DNA from: Sinohyriopsis cumingii
Taxonomy: Eukaryota > Mollusca > Bivalvia > Unionida > Unionidae
Direction: 5' to 3'
Length of the DNA stretch: 64,000 nt
Assembly (NCBI GenBank): GCA_028554795.2
Contig: CM068824.1
Span: 165,351,946 to 165,415,945 of the forward strand
Part shown: positions 1 to 64,000 of the stretch, piece by piece
Position numbering within the stretch: the stretch's first letter is position 1
Layout: each line of letters begins with the position of its first letter
The notes under the pieces: model-generated
Database searches by the model: none
The model's input: only the letters and a program-made list of their open reading frames with translations
What the model was told of the DNA's origin: nothing
Made by a program: the position numbers and the translations under genes

Positions 1-127
1 GAAAATTTGGAGTATCCGTCCATGAATCAAGGGATGGGGGTTCTCACCTGTCACAATATAACAATATAACATTGTTACAGGTTTGAACCCCCATCCCTTG
101 ATTCATGGACGGATACTCCAAATTTTC
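1..127. repeat. Perfect 43-bp inverted repeat at window edge
   Basis: Bases 1-43 and 85-127 are exact reverse complements, separated by a 41-base loop that contains a short direct repeat of ACAATATA. The left arm begins at base 1, so the palindrome may extend outside the window. No coding sequence or known family is recognised. It could be a foldback/MITE-type element or a hairpin-forming insertion. Confidence 0.9.
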
Positions 128-999
128 TTTGTAACCAACCCCTGTGCCGGTGCCATGATGCGAACGCAATATAAACTCTCGGAATGTTCAAATAAAATGT
201 CGAAATTGTTAGAACTAGATATCTGTTTTGTCAGTACCCTGACGAGACAAAATAAATATTCAAAAACTAATATCCTATCCCCTACCCGGCCCCATACAAT
301 TTTTTTACAATTTTTTTTTCAAAACTACTTCCGTTTTAAATAGGTCATCACACTACTTGTCGTTTAGAGCGCTGTCTTGTTATTACGAAGTGATTGATTC
401 TTCATAGTAACAGACTTTCAGCAATGTTTCCTTTCGTGGACGATAGTGTGGAGGTCCGATCTATCTATCTATCTATCTTTCTTTGGTCTTAAACTAAGTT
501 ACAGAAAAGAGTGAAAACCACGTTTTGTAAAGTTCAACAAATTATTCCCTAGAATACAAAGTAAAAATATAAAAACTTCAAAGTATTGTGAATTAAATTC
601 CCAATAGTCGTACATTTTTTTTCACAAGTGCAAATGTATAAAGTTCCAACTGAATTCCAGTGGTATTCCAAATAAATTTCAATATTGAAAGTGTTGATGT
701 GCCTGTTGTTTCGAATATACTCATGTACCAGTTACGTCCTGTTGTGTAGCAATGTGTAACAGTCAATCGAACAGGTTCATCTTTTCATCCATTGAATTAG
801 ACTATACTTAAATGCATTTATATTGGAACTTTCTCTAATTCTTTTGGGATTCTGTTCTAACTTAGTGATCCTGAATATTGAAAACTGTTCTTAAAGAGTT
901 CTTTATTCGGATATGGGATGGAAAGGTGGTTAGCTGTAATTGATCTTAATTTGGGAGTGGTGCCTTGTTTACTGGCATAAAACAGTTCATTGAGATATA
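128..999. other. AT-rich host DNA, no gene seen
   Basis: No convincing coding frame. A short ATCT microsatellite lies at about 459-482. The part from about 900 onward grades into the decayed LINE described next. Confidence 0.6.
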
Positions 1000-1707
1000 A
1001 GGGGGCCATATTGTTTGAAACTGTTCATAAGGCTAGCCTTGGTCAAAAATATTTGTTCACTTACTGTTCATTCATTGCTTTGGGATGTTTTCAGCATTAT
1101 CTAAGATGGGCCTGCAAGCTCTTTTTTGCAAACAGAATATTTTGTAAACATTCTTTTCAAAAGTTTTCTCCCAGATAACATTACTGTGGTCCATATATGG
1201 CTTTCTCTTGCTAAATAACCTCAGACATTGACTTTATGACATATGACTTGAATATGTTCATTCCTTTGTAAATTGTTGTCAACTGTTACCGCAAGGATTT
1301 TGTCATGGGCAACCACTTGTTGGCAAATGTCATTCAACTTAAGATTCAAATTGTTATTTTCCAATTTTGCTTTCTTTTGTTTGGTAGTAATCATTAATAA
1401 TTTAGTCTTGTCTGTGTTTACTTTCATGGCATTTTCCAATACACCAAGAATCTACATTCTAAAGTAAGGCGTTGAAGGGAGACCTCAATGTCTGAATTTA
1501 GCTGTTTAAAAGTTGATTGTGTGATAACATATCTATATAAGTTGGAAGATGAAATACAGTTGCCTATTTTCAGTTGCAGATCATTTATGGAAAGGAGAAT
1601 GAGGACTGGGCCTAAGACTGATCCCTGTAGTACTCCACATGTAATTGGCTCTTCTTTAGAAAAATTGCCATCAGTTTGACGCACTGTTTTCTCATTGTTA
1701 GCTATCT
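1000..1707 (-). pseudogene. Decayed LINE reverse transcriptase, downstream half (outer element)
   Basis: Minus-strand frames read as the RT middle and C-terminal part of a CR1/jockey-like non-LTR retrotransposon. The segment ITCGVLQGSVLGP followed by a degenerate INDL at about 1580-1640 is the RT motif normally written GVPQGSxLGPxLFxxxINDL. A following stretch (1221-1439) reads KVNTDKTKLLMIT and LAVTVDNNL, typical of the segment after the catalytic motif. Stops and frame changes are frequent. The upstream RT piece continues at 4160-4330, so this element is split by an insertion. Confidence 0.75.
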
Positions 1708-4150
1708 CTCTCTCGGCATACGTTAGTCTTCGGGAGACGATTGTGTAGCTGCCGGTTGGTTGTCCTATCTGCACCTTCGCGAGTGGCCGAAGAGTCCATT
1801 CCTAGAGTGACAATCACTGTTGCACTTGCTGCAGGTGCACGTTGATGCTTGTTGAGGCTGTTTTTGTTTCGCCTTCCTCCTGGCTCTCTTTTCAGCGAAG
1901 TTTGTGTTTCTCGCTTCCTCGGCTTTCTGAATGCCCTGTCTGACAGCTAGGCGCCAGATGGAGCGGTCGTCAGCACAGCTCTCCCAGTCGTTGACGTTGA
2001 TGTTGGCCGTCTTCATGTCCTTCTTGCAGACATCTTTGTAACGCAGACGTTGCCGTCCAGTCAGTGGTGCACCTTCTGCTAGCTCACCGTATAGAAGGTC
2101 CTTGGGAATGCGGCCTGGGTCCATTCTATTGACGTGGCCGAGCCAGCGAAGGCGCCTCTCGCTGAGAATGGAGAACATGTTGTTGATGTTGGCGCGTTCC
2201 AGAACCTCTGTGTGAGTACTTTGTCCTGCCACTGGATGTGCAATATGCGCCACAGACATCTCAGGTGGAAGCTGTTGTGTTTCCTCTCGTGGTTCGCATA
2301 GGTGGTCCATGCCTCGCTGCTGTAGAGGGGTGTGCTAAGCACTCAGGCCTGGTAGACGCGCAGTTTGGTCTTCTCAGTGAATTTGTGGTTATTCCAGACC
2401 ATCTGTTTCAGTCTCACCATAACTGCTGATGTCTTGGCACTCCTGCCTTTCACCTCAGCATCAATGGAGAGCGAGCTGGAGATGGTGGACCGGAGCTACG
2501 TGAAGTTCTCAACAACTTCCAGGTTGTACCCATCGATGGCAATGGTGGGAGGGAAGTCTGTCTCCTGCGCCATGACGTTCGTTTTCTTCAGACTGATGGT
2601 CACTCCAAACTCCTTACAGGCGCGGAAGAGGCGGCATATCAGCTGTGAAGTCCATCTTCCGTGTGTAATGTCAAGGCTGAATCGTCGGCGAAGAACATTA
2701 CACTGATGAGAGCCTCAATGACTTTAGTCTTAGCATGGAGAAGGGCGATGTTGAACAGATTGCCATCAGCTCTGGTATGGATGTACACTCTCTTGCTGCA
2801 GTCCTTGAAGGCGTCCTGGAGGAACATGGAGAAGATGGCAAAGAGCGGAACGGCGCAAGGACGCAGACTTGATTCGCTCTGTTGATGGCTGGGAAGGCCT
2901 TCATTGTTGAGCCACTGAAGCACACTGTGCTGTGCATGTTCTCGTGGAACGATGTGAGTCCGCTCCGACTGACCAGGTCAAACGCCTGCGTCAGGTCTAT
3001 GAAGGCGATGTGGAGGAGCATCTGCTGATCACGACACTTCTCCTGCAGCTGGCGTAGTAAGAAGATCATGTCAACACTTGACCGGCCGGCTCGGAAGCCA
3101 CACTTGCACTCTGGATGGACGCGGAAGGCTAGGGTCTGCAAGCATCGCAGGGCGACACGGGCGAAAGCCTTTCTGACGATGCTGAGAAGGGATTTTCCCC
3201 GTTGCAGTCGCTGTGGTATCCTTTGTTCTCGTAGAGAGTGACGATGTTGGAGTCCCGCATGTCCTGGAGGATGTGTCTCTTCCTAGTAGAGGCAGAGGAG
3301 TACGTACAGGGGCTGGAGCAATGCTGATTTCCCGCTCTTAAGGATTTAAGGCGGGATGACATCGCTCCCAGGAGCCTTCCTACAAGAGAGGCAATCGATC
3401 ACTTTTCTGAGCTCTTCCAGGGTGGGCGGTGTGTGTCTAATTCCTCCATGACTGGCAGGTCTGGGGTAGCATCCATTGTGTTGTCGGTGATGACCTTTTG
3501 GGTTGCATACAGCTCGAGATAGTGCTCAACCCATCGCTGTAACTGTTTCCCTGGTCTGTGATGACTTCGCCCGTCTTGGACTTGAAGGGGGCGGTCTTGG
3601 AGGAGGGGGGCCTGTCGCCTTCTTGATACCCTCGTAAATGCCTCTTGCATCCCCGGTGTCGACAGCTGTCTGTATACTGGTTCAGAGGTTCACCCATTAG
3701 GCGCTGGCGCAGCGGCGTGCTGTCTTCTGAGCGTTGTTCCTGGCAGTCCTGTACTGTAGTGTTAGGTGAAGCCTTGTATGCCAGGAGGGCTTTCCTCTTC
3801 GCCTCAGTCACGGGCTCCATCTCCTCCTAGCTGGCATCATACCAGTCAGCATTTTTGCGTTCCTTCTTCCCGTAGGCAGTGATGAGTGAATTATACACAA
3901 CGTCACGGAGGTGGGACCACTTGGAGTCGATGGTACCATCAGGTTTCTCTTTGGTGAGAGTCTTCTGCAGTTTGCTGATGAACTGCTGTGTCTACTCTGG
4001 GTTGCTTGCACAGCAGGTGTTGATGCGTAGTGCAGCTTCTTAGGTATTATTTGCACCTTGCTGGCCGCGAGGGAGTGGTCCGTGTCGCAGTCGGCACTAT
4101 GGTAGCTGAGGGTGACGAGGATACTGGCCAATTCCGCATGCCTGGTGATG
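1708..4150 (-). mobile_element. 5'-truncated LINE inserted into another LINE
   Basis: A minus-strand non-LTR retrotransposon, frameshifted throughout. From 5' to 3' on the minus strand it shows the end of an endonuclease-like region (YHSADCDTDHSL at about 4060-4110), a linker, an RT start (RDSNIVTLYENKG at about 3225-3265; CGFRAGRSSVDMIF then AFIDLTQAFDLVS at about 2970-3110) and a C-terminus with RRLRWLGHVNRMDPGRIPKD (about 2090-2160). It ends in a Cys/His cluster, CSKCNSDCHSRNGLFGHSRRC, whose stop is at 1765. The clade (RTE/CR1-like) is not resolved here. It lacks its 5' part and lies inside the RT gene of another LINE. Confidence 0.75.
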
Positions 4151-4159
4151 AGGTATATA

Positions 4160-4330
4160 TGATTTAAACCACTGAATTTTCACATCGATAAACGCTCAAT
4201 TTGTTGATACGAATATCATGATCAACAAGTTCAGAGGCTTTTGTAAGATCAACTTTTATGGATCCAACTAATTTACCTTGATCGATGATAATAACCCACA
4301 TATAAATCAAAGAGACCTAGGCTGTGTATG
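4160..4330 (-). pseudogene. Decayed LINE reverse transcriptase, upstream piece (outer element)
   Basis: Reverse complement reads DQGKLVGSIKVDLTKASELVDHDI and, after a frame change, QWFKSYI. These correspond to RT motif A (DLxKAFDxVDHxIL) and the following WFKSYL segment. The continuation of the same RT, starting just before FSKEEPITCG, lies at about 1700 and below, on the far side of the inserted LINE. Confidence 0.7.
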
Positions 4331-4496
4331 ATTGGTTTTATGAATTAAGTTATCGTTTGATAGGTATATCAAAAGACTGACATAAGTATGTTTTTCAAGT
4401 AGTTCGACGGAGTTGGTAAGTTAGATACGGGTATAGCTATTGACAGCTCAGTGCATATTGCTTTGCATGACGAAAGAAACATTGATTTTCAAAGTA

Positions 4497-4523
4497 CTCA
4501 TCAATCTTGGCAAGATTGATGAG
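4497..4523. repeat. 12-bp-arm palindrome next to Polinton 1 insertion site
   Basis: CTCATCAATCTT, GGC, AAGATTGATGAG is a perfect hairpin ending 8 bases before the target-site duplication. It is host sequence. A role in target choice is speculation. Confidence 0.8.
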
Positions 4524-4531
4524 CACTTACT

Positions 4532-4537
4532 ATCACT
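4532..4537. repeat. Target-site duplication ATCACT (left, Polinton 1)
   Basis: ATCACT directly precedes the terminal inverted repeat and recurs directly after the right repeat at 24618-24623. Six base pairs is the known Polinton duplication length. Confidence 0.95.
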
Positions 4538-4941
4538 AGTAGTGAAGGGGGATACCCTACGTACAATGGGAATTAGCATTACAGAACCCCTTGGGACACT
4601 CTACGTACAATGGAAATTTAACATGGCGAAAAATCGTGGGACACTCTACGTACAAGGGGAATTAACATGGGAATAAATCGTGGGACACTCTACGTACAAG
4701 GGGAATTAACATGGGAATAAATCGTGGGACACTCTACGTACAAGGGGAATTTAACATGGGAATAAATCGTGGGACAATCTACGTACAAGGGGAATTTAAC
4801 ATGGGAATAAATCGTGGGACAATCTACGTACAAGGGGAATTTAACATGGGATTTTTTTTTTAAATTTTTAAAAAAAAGGGGTAGGCAATGGAAAGGCTAT
4901 CTCTTTTCGAGAAATATGGGGGCCCTGAAAAGGGCCTTTGG
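4538..4941. repeat. Left terminal inverted repeat with subterminal array (Polinton 1)
   Basis: 404 bp, inverted relative to 24259-24617. It contains tandem units of 44-45 bp, each with the palindromic core TCTACGTACAAGGGGAA and ending GGGAATAAATCGT. The left repeat has one 45-bp unit more than the right. The inner part is an A/T run followed by a histone-type stem-loop, so that signal is part of the inverted repeat. Subterminal repeats are candidate integrase or terminal-protein binding sites (inference). Confidence 0.93.
4901..4936 (-). terminator. Histone-type 3' stem-loop and purine element, terminal gene 1
   Basis: On the minus strand, a 6-bp stem and 4-base loop GGCCCTTTTCAGGGCC (4921-4936) is preceded by CCAAA. 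Downstream is a purine-rich CTCGAAAAGAG (4901-4911), like the U7-pairing histone downstream element. It lies 16 bases after the stop codon of the gene at 4953-5333. Confidence 0.85.
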
Positions 4942-4952
4942 GTTTTCTGCTT

Positions 4953-5333
4953 CTAATTTCTTCTTTTCCTCCACCAACTTCTTATTTTATCTCCAACACT
5001 CTTTCTCTTCTTTTTTTTCTCCTCCTCTTCTTTCTTCTCTTCCTCCTCTTCTTCTTTCTTCCTCTTCTCATTTTCTTCTTCTTTTTCAATTTTTTCATTC
5101 CATGTTCTTATTCTTATCTTTTCCTCTTCATCCTCCTTCTCCTCCTTTATTTCCTTCATCACACCACTAATCTTGTCCTTTGCTTTTCTTAAGTTGTTAA
5201 TTTCCATCTTTACACGATGGGGACTATAGGAATAATGGTCTTCAACCAGTCTTATTAGCATCTGTTCCATTATTCCTAAGTTGTCTAAAACGTCTTGCAA
5301 GGTTTGTATTTTGTCCATTTGGTTTGACGCCAT
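4953..5333 (-). CDS. Terminal gene 1: Glu/Lys-rich coiled-coil protein, 126 aa
   Basis: Function unknown. The N-terminal 50 residues look like a mixed helical domain (LQDVLDNLGIMEQMLIRLVE). The middle (about 60-110) is an almost pure E/K run predicted to be a charged coiled coil or disordered. The end is basic with two Trp (KIRSWWRKRRN). The equivalent gene of element 2 (40822-41417) shares only this WW-basic tail and the E/K character, so the N-terminus has been replaced or evolves fast. ATG at 5333 is the first in frame, about 50 bases after a TATA-like CTATAAG. The 3' end is a histone-type stem-loop, and no AATAAA is seen. Confidence 0.65.
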   Translation of the reverse strand: MASNQMDKIQTLQDVLDNLGIMEQMLIRLVEDHYSYSPHRVKMEINNLRKAKDKISGVMKEIKEEKEDEEEKIRIRTWNEKIEKEEENEKRKKEEEEEEKKEEEEKKKKRKSVGDKIRSWWRKRRN

Positions 5334-5381
5334 CTTCTTTTTATTCTTTGCAGAATGGTTTGAACGACGAACACTGTGGGT

Positions 5382-5495
5382 TCTTATAGTGAAAGCGCGA
5401 ACGTGAAGGAAAACATCCCCCTAAAAACATAAAATGGATCTTACCTAGATCATGACCCAACAACGCGCGGACGTGAAGGAAAACATCCCCCTACT
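5382..5495 (-). promoter_or_regulatory. Promoter with duplicated box, terminal gene 1
   Basis: Two copies of the box read on the plus strand as GCGCGGACGTGAAGGAAAAC (one with A for G) followed by ATCCCC, at about 5395-5424 and 5465-5490. Between them is a conserved spacer with AACATAAAATGGATCTTACC. A TATA-like CTATAAG (minus) lies at 5383-5389, between the boxes and the gene. The same arrangement precedes terminal genes 2 and 3 in both elements. Confidence 0.7.
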
Positions 5496-5673
5496 TTTTT
5501 CATATAATAAAACCCTAACTATACTCTTCACATACGCTAAGAAACCCATAATTTACTATTCACACAAACATACCTCAGCTCTTACTAACACAAACACATA
5601 CACTTCCACTATTAATAAAGAGTTAGTGTTTATTTTCACACTACTCTACCTACACACATTGGCAAATTATTAG

Positions 5674-5714
5674 TTATTTCTTTTCTAGAGTATTGGGTAG
5701 CCCTTAAAAGGGCT
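5674..5714 (-). terminator. Histone-type 3' stem-loop and purine element, terminal gene 2
   Basis: Minus strand AGCCCTTTTAAGGGCT (5699-5714) followed directly by ACCCA, the canonical histone mRNA flank, then the purine-rich AGAAAAGAAATAA (about 5674-5686). It lies 27 bases after the stop codon at 5742. Confidence 0.85.
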
Positions 5715-5741
5715 GTTTTTTTGAACTCCTGATGCACCTAT

Positions 5742-6048
5742 CTAATGGTTGCACCTTCCTGGCCTGGCGCCGCACACGCATCTTCTTCCCCAGTCTTCTT
5801 TCACCTTTCTTTTGGGGAGCGCAGAGGAAGGATGATTCGCTTCAACACCCCAATCCTCTGTCTCGGGAATATTGAACGACATCCTCTCTTCTCTTTTCTT
5901 TTCCTCTTCTTCCCTCTCTCTTCTCTCCTCCTCTTCCTTCTTTACTCTTGCTTCTTCTACTATAGCCTCCGCTGATAGTTCGTTTACTATGCGCCTGACA
6001 TATTCCAGGTGCATCTGGAGTTAACAATTTCACTATTCTGCTATTCAT
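5742..6048 (-). pseudogene. Terminal gene 2: charged coiled-coil protein with CxC tail, frame-broken copy
   Basis: Function unknown. The protein has a short helical N-terminus, an E/R/K coiled-coil run, then a conserved non-repetitive tail (FNIPETEDWGVEANHP ... RRCVCGARPGRC). Relative to element 2 (41847-42155), two bases are missing at about 6022, so the frame from the first ATG (6048) breaks. The in-frame internal ATG at 6014 (MHLEYVRRIV) would still give 90 aa, and if that is the true start the gene is intact. Terminal promoter boxes lie upstream and a histone-type stem-loop downstream. Confidence 0.6.
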
Positions 6049-6103
6049 TCTTCTGGCTGTGTTGATCAATCAACAAGGGTAGCTAGACTGCCCAGCGAGT
6101 TTC

Positions 6104-6215
6104 AATTTATAGTGAAAGCGCGGACGTGATGGAAAACATCCCCTAATAACATAAAATTGATCTTACCTAGATCATGAACAAAAAATAAAACAACAACGCG
6201 CGGACCTAAAAGAAA
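6104..6215 (-). promoter_or_regulatory. Promoter with duplicated box, terminal gene 2
   Basis: TATA-like CACTATAAA (minus) at about 6106-6114, then box copy 1 at 6115-6145 (GCGCGGACGTGATGGAAAAC), the conserved AACATAAAATTGATCTTACC spacer, and a degenerate second box (GCGCGGACC) at about 6197-6206. Same design as at 5382-5495. Confidence 0.7.
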
Positions 6216-6470
6216 CACTCACTCACTTTTTTATGCTACCCATCACTATTGTAAAATTTTTTATAAATCACTTCAATAGACTATCCACATACTCAAAACA
6301 ATCCAATCTAACCCCAAATCTACACCTCAAACAACCCAGACATAATTTTAATCCACTATCCACACCAACCTACTTTATCACTTACAAACACATACCCTCA
6401 CATTTTTTCAAAAAGAGTTAGTGTTTATTTTCACACTACTCTACATACACACATTGGCAAATCGATCGTT

Positions 6471-6509
6471 ATTTCTTTTCTAGAGTATTGGGTAGCCCTG
6501 AAAAGGGCT
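6471..6509 (-). terminator. Histone-type 3' stem-loop and purine element, terminal gene 3
   Basis: Minus strand AGCCCTTTTCAGGGCT (6494-6509) followed by ACCCA and the purine-rich CTAGAAAAGAAATAA (about 6470-6484). It lies about 30 bases after the stop codon at 6539. Confidence 0.85.
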
Positions 6510-6538
6510 GTTTTTTTGTTTGCTATGGCATTCTTTTT

Positions 6539-6901
6539 TTAGTTTCTAAGAATGCGATGTCCTCTGAGGATAGACTTTCTGGCGATAGGTCTGCTTCTTC
6601 GAAAAGAGAAGAAGAACTCTTTAGTGTCGATACGGCAATCGACAAAGCCTCTGTCAGCTTCAGGTTGCTGCTGCTGTTGTTGCTGTTGTTGCTGCTGTTG
6701 CTGCTGTCTCTGAAGTCTGTACTTCTCTGTCCATTCTTCTTTTTCCCTGTTCATTTCTTCTCTGAAGAGCTCTTCTATCAGGTCTTCAGTGATTTTTAAC
6801 ATTCTCACATTCTCTATTTCTTCTGGCTTCGGTATCAGACTGTGTCTGACCCTATGCAAATTCACGTAGGCTTCGTTGAGCTTAGCTAGTTTGGAGCACA
6901 T
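6539..6901 (-). CDS. Terminal gene 3: polyglutamine protein, about 120 aa
   Basis: Unrecognised small protein. The N-terminal 70 residues are helical (LNEAYVNLHRVRHSLIPKPEE ...), followed by a run of 14 glutamines and a basic C-terminus (RRSRPIARKSILRGHRILRN). The start is the first ATG of the frame (MCSKLAK); upstream in-frame codons are not ATG. The element 2 copy (42682-43044) has the same 14-Gln length but different CAG/CAA choices. One terminal promoter box lies upstream at 6970-6995, and the 3' end is a histone-type stem-loop. Confidence 0.65.
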   Translation of the reverse strand: MCSKLAKLNEAYVNLHRVRHSLIPKPEEIENVRMLKITEDLIEELFREEMNREKEEWTEKYRLQRQQQQQQQQQQQQQQPEADRGFVDCRIDTKEFFFSFRRSRPIARKSILRGHRILRN

Positions 6902-6954
6902 CTTCGTAGGAGGATGAGTCGACAATGGATGGTTAGACTGGAAACAACCCCGGT

Positions 6955-6996
6955 TCTTAAAGTCAAAGCGCGGACGTGAAGGAAAACATCCCCCAC
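6955..6996 (-). promoter_or_regulatory. Promoter box, terminal gene 3
   Basis: Single copy of GCGCGGACGTGAAGGAAAAC plus ATCCCCC, next to TTCTTAAAGTC, which stands where the TATA-like element stands in the sister promoters. No second box was found here. Confidence 0.6.
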
Positions 6997-7238
6997 ACGG
7001 TTTTCGATCCGCAACGTTCAGTGAATGTCATGAGAGGGATAGTAAGAAATGAAAGAGCATCAATCCAACATTCTTCTAGCTAAACAAAAGACAAAGACAT
7101 TTTTTTCAAAACACAACATTTTTTATTCAAAAATCACTTAACACTAAACAACAACAACATTTTTTAACAATAATCCAACACTATAACATCAAACAATTTT
7201 TTTTTCAAATCACAAACATTTTTTTCTCAATGCACAAT
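6997..7238 (-). other. AT-rich 3' region of the minus-strand core block
   Basis: No coding sequence. Long A/T homopolymers with CAACATTTTTT repeats. A minus-strand AATAAA signal at 7122-7127 lies about 110 bases past the protease stop and would serve as the poly(A) signal of the core block, unlike the histone-type ends of the terminal genes. Confidence 0.6.
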
Positions 7239-7799
7239 CTACTTTAAACAGGGCTGACAACGTTGTGAATGAAATTGTGATTTCCACTGTTGGAAATCAT
7301 TAGGCCATTGATGGACACTACGTTTCCTAGCTTGAGACAAAAGATAAGCATAATGGTCACAAAACCATCGATCTACTTTCACATCGTTTCTAGCAGAAGA
7401 ACGAGGATCGAAATGAGTCACTAAATGTTCTAAGGAATAGCCCAGGCTGCGATGATGCAGAAAATACACACAGTACTGTCCACACACCAAGGAATCTGTG
7501 CCTTGTAATTTCACGTTATTGAATCGGGTGGTTTGAGCATTTCTTCTCATAAAGTCGATGATATCGTCTTCCAAAGGGGGCAATCCGTACGAATCGAAAT
7601 ATTCCACACAGCCTTCTTGAGGAAAGTAGACGGCTACCCAGTGGGTTCCTGGGAGATGACTGTCGTCCGTGTTGATCACGTAAGCTTGATGGTCTTTAGG
7701 TTTGCGATGAGGGAGTTCATCTTTAGCACAGACGACAGGATTCCAAGAAGCCGTATACGAACTGTGGTTCAAAAGGTAATAAAGTTCCCAGGTATCCAT
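7239..7799 (-). CDS. Adenain-like maturation cysteine protease (Polinton PRO), 186 aa
   Basis: A C5/C48 (adenovirus protease/Ulp1) family endopeptidase, expected to process capsid and core precursors in the particle. Catalytic residues are visible: His53 in GTHWVAVYF, Asp69 in EYFDSYG, Gln108 and Cys110 in CGQYCVYFLHHR. Length fits the family (about 180-210 aa). ATG at 7799 begins MDTWELYYLL; the same start is used in element 2. It is the last gene of the minus-strand core block, 24 bases after the zinc-binding small protein. Candidate substrates are the neighbouring basic proteins, which contain GG or GxG stretches. Confidence 0.93.
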   Translation of the reverse strand: MDTWELYYLLNHSSYTASWNPVVCAKDELPHRKPKDHQAYVINTDDSHLPGTHWVAVYFPQEGCVEYFDSYGLPPLEDDIIDFMRRNAQTTRFNNVKLQGTDSLVCGQYCVYFLHHRSLGYSLEHLVTHFDPRSSARNDVKVDRWFCDHYAYLLSQARKRSVHQWPNDFQQWKSQFHSQRCQPCLK

Positions 7800-7823
7800 T
7801 GATTTGTGTTTTTTTCTTCTTCT

Positions 7824-8306
7824 TCACAGGTAATAATAAGTCGTCAATTCGATCCTGACTTTTTGCTTGAAAATGTCTGACGAATAAACGGTTATTTGTT
7901 CTGTTTCCTCACTCTGATTCAGGAGAGCTTCGATACGATGGATCTCTTGAGTGGTTAATGGTGGACAAGAATGTTCACGCAAGTCTTTATACCACTGGTG
8001 CAACACGTCTTTGTTCGAGATGAGACTCCAAGCTTCGTCCAGATACTCGTCCAATTTTTCTTCTTGACTCAACATCAGGCATTTATCGTGTTGAATTTGA
8101 CTGGGATGATCGTTTTGACATCCATAACAATTTTTCTTGATCAATTCCGTTATTTTGTCGACCAAGTGTTTGGCAAAACAGGAGACTAAATGGGCTTCTT
8201 GTTCTGGCCATCTTGACTTCATCATGATCACTTCTTCTTCCACAGTTTCCTCACATTTCATCTCCAAAGTTTCTCCACTAGGTAAAGAGGGATAACAGTC
8301 TTCCAT
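7824..8306 (-). CDS. Small conserved Polinton protein with Cys/His cluster, 160 aa
   Basis: Family and function not known to me. The first 35 residues are acidic and variable between the two elements. The rest is conserved and mostly helical. NCYGCQNDHPSQIQHDKC (about residues 59-76) has Cys and His spacing suited to a small zinc site. It lies between the major capsid and protease genes with 5-base and 24-base gaps, suggesting a late structural or assembly role (inference). ATG at 8306. Confidence 0.75.
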   Translation of the reverse strand: MEDCYPSLPSGETLEMKCEETVEEEVIMMKSRWPEQEAHLVSCFAKHLVDKITELIKKNCYGCQNDHPSQIQHDKCLMLSQEEKLDEYLDEAWSLISNKDVLHQWYKDLREHSCPPLTTQEIHRIEALLNQSEETEQITVYSSDIFKQKVRIELTTYYYL

Positions 8307-8311
8307 AGCTT

Positions 8312-9631
8312 CTAATAATCTAGAATGACTTCTCTCAAACTGTTGATTTCTATGGTATTATCGAATTCGGCATACAGGATGACGTTCACTGTCTCTGGCA
8401 GAGGATTTGCAAACTGAAGTTCCACACGAATCTGGCCGGATTTTATAGGGTGGAAATGTCCCTCGTCGCTGCCTTGGTCTGGAGTGAAATCGAAAGCCCA
8501 CAAAGCATAGCCTCCTGCGTAATCGTCGTACGTAATGCCGTGACTGGTGTTGGTTCCTAACTGTCCCGTCGCTTCGTACAGGGACAAGTACGATCTCAAG
8601 TAATTCATTTTATTGGGAGAAAAGTCGGGTTCGAAAGGTCGGGTACACAAGGTCTTGCCATCGCGACTGACTTCGATTTTCTTCACGTTGAAGTGTTGAA
8701 AGTGGAAAGGATTTTCAGCGAAGGCTCCGTTGAAGGCTGCATTCGAGACCATACCAAGGATAAAACGTTTGGGTAACTGTCCTTGGAACAGATGATCTTC
8801 GATCATGGAATGATGTCCAATGGGAATGGTGAACGTTTTCACTTCCACACGTCGTATGGGATACTTGGCGGTCGTTCTGCTCAACGTCTGACTGATGTCG
8901 TTTCCCACTTTAGGTATCACTTCCACGCGTCGTACGTAAAGTTTGGCCTCCTCGATTTGGCTTTTAGGATTGCCAGTCTTAGTAGCAGTTTCATCAGCCA
9001 ACAAATGGAAAGTGGCACTGCTGCGATTCAGTCTCAGGCGCACATTGACCCCGTTCAGCAAATATTTCTCTTGCAACCACATGTCCAAATGCAAACGATC
9101 CATCAGTTCTAAACTCTTTTTACCTGTGATTCTGCTTCGTCTTTCCCCAAAGCCGTCATTGTCACCTGCGTCAACTATCTTAAACTTGCCCGCTTCGTCA
9201 GCTTCCCATACCACACAAGCATTGAGATGGGTGTTCTTGGCATCTATTCCGTACGTCAAGAGATTTTCCAGGTAGGCACGGTAAGGGTAAGTATCCATGC
9301 TGCTGCTGACCAGTTTGTTATTCAAGTACAAGTCCACTCCACTAAACAAGGAATGCATGAAATTGTTGACGGGAGCTATAATCTCAGTGTCTTCTACTGT
9401 ACCATCATCCTTATCTAGAACTTTGACTTTCAAGTACAAGTAACTGCTATTCAGATCGATGTAATCTTCGGGCTGTCCTTTGATTTCAAACTCGATGGGA
9501 GCTGAGGCTGTCAATGAGGAGACGGGATGAAATTCCACCCATTGGGATTCTTGCATGGTCATCATGGTGGGGGGCATGGCAAACAGATCCAGTTCCGTCT
9601 TGGAACAGGCGCAAGACTCTCGGTGCATCAT
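8312..9631 (-). CDS. MCP: Major capsid protein, double jelly-roll type, about 439 aa
   Basis: Matches the Polinton major capsid family, known to form double jelly-roll, hexon-like capsomers. Characteristic stretches include IEFEIKGQPEDYIDLNSSYL near the N-terminus, NNFMHSLFSGVDLYLNN at about 90-106, and the C-terminal DYAGGYALWAFDFTPDQ and VNVILYAEFDNTIEIN. The first ATG pair is at 9631; a second cluster (MMTMQESQW) at 9565 is an alternative start giving 417 aa. Element 2 breaks the frame between the two, which favours the inner start or a defect there. It is 11 bases from the pX/pVI-like gene. Confidence 0.9.
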   Translation of the reverse strand: MMHRESCACSKTELDLFAMPPTMMTMQESQWVEFHPVSSLTASAPIEFEIKGQPEDYIDLNSSYLYLKVKVLDKDDGTVEDTEIIAPVNNFMHSLFSGVDLYLNNKLVSSSMDTYPYRAYLENLLTYGIDAKNTHLNACVVWEADEAGKFKIVDAGDNDGFGERRSRITGKKSLELMDRLHLDMWLQEKYLLNGVNVRLRLNRSSATFHLLADETATKTGNPKSQIEEAKLYVRRVEVIPKVGNDISQTLSRTTAKYPIRRVEVKTFTIPIGHHSMIEDHLFQGQLPKRFILGMVSNAAFNGAFAENPFHFQHFNVKKIEVSRDGKTLCTRPFEPDFSPNKMNYLRSYLSLYEATGQLGTNTSHGITYDDYAGGYALWAFDFTPDQGSDEGHFHPIKSGQIRVELQFANPLPETVNVILYAEFDNTIEINSLREVILDY

Positions 9632-9642
9632 TTTTCTATGTT

Positions 9643-10059
9643 TCAATAATCGAAAACGTCTAAGTCTCGAACGGTTCTTCTTTTCTTGGCCTTTCTCGCT
9701 TGAAGTCTGGTGAAAGGGTGTTTTCTTCGTCGTCTCTTTCTGCCTTGTCCTTGCTGAATGCCTGACTCGGTAGCGTGCAGGGCATTTATAGGTGTGTCTC
9801 GTCGGCCCAAAATGTCTTTACCCGTTTGCAGCAAGACATTTTTGCCTGCCCTCATGAAGGCTTCTTTAGGGTTTTGTTTGTCGATGATGACATTTTGGAG
9901 AAATTCTTTGCCTTGCGTCAGTGCCGCATCTTTCAAGGCGTGCAATCCGCGTGTCACCATCGGTTTCAAGACTGGAGCCACCGAACGAAAGGCCGATTTT
10001 AACATGTCTCCTAAACCGTGTCCTCGCTGTCGAGCAACCCCTCGGTACACTGGATACAT
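9643..10059 (-). CDS. Basic pX/pVI-like virion protein candidate, 138 aa
   Basis: N-terminus YRGVARQRGHGLGDML followed by an amphipathic helix-rich stretch (to about residue 60), and a strongly basic C-terminus (GRKRRRRKHPFTRLQARKAKKRR at about 105-128). It resembles in layout adenovirus minor core/membrane-active proteins (pVI, pX), which are also encoded beside capsid genes. The Gly-rich GHGLG could be a maturation site for the protease (inference). Neighbours are penton upstream and major capsid downstream. The element 2 copy is frame-broken. Confidence 0.6.
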   Translation of the reverse strand: MYPVYRGVARQRGHGLGDMLKSAFRSVAPVLKPMVTRGLHALKDAALTQGKEFLQNVIIDKQNPKEAFMRAGKNVLLQTGKDILGRRDTPINALHATESGIQQGQGRKRRRRKHPFTRLQARKAKKRRTVRDLDVFDY

Positions 10060-10070
10060 GACTTACTTAC

Positions 10071-11011
10071 TTACGAGTCGTGAGAGAACCGTTTTCGAAA
10101 ATGGAGTTTCACCGTGACTTTTCCTTTGGTGAATGGAATATTTTGTCCCAAATCTCCTTTTATAGTAATGTTGACCGTGTCCAAACACGACTTGCTGACC
10201 GGCAAATAGTGAGGATGGACAAATTCGCGGTGGAGGTGGTAAGTGTTTCCACCTTCCTCGTCAGCGATTGTGGCAGAATCCACTTTGAAAGGAATGACAC
10301 GCAGTAACGGCACGGAGGTGTGTCCCACCACGTTGTATTCCACCACATCGGAATACACAAAGATCAAATTCAGTCCTTGGTTCAGTTCTACCGGGGTACG
10401 AAAATACTTGACAAAAGTATCGTTCTCGTAAATGACGACTTTTTCTTTTAGTGTATTTTCTGTTTTCTTCTTCATCTTTACGTCACCACCCAACATGTCA
10501 AACAATTCATCATTAAAATGGAAACTCATGATTTTTCCCCCTCAGGAAATTTCATCAGGAAGCGACGAGCTGTTTTGTGGTATTCCAGGGTGACAGCTTT
10601 GGACTTGAAAGTCTTAAAAGCTTCCCCAAACACGCCATTAAACTTGGAGGCTATGACGCTGACCAAATGTTGACCACTAAAATAATAGCCTGAGGGAATG
10701 AACAACTCATAGTCCATCCAATTTGGATTGACTTTGTTTTGTTTTTTATGGGGATATTTGCTATTGTCATTCATCCACTTTTTCAATGGTTCGTCATAAA
10801 CTTCCACCGTAAATTTACTTTGATCGTCAATGACATTGAGGACTTGGGTCGGGTGAATCATTTCTACCAAAGCCACTTCCCAATGGGCTTCGTGATCTAA
10901 GGGGATGGCCTGAGGTAATTTGGCTGTGTAACAGCACAACGTGTTATTGGGAAATACCTCCATGGAACTGTCACTGGGTAAGGTTAAGTAAAATTGGTTT
11001 TGGTGACTCAT
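10071..11011 (-). pseudogene. Minor capsid (penton-type) protein, frame-broken
   Basis: A Polinton single-jelly-roll minor capsid/penton homologue. The first part (11011-10526, 161 aa) has the family start FYLTLPSDSSMEVFPNNTL and EVALVEMIHP; the second (10529-10071, 152 aa) has the family end FVYSDVVEYNVVGHTSVPLLRVI and HPHYLPVSKS. In element 2 the junction region is continuous, so element 1 appears to lack one base at about 10538-10545 in a G/A run, and the upstream frame stops at 10526. A 4-base ATGA overlap at 10526-10529 could allow re-initiation, but a split penton is not usual. Element 2 has its own break at a different place. Confidence 0.85.
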
Positions 11012-11421
11012 AATTCCAGAGTTCTGTGGCTGTCCGAGGGGTTAGTGGATGTCAGAGGCGTGTCTCCGCCCAAAATGGGGTTCTGGTTGTGGTTGTTGGA
11101 GTGGTGACTGGCACTGGCACTGGACACAACGTTCCCGTTCGAGGAGAATTTCAGGGAGGGATTGGGAAGCAGGTAACCGATGCAACTGCTCAATAAAATG
11201 GTCCACAATTGTTTGTCTCCTTGTTGCAAACTCAAATTGGCGATGGCTGCCCCGATGACACAATACACCACGAAGATTTGGCAGAAAAAGACGATTTGCG
11301 TTTTAGGCACACGTTCTCCACACCACACCCACAAGGGTTGTTTTTGTAAATCTTGCACAGAAGAACTAGGGGAAGAAGGAGTGGTCGACGTAGCTGCGTC
11401 TGCTGCTGTGTGAAAGGGCAT
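11008..11421 (-). CDS. Polinton membrane protein, two transmembrane segments, 137 aa
   Basis: Conserved Polinton-associated family of unknown function, probably virion or assembly related. A Ser/Thr-rich N-terminus (1-28) is followed by TM1 at about 42-62 (IVFFCQIFVVYCVIGAA) and TM2 at about 72-86, which ends in the family signature GYLLPNPSLKF. The tail is polar and variable between elements. First ATG is 11421 (MPFHTAADAA). A TATAAAAA box lies about 20 bases upstream, and the stop overlaps the penton ATG by 4 bases (11008-11011). Confidence 0.75.
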   Translation of the reverse strand: MPFHTAADAATSTTPSSPSSSVQDLQKQPLWVWCGERVPKTQIVFFCQIFVVYCVIGAAIANLSLQQGDKQLWTILLSSCIGYLLPNPSLKFSSNGNVVSSASASHHSNNHNQNPILGGDTPLTSTNPSDSHRTLEL

Positions 11422-11426
11422 GATGG

Positions 11427-12538
11427 TCACTTCTTCTTTTTATAGTCGATGACTTGCGAAGCGTCGATCCAAGAATCGAAACTGGTGGATATCCTTTCCA
11501 ACGTACTTTCACTTCTTTGACACGTCGTTTGCCCACTTTACGGGTTCTGCGTTCGAGAATGCTTTCGATGTCGTACACGTCGTCTTCTTTTTTGGTGACA
11601 CGTTGTAACTCGGGCAAATAAAACGTTCCTTTGAGTACTTCTCCGTTCATGTCTTCCAATTTATAGACGGCAGGATGACGGCCATGCACTCGTCCAGTGA
11701 CGCGAAACAGTTCGGTCGTCCAGTTAGGTAAGTAACCTTTGTCGAAAGTGCGTTTGGTTTTGCCAATGCGCACCCAATCTCCTACGGTCAACTCTCCACT
11801 TTTCTTGGGGACAGCCCTCGTCGGGGACGTACCGAACAGACGCTCAAACACCAGCACTTCGTTGTCGGGAGTCACGTCTTGCGGGGCACGTCCGATGCTT
11901 CGATGGTAAGATTGGTTGTACGCTTGCACCAGGTGCGGTAAGATGTCGATGTACTTCAGAGTGTGGTGATGCGTAAAATATTTCCACATGCGTTCTTTCA
12001 AAGTGCGTTGAAAACGTTCCACGATGCTGGCTTTGGTTTCGGGATTCTCGGTGGTAAAAAAATGAATGTCACGTTTCTTTAATTCTTTTTGGAAAGCTTG
12101 GTTCAGAAATTCGGTGCCTTTGTCCGTTTGCCATCGAAGAGGGTGACGACCGCTTTGTTTTAACACCCGTTGCAGGGCTCGCACTAACTCGCTGCTGGAT
12201 TTGGAAGTCAAGGGCACGACCCAGGCAAATTTGGAAAAGACGTCGATGACACAAAACAAATATTTGTAGCCACGATTGTAGCTGGCCAAATGAGAGACAT
12301 CGGCTAAATCGGCTTGCCATTGTTGATCGATGCCTTCCACTCGGGTGCGACTTCTGGCAAACTTACGTCGAATGGGTTTGTGTAAAGTGTAGGTAGCTTG
12401 TTCTTGTAACCATCGTTGCACTTGAGGTAAACGGAGACTTTTCAGTCGCGTTTTGGCAGCACGATACAATTTTTGAACTCCTGCGTAACCTGCAGGATGG
12501 GAGGGATCGTAGTAAATGCTAGCTAAGACTTTTTCCAT
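11427..12538 (-). CDS. INT: Retroviral-type integrase with chromodomain, C-terminus frame-broken
   Basis: DDE-type rve integrase that joins element ends to host DNA and makes the 6-bp duplication. Catalytic triad D77 (WQADLAD), D139 (WQTDKGTEF) and E174 (ASIVERFQ). A C-terminal chromodomain starts with VYDIESILERR and continues to KVRWKGYPP. One G is missing at about 11485 relative to element 2, so after GYPP the frame shifts and runs to 11366 through unrelated residues, losing the last chromodomain strand and helix. The catalytic core is intact. ATG at 12538 gives MEKVLASIYYDP, as in element 2. Confidence 0.9.
11437..11446 (-). promoter_or_regulatory. TATA box for membrane protein gene
   Basis: Minus strand CTATAAAAAG about 20 bases upstream of ATG 11421, inside the end of the integrase gene. 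Confidence 0.5.
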
Positions 12539-12559
12539 TTTTTTGTGTTGATTGGTGTC

Positions 12560-13213
12560 TTAATAAGGCACCCACTCTTGGAAGAGGCTACTCTTTTTCT
12601 CTTGGGGTATTTTCTTGGATTGCAATGCTTTGCGTGTGCGGCCAGCAATAGGTGTCGAAGAGTTGGAGGATGTCTGAGCAGGGGATATCGGTTCTTGTTT
12701 CACTTCTGTCTTCACTTCTGTCTTCACTTTCTTTTTCTCTTGTGAGGAAGAAGAGGTGGCCATCATCTTTTTAATCCATCCAATTCTGGAGGTAGGTGGT
12801 GTTGTTAACTTGCGTACTTTTTCTGGTGGAGTTTGAAACCCTTCTTCTTCTTCTTCTTCTTCTTCTTTTCCTTTTTCTGTCTTGGTCACGGGTACTGGTG
12901 GTACTGGTACTGGTACTGGTGATGGTGCTGGACTTTTCATCAAGGTCTTAAAATCTTTCAAAGTGGGTAGAGCTGTTTCGTCTAAAGCTTTCTGGTGAGA
13001 GAGTTGTAGTCGTTGCAAAAGTTGACCGTACTTTTGCGATTTTTCTGTTTCGGACAAATCTTGGCGATCCATCAAGGATTGCAATTCGTGTTGTAACTGG
13101 GACATCTCGCTCAAATTGGGATTGGGAGGTAAATGCGGGGTGCGTTGTTCTTGCCACCGATGGTATTCCATCCATCGTTTGTAAGGCACTAAAGCTAGTT
13201 TTCGTCCTTCCAT
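12560..13213 (-). CDS. Conserved Polinton coiled-coil protein (KLALVPYKRW type), 217 aa
   Basis: N-terminal 95 residues are conserved between elements and start MEGRKLALVPYKRW, a start pattern typical of a Polinton-associated family of unknown function. It is followed by a coiled coil (SEMSQLQHELQSLMDRQDL ... QLLQRLQ). The C-terminal half is P/E/K/S-rich, low complexity and strongly divergent from element 2 (48685-49386). It sits directly upstream of the integrase gene (21 bases). A GATAAAAAGG box lies upstream. A structural or assembly role is inference. Confidence 0.65.
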   Translation of the reverse strand: MEGRKLALVPYKRWMEYHRWQEQRTPHLPPNPNLSEMSQLQHELQSLMDRQDLSETEKSQKYGQLLQRLQLSHQKALDETALPTLKDFKTLMKSPAPSPVPVPVPPVPVTKTEKGKEEEEEEEEGFQTPPEKVRKLTTPPTSRIGWIKKMMATSSSSQEKKKVKTEVKTEVKQEPISPAQTSSNSSTPIAGRTRKALQSKKIPQEKKSSLFQEWVPY

Positions 13214-13256
13214 GGGGTTGTCAGGGGTGAATTCTGAGATCTTGGGACTTCCGAAG

Positions 13257-13266
13257 GCCTTTTTAT
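13257..13266 (-). promoter_or_regulatory. TATA-like box for coiled-coil protein gene
   Basis: Minus strand CAAGATAAAAAGG about 45 bases upstream of ATG 13213, overlapping the end of the preceding gene. Confidence 0.45.
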
Positions 13267-13649
13267 CTTGCTCCCACCAGTCCTCCCAACATGGTTCCCA
13301 AGACTCCTTTCAGTATGGGGCCGAACAAGAGAGGTAAAATGCCTCCACGTTGGACCAACATCTTATTTTTTTGACGAATGGGAATTTTCTTTTGAACCAT
13401 TTTCCGAAGAACGTGACGATGTTTGCCTAAGCATTGTTTCTGGTGTTTGGACAAAGGGATCGTGCCTTTCAAAACGTTCAAACAACATTCGCACACGGTA
13501 TCGATGACCTCTTTGGAGGCCGTTTGAATGAGTTTTTTTCGTAGGGGTGGAGAAGCTTTGGACAGGACAGATAACATGTCCCCATGTTTGGCTAAACGTG
13601 GTGGTAGTCCTTTTCTTTTCTTTCCTTGGGGTTTTCTGGAGGGTGACAT
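13263..13649 (-). CDS. Conserved basic/hydrophobic Polinton protein with RGG junction, 128 aa
   Basis: Basic N-terminus (SRKPQGKKRKG), a conserved helical middle with CECC (about 53-56), then KMLVQRGG at 97-103 followed by a Gly/Leu-rich hydrophobic tail (LPLLFGPILKGVLGTMLGGL). Such small proteins are common in invertebrate Polintons, and function is not established. The GG junction before a membrane-active-like tail is a plausible cleavage site for the viral-type protease (inference). The start at 13649 matches element 2. The gene at 13966-14913 contains a related N-terminal module. Confidence 0.7.
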   Translation of the reverse strand: MSPSRKPQGKKRKGLPPRLAKHGDMLSVLSKASPPLRKKLIQTASKEVIDTVCECCLNVLKGTIPLSKHQKQCLGKHRHVLRKMVQKKIPIRQKNKMLVQRGGILPLLFGPILKGVLGTMLGGLVGAR

Positions 13650-13710
13650 CTTTGCTTGTGGGTTCCGGGACATTCACCGAACAGACACTAATGTCGATGA
13701 CTTAACACAC

Positions 13711-13720
13711 ACCCTTTTAT
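13711..13720 (-). promoter_or_regulatory. TATA-like box upstream of 128-aa protein gene
   Basis: Minus strand GATAAAAGGG about 62 bases upstream of ATG 13649. It lies in sequence absent from element 2. Confidence 0.4.
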
Positions 13721-13732
13721 CTTTTTTTGGGA

Positions 13733-13921
13733 CTATCGCTTTGTCATAAAGGTGACAATGTTTTTCCCAAAATCTCCAAGGAATCCTCCCCTTTGTTGAC
13801 GCCTCTTTTTCTTGGAACGACTGTGTCTTTTTTTAGGGTAACGTCGATGCTTGGCTAAGCGCTTTGTCGGATGACGCGTCTGCCTTTGTCTCTTTCTTTT
13901 GTGGCTTCTTGGAGGTGACAT
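13733..13921 (-). CDS. Small Arg/Lys-rich core-like protein, 62 aa (element 1 only)
   Basis: About half Arg/Lys/His with a GGFLGDFG motif at about 45-52, similar in style to adenovirus protein X/VII precursors, so a DNA-condensing core protein is likely (inference). The first residues (MSPPR) and the bases around the ATG resemble those of the following gene (MSPSR at 13649). Element 2 lacks this gene, with a join exactly between these two similar start regions. ATG 13921 follows a TATAAAAAG box at 13961-13970. Confidence 0.65.
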   Translation of the reverse strand: MSPPRSHKRKRQRQTRHPTKRLAKHRRYPKKRHSRSKKKRRQQRGGFLGDFGKNIVTFMTKR

Positions 13922-13960
13922 CTTTTTACAAGTTCACTGATACCCCGACTTGGTCACAGG

Positions 13961-13970
13961 TCTTTTTATA
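13961..13970 (-). promoter_or_regulatory. TATA box for 62-aa core-like gene
   Basis: Minus strand TATAAAAAGA about 40 bases upstream of ATG 13921. In element 2 the equivalent box (about 49879-49885) stands before the 128-aa gene instead. Confidence 0.5.
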
Positions 13971-14913
13971 CTGGAACGCGTCGCCACTGATTGTCTTTAC
14001 GTTTTATCAGTTTGAGGACAGGCATGACACGTCGTGCAGGGGTACGCAACGGACTAAATCGAGCCAGTTCTTGCTTGGACAAATCCAGTAAACTTTGTAA
14101 CATGCCCGATCTTTCATGGACTTTGATTTTGGGAGAAGGTACTTTGTGAGCAGCAGCCACTGCCGCTAAATTGGAAGGTCCTGCCACTGGGGAAGTTCTT
14201 TTGGGGGTCATCAACGGAGAAGTTCTTGGTGTGATCAACGTCTCCAAGTACTCTTCAGTTCCTGGTGACATCAACGGAGAAGTGGACAAACGTGAGGCTG
14301 CCGGAGACGCTGTGGCAGGTCGTGGTTTGCGAGTGTAAGGTTGCGTCCTGGCCGAAGTGCCTCTCTTGCGACTAGTTTTCTTCTGTGGACTTTTCTTTTT
14401 CTGAGGACTTTTTCTCTGTTTCTTTTTCTGGGGGCTTCTTTTCTTTTTCCGGGGTGGTGGTGTCTGGTAAGAGGAGGGTCCTGCCACTGGAGAAGTTATT
14501 CTTCTTGGGGACTTGGTCTTTTTCTTTTTCTTCTTGGGGCTTCGTTGAACTTTTGTCTTGGGGATAACTTTGGGGGCATTAGGATCCCATCTTAAGAGTG
14601 AGCGAATGATGACCCCTCCTAGAGTACCGCTCCCTCCAGGTTTCAAAATGATTTGTTTTTTGGTTTGAGTGTCGATGCGGGGATCGGCCAGTTGGACCAA
14701 AGCAACTTTGTTTCGATCGAAAAAGCGTTGGGTTTGATGAGGAATCTGAATGATTCCTTGGAGTAATTGACGTGCCGTCACCGTGAACCATCGTAAGACT
14801 TCTTTGAGACTAGCTTCTAAGACACGAGCTCGTGTTTGTGGATCTTTTTCTCGACTGATGCCATACAAGGCACGAATCAATTTGACGGGAAGATGCGACC
14901 GAAGGGACGTCAT
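13966..14913 (-). CDS. Basic core-like protein with Polinton GG module, 315 aa
   Basis: Residues 1-110 form a conserved helical module ending LVQLADPRID ... ILKPGGSGTLGG, resembling the end of the 128-aa protein (a distant paralogue by pattern). Residues about 120-280 are a K/R/S/P-rich disordered tail with repeats of the type SPQKKK and TSPVAGPS, suited to nucleic-acid binding. The last 40 residues are again basic. A core or DNA-packaging role is inference. The first ATG is at 14913, as in element 2; a TATAAAAAC box lies 38 bases upstream. Confidence 0.7.
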   Translation of the reverse strand: MTSLRSHLPVKLIRALYGISREKDPQTRARVLEASLKEVLRWFTVTARQLLQGIIQIPHQTQRFFDRNKVALVQLADPRIDTQTKKQIILKPGGSGTLGGVIIRSLLRWDPNAPKVIPKTKVQRSPKKKKKKTKSPRRITSPVAGPSSYQTPPPRKKKRSPQKKKQRKSPQKKKSPQKKTSRKRGTSARTQPYTRKPRPATASPAASRLSTSPLMSPGTEEYLETLITPRTSPLMTPKRTSPVAGPSNLAAVAAAHKVPSPKIKVHERSGMLQSLLDLSKQELARFSPLRTPARRVMPVLKLIKRKDNQWRRVPV

Positions 14914-14950
14914 GTTCACACTGTGTGAGACAGACGAAAAAGGGTCTGAG

Positions 14951-14960
14951 GTTTTTATAG
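14951..14960 (-). promoter_or_regulatory. TATA box for basic core-like gene
   Basis: Minus strand CTATAAAAAC, 38 bases before ATG 14913, just beyond the ATPase stop codon at 14968. Confidence 0.5.
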
Positions 14961-14967
14961 ATTTTTT

Positions 14968-15711
14968 TCATGGGGAGTGAAATGAAGTCGAGCACGGAGA
15001 CGTGTACAGGACAGGCCCTCCGTCTTGGCACCAGTGGTGAAACAAGTGGGTACGAAATCGCAAATCCTCGGGAGTCGTAGGTTTCAAATCGACGAGTAAA
15101 TAGGCGTGTGGCGTTTGAGTGGCATCGTCGTACGCCTGAGTCAACCAAGGCGTTCCTAACTGTTTGGCTAAGACTTGCACTTGCGATTTATCTCGAGGAC
15201 TTTTAAACAAGACCACGTAATGCGCATTGAGACTGATGGTGCGATGGGCTTTACTTTGTTGAAACAAATTTTGGGTGATGTAAACAACACTGGCATTACG
15301 GTGATGCCCTTTGCGCGTGAACCACAGTTTAATTTCTTCTTCGTCTTCTCCTAACATGTCGTCAAAAATGACCAAATGGGTTTGACGGGAGTCAGAGACG
15401 ATGCCGTCGTCTTCTTTAGGAATGCCTTCCACAAACACGATGGAATCGCCTTGACTTTCTCGCAAGAGGCTGTACGCCGATTGCCACTCTTTGTAACACC
15501 ACACGATCCGTTGAGGGGGCCGATCGATGAAATGATGTTTATGTTCGATCAAACGTTTGACGAATTCGGTTTTGCCTGAACCGCTAGGTCCAGCAATGAG
15601 CATGTTAAAGGGATGGCGAAGATACAAAGCCTCCCAACTGGCACGATCTAAGTGTTCGTCGATGACTTTGACAGTAGAGGAAGAGGGAGCAGAGACAGTA
15701 GAGGTAGCCAT
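14968..15711 (-). CDS. ATPase: A32/FtsK-type genome-packaging ATPase, 247 aa
   Basis: P-loop ATPase of the HerA/FtsK superfamily that pumps DNA into the capsid in related viruses. Walker A GPSGSGKT at 41-48, Walker B LVIFDD at 113-118, followed by a conserved YITQNLF segment (sensor region). Length is typical. ATG 15711 (MATSTVSAPS); in-frame codons further upstream are not ATG. The C-terminal few residues differ in element 2. A TATATAAAC box is 47 bases upstream. Confidence 0.93.
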   Translation of the reverse strand: MATSTVSAPSSSTVKVIDEHLDRASWEALYLRHPFNMLIAGPSGSGKTEFVKRLIEHKHHFIDRPPQRIVWCYKEWQSAYSLLRESQGDSIVFVEGIPKEDDGIVSDSRQTHLVIFDDMLGEDEEEIKLWFTRKGHHRNASVVYITQNLFQQSKAHRTISLNAHYVVLFKSPRDKSQVQVLAKQLGTPWLTQAYDDATQTPHAYLLVDLKPTTPEDLRFRTHLFHHWCQDGGPVLYTSPCSTSFHSP

Positions 15712-15757
15712 GGTGTGAGAAATGTCACTTGTGACACGAAAAACAAACAAGACAAGA

Positions 15758-15767
15758 GTTTATATAC
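15758..15767 (-). promoter_or_regulatory. TATA box for ATPase gene
   Basis: Minus strand GTATATAAAC, 47 bases before ATG 15711. A minus-strand AATAAA (about 15782-15788), possibly ending the upstream transcript, is adjacent. Confidence 0.5.
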
Positions 15768-15799
15768 TTTTTCAGAACACGTTTATTCAATGTTTTTTT

Positions 15800-16150
15800 T
15801 CAAACATGAATACGAAAGACAAAAATACATAAAAGCCAAAGGCTTAAGTACAAGGATAAAAGGCACATGATAACGATGAACGTGGAATAAACACAAGTGT
15901 CTGTACAACAATCACATGTTTTGGGTAATGTTCTAACCAGTTCTATAGTAGGGGGTAAGGTCACACAAGTGTCCTCCCGAAAGGGTCTTTCAGGTCTGTC
16001 CACGACAGTCCTGTCCTGGGTGACGGGTTCTTCTGGCACCGTCACTAACACGGGTTGAAAAGTAACTTTTTTCCTTGAACAACTCTCGTGCATACTGGGC
16101 CACTTCTTGGGTCCAAGCCTCAAAACCCCATTCTTTCCAGGCACGGACAT
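15800..16150 (-). CDS. Single-pass membrane protein candidate, about 116 aa
   Basis: Not recognised. Polar, basic N-terminal 75 residues, a Cys cluster (TCDCCTDTC at about 78-86) and one strong C-terminal transmembrane segment (88-111), so a tail-anchored topology is likely. First ATG in frame is 16150. It overlaps the upstream gene (15990-16313) by about 160 bases in another frame, and the overlap is kept in element 2 with few changes. Splicing instead of overlap cannot be excluded. Confidence 0.5.
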   Translation of the reverse strand: MSVPGKNGVLRLGPKKWPSMHESCSRKKVTFQPVLVTVPEEPVTQDRTVVDRPERPFREDTCVTLPPTIELVRTLPKTCDCCTDTCVYSTFIVIMCLLSLYLSLWLLCIFVFRIHV

Positions 16151-16313
16151 CTGTCCAATGGGGATGTAAGTCACAAGCTACACACACATCGTCATACACG
16201 TCTTGGGTAGCTAAAAGTTGACGAATCTTTTTTTCCTGTTGAGGTCGAGAAGTATCCAGATGAAAACGCAAGGCTTTGAGCAAAAGGAGTTTTTCGTGAC
16301 CATTTAAGGCCAT
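15990..16313 (-). CDS. Hypothetical helical protein, 107 aa
   Basis: Not recognised. Leu-rich helical N-terminus (MALNGHEKLLLLKALRFHL), central DVYDDVCVACDLHPHW with Cys and His, basic tail. ATG 16313 overlaps the end of the 74-aa gene by 10 bases, and its 3' half overlaps the membrane protein gene. Conserved in element 2 (51911-52252). Confidence 0.5.
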   Translation of the reverse strand: MALNGHEKLLLLKALRFHLDTSRPQQEKKIRQLLATQDVYDDVCVACDLHPHWTDVRAWKEWGFEAWTQEVAQYARELFKEKSYFSTRVSDGARRTRHPGQDCRGQT

Positions 16314-16528
16314 GGAGGTGGTAAGTACTGATCGTAAAGAGTCCACAAAGAATCGGCTGGTAAACGAAATCCCAAAAAACAAGTCACTAAGACACACACC
16401 ACTTGTCGTCCCAAATTAAATGAATACAGTTCTTGTAATAATCGATGGTAATGATCCACGGTTTGAATATGGTCATTGAGTTCCTTCCACGGAATCTGTT
16501 GGATTACATACGACATAAGTCGTGGCAT
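16304..16528 (-). CDS. Hypothetical protein, 74 aa
   Basis: Not recognised. Starts MPRLMSYVIQQIPWKELNDH; contains a hydrophobic stretch (VVCVLVTCFLGFRL at about 42-55) that could be a membrane segment, and ends LPPPWP. ATG 16528 is 9 bases after a CTATAAAAAC box. It overlaps the preceding 172-aa gene by 56 bases. The same length and near-identical sequence are present in element 2. Confidence 0.5.
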   Translation of the reverse strand: MPRLMSYVIQQIPWKELNDHIQTVDHYHRLLQELYSFNLGRQVVCVLVTCFLGFRLPADSLWTLYDQYLPPPWP

Positions 16529-16991
16529 AGCTGCCTGTTTTTATAGTCTCTTTGTTTCGAAAAGAATACACGTACTTTCTAGCCAGTGATGTTCGTTTTC
16601 CAGTTGGGAATGTAAATCTTGCATACTGTAACCGAAACGTCAGAGTTCGATTAGAAGTTTCCTCTTCCGCTAAGTAGATTCCACGTAACAAATGTTGGTA
16701 ATCCTTTACCTCGTCTTCCTCAATGGGTTGCTCTAGGTGAATCTCGAAGTAACCAAAATGATCAACACGTGAATCATCGGGGGCCTGGAAGTATTGAACA
16801 AGGTCTGACCACTGAAACAATTTCTGACGAATCAGTTCTCTTATACCATTCAGGTACCAGTGGTTAAAGATCTGGTGACGTAACGGATGCAATTGTTCTT
16901 TACGTTTCACTTGTATTTTCACCAGCTCTCGGTAAATGCGTTCTCTCAACTCCACAGGCAAAGCACGAATGTTCTCTAGCAAAGTATCCAT
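16473..16991 (-). CDS. F-box-like small protein A, 172 aa
   Basis: Paralogue of the next gene upstream. The first 45 residues of the two are almost identical, including ALPVELRERIYRELV, which fits the LPxELxxxIxxxL pattern of F-box helices. The rest diverges but keeps a common plan. If it is a genuine F-box it would recruit a Skp1-Cullin ubiquitin ligase, a host-manipulation function; this rests on a short motif only. Neighbours are the paralogue and a BIR protein. ATG 16991. Confidence 0.5.
   Translation of the reverse strand: MDTLLENIRALPVELRERIYRELVKIQVKRKEQLHPLRHQIFNHWYLNGIRELIRQKLFQWSDLVQYFQAPDDSRVDHFGYFEIHLEQPIEEDEVKDYQHLLRGIYLAEEETSNRTLTFRLQYARFTFPTGKRTSLARKYVYSFRNKETIKTGSYATTYVVCNPTDSVEGTQ
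16537..16546 (-). promoter_or_regulatory. TATA box for 74-aa gene region
   Basis: Minus strand CTATAAAAAC, 9 bases upstream of ATG 16528. Because it is so close, it may rather drive the 107-aa gene at 16313. Confidence 0.4.
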
Positions 16992-17003
16992 GAATAGGTC
17001 ATA

Positions 17004-17459
17004 CTAAATCCTCTTTGGTCTGACACAAGAAATGTACTCTTTGCACAAACATGGTTTCACTTCAGTGTCGAATTTAAATCGTTGAGTCACTAATCTACAC
17101 ATTACAATTCGTTCAGAAGTTTCCTCTTTCACCAAGTTGACATTGTGTTCAAGATGTTGGTAATTCGTTAACTCTTCCTCTGGAATTCGATGCAGTACGT
17201 TTACAATGATGTAGGTAGAATCGTCCATACCAAACCAATCCTTTTTAAAACTAGAGGATCGTTCATCAATGTCTGTCCGATGGAACACTTTCAATTGAAT
17301 CAATCCTTGTATAGCCTTCAGGTACCAGTGGTTCAAACACCGGTGACGTAACGGATGCAATTGTTCTTTACGTTTCACTTGTATTTTGACCAGCTCTCGG
17401 TAAATGCCTTCTCTCAACTCCACAGGCAAAGCACGAATGTTCTCTTGTAAAGTATCCAT
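17004..17459 (-). CDS. F-box-like small protein B, 151 aa
   Basis: Tandem paralogue of the 172-aa gene, 12 bases upstream of it. Shares MDTLxENIRALPVELRExIYRE and the following basic segment (VKRKEQLHPLRH). The middle contains FKKDWFGMDD and a conserved EEELTNYQHLEHN. F-box-like motif as in protein A, with function inferred only. In element 2 the first half of protein A is closer to protein B than it is in element 1, suggesting gene conversion between the pair. Confidence 0.5.
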   Translation of the reverse strand: MDTLQENIRALPVELREGIYRELVKIQVKRKEQLHPLRHRCLNHWYLKAIQGLIQLKVFHRTDIDERSSSFKKDWFGMDDSTYIIVNVLHRIPEEELTNYQHLEHNVNLVKEETSERIVMCRLVTQRFKFDTEVKPCLCKEYISCVRPKRI

Positions 17460-17487
17460 GAACAGATTATTATGGTAAGAAGTTACT

Positions 17488-18231
17488 TCAATGTCTCGGT
17501 CCCACTAAGGGTAAGTAATGACAATTCGGTGACCATCGAGCATGTTCTACGTAGGCCGAATCTTGCGGTTCCCAGTGGTGAAGTGACACACCGCAACTGA
17601 AGCACTTGACTTTATCTCCTTCGCCCAAGTAGAAAAATCCGGCTCTGGCTAATTCTTCGGGGGTCGGTCCTCCCAGATACTTAGGCCATTTTCCTTTGAA
17701 CGATTGAAGACGATTTTCAAAGTCGCAGTATTCAGACAAACGCACAGGAAACGAATATTCGTCTTTCACAGGTTCGTTTCGATGAGGGTTGGGTGACATG
17801 GGTAGGAGTTTGCTCAGGGCTGGATGACATCCGTAGGGGGGTAGACGTGAAGGTGAACATTCCCCTTTAAAACGAAACCCAGTAAAATGTCCAAGAGGAC
17901 GAGCAGCATCGCTTTCGCATCCCACAGGTTTGACACGCACAGCATCACTTTCCATGACAGGGGCAGTGAGAACAAAGTTCCCATGATGCTTTACGGCATC
18001 GCTCAGGTCACAAGGTACAGCATCGGTCCCATCGCAAGGCTCACAATCGCACTCGTCTGCAAACTCCGTTACGCAATTACAATGGTAACCACATGGACAA
18101 TCGCAGTTTCCTTCCGGACATTTTCCGTCGCAATGTCTGGGTCTTATCCATCCAGTATTAGTCACACTAGAGGAAGATACAACTTTTTTACAATCCACAA
18201 ACTGGAACGATGTCTCTTTCAAAGTATTCAT
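17488..18231 (-). CDS. BIR-domain (IAP-like) protein with Cys-rich N-terminus, 247 aa
   Basis: Residues about 170-241 are a baculovirus IAP repeat: RLQSFKGKWP, LARAGFFYLGEGDKVKCFSC, then H230 and C237 completing the zinc site with C210 and C213. BIR proteins bind caspases or IAP antagonists and block apoptosis; here the host cell death response would be the target (inference). Residues 30-75 are a dense Cys cluster of unknown type, and 66-110 repeat an S/T-D-A-V motif four times. No RING domain is present. ATG 18231; a TATATAAAA box lies about 55 bases upstream. Confidence 0.85.
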   Translation of the reverse strand: MNTLKETSFQFVDCKKVVSSSSVTNTGWIRPRHCDGKCPEGNCDCPCGYHCNCVTEFADECDCEPCDGTDAVPCDLSDAVKHHGNFVLTAPVMESDAVRVKPVGCESDAARPLGHFTGFRFKGECSPSRLPPYGCHPALSKLLPMSPNPHRNEPVKDEYSFPVRLSEYCDFENRLQSFKGKWPKYLGGPTPEELARAGFFYLGEGDKVKCFSCGVSLHHWEPQDSAYVEHARWSPNCHYLPLVGPRH

Positions 18232-18276
18232 CTTGTTCGCTCGGTCTTGGTAGTCCCAATGAACTATCGATCTTGC

Positions 18277-21200
18277 CTAGGGTTCCTTTTTTATATACAG
18301 ACCAATACCGACGTGACCGTACGGCAACGTAAAGTGATTGGGAAGTCGAACTCGCTTGTGGTATACAATTTGATAGACTTTTTCCAAGGGTCGACTGACG
18401 ATGTGGTGAGTGGGTAAACGTACAATTTTGTTCGGTTGGTAGGTGGTCACTTTAAAGTTTCCATCCTCTCCCGATTGCAAGGCTTCTTTCAATACCCCAA
18501 AGTTGACCACTCGACTGGTACGATAATTCAGAGTCAGTCCTTTCACTTTGCACGTCGTGTGCACTTCTCCTTGTTTGTCACGGTATTCGTAACCGTAATT
18601 TTTGGGACCGCCACTGACAAAACTTAGAATATTGTCGTCGGGATGCTCGTCTGTCCAGGCTCCTAAACGGTCTCCTTCGATGTTAGGGTGATGTTGAATC
18701 GGGTGATGGATGTAAATGCAACTGTCCGTGTCAAAGTACAGGACGCGTTCTTCTAACAGTTCTAAAGCTTCGTACAATTTTAAGCGAGCATGGGCTGTCA
18801 CGTAAGCCGCAATGATGACATTTCCAAAAGGGTCGTCTTGTACAAAGTCCAGATCTTCTTCGTAATTGACCAAGATCAAATTCTCTCGAACGACGTCCAC
18901 GTGTTTCATGTATTTGGTTTTGTCGTGAATCATCTGGAAGTAGCGGGAAGGTTCTGTCAAATATTCCGTCTTGGGTAAACACGGTCGTTGTGCCATTTTA
19001 CCCCACAAGCAATTTAACATCACTTTGGCAAACGATCGCCTGCCTTCGTTTTTCTCGATGTGGTCTAAAGTGATGCCTTCTTGTTCGTAATATTTCTCTT
19101 TGAATTTTATTTGGTCTTCGGGAGTGTGACACCAGGAAGGATAGCCGCTGGCTTCTTGCTTCAGTTTCAAAAAGGCATCCACGTAGTCGGCGAAAATGCC
19201 TTTCTGAGTAGGGTCACCCTTGTGATACTGTTGTGTCTTGGGAAAGTGGCAAATTTCGTATACTTCTAACAGTTCGTATCCCATGTCCAGAGCTTTGAAC
19301 AATTCTACGCTGACCCAGGTTCCCGTCAAGGCCCGTTCTTCCTGGCTGTGATGACAAGGCTGGTCTTGGTTGCACGTTTCGGCACAAGTACGGCACAAGG
19401 GAAACATCAGTTTGCCTTGACAATGGTGAGGTAAGACGGGATGGTATAGGTTCGTGGGAGGCAAAACTTTGCACTTGATCAAGCCTTCGTATTGTCGAAT
19501 GTTTTTCAGGTCGATGTGTTCCGTTAACAATTGCGGGTGCCCTACAGGAAAGCGACAATATTTGCACACGTAGGGATACAGCGAACACACGTCCAAGTAT
19601 TTGATTTCTTCTCCTTTCTCTTCGTCGGCTTGGTACAGCAAACAGGTGGCATTGGTCCTTCCTCCGTACAAACTATCCCTCGGGTTCAGCGGGTCCATGA
19701 ACTGGTAACTTTCCACGGCACGTTTAAACTCGGGATCGGTTTTCATACGGTGATCGTACTCGTGTTCCCACATTTCCACCACTTGGTATCCTTGCTGTTC
19801 TAACTTTAGGCGTCGCTGACAAGTGTCCTGGTACAAGTCTTCCATGGTTCGTTGCAAAAACTGATTTTTAGTGCCACGGTCAGGGTAACAAACAGGACAT
19901 CCGTGAAATAAGCAACCGTTAAACTCGTACACAATCTTGGGGTTTTCTAAGTCCCAGCCATCGACCGAATACGTTCCGATGGTCTTTTCGCCCCCTCCGT
20001 TGCGGGCATGCTGAATCCACTTGTCTTCCTTGTCGCACAAGTAATGTAACCAGCGTAAGGCTTTGACCGAGTATTGACGTTTGACAAAGTGGGTCGTTTG
20101 AGGGCTGATGACAGCCACGGTGTTTTCAGGCATGAATCGTTGGCGGTACACTAAGGAACACGCTTTGGCAATGGTGCAAGCTTCTTTCAAAGGATCGACC
20201 CCTCCGTGTTCCATGAACAGTTCTCGAAATTTTCCACAGCAACGCCGTAAAATGTCCACGTCGGAACGACAATACTTTAGCATTTCTTCCTGAAAGTCGA
20301 AAGGGTCCGAGGCGTGAATCTGGTACCAAGCGTAGAAAGCTTCTCGTTGTTCGGTACGCATGTTGTCGGGGTCGTAATAGTGAGCCTCGGGCAAATGGGG
20401 TAGAACGGCGTGTTGATTGGCTTCCGTATTGAAAAAGTGTGGAAAGTACATTTTAGCCATTTCTGTCATTCCAAACGTTTTAGGCATTCGACTCAAAGGC
20501 ATGGCCAAATAACTCATCGAATCTTTAAACTGTACTTGTCCCACTTGCATCAAAATGATTTTGGCTCCGTTCAAAGTCACTTTAGGACGCTCGGTGCCTT
20601 GTTCCGTATAGTATCTGAGAAGAAACTGTCCATCGTATCCGGAAAAATTGTGAGCCATCACCGTGGCATGACGATGACAATCTCCGTAACGTTCAATGTC
20701 CTCTTGGCTCCACGTCTTGTCGACGGGGTCTAAGACCCATTGGGCAAAATCGGCTAACGTGTTTGGTCCCCGAAAGATTTTTTCACGCCCTCCAGGAATT
20801 TTGCTGCAGTGAGGGCAATGACTGAAGATAGGTTCTTGAATACACTTCTCGCACGCTCGATGAGCCACGCAGAAATTAGGAATGTGAATGCCAGTCTCTT
20901 GCATGCATTCGAAATCGAAAAAGATGAAATTGCCTTTCTTCTTGTGACCGTCCTCTTTCTCTGGTGGGGGTTGGTATTTTTGCACGTAACATTCGTGTTC
21001 CAAGTCCACGATGTGGTGACAAATGTGACATTTTTTCTTTCCTGAACATACGTGTGCCTTGGTATTATTGGTACGTATGACTTGTTCACACGTAGAGCAC
21101 AATCTCAGGAGTTGACAAGCGCATTTTTTCTGTGAACCTTGCGTCTTCAAATGTTGTTGGTAACAGGTAGGGCTGACAAACGTGCGCAGACAAGTGGAAC

Positions 21201-22323
21201 AAGGCACTGGTTCTTCGCTCAGACAGGGTGAAGAGGCCAAACATCCTGTGCATTTCGATCCGCAATGTTTGTGTTGCTCTCGATTGTTATAACCATGGTC
21301 ACATTTCTCACAGTAATAACCGTATCGCAGGAATGCAGTGATACTGGTAATGGTATCGAAATGGTCATCGTGATGATAAAGGTGAATGTATTTTCCGTCC
21401 TTAAAGTCTTGGCCTCGAAACAACAGAGACCCACGCACTTCTTGAGGGTGCACTTTCAAGGTGTATCGTGGAGCTAGGGCATCTTGCAATTTTTGCATCT
21501 CAGGAATGCCACAGGGTGTGTCTTTGGACAGTCCGGCTTGTTGCAACAGGAGTTCTGCTTCGTTTCGTTGTTTGGCTCGATAGGAACGTTGAATAGTGTT
21601 CCAGGTTCTTTTCCATTCTACCGTGTCGTTCTTGTTGGCATAGGTTCGTCCCACCACGATGGCACGGGCTAAACACATCTGGTCATAACGGTTGTTAATT
21701 CGGACGAGACTCGTTTTGGTGTTGCGAAGGTCGTCCACCAATAACATCTTTTTGCGTCCAGTCCCTTGAGGAGGAGAGACGTGGGTCATGTCCAGTGTGG
21801 CTTTACCATCGGTGATGTCAAACTGATCATTAGATTGTTGTACGTGTTGAATCTTGTCCATGACTTTGGAAGCAGTCAATTCTGCAGGGGTGCTAAACTC
21901 GATCCAAACAGGGGATTTCAAACCGTCGTGATCTATGGAAAGTCTCAAGCGATCGTCTTCTTTGGGTTGACATTGTCGCTTGAGTGCAGTGAGCAAAGAA
22001 TCCCACACCTCAGTGATGAACACTTCTGCTTTCTCTAACGGCACTTCAGCCTTGAAATCTTTAAACTTCACTGTGTATTTGTAAGCCGTGGTTCTAAATT
22101 TTCTAGAGGAGCGCTTTTCCGTCTCTCGAATGGAATAGTACTTTTCAGGGTTGACTAAAGGTGGTGAACTTGGTTTAGAGGGTTCGGATTCTGGTTCACT
22201 CATGTCCTCTTCAAAATCACTGGCATGAATTTGTGCCAAGATTTCAGCCCTGGTACGAGGCGATAGATCACGTTTCTGCCTCTTACTTTCTTCTTTCTTC
22301 TCGAATGAATGGGATCGTTTCAT
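18277..22323 (-). CDS. pPolB: Protein-primed family B DNA polymerase, 1348 aa
   Basis: Replicates the element by protein priming. Motifs by residue: a 330-residue N-terminal region with no recognised domain; a Cys/His-rich zinc region (about 338-445); 3'-5' exonuclease ExoI FDFEC (469-473), ExoII NFSGYD (559-564), ExoIII YCRSD (684-688); a Vsr-like segment EFNGCLFHGCPVC then MWEHE (about 800-855); polymerase motif A DVCSLYP (911-917), motif B KVMLNCLWG (1100-1108), motif C YFDTDS (1196-1201). The frame is fully open here, unlike element 2. ATG 22323; the promoter region is shared with the divergent zinc-knuckle gene. Confidence 0.95.
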   Translation of the reverse strand: MKRSHSFEKKEESKRQKRDLSPRTRAEILAQIHASDFEEDMSEPESEPSKPSSPPLVNPEKYYSIRETEKRSSRKFRTTAYKYTVKFKDFKAEVPLEKAEVFITEVWDSLLTALKRQCQPKEDDRLRLSIDHDGLKSPVWIEFSTPAELTASKVMDKIQHVQQSNDQFDITDGKATLDMTHVSPPQGTGRKKMLLVDDLRNTKTSLVRINNRYDQMCLARAIVVGRTYANKNDTVEWKRTWNTIQRSYRAKQRNEAELLLQQAGLSKDTPCGIPEMQKLQDALAPRYTLKVHPQEVRGSLLFRGQDFKDGKYIHLYHHDDHFDTITSITAFLRYGYYCEKCDHGYNNREQHKHCGSKCTGCLASSPCLSEEPVPCSTCLRTFVSPTCYQQHLKTQGSQKKCACQLLRLCSTCEQVIRTNNTKAHVCSGKKKCHICHHIVDLEHECYVQKYQPPPEKEDGHKKKGNFIFFDFECMQETGIHIPNFCVAHRACEKCIQEPIFSHCPHCSKIPGGREKIFRGPNTLADFAQWVLDPVDKTWSQEDIERYGDCHRHATVMAHNFSGYDGQFLLRYYTEQGTERPKVTLNGAKIILMQVGQVQFKDSMSYLAMPLSRMPKTFGMTEMAKMYFPHFFNTEANQHAVLPHLPEAHYYDPDNMRTEQREAFYAWYQIHASDPFDFQEEMLKYCRSDVDILRRCCGKFRELFMEHGGVDPLKEACTIAKACSLVYRQRFMPENTVAVISPQTTHFVKRQYSVKALRWLHYLCDKEDKWIQHARNGGGEKTIGTYSVDGWDLENPKIVYEFNGCLFHGCPVCYPDRGTKNQFLQRTMEDLYQDTCQRRLKLEQQGYQVVEMWEHEYDHRMKTDPEFKRAVESYQFMDPLNPRDSLYGGRTNATCLLYQADEEKGEEIKYLDVCSLYPYVCKYCRFPVGHPQLLTEHIDLKNIRQYEGLIKCKVLPPTNLYHPVLPHHCQGKLMFPLCRTCAETCNQDQPCHHSQEERALTGTWVSVELFKALDMGYELLEVYEICHFPKTQQYHKGDPTQKGIFADYVDAFLKLKQEASGYPSWCHTPEDQIKFKEKYYEQEGITLDHIEKNEGRRSFAKVMLNCLWGKMAQRPCLPKTEYLTEPSRYFQMIHDKTKYMKHVDVVRENLILVNYEEDLDFVQDDPFGNVIIAAYVTAHARLKLYEALELLEERVLYFDTDSCIYIHHPIQHHPNIEGDRLGAWTDEHPDDNILSFVSGGPKNYGYEYRDKQGEVHTTCKVKGLTLNYRTSRVVNFGVLKEALQSGEDGNFKVTTYQPNKIVRLPTHHIVSRPLEKVYQIVYHKRVRLPNHFTLPYGHVGIGLYIKKEP
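18287..18297 (-). promoter_or_regulatory. TATA box for BIR gene
   Basis: Minus strand TATATAAAAAA, about 56 bases before ATG 18231, overlapping the last codons of the polymerase gene. Confidence 0.5.
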
Positions 22324-22457
22324 CTTGAAAGCAAAAAGTCAAATGACTCAAGTTCAAACACCATAAGCTACTCTATAGTCATAGCAGACCAGCGTATATA
22401 AAAGGGTGTGTGTCTTGTCCTTTCACTATTCATTTCACTCTCAAGCCGAGCACAACG
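22324..22457. promoter_or_regulatory. Divergent promoter, polymerase and zinc-knuckle genes
   Basis: 134 bases between the two ATGs. Plus-strand TATATAAAAGG at 22395-22405 lies about 55 bases before ATG 22458. On the minus strand a weaker GACTATAGAG lies at about 22370-22380. The region is nearly identical in element 2, suggesting joint expression of replication functions. Confidence 0.6.
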
Positions 22458-22922
22458 ATGGAAGAGACTAACCAGATGGAACGTTTCGTCAGAGCTTTGC
22501 GAGGGGTCATTAGAAAATTCTCTTCAGACCAGCCTACGGACTACTCTCCTTCCTTTCGAGATAAAAGTCAAGATACTTGCTATATCTGTCAGAAGAAAGG
22601 GCATTGGTCTTCAGAGTGTCCAGACCGTCAAAAACGAACAAAAACAGGGACTAAAAAAGACAAAAGTCAAGATACCTGTTATTATTGTAAAGAAAAAGGA
22701 CATTGGTCTCCAGATTGCCCAAAAAAGAAACAAGAGGAGTCAGAAGAAAAGAAGGATTCTTCAGAAGAAGAGAGGGATTCTTCGGAAGAAGAGAGGGATT
22801 CTTCAGAGGAAGAAAAAAGACAATTCTATTTACAAGAGGCAAAGAAACAGGAGAAGAAGAAAAGAAGAACGGAAGAAAATGAGGAAAAGACGGTGAAGAA
22901 ATTTAAAAAACAGAGAGAGTAA
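22458..22922 (+). CDS. Two-zinc-knuckle (CCHC) nucleic-acid-binding protein, 154 aa
   Basis: Two CX2CX4HX4C knuckles at residues 41-54 (CYICQKKGHWSSEC) and 74-87 (CYYCKEKGHWSPDC), as in retroviral nucleocapsid and cellular single-strand-binding proteins. They are followed by three repeats of an acidic E-RDSSEE motif and a basic K/E tail. Probably binds single-stranded nucleic acid during replication or packaging (inference). ATG 22458 (MEETNQMERF). It is the only core gene on the plus strand. Poly(A) signal AATAAA at 23003-23008. A decayed relative lies at 27159-27660. Confidence 0.8.
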   Translation: MEETNQMERFVRALRGVIRKFSSDQPTDYSPSFRDKSQDTCYICQKKGHWSSECPDRQKRTKTGTKKDKSQDTCYYCKEKGHWSPDCPKKKQEESEEKKDSSEEERDSSEEERDSSEEEKRQFYLQEAKKQEKKKRRTEENEEKTVKKFKKQRE

Positions 22923-23224
22923 ACAAGGAGAAAGAAGAAGTCAATGAACTTTTTATTAAAGTGTTGTGAATTGTGAATTGGATTGTAAAAAATGGAGAAA
23001 AGAATAAATGAATGATAAAAGGTAAGTGTCTTTGAGTTGTGATTTTAAAATAAGAAGCTACACTCACGCACTCATACACAGACACGTACTATAAGGGTAA
23101 AATGGGTGGTTTTTTTTTTTTTTTTTTTTTTTTTTGAGTTATTGGCAAATTGAAATTGTATTTCTTTTCGAGAAATGTGGGTGGCCCTGAAAAGGGCCTT
23201 TTTCTTGATGGTGAAGGGGTGAGT
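22923..23224. other. Convergent 3' region with poly(A) signal and poly-T tract
   Basis: No gene seen. AATAAA (plus) at 23003-23008 serves the zinc-knuckle gene. A run of about 26 T at 23110-23135 follows, then TTATTGGCAAATTGA and the histone-type element for the minus-strand gene. Two convergent transcripts thus end with different 3' signals within 200 bases. Confidence 0.65.
23164..23198 (-). terminator. Histone-type 3' stem-loop and purine element, terminal gene 4
   Basis: Minus strand GGCCCTTTTCAGGGCC (23183-23198) preceded by AAAAA and followed by ACCCACA, then CTCGAAAAGAAA (about 23161-23172). This is the closest of all copies to the animal histone consensus. It lies 27 bases after the stop at 23225. 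Confidence 0.9.
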
Positions 23225-23791
23225 TTAAGCAATCAACTTTAACTGTCTTATGCCTTTGCCACGGCCAAGGCCTACTTCTGGACTGCGTAATGTTGATGAT
23301 GATTGGGTTGAAATCACTAAGGGTGGTACGGTAGGCTTAGTCACAGGGTTGACGTGTTTAGCTCGGGAAGGTCGTATTCTCTTCGGTCGTGATAAAGAAG
23401 TCTGATACATTTGTTTCAGACTTCTTAACTCCGCTAAAATGTCCAACAGTACCGTGACCGTTTGATTTTCACCCTCTTGTTTCTTTGCTGCTACTTCTTC
23501 TTGCTGTTGTTTTTTTCTTACCTCTTCTTCTTGTTGCTGTTGCTGTAGGAGAAAAGCCTGTTCCGCTTCCTTTTGTCGTTGTATAAATTTCTCCAATTCT
23601 TCTTTCTGTCTCTGTCTAAAATTCTCCACTTGCGGTAATGAAGAAGGTAACGAAGGTTCCGGAACAAATTCTTGCGAGGAGAGAAAATCCACAAAATCCC
23701 AATTCACCTCTTCTGAAAGTAAGTCCGAGTTCCCTTGGGCAGTCTCCCCTGCTGGTGCACCCCAATGGATCGTTTTCTGAGTTTCCGTCAT
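23225..23791 (-). CDS. Terminal gene 4: Gln/Glu-rich coiled-coil protein, 188 aa
   Basis: Not recognised. Acidic N-terminus with NWDFVDFLSSQEF, a long coiled coil (about 55-110) with Q and E/K runs, then a short helix DILAELRSLKQMYQ and a basic Pro/Ser tail with PKRIRPSRAKH. Element 2 has three extra Gln but is otherwise near identical. ATG 23791. Divergent from terminal gene 5; the 3' end is a histone-type stem-loop. The acidic-plus-coiled-coil plan could suit a transcriptional regulator (inference). Confidence 0.65.
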   Translation of the reverse strand: MTETQKTIHWGAPAGETAQGNSDLLSEEVNWDFVDFLSSQEFVPEPSLPSSLPQVENFRQRQKEELEKFIQRQKEAEQAFLLQQQQQEEEVRKKQQQEEVAAKKQEGENQTVTVLLDILAELRSLKQMYQTSLSRPKRIRPSRAKHVNPVTKPTVPPLVISTQSSSTLRSPEVGLGRGKGIRQLKLIA

Positions 23792-24010
23792 GTTGAATCA
23801 CTGTCGCATAGATTGACTGCACACAAGCGCTAGCGAATCTATATAGACTACGTGAGGTCACAGACTGCACTCTTCGGATTGGATGCGGGCTGACTGAATT
23901 CTGTAACGCGTGTTCGGATTGGTGAATGAACTCAATCCGTTTCAATCCTTCCTGTACCTATAAATAAGCGCCGTTCACTGCATTGATTCACCTATTCTCG
24001 GAGCCTCAAC
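23792..24010. promoter_or_regulatory. Divergent CCAAT/TATA promoter of terminal genes 4 and 5
   Basis: 219 bases between ATGs. Minus-strand TATA CTATATAGA at about 23838-23847; plus-strand TATA CTATAAATA at 23958-23966. Two CGGATTGG boxes (CCAAT reversed) at 23875-23882 and 23915-23922, plus CAATCCG nearby. The layout of a divergent pair sharing CCAAT boxes and TATA boxes resembles paired histone genes. Confidence 0.65.
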
Positions 24011-24241
24011 ATGTGGACAGACGTTGAATCTTCAACCCTTGTGTCAACAATGATGTTCAGGACGGACATGCTCATGTATGTCCGATCCAAGTGGACCGTT
24101 GTCCACAGGACCAACAGCAGCCTGTGGATAAGAAGAGTCTATATAGAGAGACAAGGTTGCCTCAAGAGGACTCTGATGTATGGCCCTGCTGTAAGACGAA
24201 GTTTGAGGAAAAGAAGATGTCGCAAATGCCCTTTATGTTAA
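24011..24241 (+). CDS. Terminal gene 5: small basic protein with CxxC end, 76 aa
   Basis: Not recognised. Met/Thr/Val-rich first half, basic second half ending RRCRKCPLC. Element 2 differs at one residue and a third Polinton at the window end retains a related C-terminus (LIYGPEVRRSLRKRR, then CPLC), so the protein is under selection. ATG 24011 is about 45 bases after the TATA box. The stop is 22 bases before a histone-type stem-loop that is part of the terminal repeat, making this the outermost gene. Confidence 0.7.
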   Translation: MWTDVESSTLVSTMMFRTDMLMYVRSKWTVVHRTNSSLWIRRVYIERQGCLKRTLMYGPAVRRSLRKRRCRKCPLC

Positions 24242-24258
24242 GGGCATATTAACATAAA

Positions 24259-24617
24259 CCAAAGGCCCTTTTCAGGGCCCCCATATTTCTCGAAAAGAGA
24301 TAGCCTTTCCATTGCCTACCCCTTTTTTTTAAAAATTTAAAAAAAAAATCCCATGTTAAATTCCCCTTGTACGTATATTGTCCCACGATTTATTCCCATG
24401 TTAAATTCCCCTTGTACGTAGAGTGTCCCACGATTTATTCCCATGTTAATTCCCCTTGTACGTAGAGTGTCCCACGATTTATTCCCATGTTAATTCCCCT
24501 TGTACGTAGAGTGTCCCACGATTTTTCGCCATGTTAAATTTCCATTGTACGTAGAGTGTCCCAAGGGGTTCTGTAATGCTAATTCCCATTGTACGTAGGG
24601 TATCCCCCTTCACTACT
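24259..24617. repeat. Right terminal inverted repeat (Polinton 1)
   Basis: 359 bp, inverted copy of 4538-4941 with one 45-bp array unit fewer. Ends ...CCCTTCACTACT at 24617. Confidence 0.93.
24264..24301 (+). terminator. Histone-type 3' stem-loop and purine element, terminal gene 5
   Basis: Plus strand GGCCCTTTTCAGGGCC (24264-24279) preceded by ACCAAA and followed by CCCA, with CTCGAAAAGAGATAG at about 24289-24303. Mirror image of the copy at 4901-4936, because both lie in the inverted repeat. Confidence 0.85.
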
Positions 24618-24623
24618 ATCACT
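24618..24623. repeat. Target-site duplication ATCACT (right, Polinton 1)
   Basis: Exact copy of 4532-4537. Confidence 0.95.
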
Positions 24624-25315
24624 GCATACAGTGAGATATTGTTGTCTCACTAACAACTGCATTAAAACAAAACAAATAAATATATAACCTAACATAACCA
24701 AGAAATATCCAAATGACATTTTTATTGATTTAGCACTACTTAAATGATTCTGATATTTTATTACAAGTTGAAATGTGAACTTCTTTAACAAATTATTACT
24801 AAGTTTTGACTCAGCACTTAAGAAATATCTGAAATGGCTTTATAAGACAAATTTACAAGGTTCGGGCAATGTGACGACAAAATGTGTTTTTCTCGTTTAG
24901 TTCAAAAGTTGTAAACAAACTTAGGTCTATGCAAGCACGAGGGTTAAATAGTAGAGATTTAATATTGATAACTATTTTTAAAAAATGGCGTTTAAATTAA
25001 CAAATATACCCCTGTAAAGTCGAGTACTATTTCAAAACAGGTTGCTACTGTGCATATGAACAACGATACAGCTCGTGAACATCAATATTGTATCGACCAG
25101 TCTCCTCCACCGTGGTTATGTTATTGAAGGGATGGAACATTTTTTTGTTCTTCTTTCTTTCCGCATGGTAAATTTGTCCGCGTTGTGTAGTATCGGAGAT
25201 CATTTGAAGCAAAAGTCAACATTTACCAGCGTTTGTTTCTTGCATTGCCTTCTGTATACATTTCAGCATTTATTACGAAATTAAAATTGTTAATTTTGCG
25301 AGTGCCAACGTGAAT
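24624..25315. other. AT-rich host DNA, no gene seen
   Basis: No coding frame with support. Plain AT-rich flank of the insertion. Confidence 0.6.
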
Positions 25316-25412
25316 CCAAGGACGCTAACTTCTTGAGGACTGCAATAGGGCTTAAGTTAACGACGCTAACTTCTTGAGGACCGTAACCGGGCTTTAGTTA
25401 AGAACGCTAACT
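25316..25412. repeat. Short tandem repeat, about 42-bp unit
   Basis: The unit beginning GACGCTAACTTCTTGAGGAC occurs twice with a third partial copy. Host sequence. Confidence 0.8.
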
Positions 25413-25501
25413 TTATTCGTTTTGCATTAAATGCGTCTGATTTACTTTAAAAGATTTCAGATTTCAAATACAAGGTTAACGCTGATTTGATTTTGAAAAA
25501 G

Positions 25502-25861
25502 AGACAGAAAATCAATATTCTGTTGGCTTCACCCGTTTTTCATTTCAACTCTAATATCTCGGGTGTGATTGAATACTAGGTGCGTGTGTACACTGTACTT
25601 ACACCGTAACTTGTAGACGATCTTGTCGTGCCGTGTCTCAGTGATTGTGTCTGATGACTGATTCCAGAGGAAGGGAGGTTAGACAGAAAATCAATATACT
25701 GTTGGCTTCACCCGTCTTTCATTTCAACTCTAATATCTCGGGTGTGACTGAATACTAGGTGCGTGTGTACACTGTACTTACACCGTAACTTGTAGACGAT
25801 CTTGTCGTGCCGTGTCTCGGTGATTGTGTCTGATGACTGATTCCAGAAGAAGGGAGGTTAA
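25502..25861. repeat. Direct tandem duplication, about 179-bp unit x2
   Basis: 25502-25680 and 25681-25861 start AGACAGAAAATCAATAT and are about 95% identical. No coding content recognised. Confidence 0.85.
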
Positions 25862-26779
25862 GACAGATCATAATTCCCACAACAATGCTCAGTATCAGTA
25901 TAAGTCGTCCGCATCTTATTTTAAGCTGTGTCCTCATTCTGTCTGTACATACTGGACTGCTAGAAGAGTATCAATAACGATCCGGTGTTCTACTGTTCAT
26001 ATTTAACATAGGCTGAGGTTAGCATATAGGGCAATTGGAAACTCCGTACCTAGACAATTACATGTAATGAACCGTTCCCTATTGTTGTACAAAGTTTGCA
26101 ATGCACTGTAAGATCGTAATGGTGGAGTTACTATGATAGCACGAAGCTCATACACAGGTGATGTCATTATCAAACAAATATTTAGCAACTGTTCGAAAAC
26201 CGTGTTGTCTTACTTTACTACAGAGTGTAAATTTTACAATCATTAATGATATTGATATTATCATATTTTGTGTTCCACTGATTTTTCTCAGTAACCGGTT
26301 GAAATTATGTCGCGGTGATATTACTCAAAATGTAAGCACGTGTTAGTTTCATGTTGGCCTACTGTAATAATATCTTCCAGAATATGTCCACTTCTAAATC
26401 AGCAACATTTTCAACTCGTCCATTATTTTATGAAATAGCAGTAAGCTTGAATATGTATCAATTTGAAAAGTTGATTACTGTTGCTGAATGACACTTGAGT
26501 TTTCATTTCATTTTTTCACAATAAAATCGTTTAGCAAGCGTTGATATGATTTCAAATATTATTATAAAACCCAGTGAGATGTCTTCAAATTGAAGACTAT
26601 TTTAAATTTATGAATTTCCGTGTGATAATTATCGTGTAATAAAGTCGTTTTGCCTGAGCTAGTGAAAGATTCATTACCCCGCAACATACCACCTTACCAA
26701 CTCTTCACCTCCCAACCGAATATAAGCCATTAGTTGTGTGCACCACTTCAGAGACAATGCGATGTCCACTAGGCGAAAG
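25862..26779. other. Host DNA, no gene seen
   Basis: AT-rich, no supported coding frame or repeat family recognised. Confidence 0.5.
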
Positions 26780-26929
26780 TACCAAAGCCTCCTGGGGGAA
26801 CATTGGGAATTTAACATGGGAATGGCATTTGGTGGACAGAATGAAATTTAACATGGGTGACGTAACGGTACTGGACACTAGGCAACAACATTACAAGTGA
26901 CTGACCTCAAAGAGCAGTGAATTAGTTAC

Positions 26930-26975
26930 AGTGTACGAGTTACCTTAATACGCGCTACTCTAGGTAAGTATGGAT
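26930..26975. other. ACGCGCTACTCTAGGTA motif shared with window end
   Basis: TTAATACGCGCTACTCTAGG followed by TAAGTATG resembles the sequence at about 63713-63735. The CTAG/GTAAGTAT part matches a splice donor. It may be a conserved subterminal or leader sequence of a related element. Confidence 0.4.
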
Positions 26976-27158
26976 TTGATCTAATACTTCAGATCGTGTG
27001 TAAAAGGTGATACTGCACGTTGTTGCCTCTTACTGACTTTCTAGTTTTTCACCCGAACCGTTTCATCTTGATTGCAAAAGTTTCGTTTGACTTGGTTTCC
27101 CATGCGGCAGGTCACTATATATAGGGTGAGTGTCTTAGAGTAATCATTTGGTTCACAA

Positions 27159-27660
27159 ATGGTCAAGAAGATGGAAGAGCCAACACAGACCGATCTCCTC
27201 CTGGTCAGAGTTTTGAGGTTGTCGTACGAAAGTTTACTTCAGAGCAGACGACGGACTACTCATCCTCCTTTCGAGATAAAAGTCGAGATACTTGCTGTAT
27301 CTATCAGAAGAAAGGACATCGGGCTACAGAATATCCACAAAAGCAAAGCGAGACAGGAGTGAAGAGAAGACATAAAGGTCGAGATACTTGTTATCATTGT
27401 TAGAAGAAAGGAAAATGGTCGTCAGAGTGCCCTAAGAAAAAGAGAACCAAGCAAATAAAAACGAGGAGTAGAAGAGGACTTCCAAAAATGAAGAAGACCC
27501 CCCCCCCCAAGGAAGAAGAACCCATGCCCATCCAGAAAGGCAAGAAAGAAACAGAGGAGAAGAAAATGACAAGGAAGAACCAGTGCCAGTGGAAAAATTC
27601 AAACGGAGAGAGAGAGAGAAATTCAAACGGAGAGAGAGAGAGAGAGAGAGAGAACACGTG
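27159..27660 (+). pseudogene. Decayed zinc-knuckle protein gene
   Basis: Reading with frame changes gives relatives of both CCHC knuckles of the Polinton gene at 22458-22922: SRDTCCIYQKKGHRATEYP, then GRDTCYHC, a stop, KKGKWSSECPKKK. Several ligand residues are lost (CIY for CxxC, Y for C). The tail has become a GA microsatellite at 27605-27655. Confidence 0.7.
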
Positions 27661-27680
27661 TTGTGGAAATTCATTGTGAT

Positions 27681-28580
27681 TTTCAGAAAGAGAGAATATT
27701 GTCACGAGAAAAACACATGGACAATATTTTTCGTTTCGTTAATGTAATTTTCGTTTCGTTAAAGTTTATATTCTGATTTTAAATGTTAGGCGGGCTTTGT
27801 AGTGCCATCTAGCGTCTTAGTGTTTGGGTCACGCGATTATTTCACGGGCCAAGTTTACCATTTGCTTAGCATGGAGAGCAAAACTTGTCCGAGCAAAACT
27901 TGTCCTGAGCTACGTTTGCTGTAAGGTATAACACTACCAATTACCCAAGTCCAGGTGGGCGGAGCATAAGGTGTAGGAAGATTGCATTCAGAAATAAAGA
28001 ACAACACTAGCTGTGATTGGTGCATTATGTAAGAGTTGTACTTTCTGTTAGGCTTAAAAAAAGTTGTGCCTCTTGGCAACATGTGAGATTATGTTGTATT
28101 ATTAGGACAGAATTTTTCAGTACAAGTAACAAGATTGAAAATTCCTCTAAATTGTGTTAAGAGTAAGTTTCGATTAAATTATATCAGAAGTAAATTGATA
28201 AATCATACTGAAAGTAATCCTCTACTAAAATATATTGAGATTTAATCCATTTATTCGTGTTACAATTATATACTACTATTCAACAATGATTACGCTATTA
28301 TGATCAAGTACGAACCGTCTTATACAAAACATTACTTGTATCGCAGACTCAGCACAAAATAGTATATTCAGCAGGTTATAAAAATAGCGAACTAGACAGA
28401 TTCCAAAAATTCTCATGAAGGACAAATGTGCTGATCTTGCAGAAGTACTTACGTAATAATGTATATAGACTACGAAGCCTCGCTTTGAGATTCTGGCCAA
28501 ACGCAAGAGCTAAAGAACACGCCATATTTGGCGTTGTCTTAAGAAAGCGGGTATGTTAAGCCCAGCCACGGGTCGACACC
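27681..28580. other. Host DNA, no gene seen
   Basis: AT-rich. Small frames present have no recognisable protein and no copy elsewhere in the window. Confidence 0.5.
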
Positions 28581-29242
28581 AGTTTTGTTAGCCAGAAACT
28601 CAAGCAGGCTCTGTCTTTTGCAGGTAAGATAACCGTCTATGTACAGTTTTCATAGTATAAGACTTTTTAGTGTTATAAGAATTTTTAGTGTCATAAGAAT
28701 GTTTAGTGTTAAGATGTTAACCTAACATCAGTATGTTTAAACATTAGATAATTTTAATATTTCTTTGCTATTCTTTAATATAATGTATCGGAAAGTTTAA
28801 TTGTTTGAAGAACTCATATTTACTTATAATTATATTATTGATTATAGTAAAAGCAACGTTCGCTACCAACTTCATACTCGGTAATAGTTAATTTGGAAAT
28901 AAAATACTCTTTATATAATAGAGTTTAATATGTTGACTTTTTAGAATAAATTCAGTAAAATATATTTCAATTACGGTATTAGTCTGAAATATTGAATTTT
29001 AGATTCTTTTGCTATCGTGAATTTATTCGATATTTAATTATCTGTATCTGTATTACATTCTAAACGGCAGATATTATACAAGTATGATGTTGGTACGTGA
29101 AAGAATATCGTAGTTTTATATGTATTTCTTATATTCGAAAATTGATCTTGTTGTAGTTTGATATTGAAATGTAAGTTTATATGTTGAGTATTTCAATAAA
29201 GTTTTGTTAGCCAGAAACTCAAGCAGGCTCTGTCTTTTGCAG
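28581..29242. repeat. 43-bp direct repeats bounding an intron-like 576-bp segment
   Basis: 28581-28623 and 29200-29242 are identical and end CTGTCTTTTGCAG. The first is followed by GTAAGATAAC (donor-like), and the second ends in a good acceptor. Removing 28624-29242 as an intron would delete exactly the insert plus one repeat copy. No coding exon is identifiable, so transcription is unproven. Confidence 0.6.
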
Positions 29243-30069
29243 CTCGATCCCGAGTACCTTCAATTCCCCAAGAATGTAGTCACGTCTTCATCATCGAGTG
29301 ACACTACATCAAATGACTTGAACTTCCTTCCTTTCTTCTCTCTCTCTCTCTCTCGGAATTGAGAAACGGATTAACTTAGAGTTTACGAAGTAAAACTCTT
29401 CGTAAAAAATTCATAACTAGATCATATTGTATTTTTATGATTTTTTTTTTTTGTGTATGTTGTGACTAGATAACTCTTACCCCTGTCAAGTTCTAGCAAA
29501 GTTATATCTCTTAAATGCAATGGAGTACCTGGTTTTGTCTTAGTCAAATTGACAATCTAGCATTTTTCTCTATGACAGTGTGTGACATGCATCCTGAGGT
29601 AGGATGAAAAGTATAGTTATTTCACAAACATTAGCATCGAGGTATATGGAAAAACAATTGGTACCGTGATACTGTAAGCAAGTGCCTGCCATTGTAATTT
29701 ATCCGCCAGCGATAGGCAAGCGTGGGATAGCATGTACTTGCTGGTTCACTGCTTGTTTCGGTAAGAGTTTGTTCTATGTGTATACAGAAAGGGGAAAAAA
29801 ATAAATAAATAAATAATAATAATTCTTTTTCTTAGACCAGTAAGAAATAACAACCTAAATATAATCAAAAACCTAACTTGATAATTCCTGACTGAGTCAA
29901 CCCTTCAATAAACAAACATGCGCCACGGTGAAAAACTTCAAATGAGTCAACCTAATCCTTCAAACCCCAATTGGACAGAAATAAGCTAAGGCCATGATGC
30001 AAATAAATAATAGACACGCATACGCGCACGCGCGAAACAAACAACAACATGTAGACGTCTTTTTTATTT
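29243..30069. other. Host DNA with CT microsatellite, no gene seen
   Basis: A CT run at about 29339-29354, a T10 tract near 29442 and a TAAA repeat near 29802. No coding support. Confidence 0.5.
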
Positions 30070-30407
30070 ATATTTTCGGCAAACCGCTCCGGTGGCCTAG
30101 TGGTTAGAGCGTCCGCCTCGAATGCGGGAGGTCGTGGATTCGATCCCGGCCGAGTCATACCAAACACTTAACAAAAATGGTACTAACAGCTGCCTCGCTT
30201 GGCGCTCAGCATTAAGAGGTTAGTGTTAGCACTGGTCGGCCTGGTGTCAGGATAATGTGACTAGGTGGGACATCATGCTACATGTCTGCGGCATGACGTC
30301 CCGGTGCTAGACATCACTATAAACTGTCACATTGCAGACATCGTGGCGAAATGACCGAAAAATTGTTAAAGCTACGTTAAAAATCCAAGTCACACATATT
30401 TTCGGCA
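30070..30407 (+). mobile_element. Full-length tRNA-headed SINE with 12-bp target duplication (SINE-A)
   Basis: Flanked by ATATTTTCGGCA at 30070-30081 and 30396-30407. The head has RNA polymerase III boxes: A-box TGGCCTAGTGG at about 30093-30103 and B-box GGATTCGATCC at 30137-30147. The body (about 30178-30330) holds the conserved central region (TGCCTCGCTTGGCGCTCAGC, GTGACTAGGTGGG) known from widespread mollusc/invertebrate SINEs of the Nin-DC or similar type. The tail is ACGTTAAAAATCC. Its 3' part is repeated at each tandem-unit junction. Confidence 0.8.
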
Positions 30408-30490
30408 TAACATCCATCATATTTAAAGTTAATATAGGAATAGTTAAGAATCTAAACCAATACATGATTTGACCAAGGTAGCACCAGTCC

Positions 30491-30594
30491 TAGTCCTACA
30501 ATGTAAGACATAGCACATGTTGTTTTTGTACACGCACCCCACCCACCCACCCCGAACTAAAATATCGGGTGATGTGTCTTACGTTGTAGGACTA
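30491..30594. repeat. Hairpin with C-rich loop
   Basis: Arms TAGTCCTACAATGTAAGACA and the near-complement ending ACGTTGTAGGACTA; the loop contains CCCCACCCACCCACCCC, able to form an i-motif/G-quadruplex. Repeated in units 2 and 3 (about 34721 and 38949). Could be a small MITE. Confidence 0.6.
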
Positions 30595-30854
30595 GCACCA
30601 GTCCTAACATGAACAAATGCAAAAACAACAATTTACACACATCCTACAAACACAGGACAAACCGACTCTGGCAAAGTCACTTCGCGCAACAACAAACAAA
30701 TGCATAAAGGCTGCAGAGCGGCTCTTGGACTGATCAAATGTAAATTCAAATATATCAAATACTAATGTAAAAAATACAAGTATATAAGACTTTATAAAGT
30801 GAAAAATCCCTGAAATGTATTCACTATTTTATTTATGTCATATATGTAGCAAGC

Positions 30855-31200
30855 CAACTCAAAAAGTTCAATTCCATGAAATCAACTAGAGTGGAACGGA
30901 TTGGTCCATTCATTTTATTAAACGTGCCGATATTATTACTCCATCTCTTTCATACATAATTAATCAACATGTCCCAAAACATATATATTTAAAAAAATCA
31001 TTTCCTTAATCTGGTGCTATTTTATGCAATGAACTCCCTCTAAAAGAAGAAACAAATCTAAATGTATTCAAGACCAAATTGTCATTGAACACAATGAAAT
31101 GCATGAACACCAAATTACTTTCTATGCATACAGTGAAACATTTGACACTCGATGGGTTATAATTACCATGAAAAATGTAAATTTACATTAGGATAAGTAT
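30855..31200 (+). pseudogene. LINE reverse transcriptase C-terminal remnant
   Basis: Plus-strand reading gives SGAILCNELPLKEETNLNVFKTKL-like text (about 31010-31080), matching the closing segment of CR1/jockey-type RTs (xWNxLPxExKxxxSLxxFKxKL), with degraded upstream sequence. Repeated in unit 2 (about 35083-35428) and unit 3 (about 39311-39656). Confidence 0.5.
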
Positions 31201-32645
31201 ATCAACGATGATGTACACTGGAACTAATTGATCACAAATTGAAATTAAAATGCCTTGAGAAAGAAAAACTGATATACCTATACCTGCTGTATAAATGCAG
31301 GTTTACTCACCACCCATGCTCTTCTTTATTTCCCAACACACACAGTATTTTCATTTATTATACATTTTTGCAAAAGTCAGCAATTTAGTCCTGTTTTCCC
31401 ATATTTCATTTTAATTAGGTCTCTCTGAAGTACTACTTTATCATGTGTGCAGAAGAGGCATTTAGCGTGAATTGGCTTAAGGGTAGATATTTTCAAGTCA
31501 ACCGAGACCTGATCTCAATATACATCTCCATTGTCTGTTTCTGTGTAGTTTATGTTCTGCATATTTAGTAACAATTCCTTAAGCACAGCCATTGCAATAC
31601 GCGCATTAATAACACTGGCATTCATCGGAACTTTATGGATCCAGTTTTTGACCACAAGGTTAAGCACACCTTGCAGCAAGGGGTTCCGACAGGACAATTT
31701 TAGCAGCATTGTTTTGAAGAAAGAGGTTTACAATAATTGAAATTGTTCAGACGACTGATCGCTAATTGTTGAGAACTTTCTGCTTTAACAGTGGCTATTA
31801 AAAACACATGAAAATGTAATTACTTCAGATTACAATACCGTAGTGGTATTAAATGTTAAATGTGTTAACTCAGACATGTGTGGAAGAAGTAAACTTTTTC
31901 TATAAGACCCCTGAATTTACGCCAGGTGTTAGCAAATAATTTAATTAAGCAACTTAATTACTCAACTTAATTACTGTAGTACATATTTACATCTGCTTGC
32001 TTGCAAATACATTTAAATGAATGTCGACATAATCATTTGTAGAGACATGTACGTCAATTTGTTTTGTTGTATCAATGATAGATCCACAAACTTGCGTACC
32101 AACGAATACGCACCTTTTACACAAACCACATATTCGAAACCTCGAAAATAATGTTCACTCTGGGCTTTTAAAGTTAATGTATCCCGAAGGCCTCGCTGTA
32201 GAATAGTATATTATCCTGAGATACCCCATGAAATAAAGTATTTATTTTTTTTGATTATCACAAAGCTGAAAGACCTAACAAACACAAAATCACACAAGTT
32301 ATTAACAGTCAAAACATGTGGAATGGTGATTGTTTTTTGTTTTTTTGACTGCCTTTACTTTTAATTGACCTCTGAGTACAAATGACTCTTGTTACCACCC
32401 TATGGTCAAAATCTTAAGGAACAGAAAAAAAGCAAAACCAATACGTTTCATAAATCTAAACAAACAGTTTAATTATTAAAGTTATCAATTACACATGTGA
32501 GAGGAATTTAGAGTATTATGAAGGGAATCCAAGCTAGTCTTTTTAAAGGTCTATGAAAATCCTAAATGAAAGAAAAGTTCCTTATAAATTAGAATACCTG
32601 AAATGTGCTAGTCATCCAAGAACCGTCACGTTGTAAAATAAAATG

Positions 32646-33800
32646 TCCGTTGATGCAAGTGATGTTGAGGTTCGTGCAGTATTGATTCAATAAGATGATA
32701 ATGGTGTAGATCATCCAGGGTGCTATTTTTTTTCTACAAAATTAAATAGGCACAAGTGTAATTATTCTACAATTAAGAAAGAATTGTTTGGCTTTGATAT
32801 TGGCTTTGCAAACTTTGAAGTGTATATTATTAGTTCAGCTCCTTCTCCAATTAATGTTTTAATGATCACAACCCCTTACATTCATTGGCAATATGAAAAA
32901 CAAAAGTCAGCGATTATTAAGGTTGGGTTTGATGTTGCAGGAATACAATATTGACATCACCACATCAATGAAAAATACAATCTGTTAGCAGACGCAATTC
33001 CAAGCGTGTAAAAATATTATGTTGTTTATTGAATACATTTGTGTCATTCATAAGGTGCTTCATATTATGTTAAATGTAATGTACATTTGACTAATAGATA
33101 ACAGGAAGCTTTGTTGCATACAGCTTTCTTTTGCTTTATGAGGGGAGGTGTTATATATATTTAATTTGCATTGCTTGTTTGTTAGTTTTTTATTTCATTA
33201 ATTGCTGTAGGTTATGTAAAGTTATCTTTTGTAGCTGACCTTGTCAAAAACCATGTTTATTTTCTACCTGACCCTTAATAATTGATTTTTAATTTTGTAA
33301 ACAACTAATACGTAACTAGTATTTTCTATTTGAGCATGGGTTTAATATTAGGATCATTATTAATAGAAATAAATATAGCTATCTTGGTCTGAGTCTAGAA
33401 CATTGTTTTCTATGCTCTTTGTTAAAATTTTAGCGACACACTTTTTAACTATAACTAAAATTTTATTTTGTAAACATTTGTAACCATCTAGAATGACATT
33501 TTCAATTTGGTAATAATTTTTTGTTTGTTATAAACTGCTAATTGTGGCCTAGGTCAAATAGAGGAGTATAAAATCTTGTTACTGGAAAAATTATTTATTG
33601 ATGCTGTAAGAAGTAGCAGAATCAGTTGCATTATTGTTGTGTCCTGTGTTTCATTTTGCCTGAAATGTATCTATTCAAATTATTGAATTCATGTTAATCA
33701 TTGGAAATAAAAAGACCTCAAAAATAACATTGTTGGAAATAGAGACTTTGATTTATTGTGAAATTTCAAATACAGATATATTCTTGATTTATTATTGCGA
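32646..33800 (+). pseudogene. Ty3/gypsy remnant: RNase H, polypurine tract and 3' LTR
   Basis: Reading DASDVEVRAVLIQ then CNYSTIKKELFGFDIGFANFEVYI and EKYNLLADAIPSV (32655-33011) is the gypsy RNase H (DASDxGxGAVLxQ ... FExYV ... NxLADALSR). Integrase is deleted. AGGGGAGGTG at 33141-33150 is a polypurine tract, followed by the LTR start TGTTATATATATTT. A TATA box GTATAAAATC lies near 33572 and AATAAA near 33705. The LTR end was not located. Copies: 36874-38028 and 61121-62275. Confidence 0.7.
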
Positions 33801-34410
33801 TTCAACAAAGACTGTTGGCATATCACTAAGACAGAGGCCACTACAGACACATCAACACTTCCAGCATTGGATTTATTTTAGAATACCACTAAATGTTGTT
33901 CAGAACTTTAATCATTAGAGCTTGTTCGAAAGTCTTGGATTATTTGGGATTTATTTCGCAATACCTTAAGTTCTTTTTAAATTTTTCACTTTGTATTCCA
34001 GGAAAATAAATTATTTGTTGAATTGTACAAAACCTTGTTGGTTCTCACTCTTTTCTATTACTTATTTTAAGACCATATATTCATAATAATTTCTACTTTG
34101 GCTATACTGGTCCACAGTAAATAATTTTTTTTCACAATGTAGTAATCTGTAATGTCCTAGGCAGATAGTTTTAATCTTTCAAAATTCGTTGCTAGGGTAT
34201 ATTCTAGAACTGGCACTTTTGAGGAAACTGCCCTATCCGTTTGACAACTATGGGGAATTTGCTAATAACAGGATGGATTCAGTAATGAAATTGAAGTAGG
34301 ATTTGCGCATTTGATGTACGATTTTTGCGCATTCAGTAGACTTTTCTGTCTCGGATGCGGGAGATCGTGGGTTCGATCCCCAGCCGACTCATACGAAAGG
34401 TTCATAAAAA

Positions 34411-37400
34411 TGGTACTAACAGCTGCCTCGCTTGGCGCTCAGCATTAAGAGGTTAGTGTTAGCACTGGTCGGCCTGGTGTCAGGATAATGTGACTAGGTG
34501 GGACATCATGCTACATGTCTGCGGCATGACGTCCCGGTGCTAGACATCACTATAAACTGTCACATTGCAGACATCGTGGCGAAATGACCGAAAAATTGTT
34601 AAAGCTACGTTAAAAATCCAAGTCACACATATTTTCGGCATAACATCCATCATATTTAAAGTTAATATAGGAATAGTTAAGAATCTAGACCAATACATGA
34701 TTTGACCAAGTTAGCACCAGTCCTAGTCCTACAATGTAAGACATAGCACATGTTTTTGTACACGCACCCCACCCACCCACCCCGAACTAAAATATCGGGT
34801 GATGTGTCTTACGTTGTAGGACTAGCACCAGTCCTAACATGAACAAATGCAAAAACAACAATTTACACACATCCTACAAACACAGGACAAACCGACTCTG
34901 GCAAAGTCACTTCGCGCAACAACAAACAAATGCATAAAGGCTGCAGACCGGCTCTTGGACTGATCAAATGTAAATTCAAATATATCAAATACTAATGTAA
35001 AAAATACAAGTATATAAGACTTTATAAAGTGAAAAATCCCTGAAATGTATTCACTATTTTATTTATGTCATATGTAGCAAGCCAACTCAAAAAGTTCAAT
35101 TCCATGAAATCAACTAGAGTGGAACGGATTGGTCCATTCATTTTATTAAACGTGCCGATATTATTACTCCATCTCTTTCATACATAATTAATCAACATGT
35201 CCCAAAACATATATATTTAAAAAAATCATTTCCTTAATCTGGTGCTATTTTATGCAATGAACTCCCTCTAAAAGAAGAAACAAATCTAAATGTATTCAAG
35301 ACCAAATTGTCATTGAACACAATGAAATGCATGAACACCAAATTACTTTCTATGCATACAGTGAAACATTTGACACTCGATGGGTTATAATTACCATGAA
35401 AAATGTAAATTTACATTAGGATAAGTATATCAACGATGATGTACACTGGAACTAATTGATCACAAATTGAAATTAAAATGCCTTGAGAAAGAAAAACTGA
35501 TATACCTATACCTGCTGTATAAATGCAGGTTTACTCACCACCCATGCTCTTCTTTATTTCCCAACACACACAGTATTTTCATTTATTATACATTTTTGCA
35601 AAAGTCAGCAATTTAGTCCTGTTTTCCCATATTTCATTTTAATTAGGTCTCTCTGAAGTACTACTTTATCATGTGTGCAGAAGAGGCATTTAGCGTGAAT
35701 TGGCTTAAGGGTAGATATTTTCAAGTCAACCGAGACCTGATCTCAATATACATCTCCATTGTCTGTTTCTGTGTAGTTTATGTTCTGCATATTTAGTAAC
35801 AATTCCTTAAGCACAGCCATTGCAATACGCGCATTAATAACACTGGCATTCATCGGAACTTTATGGATCCAGTTTTTGACCACAAGGTTAAGCACACCTT
35901 GCAGCAAGGGGTTCCGACAGGACAATTTTAGCAGCATTGTTTTGAAGAAAGAGGTTTACAATAATTGAAATTGTTCAGACGACTGATCGCTAATTGTTGA
36001 GAACTTTCTGCTTTAACAGTGGCTATTAAAAACACATGAAAATGTAATTACTTCAGATTACAATACCGTAGTGGTATTAAATGTTAAATGTGTTAACTCA
36101 GACATGTGTGGAAGAAGTAAACTTTTTCTATAAGACCCCTGAATTTACGCCAGGTGTTAGCAAATAATTTAATTAAGCAACTTAATTACTCAACTTAATT
36201 ACTGTAGTACATATTTACATCTGCTTGCTTGCAAATACATTTAAATGAATGTCGACATAATCATTTGTAGAGACATGTACGTCAATTTGTTTTGTTGTAT
36301 CAATGATAGATCCACAAACTTGCGTACCAACGAATACGCACCTTTTACACAAACCACATATTCGAAACCTCGAAAATAATGTTCACTCTGGGCTTTTAAA
36401 GTTAATGTATCCCGAAGGCCTCGCTGTAGAATAGTATATTATCCTGAGATACCCCATGAAATAAAGTATTTATTTTTTTTGATTATCACAAAGCTGAAAG
36501 ACCTAACAAACACAAAATCACACAAGTTATTAACAGTCAAAACATGTGGAATGGTGATTGTTTTTTGTTTTTTTGACTGCCTTTACTTTTAATTGACCTC
36601 TGAGTACAAATGACTCTTGTTACCACCCTATGGTCAAAATCTTAAGGAACAGAAAAAAAGCAAAACCAATACGTTTCATAAATCTAAACAAACAGTTTAA
36701 TTATTAAAGTTATCAATTACACATGTGAGAGGAATTTAGAGTATTATGAAGGGAATCCAAGCTAGTCTTTTTAAAGGTCTATGAAAATCCTAAATGAAAG
36801 AAAAGTTCCTTATAAATTAGAATACCTGAAATGTGCTAGTCATCCAAGAACCGTCACGTTGTAAAATAAAATGTCCGTTGATGCAAGTGATGTTGAGGTT
36901 CGTGCAGTATTGATTCAATAAGATGATAATGGTGTAGATCATCCAGGGTGCTATTTTTTTTCTACAAAATTAAATAGGCACAAGTGTAATTATTCTACAA
37001 TTAAGAAAGAATTGTTTGGCTTTGATATTGGCTTTGCAAACTTTGAAGTGTATATTATTAGTTCAGCTCCTTCTCCAATTAATGTTTTAATGATCACAAC
37101 CCCTTACATTCATTGGCAATATGAAAAACAAAAGTCAGCGATTATTAAGGTTGGGTTTGATGTTGCAGGAATACAATATTGACATCACCACATCAATGAA
37201 AAATACAATCTGTTAGCAGACGCAATTCCAAGCGTGTAAAAATATTATGTTGTTTATTGAATACATTTGTGTCATTCATAAGGTGCTTCATATTATGTTA
37301 AATGTAATGTACATTTGACTAATAGATAACAGGAAGCTTTGTTGCATACAGCTTTCTTTTGCTTTATGAGGGGAGGTGTTATATATATTTAATTTGCATT

Positions 37401-38638
37401 GCTTGTTTGTTAGTTTTTTATTTCATTAATTGCTGTAGGTTATGTAAAGTTATCTTTTGTAGCTGACCTTGTCAAAAACCATGTTTATTTTCTACCTGAC
37501 CCTTAATAATTGATTTTTAATTTTGTAAACAACTAATACGTAACTAGTATTTTCTATTTGAGCATGGGTTTAATATTAGGATCATTATTAATAGAAATAA
37601 ATATAGCTATCTTGGTCTGAGTCTAGAACATTGTTTTCTATGCTCTTTGTTAAAATTTTAGCGACACACTTTTTAACTATAACTAAAATTTTATTTTGTA
37701 AACATTTGTAACCATCTAGAATGACATTTTCAATTTGGTAATAATTTTTTGTTTGTTATAAACTGCTAATTGTGGCCTAGGTCAAATAGAGGAGTATAAA
37801 ATCTTGTTACTGGAAAAATTATTTATTGATGCTGTAAGAAGTAGCAGAATCAGTTGCATTATTGTTGTGTCCTGTGTTTCATTTTGCCTGAAATGTATCT
37901 ATTCAAATTATTGAATTCATGTTAATCATTGGAAATAAAAAGACCTCAAAAATAACATTGTTGGAAATAGAGACTTTGATTTATTGTGAAATTTCAAATA
38001 CAGATATATTCTTGATTTATTATTGCGATTCAACAAAGACTGTTGGCATATCACTAAGACAGAGGCCACTACAGACACATCAACACTTCCAGCATTGGAT
38101 TTATTTTAGAATACCACTAAATGTTGTTCAGAACTTTAATCATTAGAGCTTGTTCGAAAGTCTTGGATTATTTGGGATTTATTTCGCAATACCTTAAGTT
38201 CTTTTTAAATTTTTCACTTTGTATTCCAGGAAAATAAATTATTTGTTGAATTGTACAAAACCTTGTTGGTTCTCACTCTTTTCTATTACTTATTTTAAGA
38301 CCATATATTCATAATAATTTCTACTTTGGCTATACTGGTCCACAGTAAATAATTTTTTTTCACAATGTAGTAATCTGTAATGTCCTAGGCAGATAGTTTT
38401 AATCTTTCAAAATTCGTTGCTAGGGTATATTCTAGAACTGGCACTTTTGAGGAAACTGCCCTATCCGTTTGACAACTATGGGGAATTTGCTAATAACAGG
38501 ATGGATTCAGTAATGAAATTGAAGTAGGATTTGCGCATTTGATGTACGATTTTTGCGCATTCAGTAGACTTTTCTGTCTCGGATGCGGGAGATCGTGGGT
38601 TCGATCCCCAGCCGACTCATACGAAAGGTTCATAAAAA
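34411..38638. repeat. Tandem segmental unit 2 (4228 bp)
   Basis: Differs from unit 1 by a few small indels and substitutions, and from unit 3 by almost none. The preceding SINE junction (about 34347-34640) is a hybrid: head like SINE-B (truncated, CTCGGATGCGGGAGATCG) and tail like SINE-A. Empty Polinton 2 target CATGTA at 36274-36279. Confidence 0.93.
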
Positions 38639-40507
38639 TGGTACTAACAGCTGCCTCGCTTGGCGCTCAGCATTAAGAGGTTAGTGTTAGCACTGGTCGG
38701 CCTGGTGTCAGGATAATGTGACTAGGTGGGACATCATGCTACATGTCTGCGGCATGACGTCCCGGTGCTAGACATCACTATAAACTGTCACATTGCAGAC
38801 ATCGTGGCGAAATGACCGAAAAATTGTTAAAGCTACGTTAAAAATCCAAGTCACACATATTTTCGGCATAACATCCATCATATTTAAAGTTAATATAGGA
38901 ATAGTTAAGAATCTAGACCAATACATGATTTGACCAAGTTAGCACCAGTCCTAGTCCTACAATGTAAGACATAGCACATGTTTTTGTACACGCACCCCAC
39001 CCACCCACCCCGAACTAAAATATCGGGTGATGTGTCTTACGTTGTAGGACTAGCACCAGTCCTAACATGAACAAATGCAAAAACAACAATTTACACACAT
39101 CCTACAAACACAGGACAAACCGACTCTGGCAAAGTCACTTCGCGCAACAACAAACAAATGCATAAAGGCTGCAGACCGGCTCTTGGACTGATCAAATGTA
39201 AATTCAAATATATCAAATACTAATGTAAAAAATACAAGTATATAAGACTTTATAAAGTGAAAAATCCCTGAAATGTATTCACTATTTTATTTATGTCATA
39301 TGTAGCAAGCCAACTCAAAAAGTTCAATTCCATGAAATCAACTAGAGTGGAACGGATTGGTCCATTCATTTTATTAAACGTGCCGATATTATTACTCCAT
39401 CTCTTTCATACATAATTAATCAACATGTCCCAAAACATATATATTTAAAAAAATCATTTCCTTAATCTGGTGCTATTTTATGCAATGAACTCCCTCTAAA
39501 AGAAGAAACAAATCTAAATGTATTCAAGACCAAATTGTCATTGAACACAATGAAATGCATGAACACCAAATTACTTTCTATGCATACAGTGAAACATTTG
39601 ACACTCGATGGGTTATAATTACCATGAAAAATGTAAATTTACATTAGGATAAGTATATCAACGATGATGTACACTGGAACTAATTGATCACAAATTGAAA
39701 TTAAAATGCCTTGAGAAAGAAAAACTGATATACCTATACCTGCTGTATAAATGCAGGTTTACTCACCACCCATGCTCTTCTTTATTTCCCAACACACACA
39801 GTATTTTCATTTATTATACATTTTTGCAAAAGTCAGCAATTTAGTCCTGTTTTCCCATATTTCATTTTAATTAGGTCTCTCTGAAGTACTACTTTATCAT
39901 GTGTGCAGAAGAGGCATTTAGCGTGAATTGGCTTAAGGGTAGATATTTTCAAGTCAACCGAGACCTGATCTCAATATACATCTCCATTGTCTGTTTCTGT
40001 GTAGTTTATGTTCTGCATATTTAGTAACAATTCCTTAAGCACAGCCATTGCAATACGCGCATTAATAACACTGGCATTCATCGGAACTTTATGGATCCAG
40101 TTTTTGACCACAAGGTTAAGCACACCTTGCAGCAAGGGGTTCCGACAGGACAATTTTAGCAGCATTGTTTTGAAGAAAGAGGTTTACAATAATTGAAATT
40201 GTTCAGACGACTGATCGCTAATTGTTGAGAACTTTCTGCTTTAACAGTGGCTATTAAAAACACATGAAAATGTAATTACTTCAGATTACAATACCGTAGT
40301 GGTATTAAATGTTAAATGTGTTAACTCAGACATGTGTGGAAGAAGTAAACTTTTTCTATAAGACCCCTGAATTTACGCCAGGTGTTAGCAAATAATTTAA
40401 TTAAGCAACTTAATTACTCAACTTAATTACTGTAGTACATATTTACATCTGCTTGCTTGCAAATACATTTAAATGAATGTCGACATAATCATTTGTAGAG
40501 ACATGTA
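38639..40507. repeat. Tandem segmental unit 3, left part
   Basis: Interrupted by Polinton 2 after CATGTA (40502-40507); continues at 60528. Confidence 0.93.
40502..40507. repeat. Target-site duplication CATGTA (left, Polinton 2)
   Basis: Repeated at 60522-60527; present once in the empty sites of units 1 and 2. Confidence 0.97.
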
Positions 40508-40802
40508 AGTAGTGAATAGGGATAGTATAGCGTCAATGGGACTTATCATTAAAAAGACCCTTGGGAACATATAGCGTCAAGGGAAATTTAACATGGAGAA
40601 AAATCGTGGGAACATATAGCGTCAAGGGAAATTAACATGGAGAAAAATCGTGGGACTGTTGAGCGTCAAGGGGAATTTAAACAGGGTGGGACTGTATAGC
40701 GTCATGGGATTTTTTTTTATAAAAAAATTTTAAAAAAGGGATAGGCAATGGAAAGGCTATCTCTTTTCGAGAAATATGGCTGGCCCTGAAAAGGGCATTT
40801 GG
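40508..40802. repeat. Left terminal inverted repeat (Polinton 2)
   Basis: 295 bp, inverted to 60227-60521. Starts AGTAGTGAATAGGGATAG. Array units keep the frame GGGAA...AATTTAACATGG...AATCGTGGG of element 1, but the core is TATAGCGTCAAGGG instead of CTACGTACAAGGG. The inner end again carries the histone-type stem-loop. Confidence 0.93.
40761..40797 (-). terminator. Histone-type 3' stem-loop, terminal gene 1 (element 2)
   Basis: Minus strand TGCCCTTTTCAGGGCC (40782-40797), with the basal pair lost by one substitution relative to element 1; purine element CTCGAAAAGAG at 40761-40771. Confidence 0.75.
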
Positions 40803-40821
40803 GTTTTTTCTTCTTCTTCTT

Positions 40822-41417
40822 TTAACTTCTTAACTTCTTCCACCATCCTCTTATTTTGTCCATCATTCCTTTCTTCTTTTTCTTTTCTGTTTCCGGCAAC
40901 CAGTCCGGGTGGCCCATGGCCCGGAACTTCTCTTGGATTTTCATCCAGTTTGTGTTCAGTTTTTCTAATTCATCCCTTTTTTTCTATTTTCTTCTTCTTT
41001 TCTTTCCTTGGACCACTTTTCTTTGATCTTCTTGACCTCTTCGGTCAGCACATTCCTCATTAGTTCTTCAGCTTTCTTAAGTTTTTCTAACCCCCACTTC
41101 GCGAAACACCAATCTGTCCATTCTACAATGTCTTCTAGAAAGCACCTTGCACTCGTCACATGATCTATCGCTTCTTTTAACTTACCCACTTTGACATACG
41201 GTGGGTTAATTAAACCTCTGATTCTCTTCTCCTCATCCTCTATCATTTCTTTTACAATATTTACGGATAAGTGGAGGCTGGTTACTTGTCTTGAGACGAA
41301 GTCTTTTGTCACTGCATACCTCCATTCCTGTTCAACCCTTTCTACTACACTCAATCCATCCACCATCCAATACCAACTTCCCATAAGATCGTTGTATAAA
41401 GCTGAAGCTGCTGGCAT
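40822..41417 (-). pseudogene. Terminal gene 1, element 2 version, frame-broken
   Basis: The N-terminal 150 residues (from ATG 41417) form a Trp- and Leu-rich helical domain (MGSWYWMVDGLSVVERVEQEW ...) not present in element 1. The frame stops at 40965, but after a one-base change in an A7 run at about 40975 the adjoining frame continues to 40822 and ends KIRGWWKKLRS, matching the element 1 tail KIRSWWRKRRN. So the gene probably extends to 40822. Function unknown. The stop would be 25 bases before the stem-loop, as in element 1. Confidence 0.6.
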
Positions 41418-41469
41418 CTTCTTGTTTACTTATTCCGTAGAATGGGCTCCAATGACCAACACTGTTAGT

Positions 41470-41577
41470 TTTATAGTGAAAGCGCGTACGTGAAGGAAAA
41501 CATCCCTGAAAACATAAAATTGATCTTACCTCGATCATGACCAAGCAACGCGCGGACGTGAAGGAAAACATCCCCTA
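41470..41577 (-). promoter_or_regulatory. Promoter with duplicated box, terminal gene 1 (element 2)
   Basis: CACTATAAA (minus) at about 41470-41478, box 1 (GCGCGTACGTGAAGGAAAAC) at 41482-41506, AACATAAAATTGATCTTACC spacer, box 2 (GCGCGGACGTGAAGGAAAAC) at 41551-41570. Confidence 0.7.
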
Positions 41578-41783
41578 CTTTTCTCATTTCATATAATATA
41601 ACCCTAACTATACTCTTCAGACACGCTAAGAAACCCATAATCTACTATTCACACAAACATACCTGAGCTCTTACAAACACAAACACACAAACACACAAAC
41701 GCATACCCTCACACTATCTTAAAAAGAGTTAGTTTTTATATACACACTACTCTACCTACACACATTGGCAAATTGATCGTTAT

Positions 41784-41820
41784 TTCTTTTCTAGAGTATT
41801 GGGTAGCCCTGAAAGGGGCT
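41784..41820 (-). terminator. Histone-type 3' stem-loop, terminal gene 2 (element 2)
   Basis: Minus strand AGCCCCTTTCAGGGCT (41805-41820) plus ACCCA and AGAAAAGAAATAA. One change at the loop-closing pair relative to element 1. Confidence 0.75.
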
Positions 41821-41846
41821 GTTTTTTGAACTCCTGATGCACCTAT

Positions 41847-42155
41847 CTAATGGTTGCACCGTCCTGGCCTGGCGCCACACACGCATCTTCTTCCCCAGTC
41901 TTCTTTCACCTTTCTTCTGGGGAGCGCAGAGGGAGGATGATTCGCTTCAACACCCCAATCCTCTGTCTCGGGAATATTGAACGACATCCTCTCTTCTCTT
42001 TTCTTTTCCTCTTCTTCCCTCTCTCTTCTCTCCTCCTCTTCCTTCTTTACTCTTGCTTCTTCTACTATAGCCTCCGCTGATAGTTCGTTTACTATGCGCC
42101 TGGCATATTCCAGGTGCATCTGGAGTTCTAACAGTTTCACTATTCTGCTAGTCAT
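41847..42155 (-). CDS. Terminal gene 2: charged coiled-coil protein, 102 aa (element 2)
   Basis: Open version of the gene at 5742-6048. Helical N-terminus (SRIVKLLELQMHLEYARRIV), E/R/K coiled coil, conserved FNIPETEDWGVE segment and Cys-containing tail (RRCVCGARPGRC). ATG at 42155 is first in frame; the internal ATG at 42119 is the one also available in element 1. Function unknown. Confidence 0.65.
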   Translation of the reverse strand: MTSRIVKLLELQMHLEYARRIVNELSAEAIVEEARVKKEEEERREREEEEKKREERMSFNIPETEDWGVEANHPPSALPRRKVKEDWGRRCVCGARPGRCNH

Positions 42156-42209
42156 TCTTCTGGCTGTGTTGATCAATCAACAAGGGTAGCTAGACTGCCC
42201 AGCGAGTTT

Positions 42210-42325
42210 CAATTTATAGTGAAAGCGCGGACGTGATGGAAAACATCCCCTAATAACATAAAATTGATCTTACCTAGATCGTGACCCAAAAAAAAAAAAC
42301 AGCAACGCGCGGACCTAAAAGAAAC
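42210..42325 (-). promoter_or_regulatory. Promoter with boxes, terminal gene 2 (element 2)
   Basis: CACTATAAA (minus), box 1 (GCGCGGACGTGATGGAAAAC), spacer AACATAAAATTGATCTTACC and a degenerate box 2 (GCGCGGACC) at about 42306-42314, as at 6104-6215. Confidence 0.7.
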
Positions 42326-42614
42326 ACTCACTCACTTTTTATGCTACCCATCACTATTTTAAAATTTTTTATAAATCACTCCAATAGACTATCCACATCC
42401 GCAAAGCAATCCAATCTAACTCCAAATATACACCTCTAACAGCCAAAAAAACAAACATCATTTTAATCTACTATCCACACCAACCTCCTTGATCACTTAC
42501 AAACACACAAACACACAATCCTATACACAAACACATACCCTCACATTTTTTTGAAAAAGAGTTAGTGTTTATTTTCACACTACTCTACCTACACACATTG
42601 GCAAATGGATCGTT

Positions 42615-42653
42615 ATTTCTTTTCTAGAGTATTGGGTAGCCCTGAAATGGGCT
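42615..42653 (-). terminator. Histone-type 3' stem-loop, terminal gene 3 (element 2)
   Basis: Minus strand AGCCCATTTCAGGGCT (42638-42653) plus ACCCA and CTAGAAAAGAAATAA. The loop-closing U of the consensus is changed to A. Confidence 0.75.
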
Positions 42654-42681
42654 GTTTTTTTTGTTTGCTATGGCATTCTTT

Positions 42682-43044
42682 TTAGTTTCTAAGAATGCGA
42701 TGTCCTCTGAGGATAGACTTTCTGGCGATAGGTCTGCTTCTTCGGAAAGAGAAGAAGAACTCTTTAGTGTCGATACGACAATCGACAAAGCCTCTGTCAG
42801 CTTCAGGTTGCTGCTGCTGCTGCTGCTGTTGCTGCTGCTGTTGCTGCTGTCTCTGAAGTCTGTACTTCTCTGTCCATTCTTCTTTTTCCCTGTTCATTTC
42901 TTCTCTGAAGAGCTCTTCTATCAGGTCTTCAGTGATTTTTAACATTCTCACATTCTCTATTTCTTCTGGCTTCGGTATCAGACTGTGTCTGACCCTATGC
43001 AAATTCACGTAGGCTTCGTTGAGTTTAGCTAGTTTGGAGCACAT
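42682..43044 (-). CDS. Terminal gene 3: polyglutamine protein, 120 aa (element 2)
   Basis: Same protein as 6539-6901 with very few amino acid changes and exactly 14 Gln despite three synonymous CAG/CAA differences within the run. ATG 43044 (MCSKLAK). One promoter box at about 43108-43135. Function unknown. Confidence 0.65.
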   Translation of the reverse strand: MCSKLAKLNEAYVNLHRVRHSLIPKPEEIENVRMLKITEDLIEELFREEMNREKEEWTEKYRLQRQQQQQQQQQQQQQQPEADRGFVDCRIDTKEFFFSFRRSRPIARKSILRGHRILRN

Positions 43045-43094
43045 CTTCTTAAGAGGATGAGTCGACAATGGATGGTTAGACTGGGAACAAACCG

Positions 43095-43136
43095 GTTCTT
43101 AAAGTCAAAGCGCGGACGTGAAGGAAAACATCCCCA
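43095..43136 (-). promoter_or_regulatory. Promoter box, terminal gene 3 (element 2)
   Basis: GCGCGGACGTGAAGGAAAAC plus ATCCCC next to TTCTTAAAGTC, as at 6955-6996. Confidence 0.6.
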
Positions 43137-43375
43137 CACGGTTTTCGAGTCGCAACGTTTAGTGAGTGTCATGAGAGGATAGTAAGAAATGAAAGAGCAT
43201 CAATCCAACATTCTTATAGCTAAACAAAAGACAAAAGCATTTTTTTCAAAACACAACATTTTTTATTCAAAAATCACTTAACACTAAACAACAACTCTAA
43301 CATTTTTAACAATAATCCAACACTATAACATCAAACAATTTTTTCTAATCACTAACATTTTTTTCAATGGATAAT
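43137..43375 (-). other. AT-rich 3' region of core block (element 2)
   Basis: No gene. Minus-strand AATAAA at about 43262-43267, equivalent to the signal at 7122-7127. Confidence 0.6.
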
Positions 43376-43936
43376 TTAATTTAAACAGGGCTGACAACGT
43401 TGTGAATGAAATTGTGATTTCCACTGTTGGAAATCATTAGGCCATTGATGGACACTACGTTTCCTAGCTTGAGACAAAAGATAAGCATAATGGTCACAAA
43501 ACCATCGATCTACTTTCACATCGTTTCTAGCAGAAGAACGAGGATCGAAATGAGTCACTAAATGTTCTAAGGAATAGCCTAGGCTGCGATGATGCAGATA
43601 ATACACACAATATTGTCCGCACACCAAGGAATCTGTGCCTTGTAATTTCACATTATTGAATCGGGTGGTTTGAGCATTTCTTCTCATAAAGTCAATGATA
43701 TCGTCTTCCAAAGGGGGCAATCCGTACGAATCGAAATATTCCACACATCCTTCTTGAGGAAAGTAGACGGCTACCCAGTGGGTTCCTGGGAGATGACTGT
43801 CGTCCGTGTTGATCACGTAAGCTTGATGGTCTTTAGGTTTGCGATGAGGGAGTTCATCTTTAGCACAGACGACAGGATTCCAAGAAGCCGTATACGAACT
43901 GTGGTTCAAAAGGTAATAAAGTTCCCAGGTATCCAT
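43376..43936 (-). CDS. Adenain-like maturation cysteine protease, 186 aa (element 2)
   Basis: Two conservative changes from element 1 noted (Phe to Tyr after the catalytic CGQYCVY, and Lys to Asn at the C-terminus). His53, Asp69, Gln108 and Cys110 are retained. ATG 43936 is equivalent to 7799; in-frame codons upstream are not ATG. Confidence 0.93.
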   Translation of the reverse strand: MDTWELYYLLNHSSYTASWNPVVCAKDELPHRKPKDHQAYVINTDDSHLPGTHWVAVYFPQEGCVEYFDSYGLPPLEDDIIDFMRRNAQTTRFNNVKLQGTDSLVCGQYCVYYLHHRSLGYSLEHLVTHFDPRSSARNDVKVDRWFCDHYAYLLSQARKRSVHQWPNDFQQWKSQFHSQRCQPCLN

Positions 43937-43953
43937 TTGTGTTGTTTTCTTCT

Positions 43954-44457
43954 TCACAGGTAATAATAAGTCGTCAATTCGATCCTGACTTTTTGCTTGA
44001 AAATGTCTGACGAATAAACGGTTATTCGTTCTGTTTCCTCACTCTGATTTAGGAGAGCTTCGATACGATGGATCTCTTGAGTGGTTAATGGTGGACAAGA
44101 ATGTTCACGCAAGTCTTTATACCACTGGTGCAACACGTCTTTGTTCGAGATGAGACTCCAAGCTTCGTCCAGATACTCGTCCAATTTTTCTTCTTGACTC
44201 AACATCAGGCATTTATCGTGTTGAATTTGACTGGGATGATCGTTTTGACATCCATAGCAATTTTTCTTGATCAATTCCGTTATTTTGTCGACCAAGTGTT
44301 TGGCAAAACAGGAGACTAAATGGGCTTCTTGTTCTGGCCATCTCGACTTCATCATGACAATTTCTTCGTCTTTGTCTTGGGATTCTCCTTCCACGGTCTC
44401 CTCACATTCCATGTCCAAAGTTTCTCCACTAAGTAATGAGGGATAAGAGTCTTCCAT
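43954..44457 (-). CDS. Small Cys/His-cluster protein, 167 aa (element 2)
   Basis: As 7824-8306 with a 7-residue longer acidic N-terminal region; the NCYGCQNDHPSQIQHDKC cluster is unchanged. Function unknown. 5 bases after the major capsid stop. Confidence 0.75.
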   Translation of the reverse strand: MEDSYPSLLSGETLDMECEETVEGESQDKDEEIVMMKSRWPEQEAHLVSCFAKHLVDKITELIKKNCYGCQNDHPSQIQHDKCLMLSQEEKLDEYLDEAWSLISNKDVLHQWYKDLREHSCPPLTTQEIHRIEALLNQSEETERITVYSSDIFKQKVRIELTTYYYL

Positions 44458-44462
44458 GGCTT

Positions 44463-45695
44463 CTAGTAATCTAGAATGACTTCTCTCAAACTGTTGATTT
44501 CTATGGTATTATCGAATTCTGCATACAGTATGACGTTCACTGTCTCTTCCAGTGGCTTTGCAAACTGAAGTTCCACACGAATCTGGCCTGATTTTATAGG
44601 GTGGAAATGTCCCTCGTCGCTGCCTTGGTCTGGAGTGAAATCGAAAGCCCACAAAGCATAGCCTCCGTCATAATCGTCGTACGTAATGCCGTGACTGGTG
44701 TTGGTTCCTAACTGACCGGTGGCTTCGTACAGGGACAAGTACGATCTCAAGTAATTTTTGTTGGTAAAGTCAGGTTCGAAAGGTCGGGTACACAAGGTCT
44801 TGCCATCGCGACTGACTTCGATTTTCTTCACGTTAAAGTTTTGAAAGTGGAAAGGATTTTTTTCGAAGGCTCCGTTGAAGGCTGAATTCGAGACCATACC
44901 AAGGATTAAACGTTTGGGTAGCTGTCCTTGAAACAGATGATCTTCGATCATGGAATGATGTCCAACGGGAATGGTGAAGGTTTTCACTTCCACACGTCGG
45001 ATCGGATACTTGGCGGTCGTTCTGCTCAACGTTTGACTGATGTCGTTACCTACTTTGGGTAACACTTCTACGCGTCGTACGTAGAGTTTGGCCTCTTCGA
45101 TTTTGCTTTTAGGAGCCTTAGCATCCTCAGCCAACAAATGGAAAGCGGTACTGCTACGATTCAGTCTCAAGCGGACATTGACTCCGTTCAGCAAATATTT
45201 CTCTTGCAACCACATGTCCAAATGCAAACGATCCATCAGTTCTAAACTCTTCTTATCTAAGATTTTGAGTTCTCTTTGCTCAAAGCCGGAATTGCTTCCA
45301 TCTACTGCGTCGAACTTCTTCGCTTCGTCAGGTTCCCACAGCACGCAGGCATTGAGATGGGTATCCTTGGCATCTATTCCGTACGTCAAGAGATTTTCCA
45401 GGTAGGCACGGTAAGGGTAAGTATCCATGCTGCTGCTGACTAGTTTGTTATTCAAGTACAAGTCCACTCCACTAAACAAGGAATGCATGAAATTGTTGAC
45501 GGGAGCTATATTCTCAGTGTCTTCTACTGCACCATCATCCTTATCTAGAACTTTGACTTTCAAGTACAAGTAACTGCTATTCAGATCGATGTAATCTTCG
45601 GGCTGTCCTTTGATTTCAAACTCGATGGGAGCTGAGGCTGTCAATGAGGAGACGGGATGAAATTCCACCCATTGAGATTCTTGCATCGTCATCAT
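44463..45695 (-). CDS. MCP: Major capsid protein, double jelly-roll type, about 410 aa (element 2)
   Basis: Same family features as 8312-9631. Variable loop around residues 125-150 differs (VDGSNSGFEQRELK versus GDNDGFGERRSRIT), as expected of a surface loop. The start given is the MMTMQESQW ATG pair. Further upstream, a sequence matching the element 1 extension is present, but a C-run one base longer (about 45705-45711) puts it out of frame. Either the inner ATG is the real start in both copies, or element 2 is defective here. Confidence 0.88.
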   Translation of the reverse strand: MMTMQESQWVEFHPVSSLTASAPIEFEIKGQPEDYIDLNSSYLYLKVKVLDKDDGAVEDTENIAPVNNFMHSLFSGVDLYLNNKLVSSSMDTYPYRAYLENLLTYGIDAKDTHLNACVLWEPDEAKKFDAVDGSNSGFEQRELKILDKKSLELMDRLHLDMWLQEKYLLNGVNVRLRLNRSSTAFHLLAEDAKAPKSKIEEAKLYVRRVEVLPKVGNDISQTLSRTTAKYPIRRVEVKTFTIPVGHHSMIEDHLFQGQLPKRLILGMVSNSAFNGAFEKNPFHFQNFNVKKIEVSRDGKTLCTRPFEPDFTNKNYLRSYLSLYEATGQLGTNTSHGITYDDYDGGYALWAFDFTPDQGSDEGHFHPIKSGQIRVELQFAKPLEETVNVILYAEFDNTIEINSLREVILDY

Positions 45696-45777
45696 GGTTG
45701 GGGGGGCATGGCAAACAGATCCAGTTCCGTCTTGGAACAAGCGCAAGACTCTCGGTGCATCATTTTTTCTCTGTGTC

Positions 45778-46193
45778 TCAATAATCGAAAACGTCTAAGT
45801 CTCGAACGGTTCTTCTTTTCTTAGCCTTTCTCGCTTGAAGTCTGGTGAAAGGGTGTTTTCTTCGTCGTCTCTTTCTGCCTTGTCCTTGCTGAATACCTGA
45901 CTCGGTAGCGTGCAGAACATTTATAGGTGTGTCTCGTCGGCCCAAAATGTCTTTGCCCGTTTGCAGCAAGACATTTTTGCCAGCCCTCATGAAGGCTTCT
46001 TTAGGGTTTTGTTGTCGATGATGACATTTTGGAGAAATTCTTTGCCTTGCGTCAGTGCCGCATCTTTCAAGGCGTGCAATCCGCGTGTCACCATCGGTTT
46101 CAAGACTGGGGCCACCGAACGAAAGGCCGATTTTAACATGTCTCCTAAGCCGTGTCCTCGCTGTCGTGCAACCCCTCGGTACACTGGATACAT
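45778..46193 (-). pseudogene. Basic pX/pVI-like protein, frame-broken (element 2)
   Basis: Matches 9643-10059, but one T is missing in TTGTTTG at about 46011-46015, so the frame from ATG 46193 ends after 68 aa at 45987 and the C-terminal half continues in another frame. The remaining sequence is nearly identical, so the break is recent or an assembly error. Confidence 0.75.
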
Positions 46194-46200
46194 GACTTAC

Positions 46201-47135
46201 TTACGAATCGTGAGAAAACCGTTTTCGAAAATGGAGTTTCACCGTGACTTTTCCTTTGGTGAATGGAATATTTTGTCCTAAATCTCCTTTTATAGTAATG
46301 TTGACCGTGTCCAAATACGACTTGCTGACAGGTAAATAGTGAGGATGGACAAATTCGCGGTGGACGTGGTAAGTGTTTCCACCTTCCTCGTCAGCGTTTG
46401 CGGCAGAATCCACTTTGAAAGGAATGACACGCAGTAACGGCACGGAGGTGTGTCCCACCACGTTATACTCCACCACATCGGAGTACACGAACATCAAATT
46501 CAGTCCTTGGTTCAGTTCTACCGGGGTACGAAAATACTTGGCAAAAGTATCGTTGTCAGAAATGACTAGTAATTCGCCTTTTTGTTGTTCTACTTTCTTC
46601 CTCATCTCCATGTCACCGCCCAACATGTCAAACAATTCAGGACAAAATAAGAAAGACATGATTTTGGGCCCCTCAGGAAATTTCATCAGGAAGCGACGAG
46701 CTGTTTTGTGGTACTCCAGGGTGACACTTTTTTGACACTTTCCAAAGCTTTCAGAAACACACCATTAAACCTGGTGGCTATGGTGTTGACCAAATGTTGA
46801 CCACTAAAATAATAGCCTGGGGGAATGAACAAGTGATAGGTGGTCCACTTTAGATTTGGTGTACGGGTTTTCTTGTCATATTTGCTATGGGTATCCAAGT
46901 ACTGTTGCATTTGTTCGTCATGAACTTCCACATCAAATTTATTTTGATTGGGAAGGACATTGAGGACTTGGGTCGGGTGAATGATTTCCACTAAAGCCAC
47001 TTCCCAATGGGCTTCGTGATCTAAGGGGATGGCTTGAGGTAATTTGGCCGTGTAACAGCACAACGTGTTATTGGGAAACACCTCCATGGAACTGTCACTG
47101 GGTAAGGTCAAGTAAAATTGGTTTTCGTGACTCAT
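46201..47135 (-). pseudogene. Minor capsid (penton-type) protein, frame-broken (element 2)
   Basis: From ATG 47135 the frame is lost in an A-run at about 46727-46735 and ends at 46686; the remainder is open through the position where element 1 is broken and ends at 46201. The break is thus at a different base from that of element 1, and the family frame is otherwise preserved. The N-terminal part (IPPGYYFSGQHL) and middle loop are diverged from element 1. Confidence 0.83.
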
Positions 47136-47545
47136 AATTCTAGAGTTCTGTGGCTGTCCGAGGGGATATTACTGGACGTCAGAGGCGTGTCTCCACCCAA
47201 AATGGGGTTCTGGTTGTGGTTGTGACTGACACTGGCACTGGACACAAGGTTCCCGGGGTTCCCGTTCGAGGAGAATTTCAGGGAGGGATTGGGAAGCAGG
47301 TAACCGATGCAACTGCTCAATAAAATGGTCCACAATTGTTTGTCTCCTTGTTGCAAACTCAAATTGGCGATGGCTGCCCCGATGACACAATACACCACGA
47401 AGATTTGGCAGAAAAAGACGATTTGCGTTTTAGGCACACGTTCTCCGCACCACACCCACAAGGGTTGTTTTTGTAAATCTTGCACAGAAGAACTAGGGGA
47501 AGAAGGAGTGGTCGACGTAGCTGCGTCTGATGTGTGAAAGGGCAT
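47132..47545 (-). CDS. Two-TM Polinton membrane protein, 137 aa (element 2)
   Basis: As 11008-11421; TM segments and GYLLPNPSLKF identical, with N- and C-terminal polar tails differing by small indels. The ATGA overlap with penton is retained (47132-47135). Confidence 0.75.
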   Translation of the reverse strand: MPFHTSDAATSTTPSSPSSSVQDLQKQPLWVWCGERVPKTQIVFFCQIFVVYCVIGAAIANLSLQQGDKQLWTILLSSCIGYLLPNPSLKFSSNGNPGNLVSSASVSHNHNQNPILGGDTPLTSSNIPSDSHRTLEL

Positions 47546-47550
47546 GATGG

Positions 47551-48663
47551 TCACTTCTTCTTTTTATAGTCGATGACTTGCGAAGCGTCGATCCAAGAAT
47601 CGAAACTGGGTGGATATCCTTTCCAACGTACTTTCACTTCTTTGACACGTCGTTTGCCCACTTTACGGGTTCTGCGTTCGAGAATGCTTTCGATGTCGTA
47701 CACGTCGTCTTCTTTTTTGGTGACACGTTGTAACTCGGGCAAATAAAACGTTCCTTTGAGTACTTCTCCGTTCATGTCTTCCAATTTATAGACGGTAGGA
47801 TGACGGCCATGCACTCGTCCAGTGACGCGAAACAATTCGGTCGTCCAGTTAGGTAAGTAACCTTTGTCGAAAGTGCGTTTGGTTTTGCCAATGCGCACCC
47901 AATCTCCTACGACCAACTCTCCACTTTTCTTGGGGACAGCCCTCGTCGGGGACGTACCGAACAGGCGCTCAAACACCAGCACTTCGTTGTCGGGAGTCAC
48001 CTCTTGCGGGGCACGTCCGATGCTTCGATGGTAAGATTGTTTGTACGCTTGCACCAGGTGCGGTAAGATGTCGATGTACTTCAGAGTGTGGTGATGCGTA
48101 AAATATTTCCACATGCGTTCTTTCAAAGTGCGTTGAAAACGTTCCACGATGCTGGCTTTGGTTTCGGGATTCTCGGTGGTAAAAAAATGAATGTCACGTT
48201 TCTTTAATTCTTTTTGGAAAGCTTGGTTCAGAAATTCGGTGCCTTTGTCCGTTTGCCATCGAAGAGGGCGACGACCGCTTTGTTTCAACACCCGTTGCAG
48301 GGCTCGCACTAACTCGCTGCTCGATTTGGAAGTCAAAGGCACGACCCAGGCAAATTTGGAAAAGACGTCGATGACACAAAACAAATATTTGTAGCCACGA
48401 TTGTAGCTGGCCAAATGAGAGACATCGGCTAAATCGGCTTGCCATTGATGATCGATGCCTTCCACTCGGGTGCGACTTCTGGCAAACTTGCGTCGAATGG
48501 GTTTGTGCAAAGTGTAGGTAGCTTGTTCTTGTAACCATCGTTGCACTTGAGGTAAACGGAGACTTTTCAGTCGCGTTTTGGCAGCACGATACAATTTTTG
48601 AACTCCTGCGTAACCTGCAGGATGGGAGGGATCGTAGTAAATGCTGGCTAAGACTTTTTCCAT
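47551..48663 (-). CDS. INT: Retroviral-type integrase with complete chromodomain, 370 aa (element 2)
   Basis: DDE triad D77, D139, E174 as in element 1. The chromodomain is complete: VYDIESILERR, VKVRWKGYPPSFDSW, IDASQVIDY, ending in four Lys. This is the intact copy of the pair and the likeliest active integrase in the window. Chromodomain integrases can be guided by histone marks (family knowledge). ATG 48663. Confidence 0.95.
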   Translation of the reverse strand: MEKVLASIYYDPSHPAGYAGVQKLYRAAKTRLKSLRLPQVQRWLQEQATYTLHKPIRRKFARSRTRVEGIDHQWQADLADVSHLASYNRGYKYLFCVIDVFSKFAWVVPLTSKSSSELVRALQRVLKQSGRRPLRWQTDKGTEFLNQAFQKELKKRDIHFFTTENPETKASIVERFQRTLKERMWKYFTHHHTLKYIDILPHLVQAYKQSYHRSIGRAPQEVTPDNEVLVFERLFGTSPTRAVPKKSGELVVGDWVRIGKTKRTFDKGYLPNWTTELFRVTGRVHGRHPTVYKLEDMNGEVLKGTFYLPELQRVTKKEDDVYDIESILERRTRKVGKRRVKEVKVRWKGYPPSFDSWIDASQVIDYKKKK

Positions 48664-48684
48664 TTTTTATTTTGTGTTGGTGTG

Positions 48685-49386
48685 TTAATAAGTCACCCAC
48701 TCTTCGGTGATGCTACTTTGGGTGGGTCGAAAGGGTGGTTTGGAAACGGATTTACGTGTCCGATGGGCTACGGGAGTAGAAGTCGAAGGTAGTGGTGGTG
48801 GTGGAGGTGGCAATGGAATGGCTTTGGTTTTCTTTTCTTTTTTCGCTTCTGGTTTCTCTTCTTTCTTTTTCACTTCTGTCGAAGGAGGTGTGGACATCAT
48901 CTTTTTAACCCAAGCTTTCATTTCTTCTCGTTGGGGTGTGGGGGACGGGGTCAATAAGGATGCTGCAATCTTACTCGAAATGGGAGCTGCTGACGGTGTT
49001 TGAAACACTTCGCGCGTCTCTTCTTCCTCAGGTCTTTGTGGGGTAGCATCTCTGGTGACGGTTGGGGATGACAGTAGTGGTGGTAATGATGATGATGGTG
49101 CTGGACTTTTCATCAAGGTCTTAAAATCTTTCAGAGTGGGTAAAGCTGTTTCGTCTAAAGCTTTCTGGTGAAAGAGTTGCAGTCTTTGCAAGAGTTGACC
49201 GTACTTTTGCGATTTTTCTGTTTCGGACAAATCTTGGCGATCCATCAAGGACTGCAATTCGTGTTGTAACTGGGACATCTCGCTCAAATTGGGATTGGGA
49301 GGTAAATGCGGGGTGCGTTGTTCTTGCCACCGATGGTATTCCATCCATCGTTTGTAAGGCACTAAAGCTAGTTTTCGTCCTTCCAT
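48685..49386 (-). CDS. Conserved coiled-coil protein (KLALVPYKRW type), 233 aa (element 2)
   Basis: Residues 1-95 nearly identical to 12560-13213; the rest is replaced by a different P/S/K/E-rich sequence with a PPPPPPLPSTST stretch, and only small islands (WxKKMM, RTRK) align. A fast-evolving, disordered tail on a constrained head. Confidence 0.65.
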   Translation of the reverse strand: MEGRKLALVPYKRWMEYHRWQEQRTPHLPPNPNLSEMSQLQHELQSLMDRQDLSETEKSQKYGQLLQRLQLFHQKALDETALPTLKDFKTLMKSPAPSSSLPPLLSSPTVTRDATPQRPEEEETREVFQTPSAAPISSKIAASLLTPSPTPQREEMKAWVKKMMSTPPSTEVKKKEEKPEAKKEKKTKAIPLPPPPPPLPSTSTPVAHRTRKSVSKPPFRPTQSSITEEWVTY

Positions 49387-49435
49387 GGGGTTGTCAGCGG
49401 TCGATTCTGAGGTCTTGGGACTTCCGAGGGCCTTT

Positions 49436-49822
49436 TTATCTTGCTCCCACCAGTCCTCCCAACATGGTTCCCAAGACTCCTTTCAGTATGGGGCCTAACA
49501 AGAGAGGTAAAATGCCTCCACGTTGGACCAACATCTTCTTTTTTTGACGAATGGGAATTTTCTTTTGAACCATTTTCCGAAGAACGTGACGATGTTTGCC
49601 TAAGCATTGTTTCTGGTGTTTGGACAAAGGGATCGTGCCTTTCAAAACGTTCAAACAACATTCGCACACGGTATCGATGTCCTCTTTGGAGGCCGTTTGA
49701 ATGAGTTTTTTTCGTAGGGGTGGAGAAGCTTTGGACAGGACAGATAACAGGTCCCCATGTTTGGCTAAACGTGGTGGCAGTCCTTTCCTTTTCTTTCCTT
49801 GGGGTTTTCTGGAGAGTGACAT
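49436..49822 (-). CDS. Conserved basic/hydrophobic protein with RGG junction, 128 aa (element 2)
   Basis: As 13263-13649 with a handful of substitutions. ATG 49822 (MSLSRKPQGK). The sequence upstream of this ATG corresponds to the promoter of the 62-aa gene of element 1, so a deletion has moved this gene under that promoter. Confidence 0.7.
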   Translation of the reverse strand: MSLSRKPQGKKRKGLPPRLAKHGDLLSVLSKASPPLRKKLIQTASKEDIDTVCECCLNVLKGTIPLSKHQKQCLGKHRHVLRKMVQKKIPIRQKKKMLVQRGGILPLLLGPILKGVLGTMLGGLVGAR

Positions 49823-49880
49823 CTTTGAGTCTTCAGGAGCACCAAAAAACACTGATATCCTACTCGGTCACAGGCCTTTT

Positions 49881-50819
49881 TTATACTGGAACGCGTCGCC
49901 ATTGATTGTCTTTACGTCGTATCAGTTTGAGGACAGGCATGACACGTCGTGCAGGGGTACGTAACGGACTAAATCGAGTCAGTTCTTGCTTGGACAAATC
50001 CAGTAAACTTTGTAACATGCCCGATCTTTCATGGACTTTGATTTTGGGAGAAGGTACTTTGTGAGCAGCAGCCACTGCCGCTAAATTGGAAGGTCCTGCC
50101 ACTGGGGAAGTTCTTTTGGGGGTCATCAACGGAGAAGTTCTTGGTGTAATCAACGTCTCCAAGTACTCTTCAGTTCCTGGTGACATCAACGGAGAAGTGG
50201 ACAAACGTGAGGCTGTCGGAGACGCTGTGGCAGGTCGTGGTTTGCGAGTGTAAGGCTGCGTCCTGGCCGCAGTGCCTCTCTTGCGACTAGTTTTCTTCTG
50301 TGGACTTTTCTTTTTCTGAGGACTTTTTCTCTGTTTCTTTTTCTGGGGGCTTCTTTTCTTTTTTCGGGGTGGTGTCTGGTAAGAGGAGGGTCCCGCCACT
50401 GGAGAAGTTCTTCTCTTTGGGGACCTGGTCTTTTTCTTCTTGGGGCTTCGTTGAACTTTTGTCTTAGGGATAACTTTGGGGGCATTAGGATCCCATCTTA
50501 AGAGTGAGCGAATGATGACCCCTCCTAGAGTACCGCTCCCTCCAGGTTTCAAAATGATTTGTTTTTTGGTTTGAGTGTCGATGCGGGGATCGGCCAGTTG
50601 GACCAAAGCGACTTTGTTTCGATCGAAAAAGCGTTGGGTTTGATGAGGAATCTGAATGATTCCTTGGAGTAATTGACGTGCCGTCACCGTGAACCATCGT
50701 AAGACTTCTTTGAGACTAGCTTCTAAGACACGAGCTCGTGTTTGTGGATCTTTTTCTCGACTGATGCCATACAAGGCACGAATCAATTTGACGGGAAGAT
50801 GCGACTGAAGGGACGTCAT
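49881..50819 (-). CDS. Basic core-like protein with GG module, 312 aa (element 2)
   Basis: As 13966-14913, with small deletions in the SPKKK repeats. ATG 50819 with a CTATAAAAAC box about 40 bases upstream. Confidence 0.7.
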   Translation of the reverse strand: MTSLQSHLPVKLIRALYGISREKDPQTRARVLEASLKEVLRWFTVTARQLLQGIIQIPHQTQRFFDRNKVALVQLADPRIDTQTKKQIILKPGGSGTLGGVIIRSLLRWDPNAPKVIPKTKVQRSPKKKKTRSPKRRTSPVAGPSSYQTPPRKKKRSPQKKKQRKSPQKKKSPQKKTSRKRGTAARTQPYTRKPRPATASPTASRLSTSPLMSPGTEEYLETLITPRTSPLMTPKRTSPVAGPSNLAAVAAAHKVPSPKIKVHERSGMLQSLLDLSKQELTRFSPLRTPARRVMPVLKLIRRKDNQWRRVPV

Positions 50820-50862
50820 GTTCGCACTGAGTGTGAGACAGACGAAAAAGGGTCTGAGGTTT

Positions 50863-51618
50863 TTATAGATTTTTTGATGGGAAGTGAAATGAAGTCGAGG
50901 ACGGAGACGTGTACAGGACAGGCCCTCCGTCTTGGCACCAGTGGTGAAACAAGTGGGTACGAAATCGCAAATCCTCGGGAGTGGTAGGTTTCAAATCGAC
51001 GAGTAAATAGGCGTGTGGCGTTTGAGTGGCATCGTCGTACGCCTGAGTCAGCCAAGGCGTTCCTAATTGTTTGGCTAAGACTTGCACTTGCGATTTATCT
51101 CGAGGGCTTTTAAACAAGACCACGTAATGCGCATTGAGACTGATGGTGCGATGGGCTTTACTTTGTTGAAACAAATTTTGGGTGATGTAAACGACACTGG
51201 CATTACGGTGATGCCCTTTGCGCGTGAACCACAATTTAATTTCTTCTTCGTCTTCTCCTAACATGTCGTCGAAAATGACCAAATGGGTTTGACGGGAGTC
51301 AGAGACGATGCCGTCGTCTTCTTTAGGAATGCCTTCCACAAACACGATGGAATCGCCTTGACTTTCTCGCAAAAGGCTGTACGCCGATTGCCACTCTTTG
51401 TAACACCACACGATCCGTTGAGGTGGTCGATCGATCAAATGATGTTTATGTTCGATCAAACGTTTGACGAATTCGGTTTTGCCTGAACCGCTAGGTCCAG
51501 CAATGAGCATGTTAAAGGGATGGCGAAGATACAAAGCCTCCCAACTGGCACGATCTAAGTGTTCGTCGATGACTTTGACAGTAGAGGAAGAGGGAGCAGA
51601 GACAGCAGAGGTAGCCAT
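50863..51618 (-). CDS. ATPase: A32/FtsK-type packaging ATPase, 251 aa (element 2)
   Basis: Walker A GPSGSGKT and Walker B LVIFDD unchanged. C-terminus four residues longer than in element 1 because of small indels near the stop. ATG 51618. Confidence 0.93.
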   Translation of the reverse strand: MATSAVSAPSSSTVKVIDEHLDRASWEALYLRHPFNMLIAGPSGSGKTEFVKRLIEHKHHLIDRPPQRIVWCYKEWQSAYSLLRESQGDSIVFVEGIPKEDDGIVSDSRQTHLVIFDDMLGEDEEEIKLWFTRKGHHRNASVVYITQNLFQQSKAHRTISLNAHYVVLFKSPRDKSQVQVLAKQLGTPWLTQAYDDATQTPHAYLLVDLKPTTPEDLRFRTHLFHHWCQDGGPVLYTSPSSTSFHFPSKNL

Positions 51619-51702
51619 GGTGTGAGAAATGTCACTTGTGACACGAAAAACAAACAAGACAAGAGTTTATATACTTTTTTCAGAACACGTTTATTGAATG
51701 TT

Positions 51703-52089
51703 TCAAATATGAACACGAAAGACAAAAATACATACAACCCAAATAGTGATGTACAGGAATATAAAACACAGCAAAGCGATCAAAGTGGAATATAAACAAG
51801 TGTCTGTACAACATGTTTTGGGTAACCAAGATGTCCTAGGGACAGTGTGTAATGTTCTTACAGTCTCTACATGAGGTATTGTCACACAAGTGTCCTCCCG
51901 GAATGACCTTTCAGGAATGTCCATGACAGTCCTGTCCTGAAGCGAGTGGTTGTTCTCGGTGACGGGTTCTTCTGGCACCGTCACTAACACAGGTTGAAAA
52001 GTAACTTTTTTCCTTGAACAACTCTTGTGCATACTGGGCCACTTCTTGGGTCCAAGCCTCAAAACCCCCCTTTTTCCAGTCACGAACAT
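51703..52089 (-). CDS. Single-pass membrane protein candidate, about 128 aa (element 2)
   Basis: As 15800-16150. The C-terminal TM segment is preserved in character although about a third of its residues differ, and the region before it has insertions. It overlaps the 113-aa gene by about 180 bases. The faster change outside the overlap fits a double-coding constraint. Confidence 0.5.
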   Translation of the reverse strand: MFVTGKRGVLRLGPKKWPSMHKSCSRKKVTFQPVLVTVPEEPVTENNHSLQDRTVMDIPERSFREDTCVTIPHVETVRTLHTVPRTSWLPKTCCTDTCLYSTLIALLCFIFLYITIWVVCIFVFRVHI

Positions 52090-52252
52090 CTGTCCAATGA
52101 GGGTGTAAGTCACAAGCTACACACACATCGTCATACACGTCTTGGGTAGCTAAAAGTTGACGAATCTTTTTTTCCTGTTGAGGTCGAGAAGTATCCAGAT
52201 GAAACCGCAAGGCTTTGAGCAAAAGGAGTTTTTCGTGACCATTTAAGGCCAT
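51911..52252 (-). CDS. Hypothetical helical protein, 113 aa (element 2)
   Basis: As 15990-16313, with a six-residue insertion near the C-terminus. ATG 52252 overlaps the 74-aa gene stop by 10 bases. Confidence 0.5.
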   Translation of the reverse strand: MALNGHEKLLLLKALRFHLDTSRPQQEKKIRQLLATQDVYDDVCVACDLHPHWTDVRDWKKGGFEAWTQEVAQYAQELFKEKSYFSTCVSDGARRTRHREQPLASGQDCHGHS

Positions 52253-52467
52253 GGAGGTGGTAAGTACTGATCGTAAAGAGTCCACAAAGAATCGGCTGGT
52301 AAACGAAATCCCAGAAAACAAGTCACTAAGACACACACCACTTGTCGTCCCAAATTGAATGGATACAGTTCTTGTAATAATCGATGGTAATGATCCACGG
52401 TTTGAATATGGTCATTGAGTTCCTTCCACGGAATCTGTTGGATTACATACGACATAAGCCGTGGCAT
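52243..52467 (-). CDS. Hypothetical protein, 74 aa (element 2)
   Basis: As 16304-16528; one residue differs (Ser to Pro). The strong conservation supports a real gene. Confidence 0.5.
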   Translation of the reverse strand: MPRLMSYVIQQIPWKELNDHIQTVDHYHRLLQELYPFNLGRQVVCVLVTCFLGFRLPADSLWTLYDQYLPPPWP

Positions 52468-52930
52468 AGCTGCCTGTTTTTATAGTCTCTTTGTTTCGAA
52501 AAGAATACACGTACTTTCTAGCCAGTGATGTTCGTTTTCCAGTGGGTAATGTAAATCTTGCATACTGTAACCGAAACTTCAGAGTTCGATTAGAAGTTTC
52601 CTCTTCCGCTAAGTAGATTCCACGGAAAATATGTTGGTAATCCTTTACCTCGTCTTCCTCAATGGGTTGCTCTAGGTGAATCTCGAAGTAACCAAAATGA
52701 TCAACACGTGAATCATCGGGGGCCTGGAAGTATTGAACAAGGTCTGACCATTGAAACAATTTCTGACGAATCAGTTCTCTTATACCCTTCAGGTACCAGT
52801 GGTTCAAACACCGGTGACGTAACGGATGCAATTGTTCTTTACGTTTCACTTGTATTTTGACCAGCTCTCGGTAAATGCGTTCTCTCAACTCCACAGGCAA
52901 AGCACGAATGTTCTCTAGCAAAGTATCCAT
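52412..52930 (-). CDS. F-box-like small protein A, 172 aa (element 2)
   Basis: As 16473-16991. In residues 39-49 it reads RCLNHWYLKGI, like protein B, where element 1 protein A has QIFNHWYLNGI, suggesting gene conversion from the neighbouring paralogue. Confidence 0.5.
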   Translation of the reverse strand: MDTLLENIRALPVELRERIYRELVKIQVKRKEQLHPLRHRCLNHWYLKGIRELIRQKLFQWSDLVQYFQAPDDSRVDHFGYFEIHLEQPIEEDEVKDYQHIFRGIYLAEEETSNRTLKFRLQYARFTLPTGKRTSLARKYVYSFRNKETIKTGSYATAYVVCNPTDSVEGTQ

Positions 52931-52942
52931 GAATAGGTCATA

Positions 52943-53398
52943 CTAAATCCTCTTTGGTCTGACACAAGAAATGTACTCCTTGCACAAACATGGTTTCACT
53001 TCAGTGTCGAATTTAAATCGTTGAGTCACTAATCTACACATTACAATTCGTTCAGAAGTTTCCTCTTTCACTAAGTTGACATTGTGTTCAAGATGTTGGT
53101 AATTCGTTAACTCTTCCTCTGGAATTCGATGCAGTACGTTTACAATGATGTAACTACAATCGTCCATACCAAACCAATCCTTTTTAAAACTAGAGGATCG
53201 TTGATCAATGTCTGTCCGATGGAACACTTTCAATTGAATCAATCCTTGTATAGCCTTCAGGTACCAGTGGTTCAAACACCGGTGACGTAACGGATGCAAT
53301 TGTTCTTTACGTTTCACTTGTATTTTGACCAGTTCTCGATAAATGAGTTCTCTCAACTCCACAGGCAAAGCACGAATGTTCTCTTGTAAAGTATCCAT
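52943..53398 (-). CDS. F-box-like small protein B, 151 aa (element 2)
   Basis: As 17004-17459 with very few substitutions (for example ELREL for ELREG in the F-box-like motif, and DDCS for DDST). Confidence 0.5.
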   Translation of the reverse strand: MDTLQENIRALPVELRELIYRELVKIQVKRKEQLHPLRHRCLNHWYLKAIQGLIQLKVFHRTDIDQRSSSFKKDWFGMDDCSYIIVNVLHRIPEEELTNYQHLEHNVNLVKEETSERIVMCRLVTQRFKFDTEVKPCLCKEYISCVRPKRI

Positions 53399-53426
53399 GA
53401 ACAGATTATTATGGTAAGAAGTTACT

Positions 53427-54164
53427 TCAATGTCTCGGTCCCACTAAGGGTAAGTAATGACAATTCGGTGACCATCGAGCATGTTCTACGTAGGCCGAAT
53501 CTTGCGGTTCCCAGTGGTGAAGTGACACACCGCAACTGAAGCACTTGACTTTATCTCCTTCGCCCAAGTAGAAAAATCCGGCTCTGGCTAATTCTTCAGG
53601 GGTCGGTCCTCCCAGATACTTAGGCCATTTTCCTTTGAACGATTGAAGACGATTTTCAAAGTCGCAGTATTCCGACAAACGCACAGGAAACGAATATTCG
53701 TCTTTCACAGGTTCGTTTCGATGAGGGTTGGGTGACAGGAACAGGAGTTTGCTCAGGGCTGGATGACATCCGTAGGGAGGTAAACGTGAAGGTCGACATT
53801 CCCCTTTAAACCCGGTAAAATGTCTAAGAGGACGAGCGGCATCGCTTTCGCATCCCTCAGGTTTGACACGCACAGCATCACTTTCCATGATAGGGGCAGT
53901 GAGAACAAAGTTCCCATGATGCTTTACGGCATCGCTCAGGTCACAAGGTACAGCATCGTATCCATCGCAAGGCTCACAATCGCACTCGTCTGCAAACTCC
54001 GTTACGCAATTACAATGGTAACCACATGGACAATCGCAGTTTCCTTTCGGACATTTTCCGTCGCAATGTCTGGGTCTTATCCATCCAATATTAGTCACAC
54101 TAGAGGAAGATACAACTTTTTTACAATCCCCAAACTGGAACGATGCCTCTTTCAAAGTATTCAT
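53427..54164 (-). CDS. BIR-domain (IAP-like) protein, 245 aa (element 2)
   Basis: As 17488-18231. The BIR region is unchanged including the C, C, H, C ligands; the N-terminal Cys cluster and the S/T-D-A-V repeats differ by substitutions and one two-residue deletion. Constraint is therefore strongest on the BIR domain. Confidence 0.85.
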   Translation of the reverse strand: MNTLKEASFQFGDCKKVVSSSSVTNIGWIRPRHCDGKCPKGNCDCPCGYHCNCVTEFADECDCEPCDGYDAVPCDLSDAVKHHGNFVLTAPIMESDAVRVKPEGCESDAARPLRHFTGFKGECRPSRLPPYGCHPALSKLLFLSPNPHRNEPVKDEYSFPVRLSEYCDFENRLQSFKGKWPKYLGGPTPEELARAGFFYLGEGDKVKCFSCGVSLHHWEPQDSAYVEHARWSPNCHYLPLVGPRH

Positions 54165-54209
54165 CTTGTTCGCTCGGTCTTGGTAGTCTCAATGAACTAT
54201 CGATCTTGC

Positions 54210-57200
54210 CTAGGGTTCCTTTTTTATATACAGACCAATACCGACGTGACCGTACGGTAAGGTGAAATGATTGGGAAGTCGAACTCGCTTCTGGTATACA
54301 ATTTGATAGACTTTTTCCAAGGGTCGACTGACGATGTGGTGAGTGGGTAAACCTACAATCTTGTTCGGTTGATAGGTGGTCACTTTAAAGTTTCCATCCT
54401 CTCCCGATTGCAAGGCTTCTTTCAATACCCCAAAGTTGACCACTCGACTGGTACGATAATTCAGAGTCAGTCCTTTCACTTTGCACGTCGTGTGCACTTC
54501 TCCTTGTTTGTCCCGGTATTCGTAGCCGTAATTTTTGGGACCGCCACTGACGAAACTTAGAATCTTGTCGTCAGGATGTTCGTCTGTCCAGGCTCCTAAA
54601 CGGTCTCCTTCGATGTTAGGGTGATGTTGAATCGGGTGATGGATGTAAATGCAGCTGTCCGTGTCAAAGTACAGGACGCGTTCCCCTAACAGTTCTAAAG
54701 CTTCGTACAATTTTAAGCGAGCATGGGCTGTCACGTAAGCCGCAATGATGACATTTCCAAAAGGGTCGTCTTGTACAAAGTCCAGATCTTCTTCGTAATT
54801 GACCAAGATCAAATTCTCTCGAACGACGTCCACGTGTTTCATGTATTTGGTTTTGTCGTGAATCATCTGGAAGTAGCGGGAAGGTTCTGTCAAATATTCC
54901 GTCTTGGGTAAACACGGTCGTTGTGCCATTTTACCCCACAAGCAATTTAACATCACTTTGGCAAACGATCGCCTGCCTTCGTTTTTCTCGATGTGGTCTA
55001 AAGTGATGCCTTCTTGTTCGTAGTATTTCTCTTTGAATTGTATTTGGTCTTCGGGAGTGTGACACCAGGAAGGATAGCCGCGGCTTCTTGCTTCAGTTTC
55101 AAAAAGGCATCCACGTAGTCGGCGAAAATGCCTTTCTGACTGGGGTCACCCTTGCGGTATTGTTGTGTCTTGGGAAAGTGGCAAATTTCGTACACTTCTA
55201 ACAGTTGGTATCCCATGTCCAGAGCTTTGAACAATTCCACGCTGACCCAGGTTCCCGTCAAGGCCCGTTCTTCTTGGGTGTGCTGACAAGGCTGGTCTTG
55301 GTTGCACGTTTCGGCACAAGTACGGCACAATGGAAACATCAGTTTGCCTTGACAATGGTGAGGTAAGACGGGATGGTATAGGTTCGTGGGAGGCAAAACT
55401 TTACACTTGATCAAGCCTTCGTATTGTCGAATGTTTTTCAGGTCGATGTGTTCAGTTAACAATTGTGGGTGCCCTACAGGAAAGCGACAATATTTGCACA
55501 CGTAGGGATACAGCGAACACACGTCCAAGTATTTGATTTCTTCTCCTTTCTCTTCGTCGGCTTGGTACAGCAAACAGGTGGCATTGGTCCTTCCTCCGTA
55601 AAACTATCCCTCGGGTTCAGCGGGTCCATGAACTGGTAACTTTCCACGAGGCGTTTAAACTCGGGATCGGTTTTCATACGGTGATCGTACTCGTGTTCCC
55701 ACATTTCCACCACTTGGTATCCTTGCTGTTCTAACTTTAGGCGTCGCTGACAAGTGTCCTGGTACAAGTCTTCCATGGTTCGTTGTAAAAACTGATTTTT
55801 AGTGCCACGGTCAGGGTAACAGACGGGACATCCGTGAAATAAGCAACCGTTAAACTCGTACACGATCTTGGGGTTTTCTAAGTCCCAGCCATCGACCGAA
55901 TACGTTCCGATGGTCTTTTCGCCCCCTCCGTTGCGGGCATGCTGAATCCACTTGTCTTCCTTGTCGCACAAGTAATGTAACCAGCGTAGGGCTTTGACCG
56001 AGTATTGACGTTTGACATAGTGGGTCGTTTGAGGGCTGATGACAGCCACGGTGTTTTCAGGCATGAATCGTTGTCGATACACTAAGGAACACGCTTTGGC
56101 AATGGTGCAAGCTTCTTTCAAAGGATCGACCCCTCCGTGTTCCATGAACAGTTCTCGAAATTTTCCACAGCAACGCCGTAAAATGTCCACGTCGGAACGA
56201 CAATACTTTAGCATTTCTTCCTGAAAGTCGAAAGGGTCCGAGGCGTGAGCCTGGTACCAAGCGTAGAAAGCTTCTCGTTGTTCGGTACGCATGTTGTCGG
56301 GGTCGTAATAGTGAGCCTCAGGCAAATGGGGTAGAACGGCGTGTTGATTGGCTTCCGTATTGAAAAAGTGTGGAAAGTACCCTTTAGCCATTTCTGTCAT
56401 TCCAAACGTTTTAGGCATTCGACTCAAAGGCATGGCCAAATAGCTCATCGAATCTTTAAACTGCACTTGTCCCACTTGCATGAAAATGATTTTGGCTCCG
56501 TTCAAAGTCACTTTAGGACGCTCGGTGCCTTGTTCCGTATAGTACCTCAAAAGAAACTGTCCATCGTATCCGGAGAAATTGTGAGCCATCACCGTGGCAT
56601 GACGATGACAATCTCCGTAACGTTCGATGTCCTCTTGGCTCCACGTCTTGTCGATGGGGTCTAAGACCCATTGGGCAAAATCGGCTAACGTGTTCGGTCC
56701 ACGAAAGATTTTTTCACGCCCTCCGGGAATCTTGCTGCAGTGAGGGCAATGACTGAAGATAGGTTCTTGAATGCACTTCTCGCACGCTCGATGAGCCACG
56801 CAAAAATTAGGAATGTGAATGCCGGTTTCTTGCATGCATTCGAAATCGAAAAAGATGAAATTGCCTTTCTTCTTGTGACCATCCTCTTTCTCTGGTGGGG
56901 GTTGGTATTTTTGCACGTAACATTGGTGTTCCAAGTCCACGATGTGGTGACAAATGTGACATTTTTTCTTTCCTCGACATACGTGTGCCTTGGCTGCATT
57001 GGTACATATGACTTGTTCACACGTAGGGCACAATCTCAGGAGTTGACAAGCACATTTCTTCTGTGAACCTTGCGTTTTCAGATGTTGTTGGTAACAGGTA
57101 GGGCTGACAAACGTGCGCAGACAAGTCGAACAAGGCACTGGTTCTTCGCTCAGACAGGGTGAAGAGGCCAAACATCCTGAGCATTTCGATCCACAATGCT

Positions 57201-58269
57201 TGTGTTGCTCTCGATTATTATAACCATGGTCACATTTCTCACAGTAATAACCGTATCCCAGGAATCCGGTGATACTGGTAATCGTATCGAAATGGTCATC
57301 GTGATGATAAACATGAATGTATTTTCCGTCCTTAAAATCTTGCCCTCGAAACAACAGAGGCCCGCGCACTTCTTGAGGGTGCACTTTCAAGGTGTATCGT
57401 GGAGCTAGGGCATCTTGCAATTTTTGCATCTCAGGAATGCCACAGGGTGTGTCTTTGGACAGGCCAGCTTGTTGCAACAGGAGTTCTGCTTCATTTCGTT
57501 GTTTGGCTCGGTCCGATTGTTGAATAGTTTTCCAGGTTCTTTTCCATTCTACCGTGTCGTTCTTGTTGGCATAGGTTCGTCCCACCACGATGGCACGGGC
57601 TAAACACATCTGGTCATGAGGATTGTGAATTTGGACAAGGCTACGCTTAATGCTGCGAAGGTCGTTCACCAATAACATCTTTTTGCGTCCGGTCCCTTGA
57701 GGAGGAGAGACGTGGGTCATGTCCAATGTGGCTTTTCCATCGGTGATGTCAAACTGATCATTAGATTGTTGCACATGTTGAATCTTGTCCATGACTTTGG
57801 AAGCGGTCAATTCTGCAGGGGTGCTAAACTCGATCCAAACAGGGGATTTCAAACCGTCGTGTTGTATGGAAAGTCTCAAGCGATCGTCTTCTTTGGGTTG
57901 ACATTGTTGCTTGAGTGCAGTGAGCAAAGAATCCCACACCTCAGTGATGAACACTTCTGCTTTCTCTAACGGTACTTCAGCCTTGAAATCTTTAAACTTC
58001 ACCGTGTATTTGTAAGCCGTGGTTCTAAATTTTCTAGAGGAGCGCTTTTCCGTCTCTCGAATGGAATAGTACTTTTCAGGGTTGACAAAGGGTGGTGGAC
58101 TTGGTTTAGAGGGTTCGGATTCTGGTTCACTCATGTCCTCTTCAAAATCACTGGCATGAATTTGTGCCAAGATTTCAGCCCTGGTACGAGGCGATAGATC
58201 ACGTTTCTGCCTCTTACTTCTTTCTTCTTCTTCTTCTTCTTTCTTCTCGAATGAATGGGATCGTTTCAT
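54210..58269 (-). pseudogene. pPolB: Protein-primed DNA polymerase B, two frame breaks (element 2)
   Basis: Aligns along its whole length with 18277-22323. From ATG 58269 the N-terminal region, zinc region, exonuclease motifs (FDFEC, NFSGYD, YCRSD) and Vsr-like segment are open. One base is missing at about 55600, before motif A, and another at about 55082, between motifs A and B. Motif A (DVCSLYP), motif B and motif C (YFDTDS) are all still present in their own frames. As written no full polymerase can be made from this copy. Confidence 0.9.
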
Positions 58270-58403
58270 CTTGAAAGCAAAAAGTCAAATGACTCAAGTT
58301 CAAACACCATAAACTACTTTATAGTCATGGCAGACCAGCGTATATAAAAGGGTGTGTGTCTTGTCCTTTCACTATTCATTTCACTCTCAAGCCGAGCACA
58401 ACG
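58270..58403. promoter_or_regulatory. Divergent promoter, polymerase and zinc-knuckle genes (element 2)
   Basis: Plus-strand TATATAAAAGG at about 58341-58351. Near identical to 22324-22457. Confidence 0.6.
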
Positions 58404-58877
58404 ATGGAAGAGACTAACCAGATGGAACGTTTCGTCAGAGCTTTGCGAGGGGTCATTAGAAAATTCTCTTCAGACCAGCCGACAGACTACTCTCCTTCCT
58501 TTAGAGATAAAAGTCAAGATACTTGCTATATCTGTCAGAAGAAAGGGCATTGGTCTTCAGAGTGTCCAGACCGTCAAAAACGAACAAAAACAGGGACTAA
58601 AAAAGACAAAAGTCAAGATACCTGTTATTATTGTAAAGAAAAAGGACATTGGTCTCCAGATTGCCCAAAAAAGAAACAAGAGGAGTCAGAAGAAAAGAAG
58701 GATTCTTCAGAAGAAGAGAGGGATTCTTCGAAAGAAGAGAGGGATTCTTTAGAGGAAGAAGAGGAAGAAAAAAGACAATTCTATTTACAAGAGGCAAAGA
58801 AACAGGAGAAGAAGAAAAGAAGAAGGGAAGAAAATGAGGAAAAGACGGTGAAGAAATTCAAAAAACAGAGAGACTAA
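58404..58877 (+). CDS. Two-zinc-knuckle (CCHC) protein, 157 aa (element 2)
   Basis: Both CCHC knuckles identical to element 1; the acidic repeat is three residues longer. ATG 58404; AATAAA at 58963-58968. Confidence 0.8.
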   Translation: MEETNQMERFVRALRGVIRKFSSDQPTDYSPSFRDKSQDTCYICQKKGHWSSECPDRQKRTKTGTKKDKSQDTCYYCKEKGHWSPDCPKKKQEESEEKKDSSEEERDSSKEERDSLEEEEEEKRQFYLQEAKKQEKKKRRREENEEKTVKKFKKQRD

Positions 58878-59183
58878 ACAAGGAGAAAGAAGAAGTCAAT
58901 GAACTTTTTATTAAAGTGATGTGTTGTGAATTGTGAATTGGATTGTAAAAAATGGAGAAAAGAATAAATGAATGATATAAGGTAAGTGTCTTTGAGTTGT
59001 GATTTTAAAATAAGAACGTACACTCACGCACTCATACACAGACACGTACTATAAGGGTAAAATGGGTGGGGTTTATTTTTTTTTTTTTTTTTTGAGTTAT
59101 TGGCAAATTGAAATTGTATTTCTTTTCGAGAAATGTGGGTGGCCCTGAAAAGGGCCTTTTTTCTTCATGGTGAAAGGGTGAGT
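58878..59183. other. Convergent 3' region (element 2)
   Basis: Poly(A) signal for the zinc-knuckle gene, poly-T tract at about 59076-59093, then the histone-type signal of the opposing gene. No coding sequence. Confidence 0.65.
59121..59156 (-). terminator. Histone-type 3' stem-loop, terminal gene 4 (element 2)
   Basis: Minus strand GGCCCTTTTCAGGGCC (59141-59156) followed by ACCCACA and CTCGAAAAGAAA. Identical to element 1. Confidence 0.9.
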
Positions 59184-59759
59184 TTAAGCAATCAACTTTA
59201 ACTGCCTTATGCCTTTGCCACGGCCAAGGCCTACTTCTGGACTGCGTAATGTTGATAATGATTGGGTTGAAATCACTAAGGGTGGTACGGTAGGCTTAGT
59301 CACAGGGTTGACGTGTTTAGCTCGGGAAGGTCGTATTCTCTTCGGTCGTGATAAAGAAGTCTGATACATTTGTTTCAGACTTCTTAACTCCGCTAAAATG
59401 TCCAACAGTACCGTGACCGTTTGATTTTCACCCTCTTGTTTCTTTGCTGCTACTTCTTCTTGCTGTTGCTGCTGTTGTTTTTTTCTTACCTCTTCTTCTT
59501 GTTGCTGTTGCTGTAAGAGAAAAGCCTGTTCCGCTTCCTTTTGTCGTTGCATAAATTTCTCCAATTCTTCTTTCTGTCTCTGTCTAAAATTTTCCACTTG
59601 CGGTAATGAAGAAGGTAACGAAGGTTCCGGAACAAATTCTTGCGAGGAGAGAAAATCCACAAAATCCCAATTCACCTCTTCTGAAAGTAAGTCCGGGTTC
59701 CCTTGGGCAGTCTCCCCTGTTGGTGCACCCCATTGGATCGTTTTCTGAGTTTCCGTCAT
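59184..59759 (-). CDS. Terminal gene 4: Gln/Glu-rich coiled-coil protein, 191 aa (element 2)
   Basis: As 23225-23791 with three additional Gln in the second Q-run and a few substitutions. ATG 59759. Confidence 0.65.
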   Translation of the reverse strand: MTETQKTIQWGAPTGETAQGNPDLLSEEVNWDFVDFLSSQEFVPEPSLPSSLPQVENFRQRQKEELEKFMQRQKEAEQAFLLQQQQQEEEVRKKQQQQQQEEVAAKKQEGENQTVTVLLDILAELRSLKQMYQTSLSRPKRIRPSRAKHVNPVTKPTVPPLVISTQSLSTLRSPEVGLGRGKGIRQLKLIA

Positions 59760-59978
59760 GTTGAATCACTGTCGCATAGATTGACTGCACACAAGCGCTA
59801 GCGAATCTATATAGACTACGTGACGTCACAGACTGCTCTCTTCAGATTGGATGCGGGCTGACTGAATTCTGTAACGCGTGTTCGGATTGGTGAATGAACT
59901 CAATCCGTTTCAATCCTTCCTGTCCCTATAAATAAGCGCCGTTCACTGCATTGATTCACCTATTCTCGGAGCCTCAAC
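59760..59978. promoter_or_regulatory. Divergent CCAAT/TATA promoter of terminal genes 4 and 5 (element 2)
   Basis: Same 219-base layout: two ATTGG boxes, minus-strand CTATATAGA and plus-strand CTATAAATA; only a few base changes from 23792-24010, although intergenic. Confidence 0.65.
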
Positions 59979-60209
59979 ATGTGGACAGACGTTGAATCTT
60001 CAACCCTTGTGTCAACAATGATGTTCAGGACGGACATGCTCATGTATGTCCGATCCAAGTGGACCGTTGTCCACAGGACCAACAGCAGCCTGTGGATAAG
60101 AAGAGTCTATATAGAGAGACAAGGTTGCCTCAAGAGGACTCTGATGTATGGCCCTGCTGTAAGACGAAGTTTGAGGACAAGAAGATGTCGCAAATGCCCT
60201 TTATGTTAA
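59979..60209 (+). CDS. Terminal gene 5: small basic protein with CxxC end, 76 aa (element 2)
   Basis: One residue differs from 24011-24241 (Lys to Thr near the C-terminus). Not recognised as a known family. Confidence 0.7.
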   Translation: MWTDVESSTLVSTMMFRTDMLMYVRSKWTVVHRTNSSLWIRRVYIERQGCLKRTLMYGPAVRRSLRTRRCRKCPLC

Positions 60210-60226
60210 GGGCATATTAACATAAA

Positions 60227-60521
60227 CCAAAGGCCCTTTTCAGGGCCAGCCATATTTCTCGAAAAGAGATAGCCTTTCCATTGCCTACCCCTTTTTTTAA
60301 ATTTTTTTATAAAAAAAAATCCCATGACGCTATACAGTCCCACCCTGTTTAAATTCCCCTTGACGCTCAACAGTCCCACGATTTTTCTCCATGTTAATTT
60401 CCCTTGACGCTATATGTTCCCACGATTTTTCTCCATGTTAAATTTCCCTTGACGCTATATGTTCCCAAGGGTCTTTTTAATGATAAGTCCCATTGACGCT
60501 ATACTATCCCTATTCACTACT
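60227..60521. repeat. Right terminal inverted repeat (Polinton 2)
   Basis: 295 bp, inverted copy of 40508-40802 with near-perfect identity and equal unit number. Confidence 0.93.
60232..60270 (+). terminator. Histone-type 3' stem-loop, terminal gene 5 (element 2)
   Basis: Plus strand GGCCCTTTTCAGGGCC (60232-60247) with ACCAAA before and CTCGAAAAGAGATAG after (about 60258-60272). Confidence 0.85.
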
Positions 60522-60527
60522 CATGTA
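60522..60527. repeat. Target-site duplication CATGTA (right, Polinton 2)
   Basis: Exact copy of 40502-40507. Confidence 0.97.
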
Positions 60528-62885
60528 CGTCAATTTGTTTTGTTGTATCAATGATAGATCCACAAACTTGCGTACCAACGAATACGCACCTTTTACACAA
60601 ACCACATATTCGAAACCTCGAAAATAATGTTCACTCTGGGCTTTTAAACTTAATGTATCCCGAAGGCCTCGCTGTAGAATAGTATATTATCCTGAGATAC
60701 CCCATGAAATAAAGTATTTATTTTTTTTGATTATCACAAAGCTGAAAGACCTAACAAACACAAAATCACACAAGTTATTAACAGTCAAAACATGTGGAAT
60801 GGTGATTGTTTTTTGTTTTTTTGACTGCCTTTACTTTTAATTGACCTCTGAGTACAAATGACTCTTGTTACCACCCTATGGTCAAAATCTTAAGGAACAG
60901 AAAAAAGCAAAACCAATACGTTTCATAAATCTAAACAAACAGTTTAATTATTAAAGTTATCAATTACACATGTGAGAGGAATTTAGAGTATTATGAAGGG
61001 AATCCAAGCTAGTCTTTTTAAAGGTCTATGAAAATCCTAAATGAAAGAAAAGTTCCTTATAAATTAGAATACCTGAAATGTGCTAGTCATCCAAGAACCG
61101 TCACGTTGTAAAATAAAATGTCCGTTGATGCAAGTGATGTTGAGGTTCGTGCAGTATTGATTCAATAAGATGATAATGGTGTAGATCATCCAGGGTGCTA
61201 TTTTTTTTCTACAAAATTAAATAGGCACAAGTGTAATTATTCTACAATTAAGAAAGAATTGTTTGGCTTTGATATTGGCTTTGCAAACTTTGAAGTGTAT
61301 ATTATTAGTTCAGCTCCTTCTCCAATTAATGTTTTAATGATCACAACCCCTTACATTCATTGGCAATATGAAAAACAAAAGTCAGCGATTATTAAGGTTG
61401 GGTTTGATGTTGCAGGAATACAATATTGACATCACCACATCAATGAAAAATACAACCTGTTAGCAGACGCAATTCCAAGCGTGTAAAAATATTATGTTGT
61501 TTATTGAATACATTTGTGTCATTCATAAGGTGCTTCATATTATGTTAAATGTAATGTACATTTGACTAATAGATAACAGGAAGCTTTGTTGCATACAGCT
61601 TTCTTTTGCTTTATGAGAGGAGGTGTTATATATATTTAATTTGCATTGCTTGTTTGTTAGTTTTTTATTTCATTAATTGCTGTAGGTTATGTAAAGTTAT
61701 CTTTTGTAGCTGACCTTGTCAAAAACCATGTTTATTTTCTACCTGACCCTTAATAATTGATTTTTAATTTTGTAAACAACTAATACGTAACTAGTATTTT
61801 CTATTTGAGCATGGGTTTAATATTAGGATCATTATTAATAGAAATAAATATAGCTATCTTGGTCTGAGTCTAGAACATTGTTTTCTATGCTCTTTGTTAA
61901 AATTTTAGCGACACACTTTTTAACTATAACTAAAATTTTATTTTGTAAACATTTGTAACCATCTAGAATGACATTTTCAATTTGGTAATAATTTTTTGTT
62001 TGTTATAAACTGCTAATTGTGGCCTAGGTCAAATAGAGGAGTATAAAATCTTGTTACTGGAAAAATTATTTATTGATGCTGTAAGAAGTAGCAGAATCAG
62101 TTGCATTATTGTTGTGTCCTGTGTTTCATTTTGCCTGAAATGTATCTATTCAAATTATTGAATTCATGTTAATCATTGGAAATAAAAAGACCTCAAAAAT
62201 AACATTGTTGGAAATAGAGACTTTGATTTATTGTGAAATTTCAAATACAGATATATTCTTGATTTATTATTGCGATTCAACAAAGACTGTTGGCATATCA
62301 CTAAGACAGAGGCCACTACAGACACATCAACACTTCCAGCATTGGATTTATTTTAGAATACCACTAAATGTTGTTCAGAACTTTAATCATTAGAGCTTGT
62401 TCGAAAGTCTTGGATTATTTGGGATTTATTTCGCAATACCTTAAGTTCTTTTTAAATTTTTCACTTTGTATTCCAGGAAAATAAATTATTTGTTGAATTG
62501 TACAAAACCTTGTTGGTTCTCACTCTTTTCTATTACTTATTTTAAGACCATATATTCATAATAATTTCTACTTTGGCTATACTGGTCCACAGTAAATAAT
62601 TTTTTTTCACAATGTAGTAATCTGTAATGTCCTAGGCAGATAGTTTTAATCTTTCAAAATTTGTTGCTAGGGTATATTCTAGAACTGGCACTTTTGAGGA
62701 AACTGCCCTATCCGTTTGACAACTATGGGGAATTTGCTAATAACAGGATGGATTCAGTAATGAAATTGAAGTAGGATTTGCGCATTTGATGTACGATTTT
62801 TGCGCATTCAGTAGACTTTTCTGTCTCGGATGCGGGAGATCGTGGGTTCGATCCCCAGCCGACTCATACGAAAGGTTCATAAAAA
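60528..62885. repeat. Tandem segmental unit 3, right part
   Basis: Continues unit 3 after Polinton 2 (CGTCAATTTG...). Contains the third copy of the gypsy RNase H/LTR remnant at 61121-62275 and ends at the SINE-B head. Confidence 0.93.
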
Positions 62886-63095
62886 TGGTACTAACAGCTG
62901 CCTCGCTTGGCGCTCAGCATTAAGAGGTTAGTGTTAGCACTGGTCGGCCTGGTGTCAGGATAATGTGACTGGGTGGGACATCATACTACATGTCTGCGGC
63001 ATGATGCCCCTGTGCTAGACATCACTATAAACTGCCACACTGCAGACATCGTAGCGATATGACTACAAATTGTTAAAGCTACGTTAAAAATCGAA
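62826..63095 (+). mobile_element. 5'-truncated SINE, ancestral right boundary of the tandem array (SINE-B)
   Basis: Head truncated in the tRNA part (CTCGGATGCGGGAGATCG; B-box GGGTTCGATCC kept). Its tail differs from SINE-A (GTGACTGGGTGGGACATCAT, ATGATGCCCCTGTGC). The two middle SINE copies combine this head with the SINE-A tail. Confidence 0.8.
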
Positions 63096-63640
63096 GTTAC
63101 CCACGCACAAACATACATACATGCATGCATGCATACATGAGAGCCGAAAAAGGCGAGACAATAGAGAGTTTGAAGAAGAAAAAGTGAAAGGACAAAGAAG
63201 AAGAGACCCAGTGAAGTTGGAGTGAACCGGAAATAAGCAGGTTATGAAGTTGTACAAGGCAATGACTTCTATTGTTCACCCGATTCTATGATGAACCCAT
63301 TCTATCTTTAAAACAGATCGGCTATTTATATAAGTATATTTGTGTTTGAAATTCGGTGAAAGATTTATTTCAAAAGAGAGGTGTATCTTCCTAATGTAAC
63401 GTATTATCACAATTGTTTATGTAATTGATTCAATTGTTGTATGGGGGCTCGTGTCATTCTGTTCTATATATCTGCTCAGATCTATATTTATTCCATCTAT
63501 AAGTTTCACACTTTATATTGACATTTGCTCGATCCGGGCAACAACATCGAGGGGAATCACCCTCTAGATAACGATAACAAAATAAAGCGGACACCTTGTA
63601 AGAAGATACAATCCGCCAATCAACTCCAATCAACACGAAC
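63096..63640. other. Host DNA with CATA/CATG microsatellite, no gene seen
   Basis: ACATACATACATGCATGC repeat at about 63110-63137; otherwise no supported coding sequence. TGGGGGCTCG at about 63443 and its inverse CGAGCCCCCA at about 63646 form a short inverted repeat. Confidence 0.5.
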
Positions 63641-63851
63641 CAGCCCGAGCCCCCACATGTAGGTGACCTCAATTGGGCGGAACACTTGCAACAATGTTGC
63701 AAGTGTCTGACCTGAATTCGCGCTACCCTAGGTAGAGATAAATACAGCAGAGACATAGACATATATTAACACATAGACATAGATTGATGAACATCAATCT
63801 ATGGCACAAACAACTATACCGACTAAAAGTATTTTAGGCAAGAAAGCAAAT

Positions 63852-63886
63852 CTTTTCGAGGCAATAGAGTGGCCCTGAAAAGGACC
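63852..63886 (-). terminator. Histone-type 3' stem-loop, third Polinton
   Basis: Minus strand GGTCCTTTTCAGGGCC (63871-63886), preceded by CCAAA and followed by ACTCT, with CTCGAAAAGATTTGC at about 63847-63861. The U-G pair keeps the stem, a structure-preserving change. Confidence 0.8.
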
Positions 63887-63918
63887 TTTGGGGTTTTATT
63901 TTTGTTAACATCATTCCG

Positions 63919-64000
63919 TTAACATAGAGGGCATCGTATAGTTCGTCTTCTCTTTCTCAAACTTCTTCTAACTTCTGGACCGTAGATAAGGGCTCTCTTC
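63919..64000 (-). CDS. Terminal gene 5 homologue, C-terminal part (third Polinton)
   Basis: The last 27 codons in the window read to LIYGPEVRRSLRKRR, two extra residues, then RCPLC and stop (63919-63921), clearly related to the 76-aa protein at 24011-24241. Continues beyond the window. The stop is 32 bases before the stem-loop. Confidence 0.75.
   Translation of the reverse strand, partial: KRALIYGPEVRRSLRKRRRTIRCPLC

Follow-up and report, generated by a model that had tools for sequence, protein, structure and literature searches.

Introduction

Replication-dependent histone genes use an SLBP/U7 3' end, and the hairpin-ended histone mRNAs of animals are bound to S phase. Animal genes of this class (RF00032 together with U7/HDE) have a 16-nt stem-loop with a UUUC or UUUA loop, an A-rich 5' flank, a purine box ca. 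12 nt further on, a short stop-to-stem distance and a small uninterrupted ORF; all of these are shared by the Polinton terminal genes described here. For the mouse HDE, a purine core AAAGAG, with ACCCA ahead of the cut, is given in the consulted part of PMC7026596.

PMC12220804 scanned Polinton-like viruses and virophages and, in one section, lists histone 3' UTR stem-loops among the classes of non-coding RNA with no more than their number: six, none of them in the cryptophyte elements. The feature is of the same Rfam type as that reported here and the element group is related; unlike the present analysis, that section is without gene context, downstream element, host comparison, function or comment. 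The statement of the first-pass annotation that nothing of this kind had been described in Polintons has thus to be narrowed: the stem-loop had been tallied, and no account of the full arrangement was found. Histone or stem-loop 3' ends were absent from the searched parts of PMC8097293, PMC4028283 and PMC11071296, and none of the literature matches listed described terminal gene, hairpin and purine box together in Polintons.

Results

Element 1: The window (the whole analysed stretch, 64,000 nt, Sinohyriopsis cumingii; all positions are its own) contains the following element.

4538..24617, no strand: element 1, a Polinton/Maverick (PolB, rve integrase with chromo domain, A32/FtsK-type ATPase)
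4532-4537 and 24618-24623: 6-bp target-site duplication ATCACT (ends and duplication by eye)
4538..4944, no strand: left terminal inverted repeat, inner edge carrying the T126 stem-loop
24256..24617, no strand: right terminal inverted repeat, inner edge carrying the T76 stem-loop

Element 1 has in common with Polinton/Maverick elements and adintoviruses the type-B DNA polymerase (PF03175, 139.8 bits), the rve integrase (PF00665, 54.4 bits) with its chromo domain, the A32/FtsK-type packaging ATPase (PF04665, 32.8 bits; cut-off 22.8), an adenovirus-type protease (match below cut-off), inverted repeats and the 6-bp duplication; the capsid candidate (439-aa ORF, 8312-9631) gave no Pfam match. Its histone-type gene ends set it apart from the Polinton/adintovirus genes in the literature passages searched.

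Terminal genes and 3' ends of element 1: RF00032 values are in bits; the gathering score of the model is 34.

4953..5333, minus: terminal gene T126, 126 aa, rich in Glu and Lys; sole match (TAF4) weak and sub-threshold
4921..4936, minus: T126 stem-loop GGCCCTTTTCAGGGCC, stop +16 nt; 32.2 bits, below 34
4902..4909, minus: T126 purine box CGAAAAGA, HDE-like, stem +11 nt
5742..6014, minus: terminal gene T90, 90-aa ORF (longer in relatives)
5699..5714, minus: T90 stem-loop AGCCCTTTTAAGGGCT, stop +27 nt; 31.1 bits, below 34
5679..5686, minus: T90 purine box AGAAAAGA, stem +12 nt
6539..6901, minus: terminal gene T120, 120 aa, poly-Gln
6494..6509, minus: T120 stem-loop AGCCCTTTTCAGGGCT, stop +29 nt; 31.0 bits, below 34
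6474..6481, minus: T120 purine box AGAAAAGA, stem +12 nt
23225..23791, minus: terminal gene T188, 188 aa; median dN/dS 0.44 (14 copies)
23183..23198, minus: T188 stem-loop GGCCCTTTTCAGGGCC, stop +26 nt; 41.2 bits, above 34
23163..23170, minus: T188 purine box CGAAAAGA, stem +12 nt
24011..24241, plus: terminal gene T76, 76 aa, basic, Cys-rich end
24264..24279, plus: T76 stem-loop GGCCCTTTTCAGGGCC, stop +22 nt; 32.2 bits, below 34
24291..24298, plus: T76 purine box CGAAAAGA, stem +11 nt

The stem-loop that had been claimed after the stop codon of each terminal gene was confirmed on the coding strand in all five, at a distance of 16-29 nt, and the purine-rich stretch beyond it was likewise found, CGAAAAGA or AGAAAAGA starting 11-12 nt after the stem. 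The Rfam histone stem-loop model scored the five hairpins at 31.0-41.2 bits, one of them above the cut-off. One hairpin is present in both copies of the terminal inverted repeat (4921 and 24264), and a 133-nt repeat is common to those at 5699 and 6494; the five therefore amount to about three independent sequences. Pfam searches with the five terminal genes gave sub-threshold matches or none, and the genes are without a histone match. A reading of the genes as divergent histones, prompted by the TAF4 match, was unsupported (Glu/Lys-rich, repeat-like protein, no other pointer).

With the pattern RGCCCTTTTMAGGGCY (up to 2 mismatches), 12 matches were counted in the window vs 0.17 expected (maximum of 2 in 100 shuffles), one of the 12 being the same palindrome on the opposite strand. 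RF00032 reached at least 34 bits at three of 11 window sites (41.2, 41.2 and 35.6); the other eight gave 32.2, 32.2, 31.1, 31.0, 26.9, 23.7, 21.3 and 19.0. Chance origin is ruled out by the window shuffles and the zero genome controls. A bacterial-type terminator or an inverted-repeat artefact was rejected for the element 1 hairpins, because loop and purine box orient the hairpin and it stands on the coding strand in all five terminal genes.

AATAAA signals: The earlier statement that the core genes carry AATAAA instead held for two of 17 core ORFs, namely the ORF that closes the minus-strand block (signal at +111 nt) and ORF 22458-22922 on the plus strand; the other 15 had neither AATAAA nor ATTAAA within 400 nt of the stop. 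Among the terminal genes, AATAAA follows the stop of T90, T120 and T188 (two at 107-109 nt, the third at 267 nt), and poly(A) use is therefore possible there.

Other Polintons in the window: Two further elements carry stem-loops.

40508-60521: element 2, five sites as in element 1, of which three have a single mismatched pair
40782..40797, minus: stem-loop of the left terminal gene, element 2; 23.7 bits, first pair broken
41805..41820, minus: T90 stem-loop, element 2; 21.3 bits, top pair broken
42638..42653, minus: T120 stem-loop, element 2; 19.0 bits, top pair broken
59141..59156, minus: T188 stem-loop, element 2; 41.2 bits
60232..60247, plus: T76 stem-loop, element 2; 35.6 bits
63871..63886, minus: stem-loop of a third, diverged Polinton; 26.9 bits, one G-U pair

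The third Polinton crosses the right window edge; two decayed stem-loops were seen by eye beyond it, and an RF00032 scan of that outer piece (L141) gave 0 matches at cut-off. Damaged hairpins thus comprise three of five in element 2 and both of element 3 outside the window.

Occurrence in the host genome: The 2.9-Gb genome of S. cumingii was scanned; the exact hairpin-ACCCA-box pattern was found at 27,435 sites (control, 0). All 75 places scored with RF00032 were above the cut-off, and the expectation that other Polintons of the genome would carry the hairpins was borne out by a Polinton terminal-gene match at 73 of them; none of the 75 matched any of the four core histones queried (H2A, H2B, H3 and H4). 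Among the 100 places listed, 46 of 57 A-type sites had a same-strand G-type partner 12.5-18.5 kb off in element order, and three of the 57 a partner in the opposite order. Of the best 30 loci, 27 had a further terminal stem-loop that had not been used for locus selection (28 further sites), and three (L128, L130, L137) had no second stem-loop.

In a box-anchored count (152 sites from 77 sources) the purine box stood exactly 12 nt off in 147; all six stem pairs were intact at 136 sites and a pair was broken at 16, while the first pair was G-C in 118 vs A-T in 26, with both sides changed. For the T76 ORFs a median dS of ca. 1.0 and a median dN/dS of 0.11 were obtained (21 copies); the T76 stem-loop was unvarying in the 21 rows, 15 of which had been found by that same stem-loop.

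Host histone genes: In one host histone unit (8.3 kb; the single unit examined) the hairpins of H1, H2A, H2B, H3 and H4 scored 35.0-39.4 bits with RF00032; all five resemble the hairpin of the element and the stem is identical in four. The purine box is 12 nt from the stem in H3, H4 and H2B and 13 nt in H1 and H2A. This like hairpin and nearly equal spacing in the host support the reading of the terminal-gene ends as a histone-type layout. Differences are seen after the stem, where Polinton genes mostly have ACCCA vs ACACA, ACAAA, ATACA or ACTTT in the five host genes, and in the genes themselves, which are without histone match and dispersed in a mobile element rather than placed in the host unit. 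From 114 host H4 matches and five genes per unit, at most ca. 570 host histone hairpins are estimated (gene number per unit taken from that single unit). A search with RF00066 did not identify the U7 snRNA of the host; its one candidate (29.3 bits, below cut-off) was rejected on inspection, being without a proper Sm site.

Promoter boxes: Upstream of the left-end genes the following were located.

6117..6140, minus: T90 promoter box, 24 nt identical to the host H2B promoter (14 of these also in host H1)
6195..6215, minus: T90 upstream box, 21 nt identical to the host H4 promoter
5465..5472, minus: GTCCGCGC box upstream of T126; second box, GTTCGCGC, at 5395
6968..6975, minus: GTCCGCGC box upstream of T120

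The identities of the T90 promoter with the host H2B (24 nt) and H4 (21 nt) promoters are a new finding of this analysis. The GTCCGCGC box was absent upstream of the right-end genes T188 and T76; TATA-like boxes were seen by eye near the start of terminal genes. A 16-nt identity between the host H3 coding sequence and window position 11416 was taken as chance.

Polintons and viruses from other sources: The same 3' end is present in a Polinton from another source (L108; PolB 38% identical), the only positive one, so that the expected recurrence outside this genome was observed. Its terminal gene encodes a C2H2 zinc-finger protein, like the adintovirus 'Ziftr' zinc-finger genes (PMC11071296), although 'stem-loop' is absent from the main text of that account; ahead of the ORF there are TGACGTCA motifs and no GTCCGCGC. 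L107 and L109 gave no histone stem-loop match, and neither contig seems to contain an element end.

The 16-mer scan of IMG/VR contigs gave 101 stretches, none with more than two of five histone flank features; a stricter pattern gave 0, and two further patterns 4 and 0, the 4 being without histone-like flanks (by eye). The ATPase search of viral contigs returned no relative and the PolB alignment search five distant ones; the Rfam scan of two of these (L102, L106) was without histone match, and of the 4 sites that a pairing script returned from the full set of five, all in L104-L106, none looked histone-like by eye.

Discussion

The terminal genes of these Polintons are best likened to the replication-dependent histone genes of the host, and the borrowing of host histone transcription signals and SLBP/U7 3' processing is, on the likeness of the sequences, very probable; the outermost genes probably ride the DNA-replication programme of the host. 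Host SLBP would bind the terminal-gene hairpin, the U7 snRNP would pair with the purine box, CPSF73 would cut between the two, and the mRNA would end in the hairpin without poly(A). Expression of the terminal, probably early, genes may further be confined to or boosted in S phase, the time at which a DNA-replicating element would need them; for the core block, with polymerase, integrase, ATPase and others, another route of expression may apply. Non-polyadenylated, S-phase-coupled mRNAs of the terminal genes are the predicted outcome, and the promoter boxes common to H2B, H1 and H4 appear consistent with the coupling.

An unlikely, though the most serious, alternative is that the 3' processing is real but has no role beyond that of an early, efficient terminator or an export signal, with no coupling to S phase. 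The right-end genes without histone promoter box and the region ahead of the L108 zinc-finger ORF agree with it; the boxes of the left-end genes and the S-phase-bound nature of hairpin-ended histone mRNAs in animals speak for coupling. It is improbable that SLBP or U7 is titrated by the hairpins, as by a sponge, at the cost of the histone supply of the host: exact genomic sites far outnumber the estimated histone hairpins, but copy number is not expression, and most copies are probably silent.

Slightly more improbable still is a reading of the signals as unused relics of captured histone-gene DNA, the mRNAs being polyadenylated downstream. The identities to the H2B and H4 promoters, AATAAA past some terminal genes and the damaged hairpins of element 2 would fit; against this, the layout recurs in three different contexts (T76/T126 ends, T90/T120, T188) and in a Polinton from another source, the T76 hairpin is kept with synonymous sites near saturation (in a mostly hairpin-selected sample), and double changes at the first pair preserve the stem. 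It is very improbable that the hairpins serve the element at the DNA level, as a replication origin or for packaging or integrase recognition, rather than as RNA 3' ends. The position of two of five inside the terminal inverted repeats and the nearly palindromic stem are in favour of this; against it, the other three are outside the repeats, each of the five comes 16-29 nt after a stop on the coding strand, and the purine box has nearly the spacing of host histone genes.

With histone-type 3' processing as the preferred reading, it is tentatively proposed that the early genes of Polintons in several animal lineages run on a co-opted histone programme, from promoter box to SLBP/U7 3' end, with the element awake in S phase alone; element hairpins in this host genome exceed histone hairpins by ca. 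50:1 and may make up the bulk of the genomic clients of SLBP and U7. The thousands of natural hairpin variants are material for studies of SLBP/U7 recognition, and histone-type gene ends offer a direct test of the timing of Polinton expression. The suggested non-polyadenylated Polinton transcripts would escape poly(A)-selected RNA-seq. Were a mobile, virus-like element to use an SLBP/U7 end along with a histone promoter box, a parasite would clearly have tied its genes to host replication via RNA processing.

Polinton ends in the window

The elements were delimited as follows:
4538–24617, element 1, long Polinton; target-site duplication ATCACT read by eye
40508–60521, element 2, long Polinton
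63845–64000, edge of element 3, the only part of this third Polinton inside the window; continued in locus L141

Element 1 encodes PolB, an rve integrase with a chromo domain and an ATPase of the A32/FtsK type. It had been claimed from the sequence that each of its terminal genes is followed by a hairpin of the histone mRNA type. Each of the five terminal ORFs (T126, T90 and T120 at the left end, T188 and T76 at the right end; numbers are lengths in aa) is indeed followed on its coding strand, after 16–29 nt, by a hairpin of 16 nt, and the five hairpins include two pairs of mutual copies. The Rfam histone 3' stem-loop model (RF00032; gathering score 34 bits) recognized these hairpins, as the first-pass annotation would have it: eleven were matched (element 1, five; element 2, five; element 3, one) at 41.2–19.0 bits, three of them reaching the gathering score; no match besides the eleven was found in the whole window up to E 10. 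AATAAA stands ca. 110 nt past the stop codon in two left-end genes, where it could act as a fallback.

Elements 1 and 2 were compared over five terminal pieces (gaps counted): two are 96–97%, two 87–91% and the left-most 44% identical; the left-end gene has nevertheless kept its stem-loop end. Element 3 is diverged and decayed (PolB pieces 66–77% identical), its stem-loops being at the expected places and partly broken.

Other features of the window: in core ORF 17488–18231 (−) of element 1 a domain of the inhibitor-of-apoptosis (BIR) type scored 83.8 bits, pointing to a possible anti-apoptotic protein of the element; at the matching place element 2 has an ORF of similar size (53427–54164). 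At 16473–17459 a 209-nt direct repeat (copies 86% identical) is common to two adjacent ORFs, in element 2 too. A CCHC zinc-knuckle ORF (22458–22922, +), divergent to PolB, has its own AATAAA 80 nt past the stop. Tandem units of 44–45 bp make up most of the terminal inverted repeats (4538–4885 and 24315–24617). A 4,228-bp tandem repeat occupies 30168–40507 and 60522–63175, its third copy containing element 2. The long inverted repeat at 21–107, with microRNA-family matches below cut-off on both strands, is probably a miniature transposon.

Survey of the host genome

By the named relatives of its H1 and of the PolB, the host is probably a bivalve mollusc. Its genome (2.90 Gb) gave 75 scored RF00032 places on many contigs, all above the gathering score (34.5–45.6 bits); since only this part of the 589,472 first-look candidates was scored, 75 is a lower bound and the places are a sample selected by hairpin score. 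All 75 were fetched and searched by tblastn (E ≤ 1e-4) with the proteins of the window and typed core histones. Other Polintons of the same genome were found to carry the hairpins as well, a terminal-gene homologue being present at 73 of the 75 places; of the two exceptions, the first matches the 186-aa core gene (97%) and the second, with no protein match, resembles a Polinton end by eye. H2A, H2B, H3 and H4 were matched at none of the 75 (tblastn), and the host's own core-histone genes are absent from these scored places. An all-Rfam scan of 20 fetched loci returned 24 RF00032 matches above cut-off, with none in L141.

The exact pattern of hairpin, ACCCA and purine box (the HDE-like stretch after the stem), which does not fit the five host histone genes read, occurs 27,435 times in the host genome (reversed control, 0). 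The 100 places listed among the matches all lie towards one end of contig C1; they include 57 A-type sites, of which 46 are accompanied on the same strand by a G-type site whose distance and order would be expected of a single element.

Conservation of hairpin, box and genes

Anchored search: [G/A]AAAAG at 11–13 nt, loop TT[T/A]N with an A after it, second pair G-C; this design fixes the second pair as well as the A in pair six. There were 152 sites in 77 sources (75 loci, L141 and the window); the box lies exactly 12 nt from the stem at 147 and all six pairs are intact at 136. First pair: G-C, 118; A-T, 26 (both sides changed); G-T, 2; broken, 6.

Mean pairwise identity along the 3' regions of four groups, in rows mostly from loci found through a stem-loop, was 0.94–1.0 (hairpin), 0.88–0.96 (purine-box bin), 0.84–0.97 (ACCCA) and 0.77–0.86 (seven-nt spacer), conservation alone being not decisive because some coding and flanking bins are equally high; in the T76 rows ACCCA is conserved no better than the spacer. 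T76 (21 intact ORFs, 203 pairs used) gave median dS 1.0 and dN/dS 0.11; T188 (14 intact ORFs, 91 pairs) gave dS 0.08 and dN/dS 0.44. From this contrast of median dS among copies (window and host loci L111–L147), end genes may have been exchanged between lineages.

Comparison with host histone genes

H4 gave 114 matches in the host genome, mostly in tandem units of ca. 8.3 kb; all five genes were read in one unit (loci L188 with L196). 3' Hairpins: H3 and H4 – GGCCCTTTTTAGGGCC; H2B – GGCCCTTTTCAGGGCC; H2A – GGCCCTTTTAAGGGCC; H1 – GGTCCTTTTCAGGACC; RF00032 35.0–39.4 bits, below the best Polinton copies and above several in the window. The purine box that follows is AGAAAAGA (in H2A CGAAAAGG), at 12 nt from the stem in three genes (H3, H4, H2B) and at 13 nt in the other two (H2A, H1). 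The ends of element 1 have a stem that is identical to that of the host genes or A-U-closed, and similar boxes at 11–12 nt. After the stem, ACCCA stands at 119 of the 152 Polinton sites, whereas the host genes have ACACA, ACAAA, ATACA or ACTTT; in element 1, the stems of T126 and T76 are followed by CCCAT. According to PMC7026596, the mouse H2a substrate has ACCCA before the cut, and its purine core AAAGAG is found too in the T126 and T76 boxes.

Promoter boxes

The histone unit was compared word by word with the elements, first its H3-H4-H2B part (3.3 kb) and second the rest. The longest shared stretch free of low complexity is GATGTTTTCCATCACGTCCGCGCT (24 nt; H2B and T90 promoters), followed by TTTCTTTTAGGTCCGCGCGTT (21 nt; H4 promoter, T90 upstream region), the stem-loop and a 16-nt identity that was taken as chance; the rest of the unit added only stretches of 14–15 nt. 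Against the H3-H4-H2B part, the 15.9 kb between the elements share one 14-nt stretch, and no stretch is shared by the 4.5 kb to the left of element 1. In the host H1 promoter the box precedes the TATA, with 14 nt identical to T90. GTCCGCGC, GTTCGCGC or GTACGCGC occurs ten times in the window, always upstream of left-end genes (three per element, elements 1 and 2); the divergent promoter common to T188 and T76 is without the box.

For a 23-mer of the promoter box the host genome gave 6,101 exact matches (host H2B copies included; control, 0). With this number of boxes and the 27,435 hairpin-plus-box sites, the Polinton load is very high; the genome probably holds several thousand copies.

Polinton from a second source

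A PolB-alignment scan of bacterial and archaeal genomes yielded three Polinton contigs, L107, L108 (CALIZB010000033.1) and L109, whose presence in bacterial genome bins is probably contamination. The PolB of L108 is in three open pieces (38% identical in the best stretch). The hairpin extends beyond the host genome: that at the L108 end scored 35.8 bits with RF00032, the order being an 89-aa C2H2 zinc-finger ORF, 28 nt, GGCCCTTATCAGGGCC, ACCCC and AAAAAAGAGA 12 nt past the stem. L107 and L109 gave no RF00032 match, which says little because L109 is almost all PolB and L107 is full of core genes.

Relation to published work and proposed pathway

One section of PMC12220804 tallies six histone 3' UTR stem-loops among the RNA classes of Polinton-like virus and virophage genomes, so their bare presence in the wider group is already published; that section reports none in its cryptophyte elements and says nothing on the place or role of the six. 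In the passages searched, PMC5799277 and PMC10794571 contain the terms without bearing on histone-type Polinton ends. Among the literature matches listed and in the passages searched of PMC11071296, PMC8097293 and PMC4028283, no description was found of such ends on Polinton terminal genes, nor of the downstream box, the host match or the shared promoter boxes.

In the pathway proposed, SLBP would bind the hairpin, U7 would act on the purine box, the 5' end of the host U7 snRNA pairing with AGAAAAGA/CGAAAAGA, and the transcript would be cut between hairpin and box. The simplest account of the sequences compared is that Polinton terminal genes would use the histone pathway of their host.
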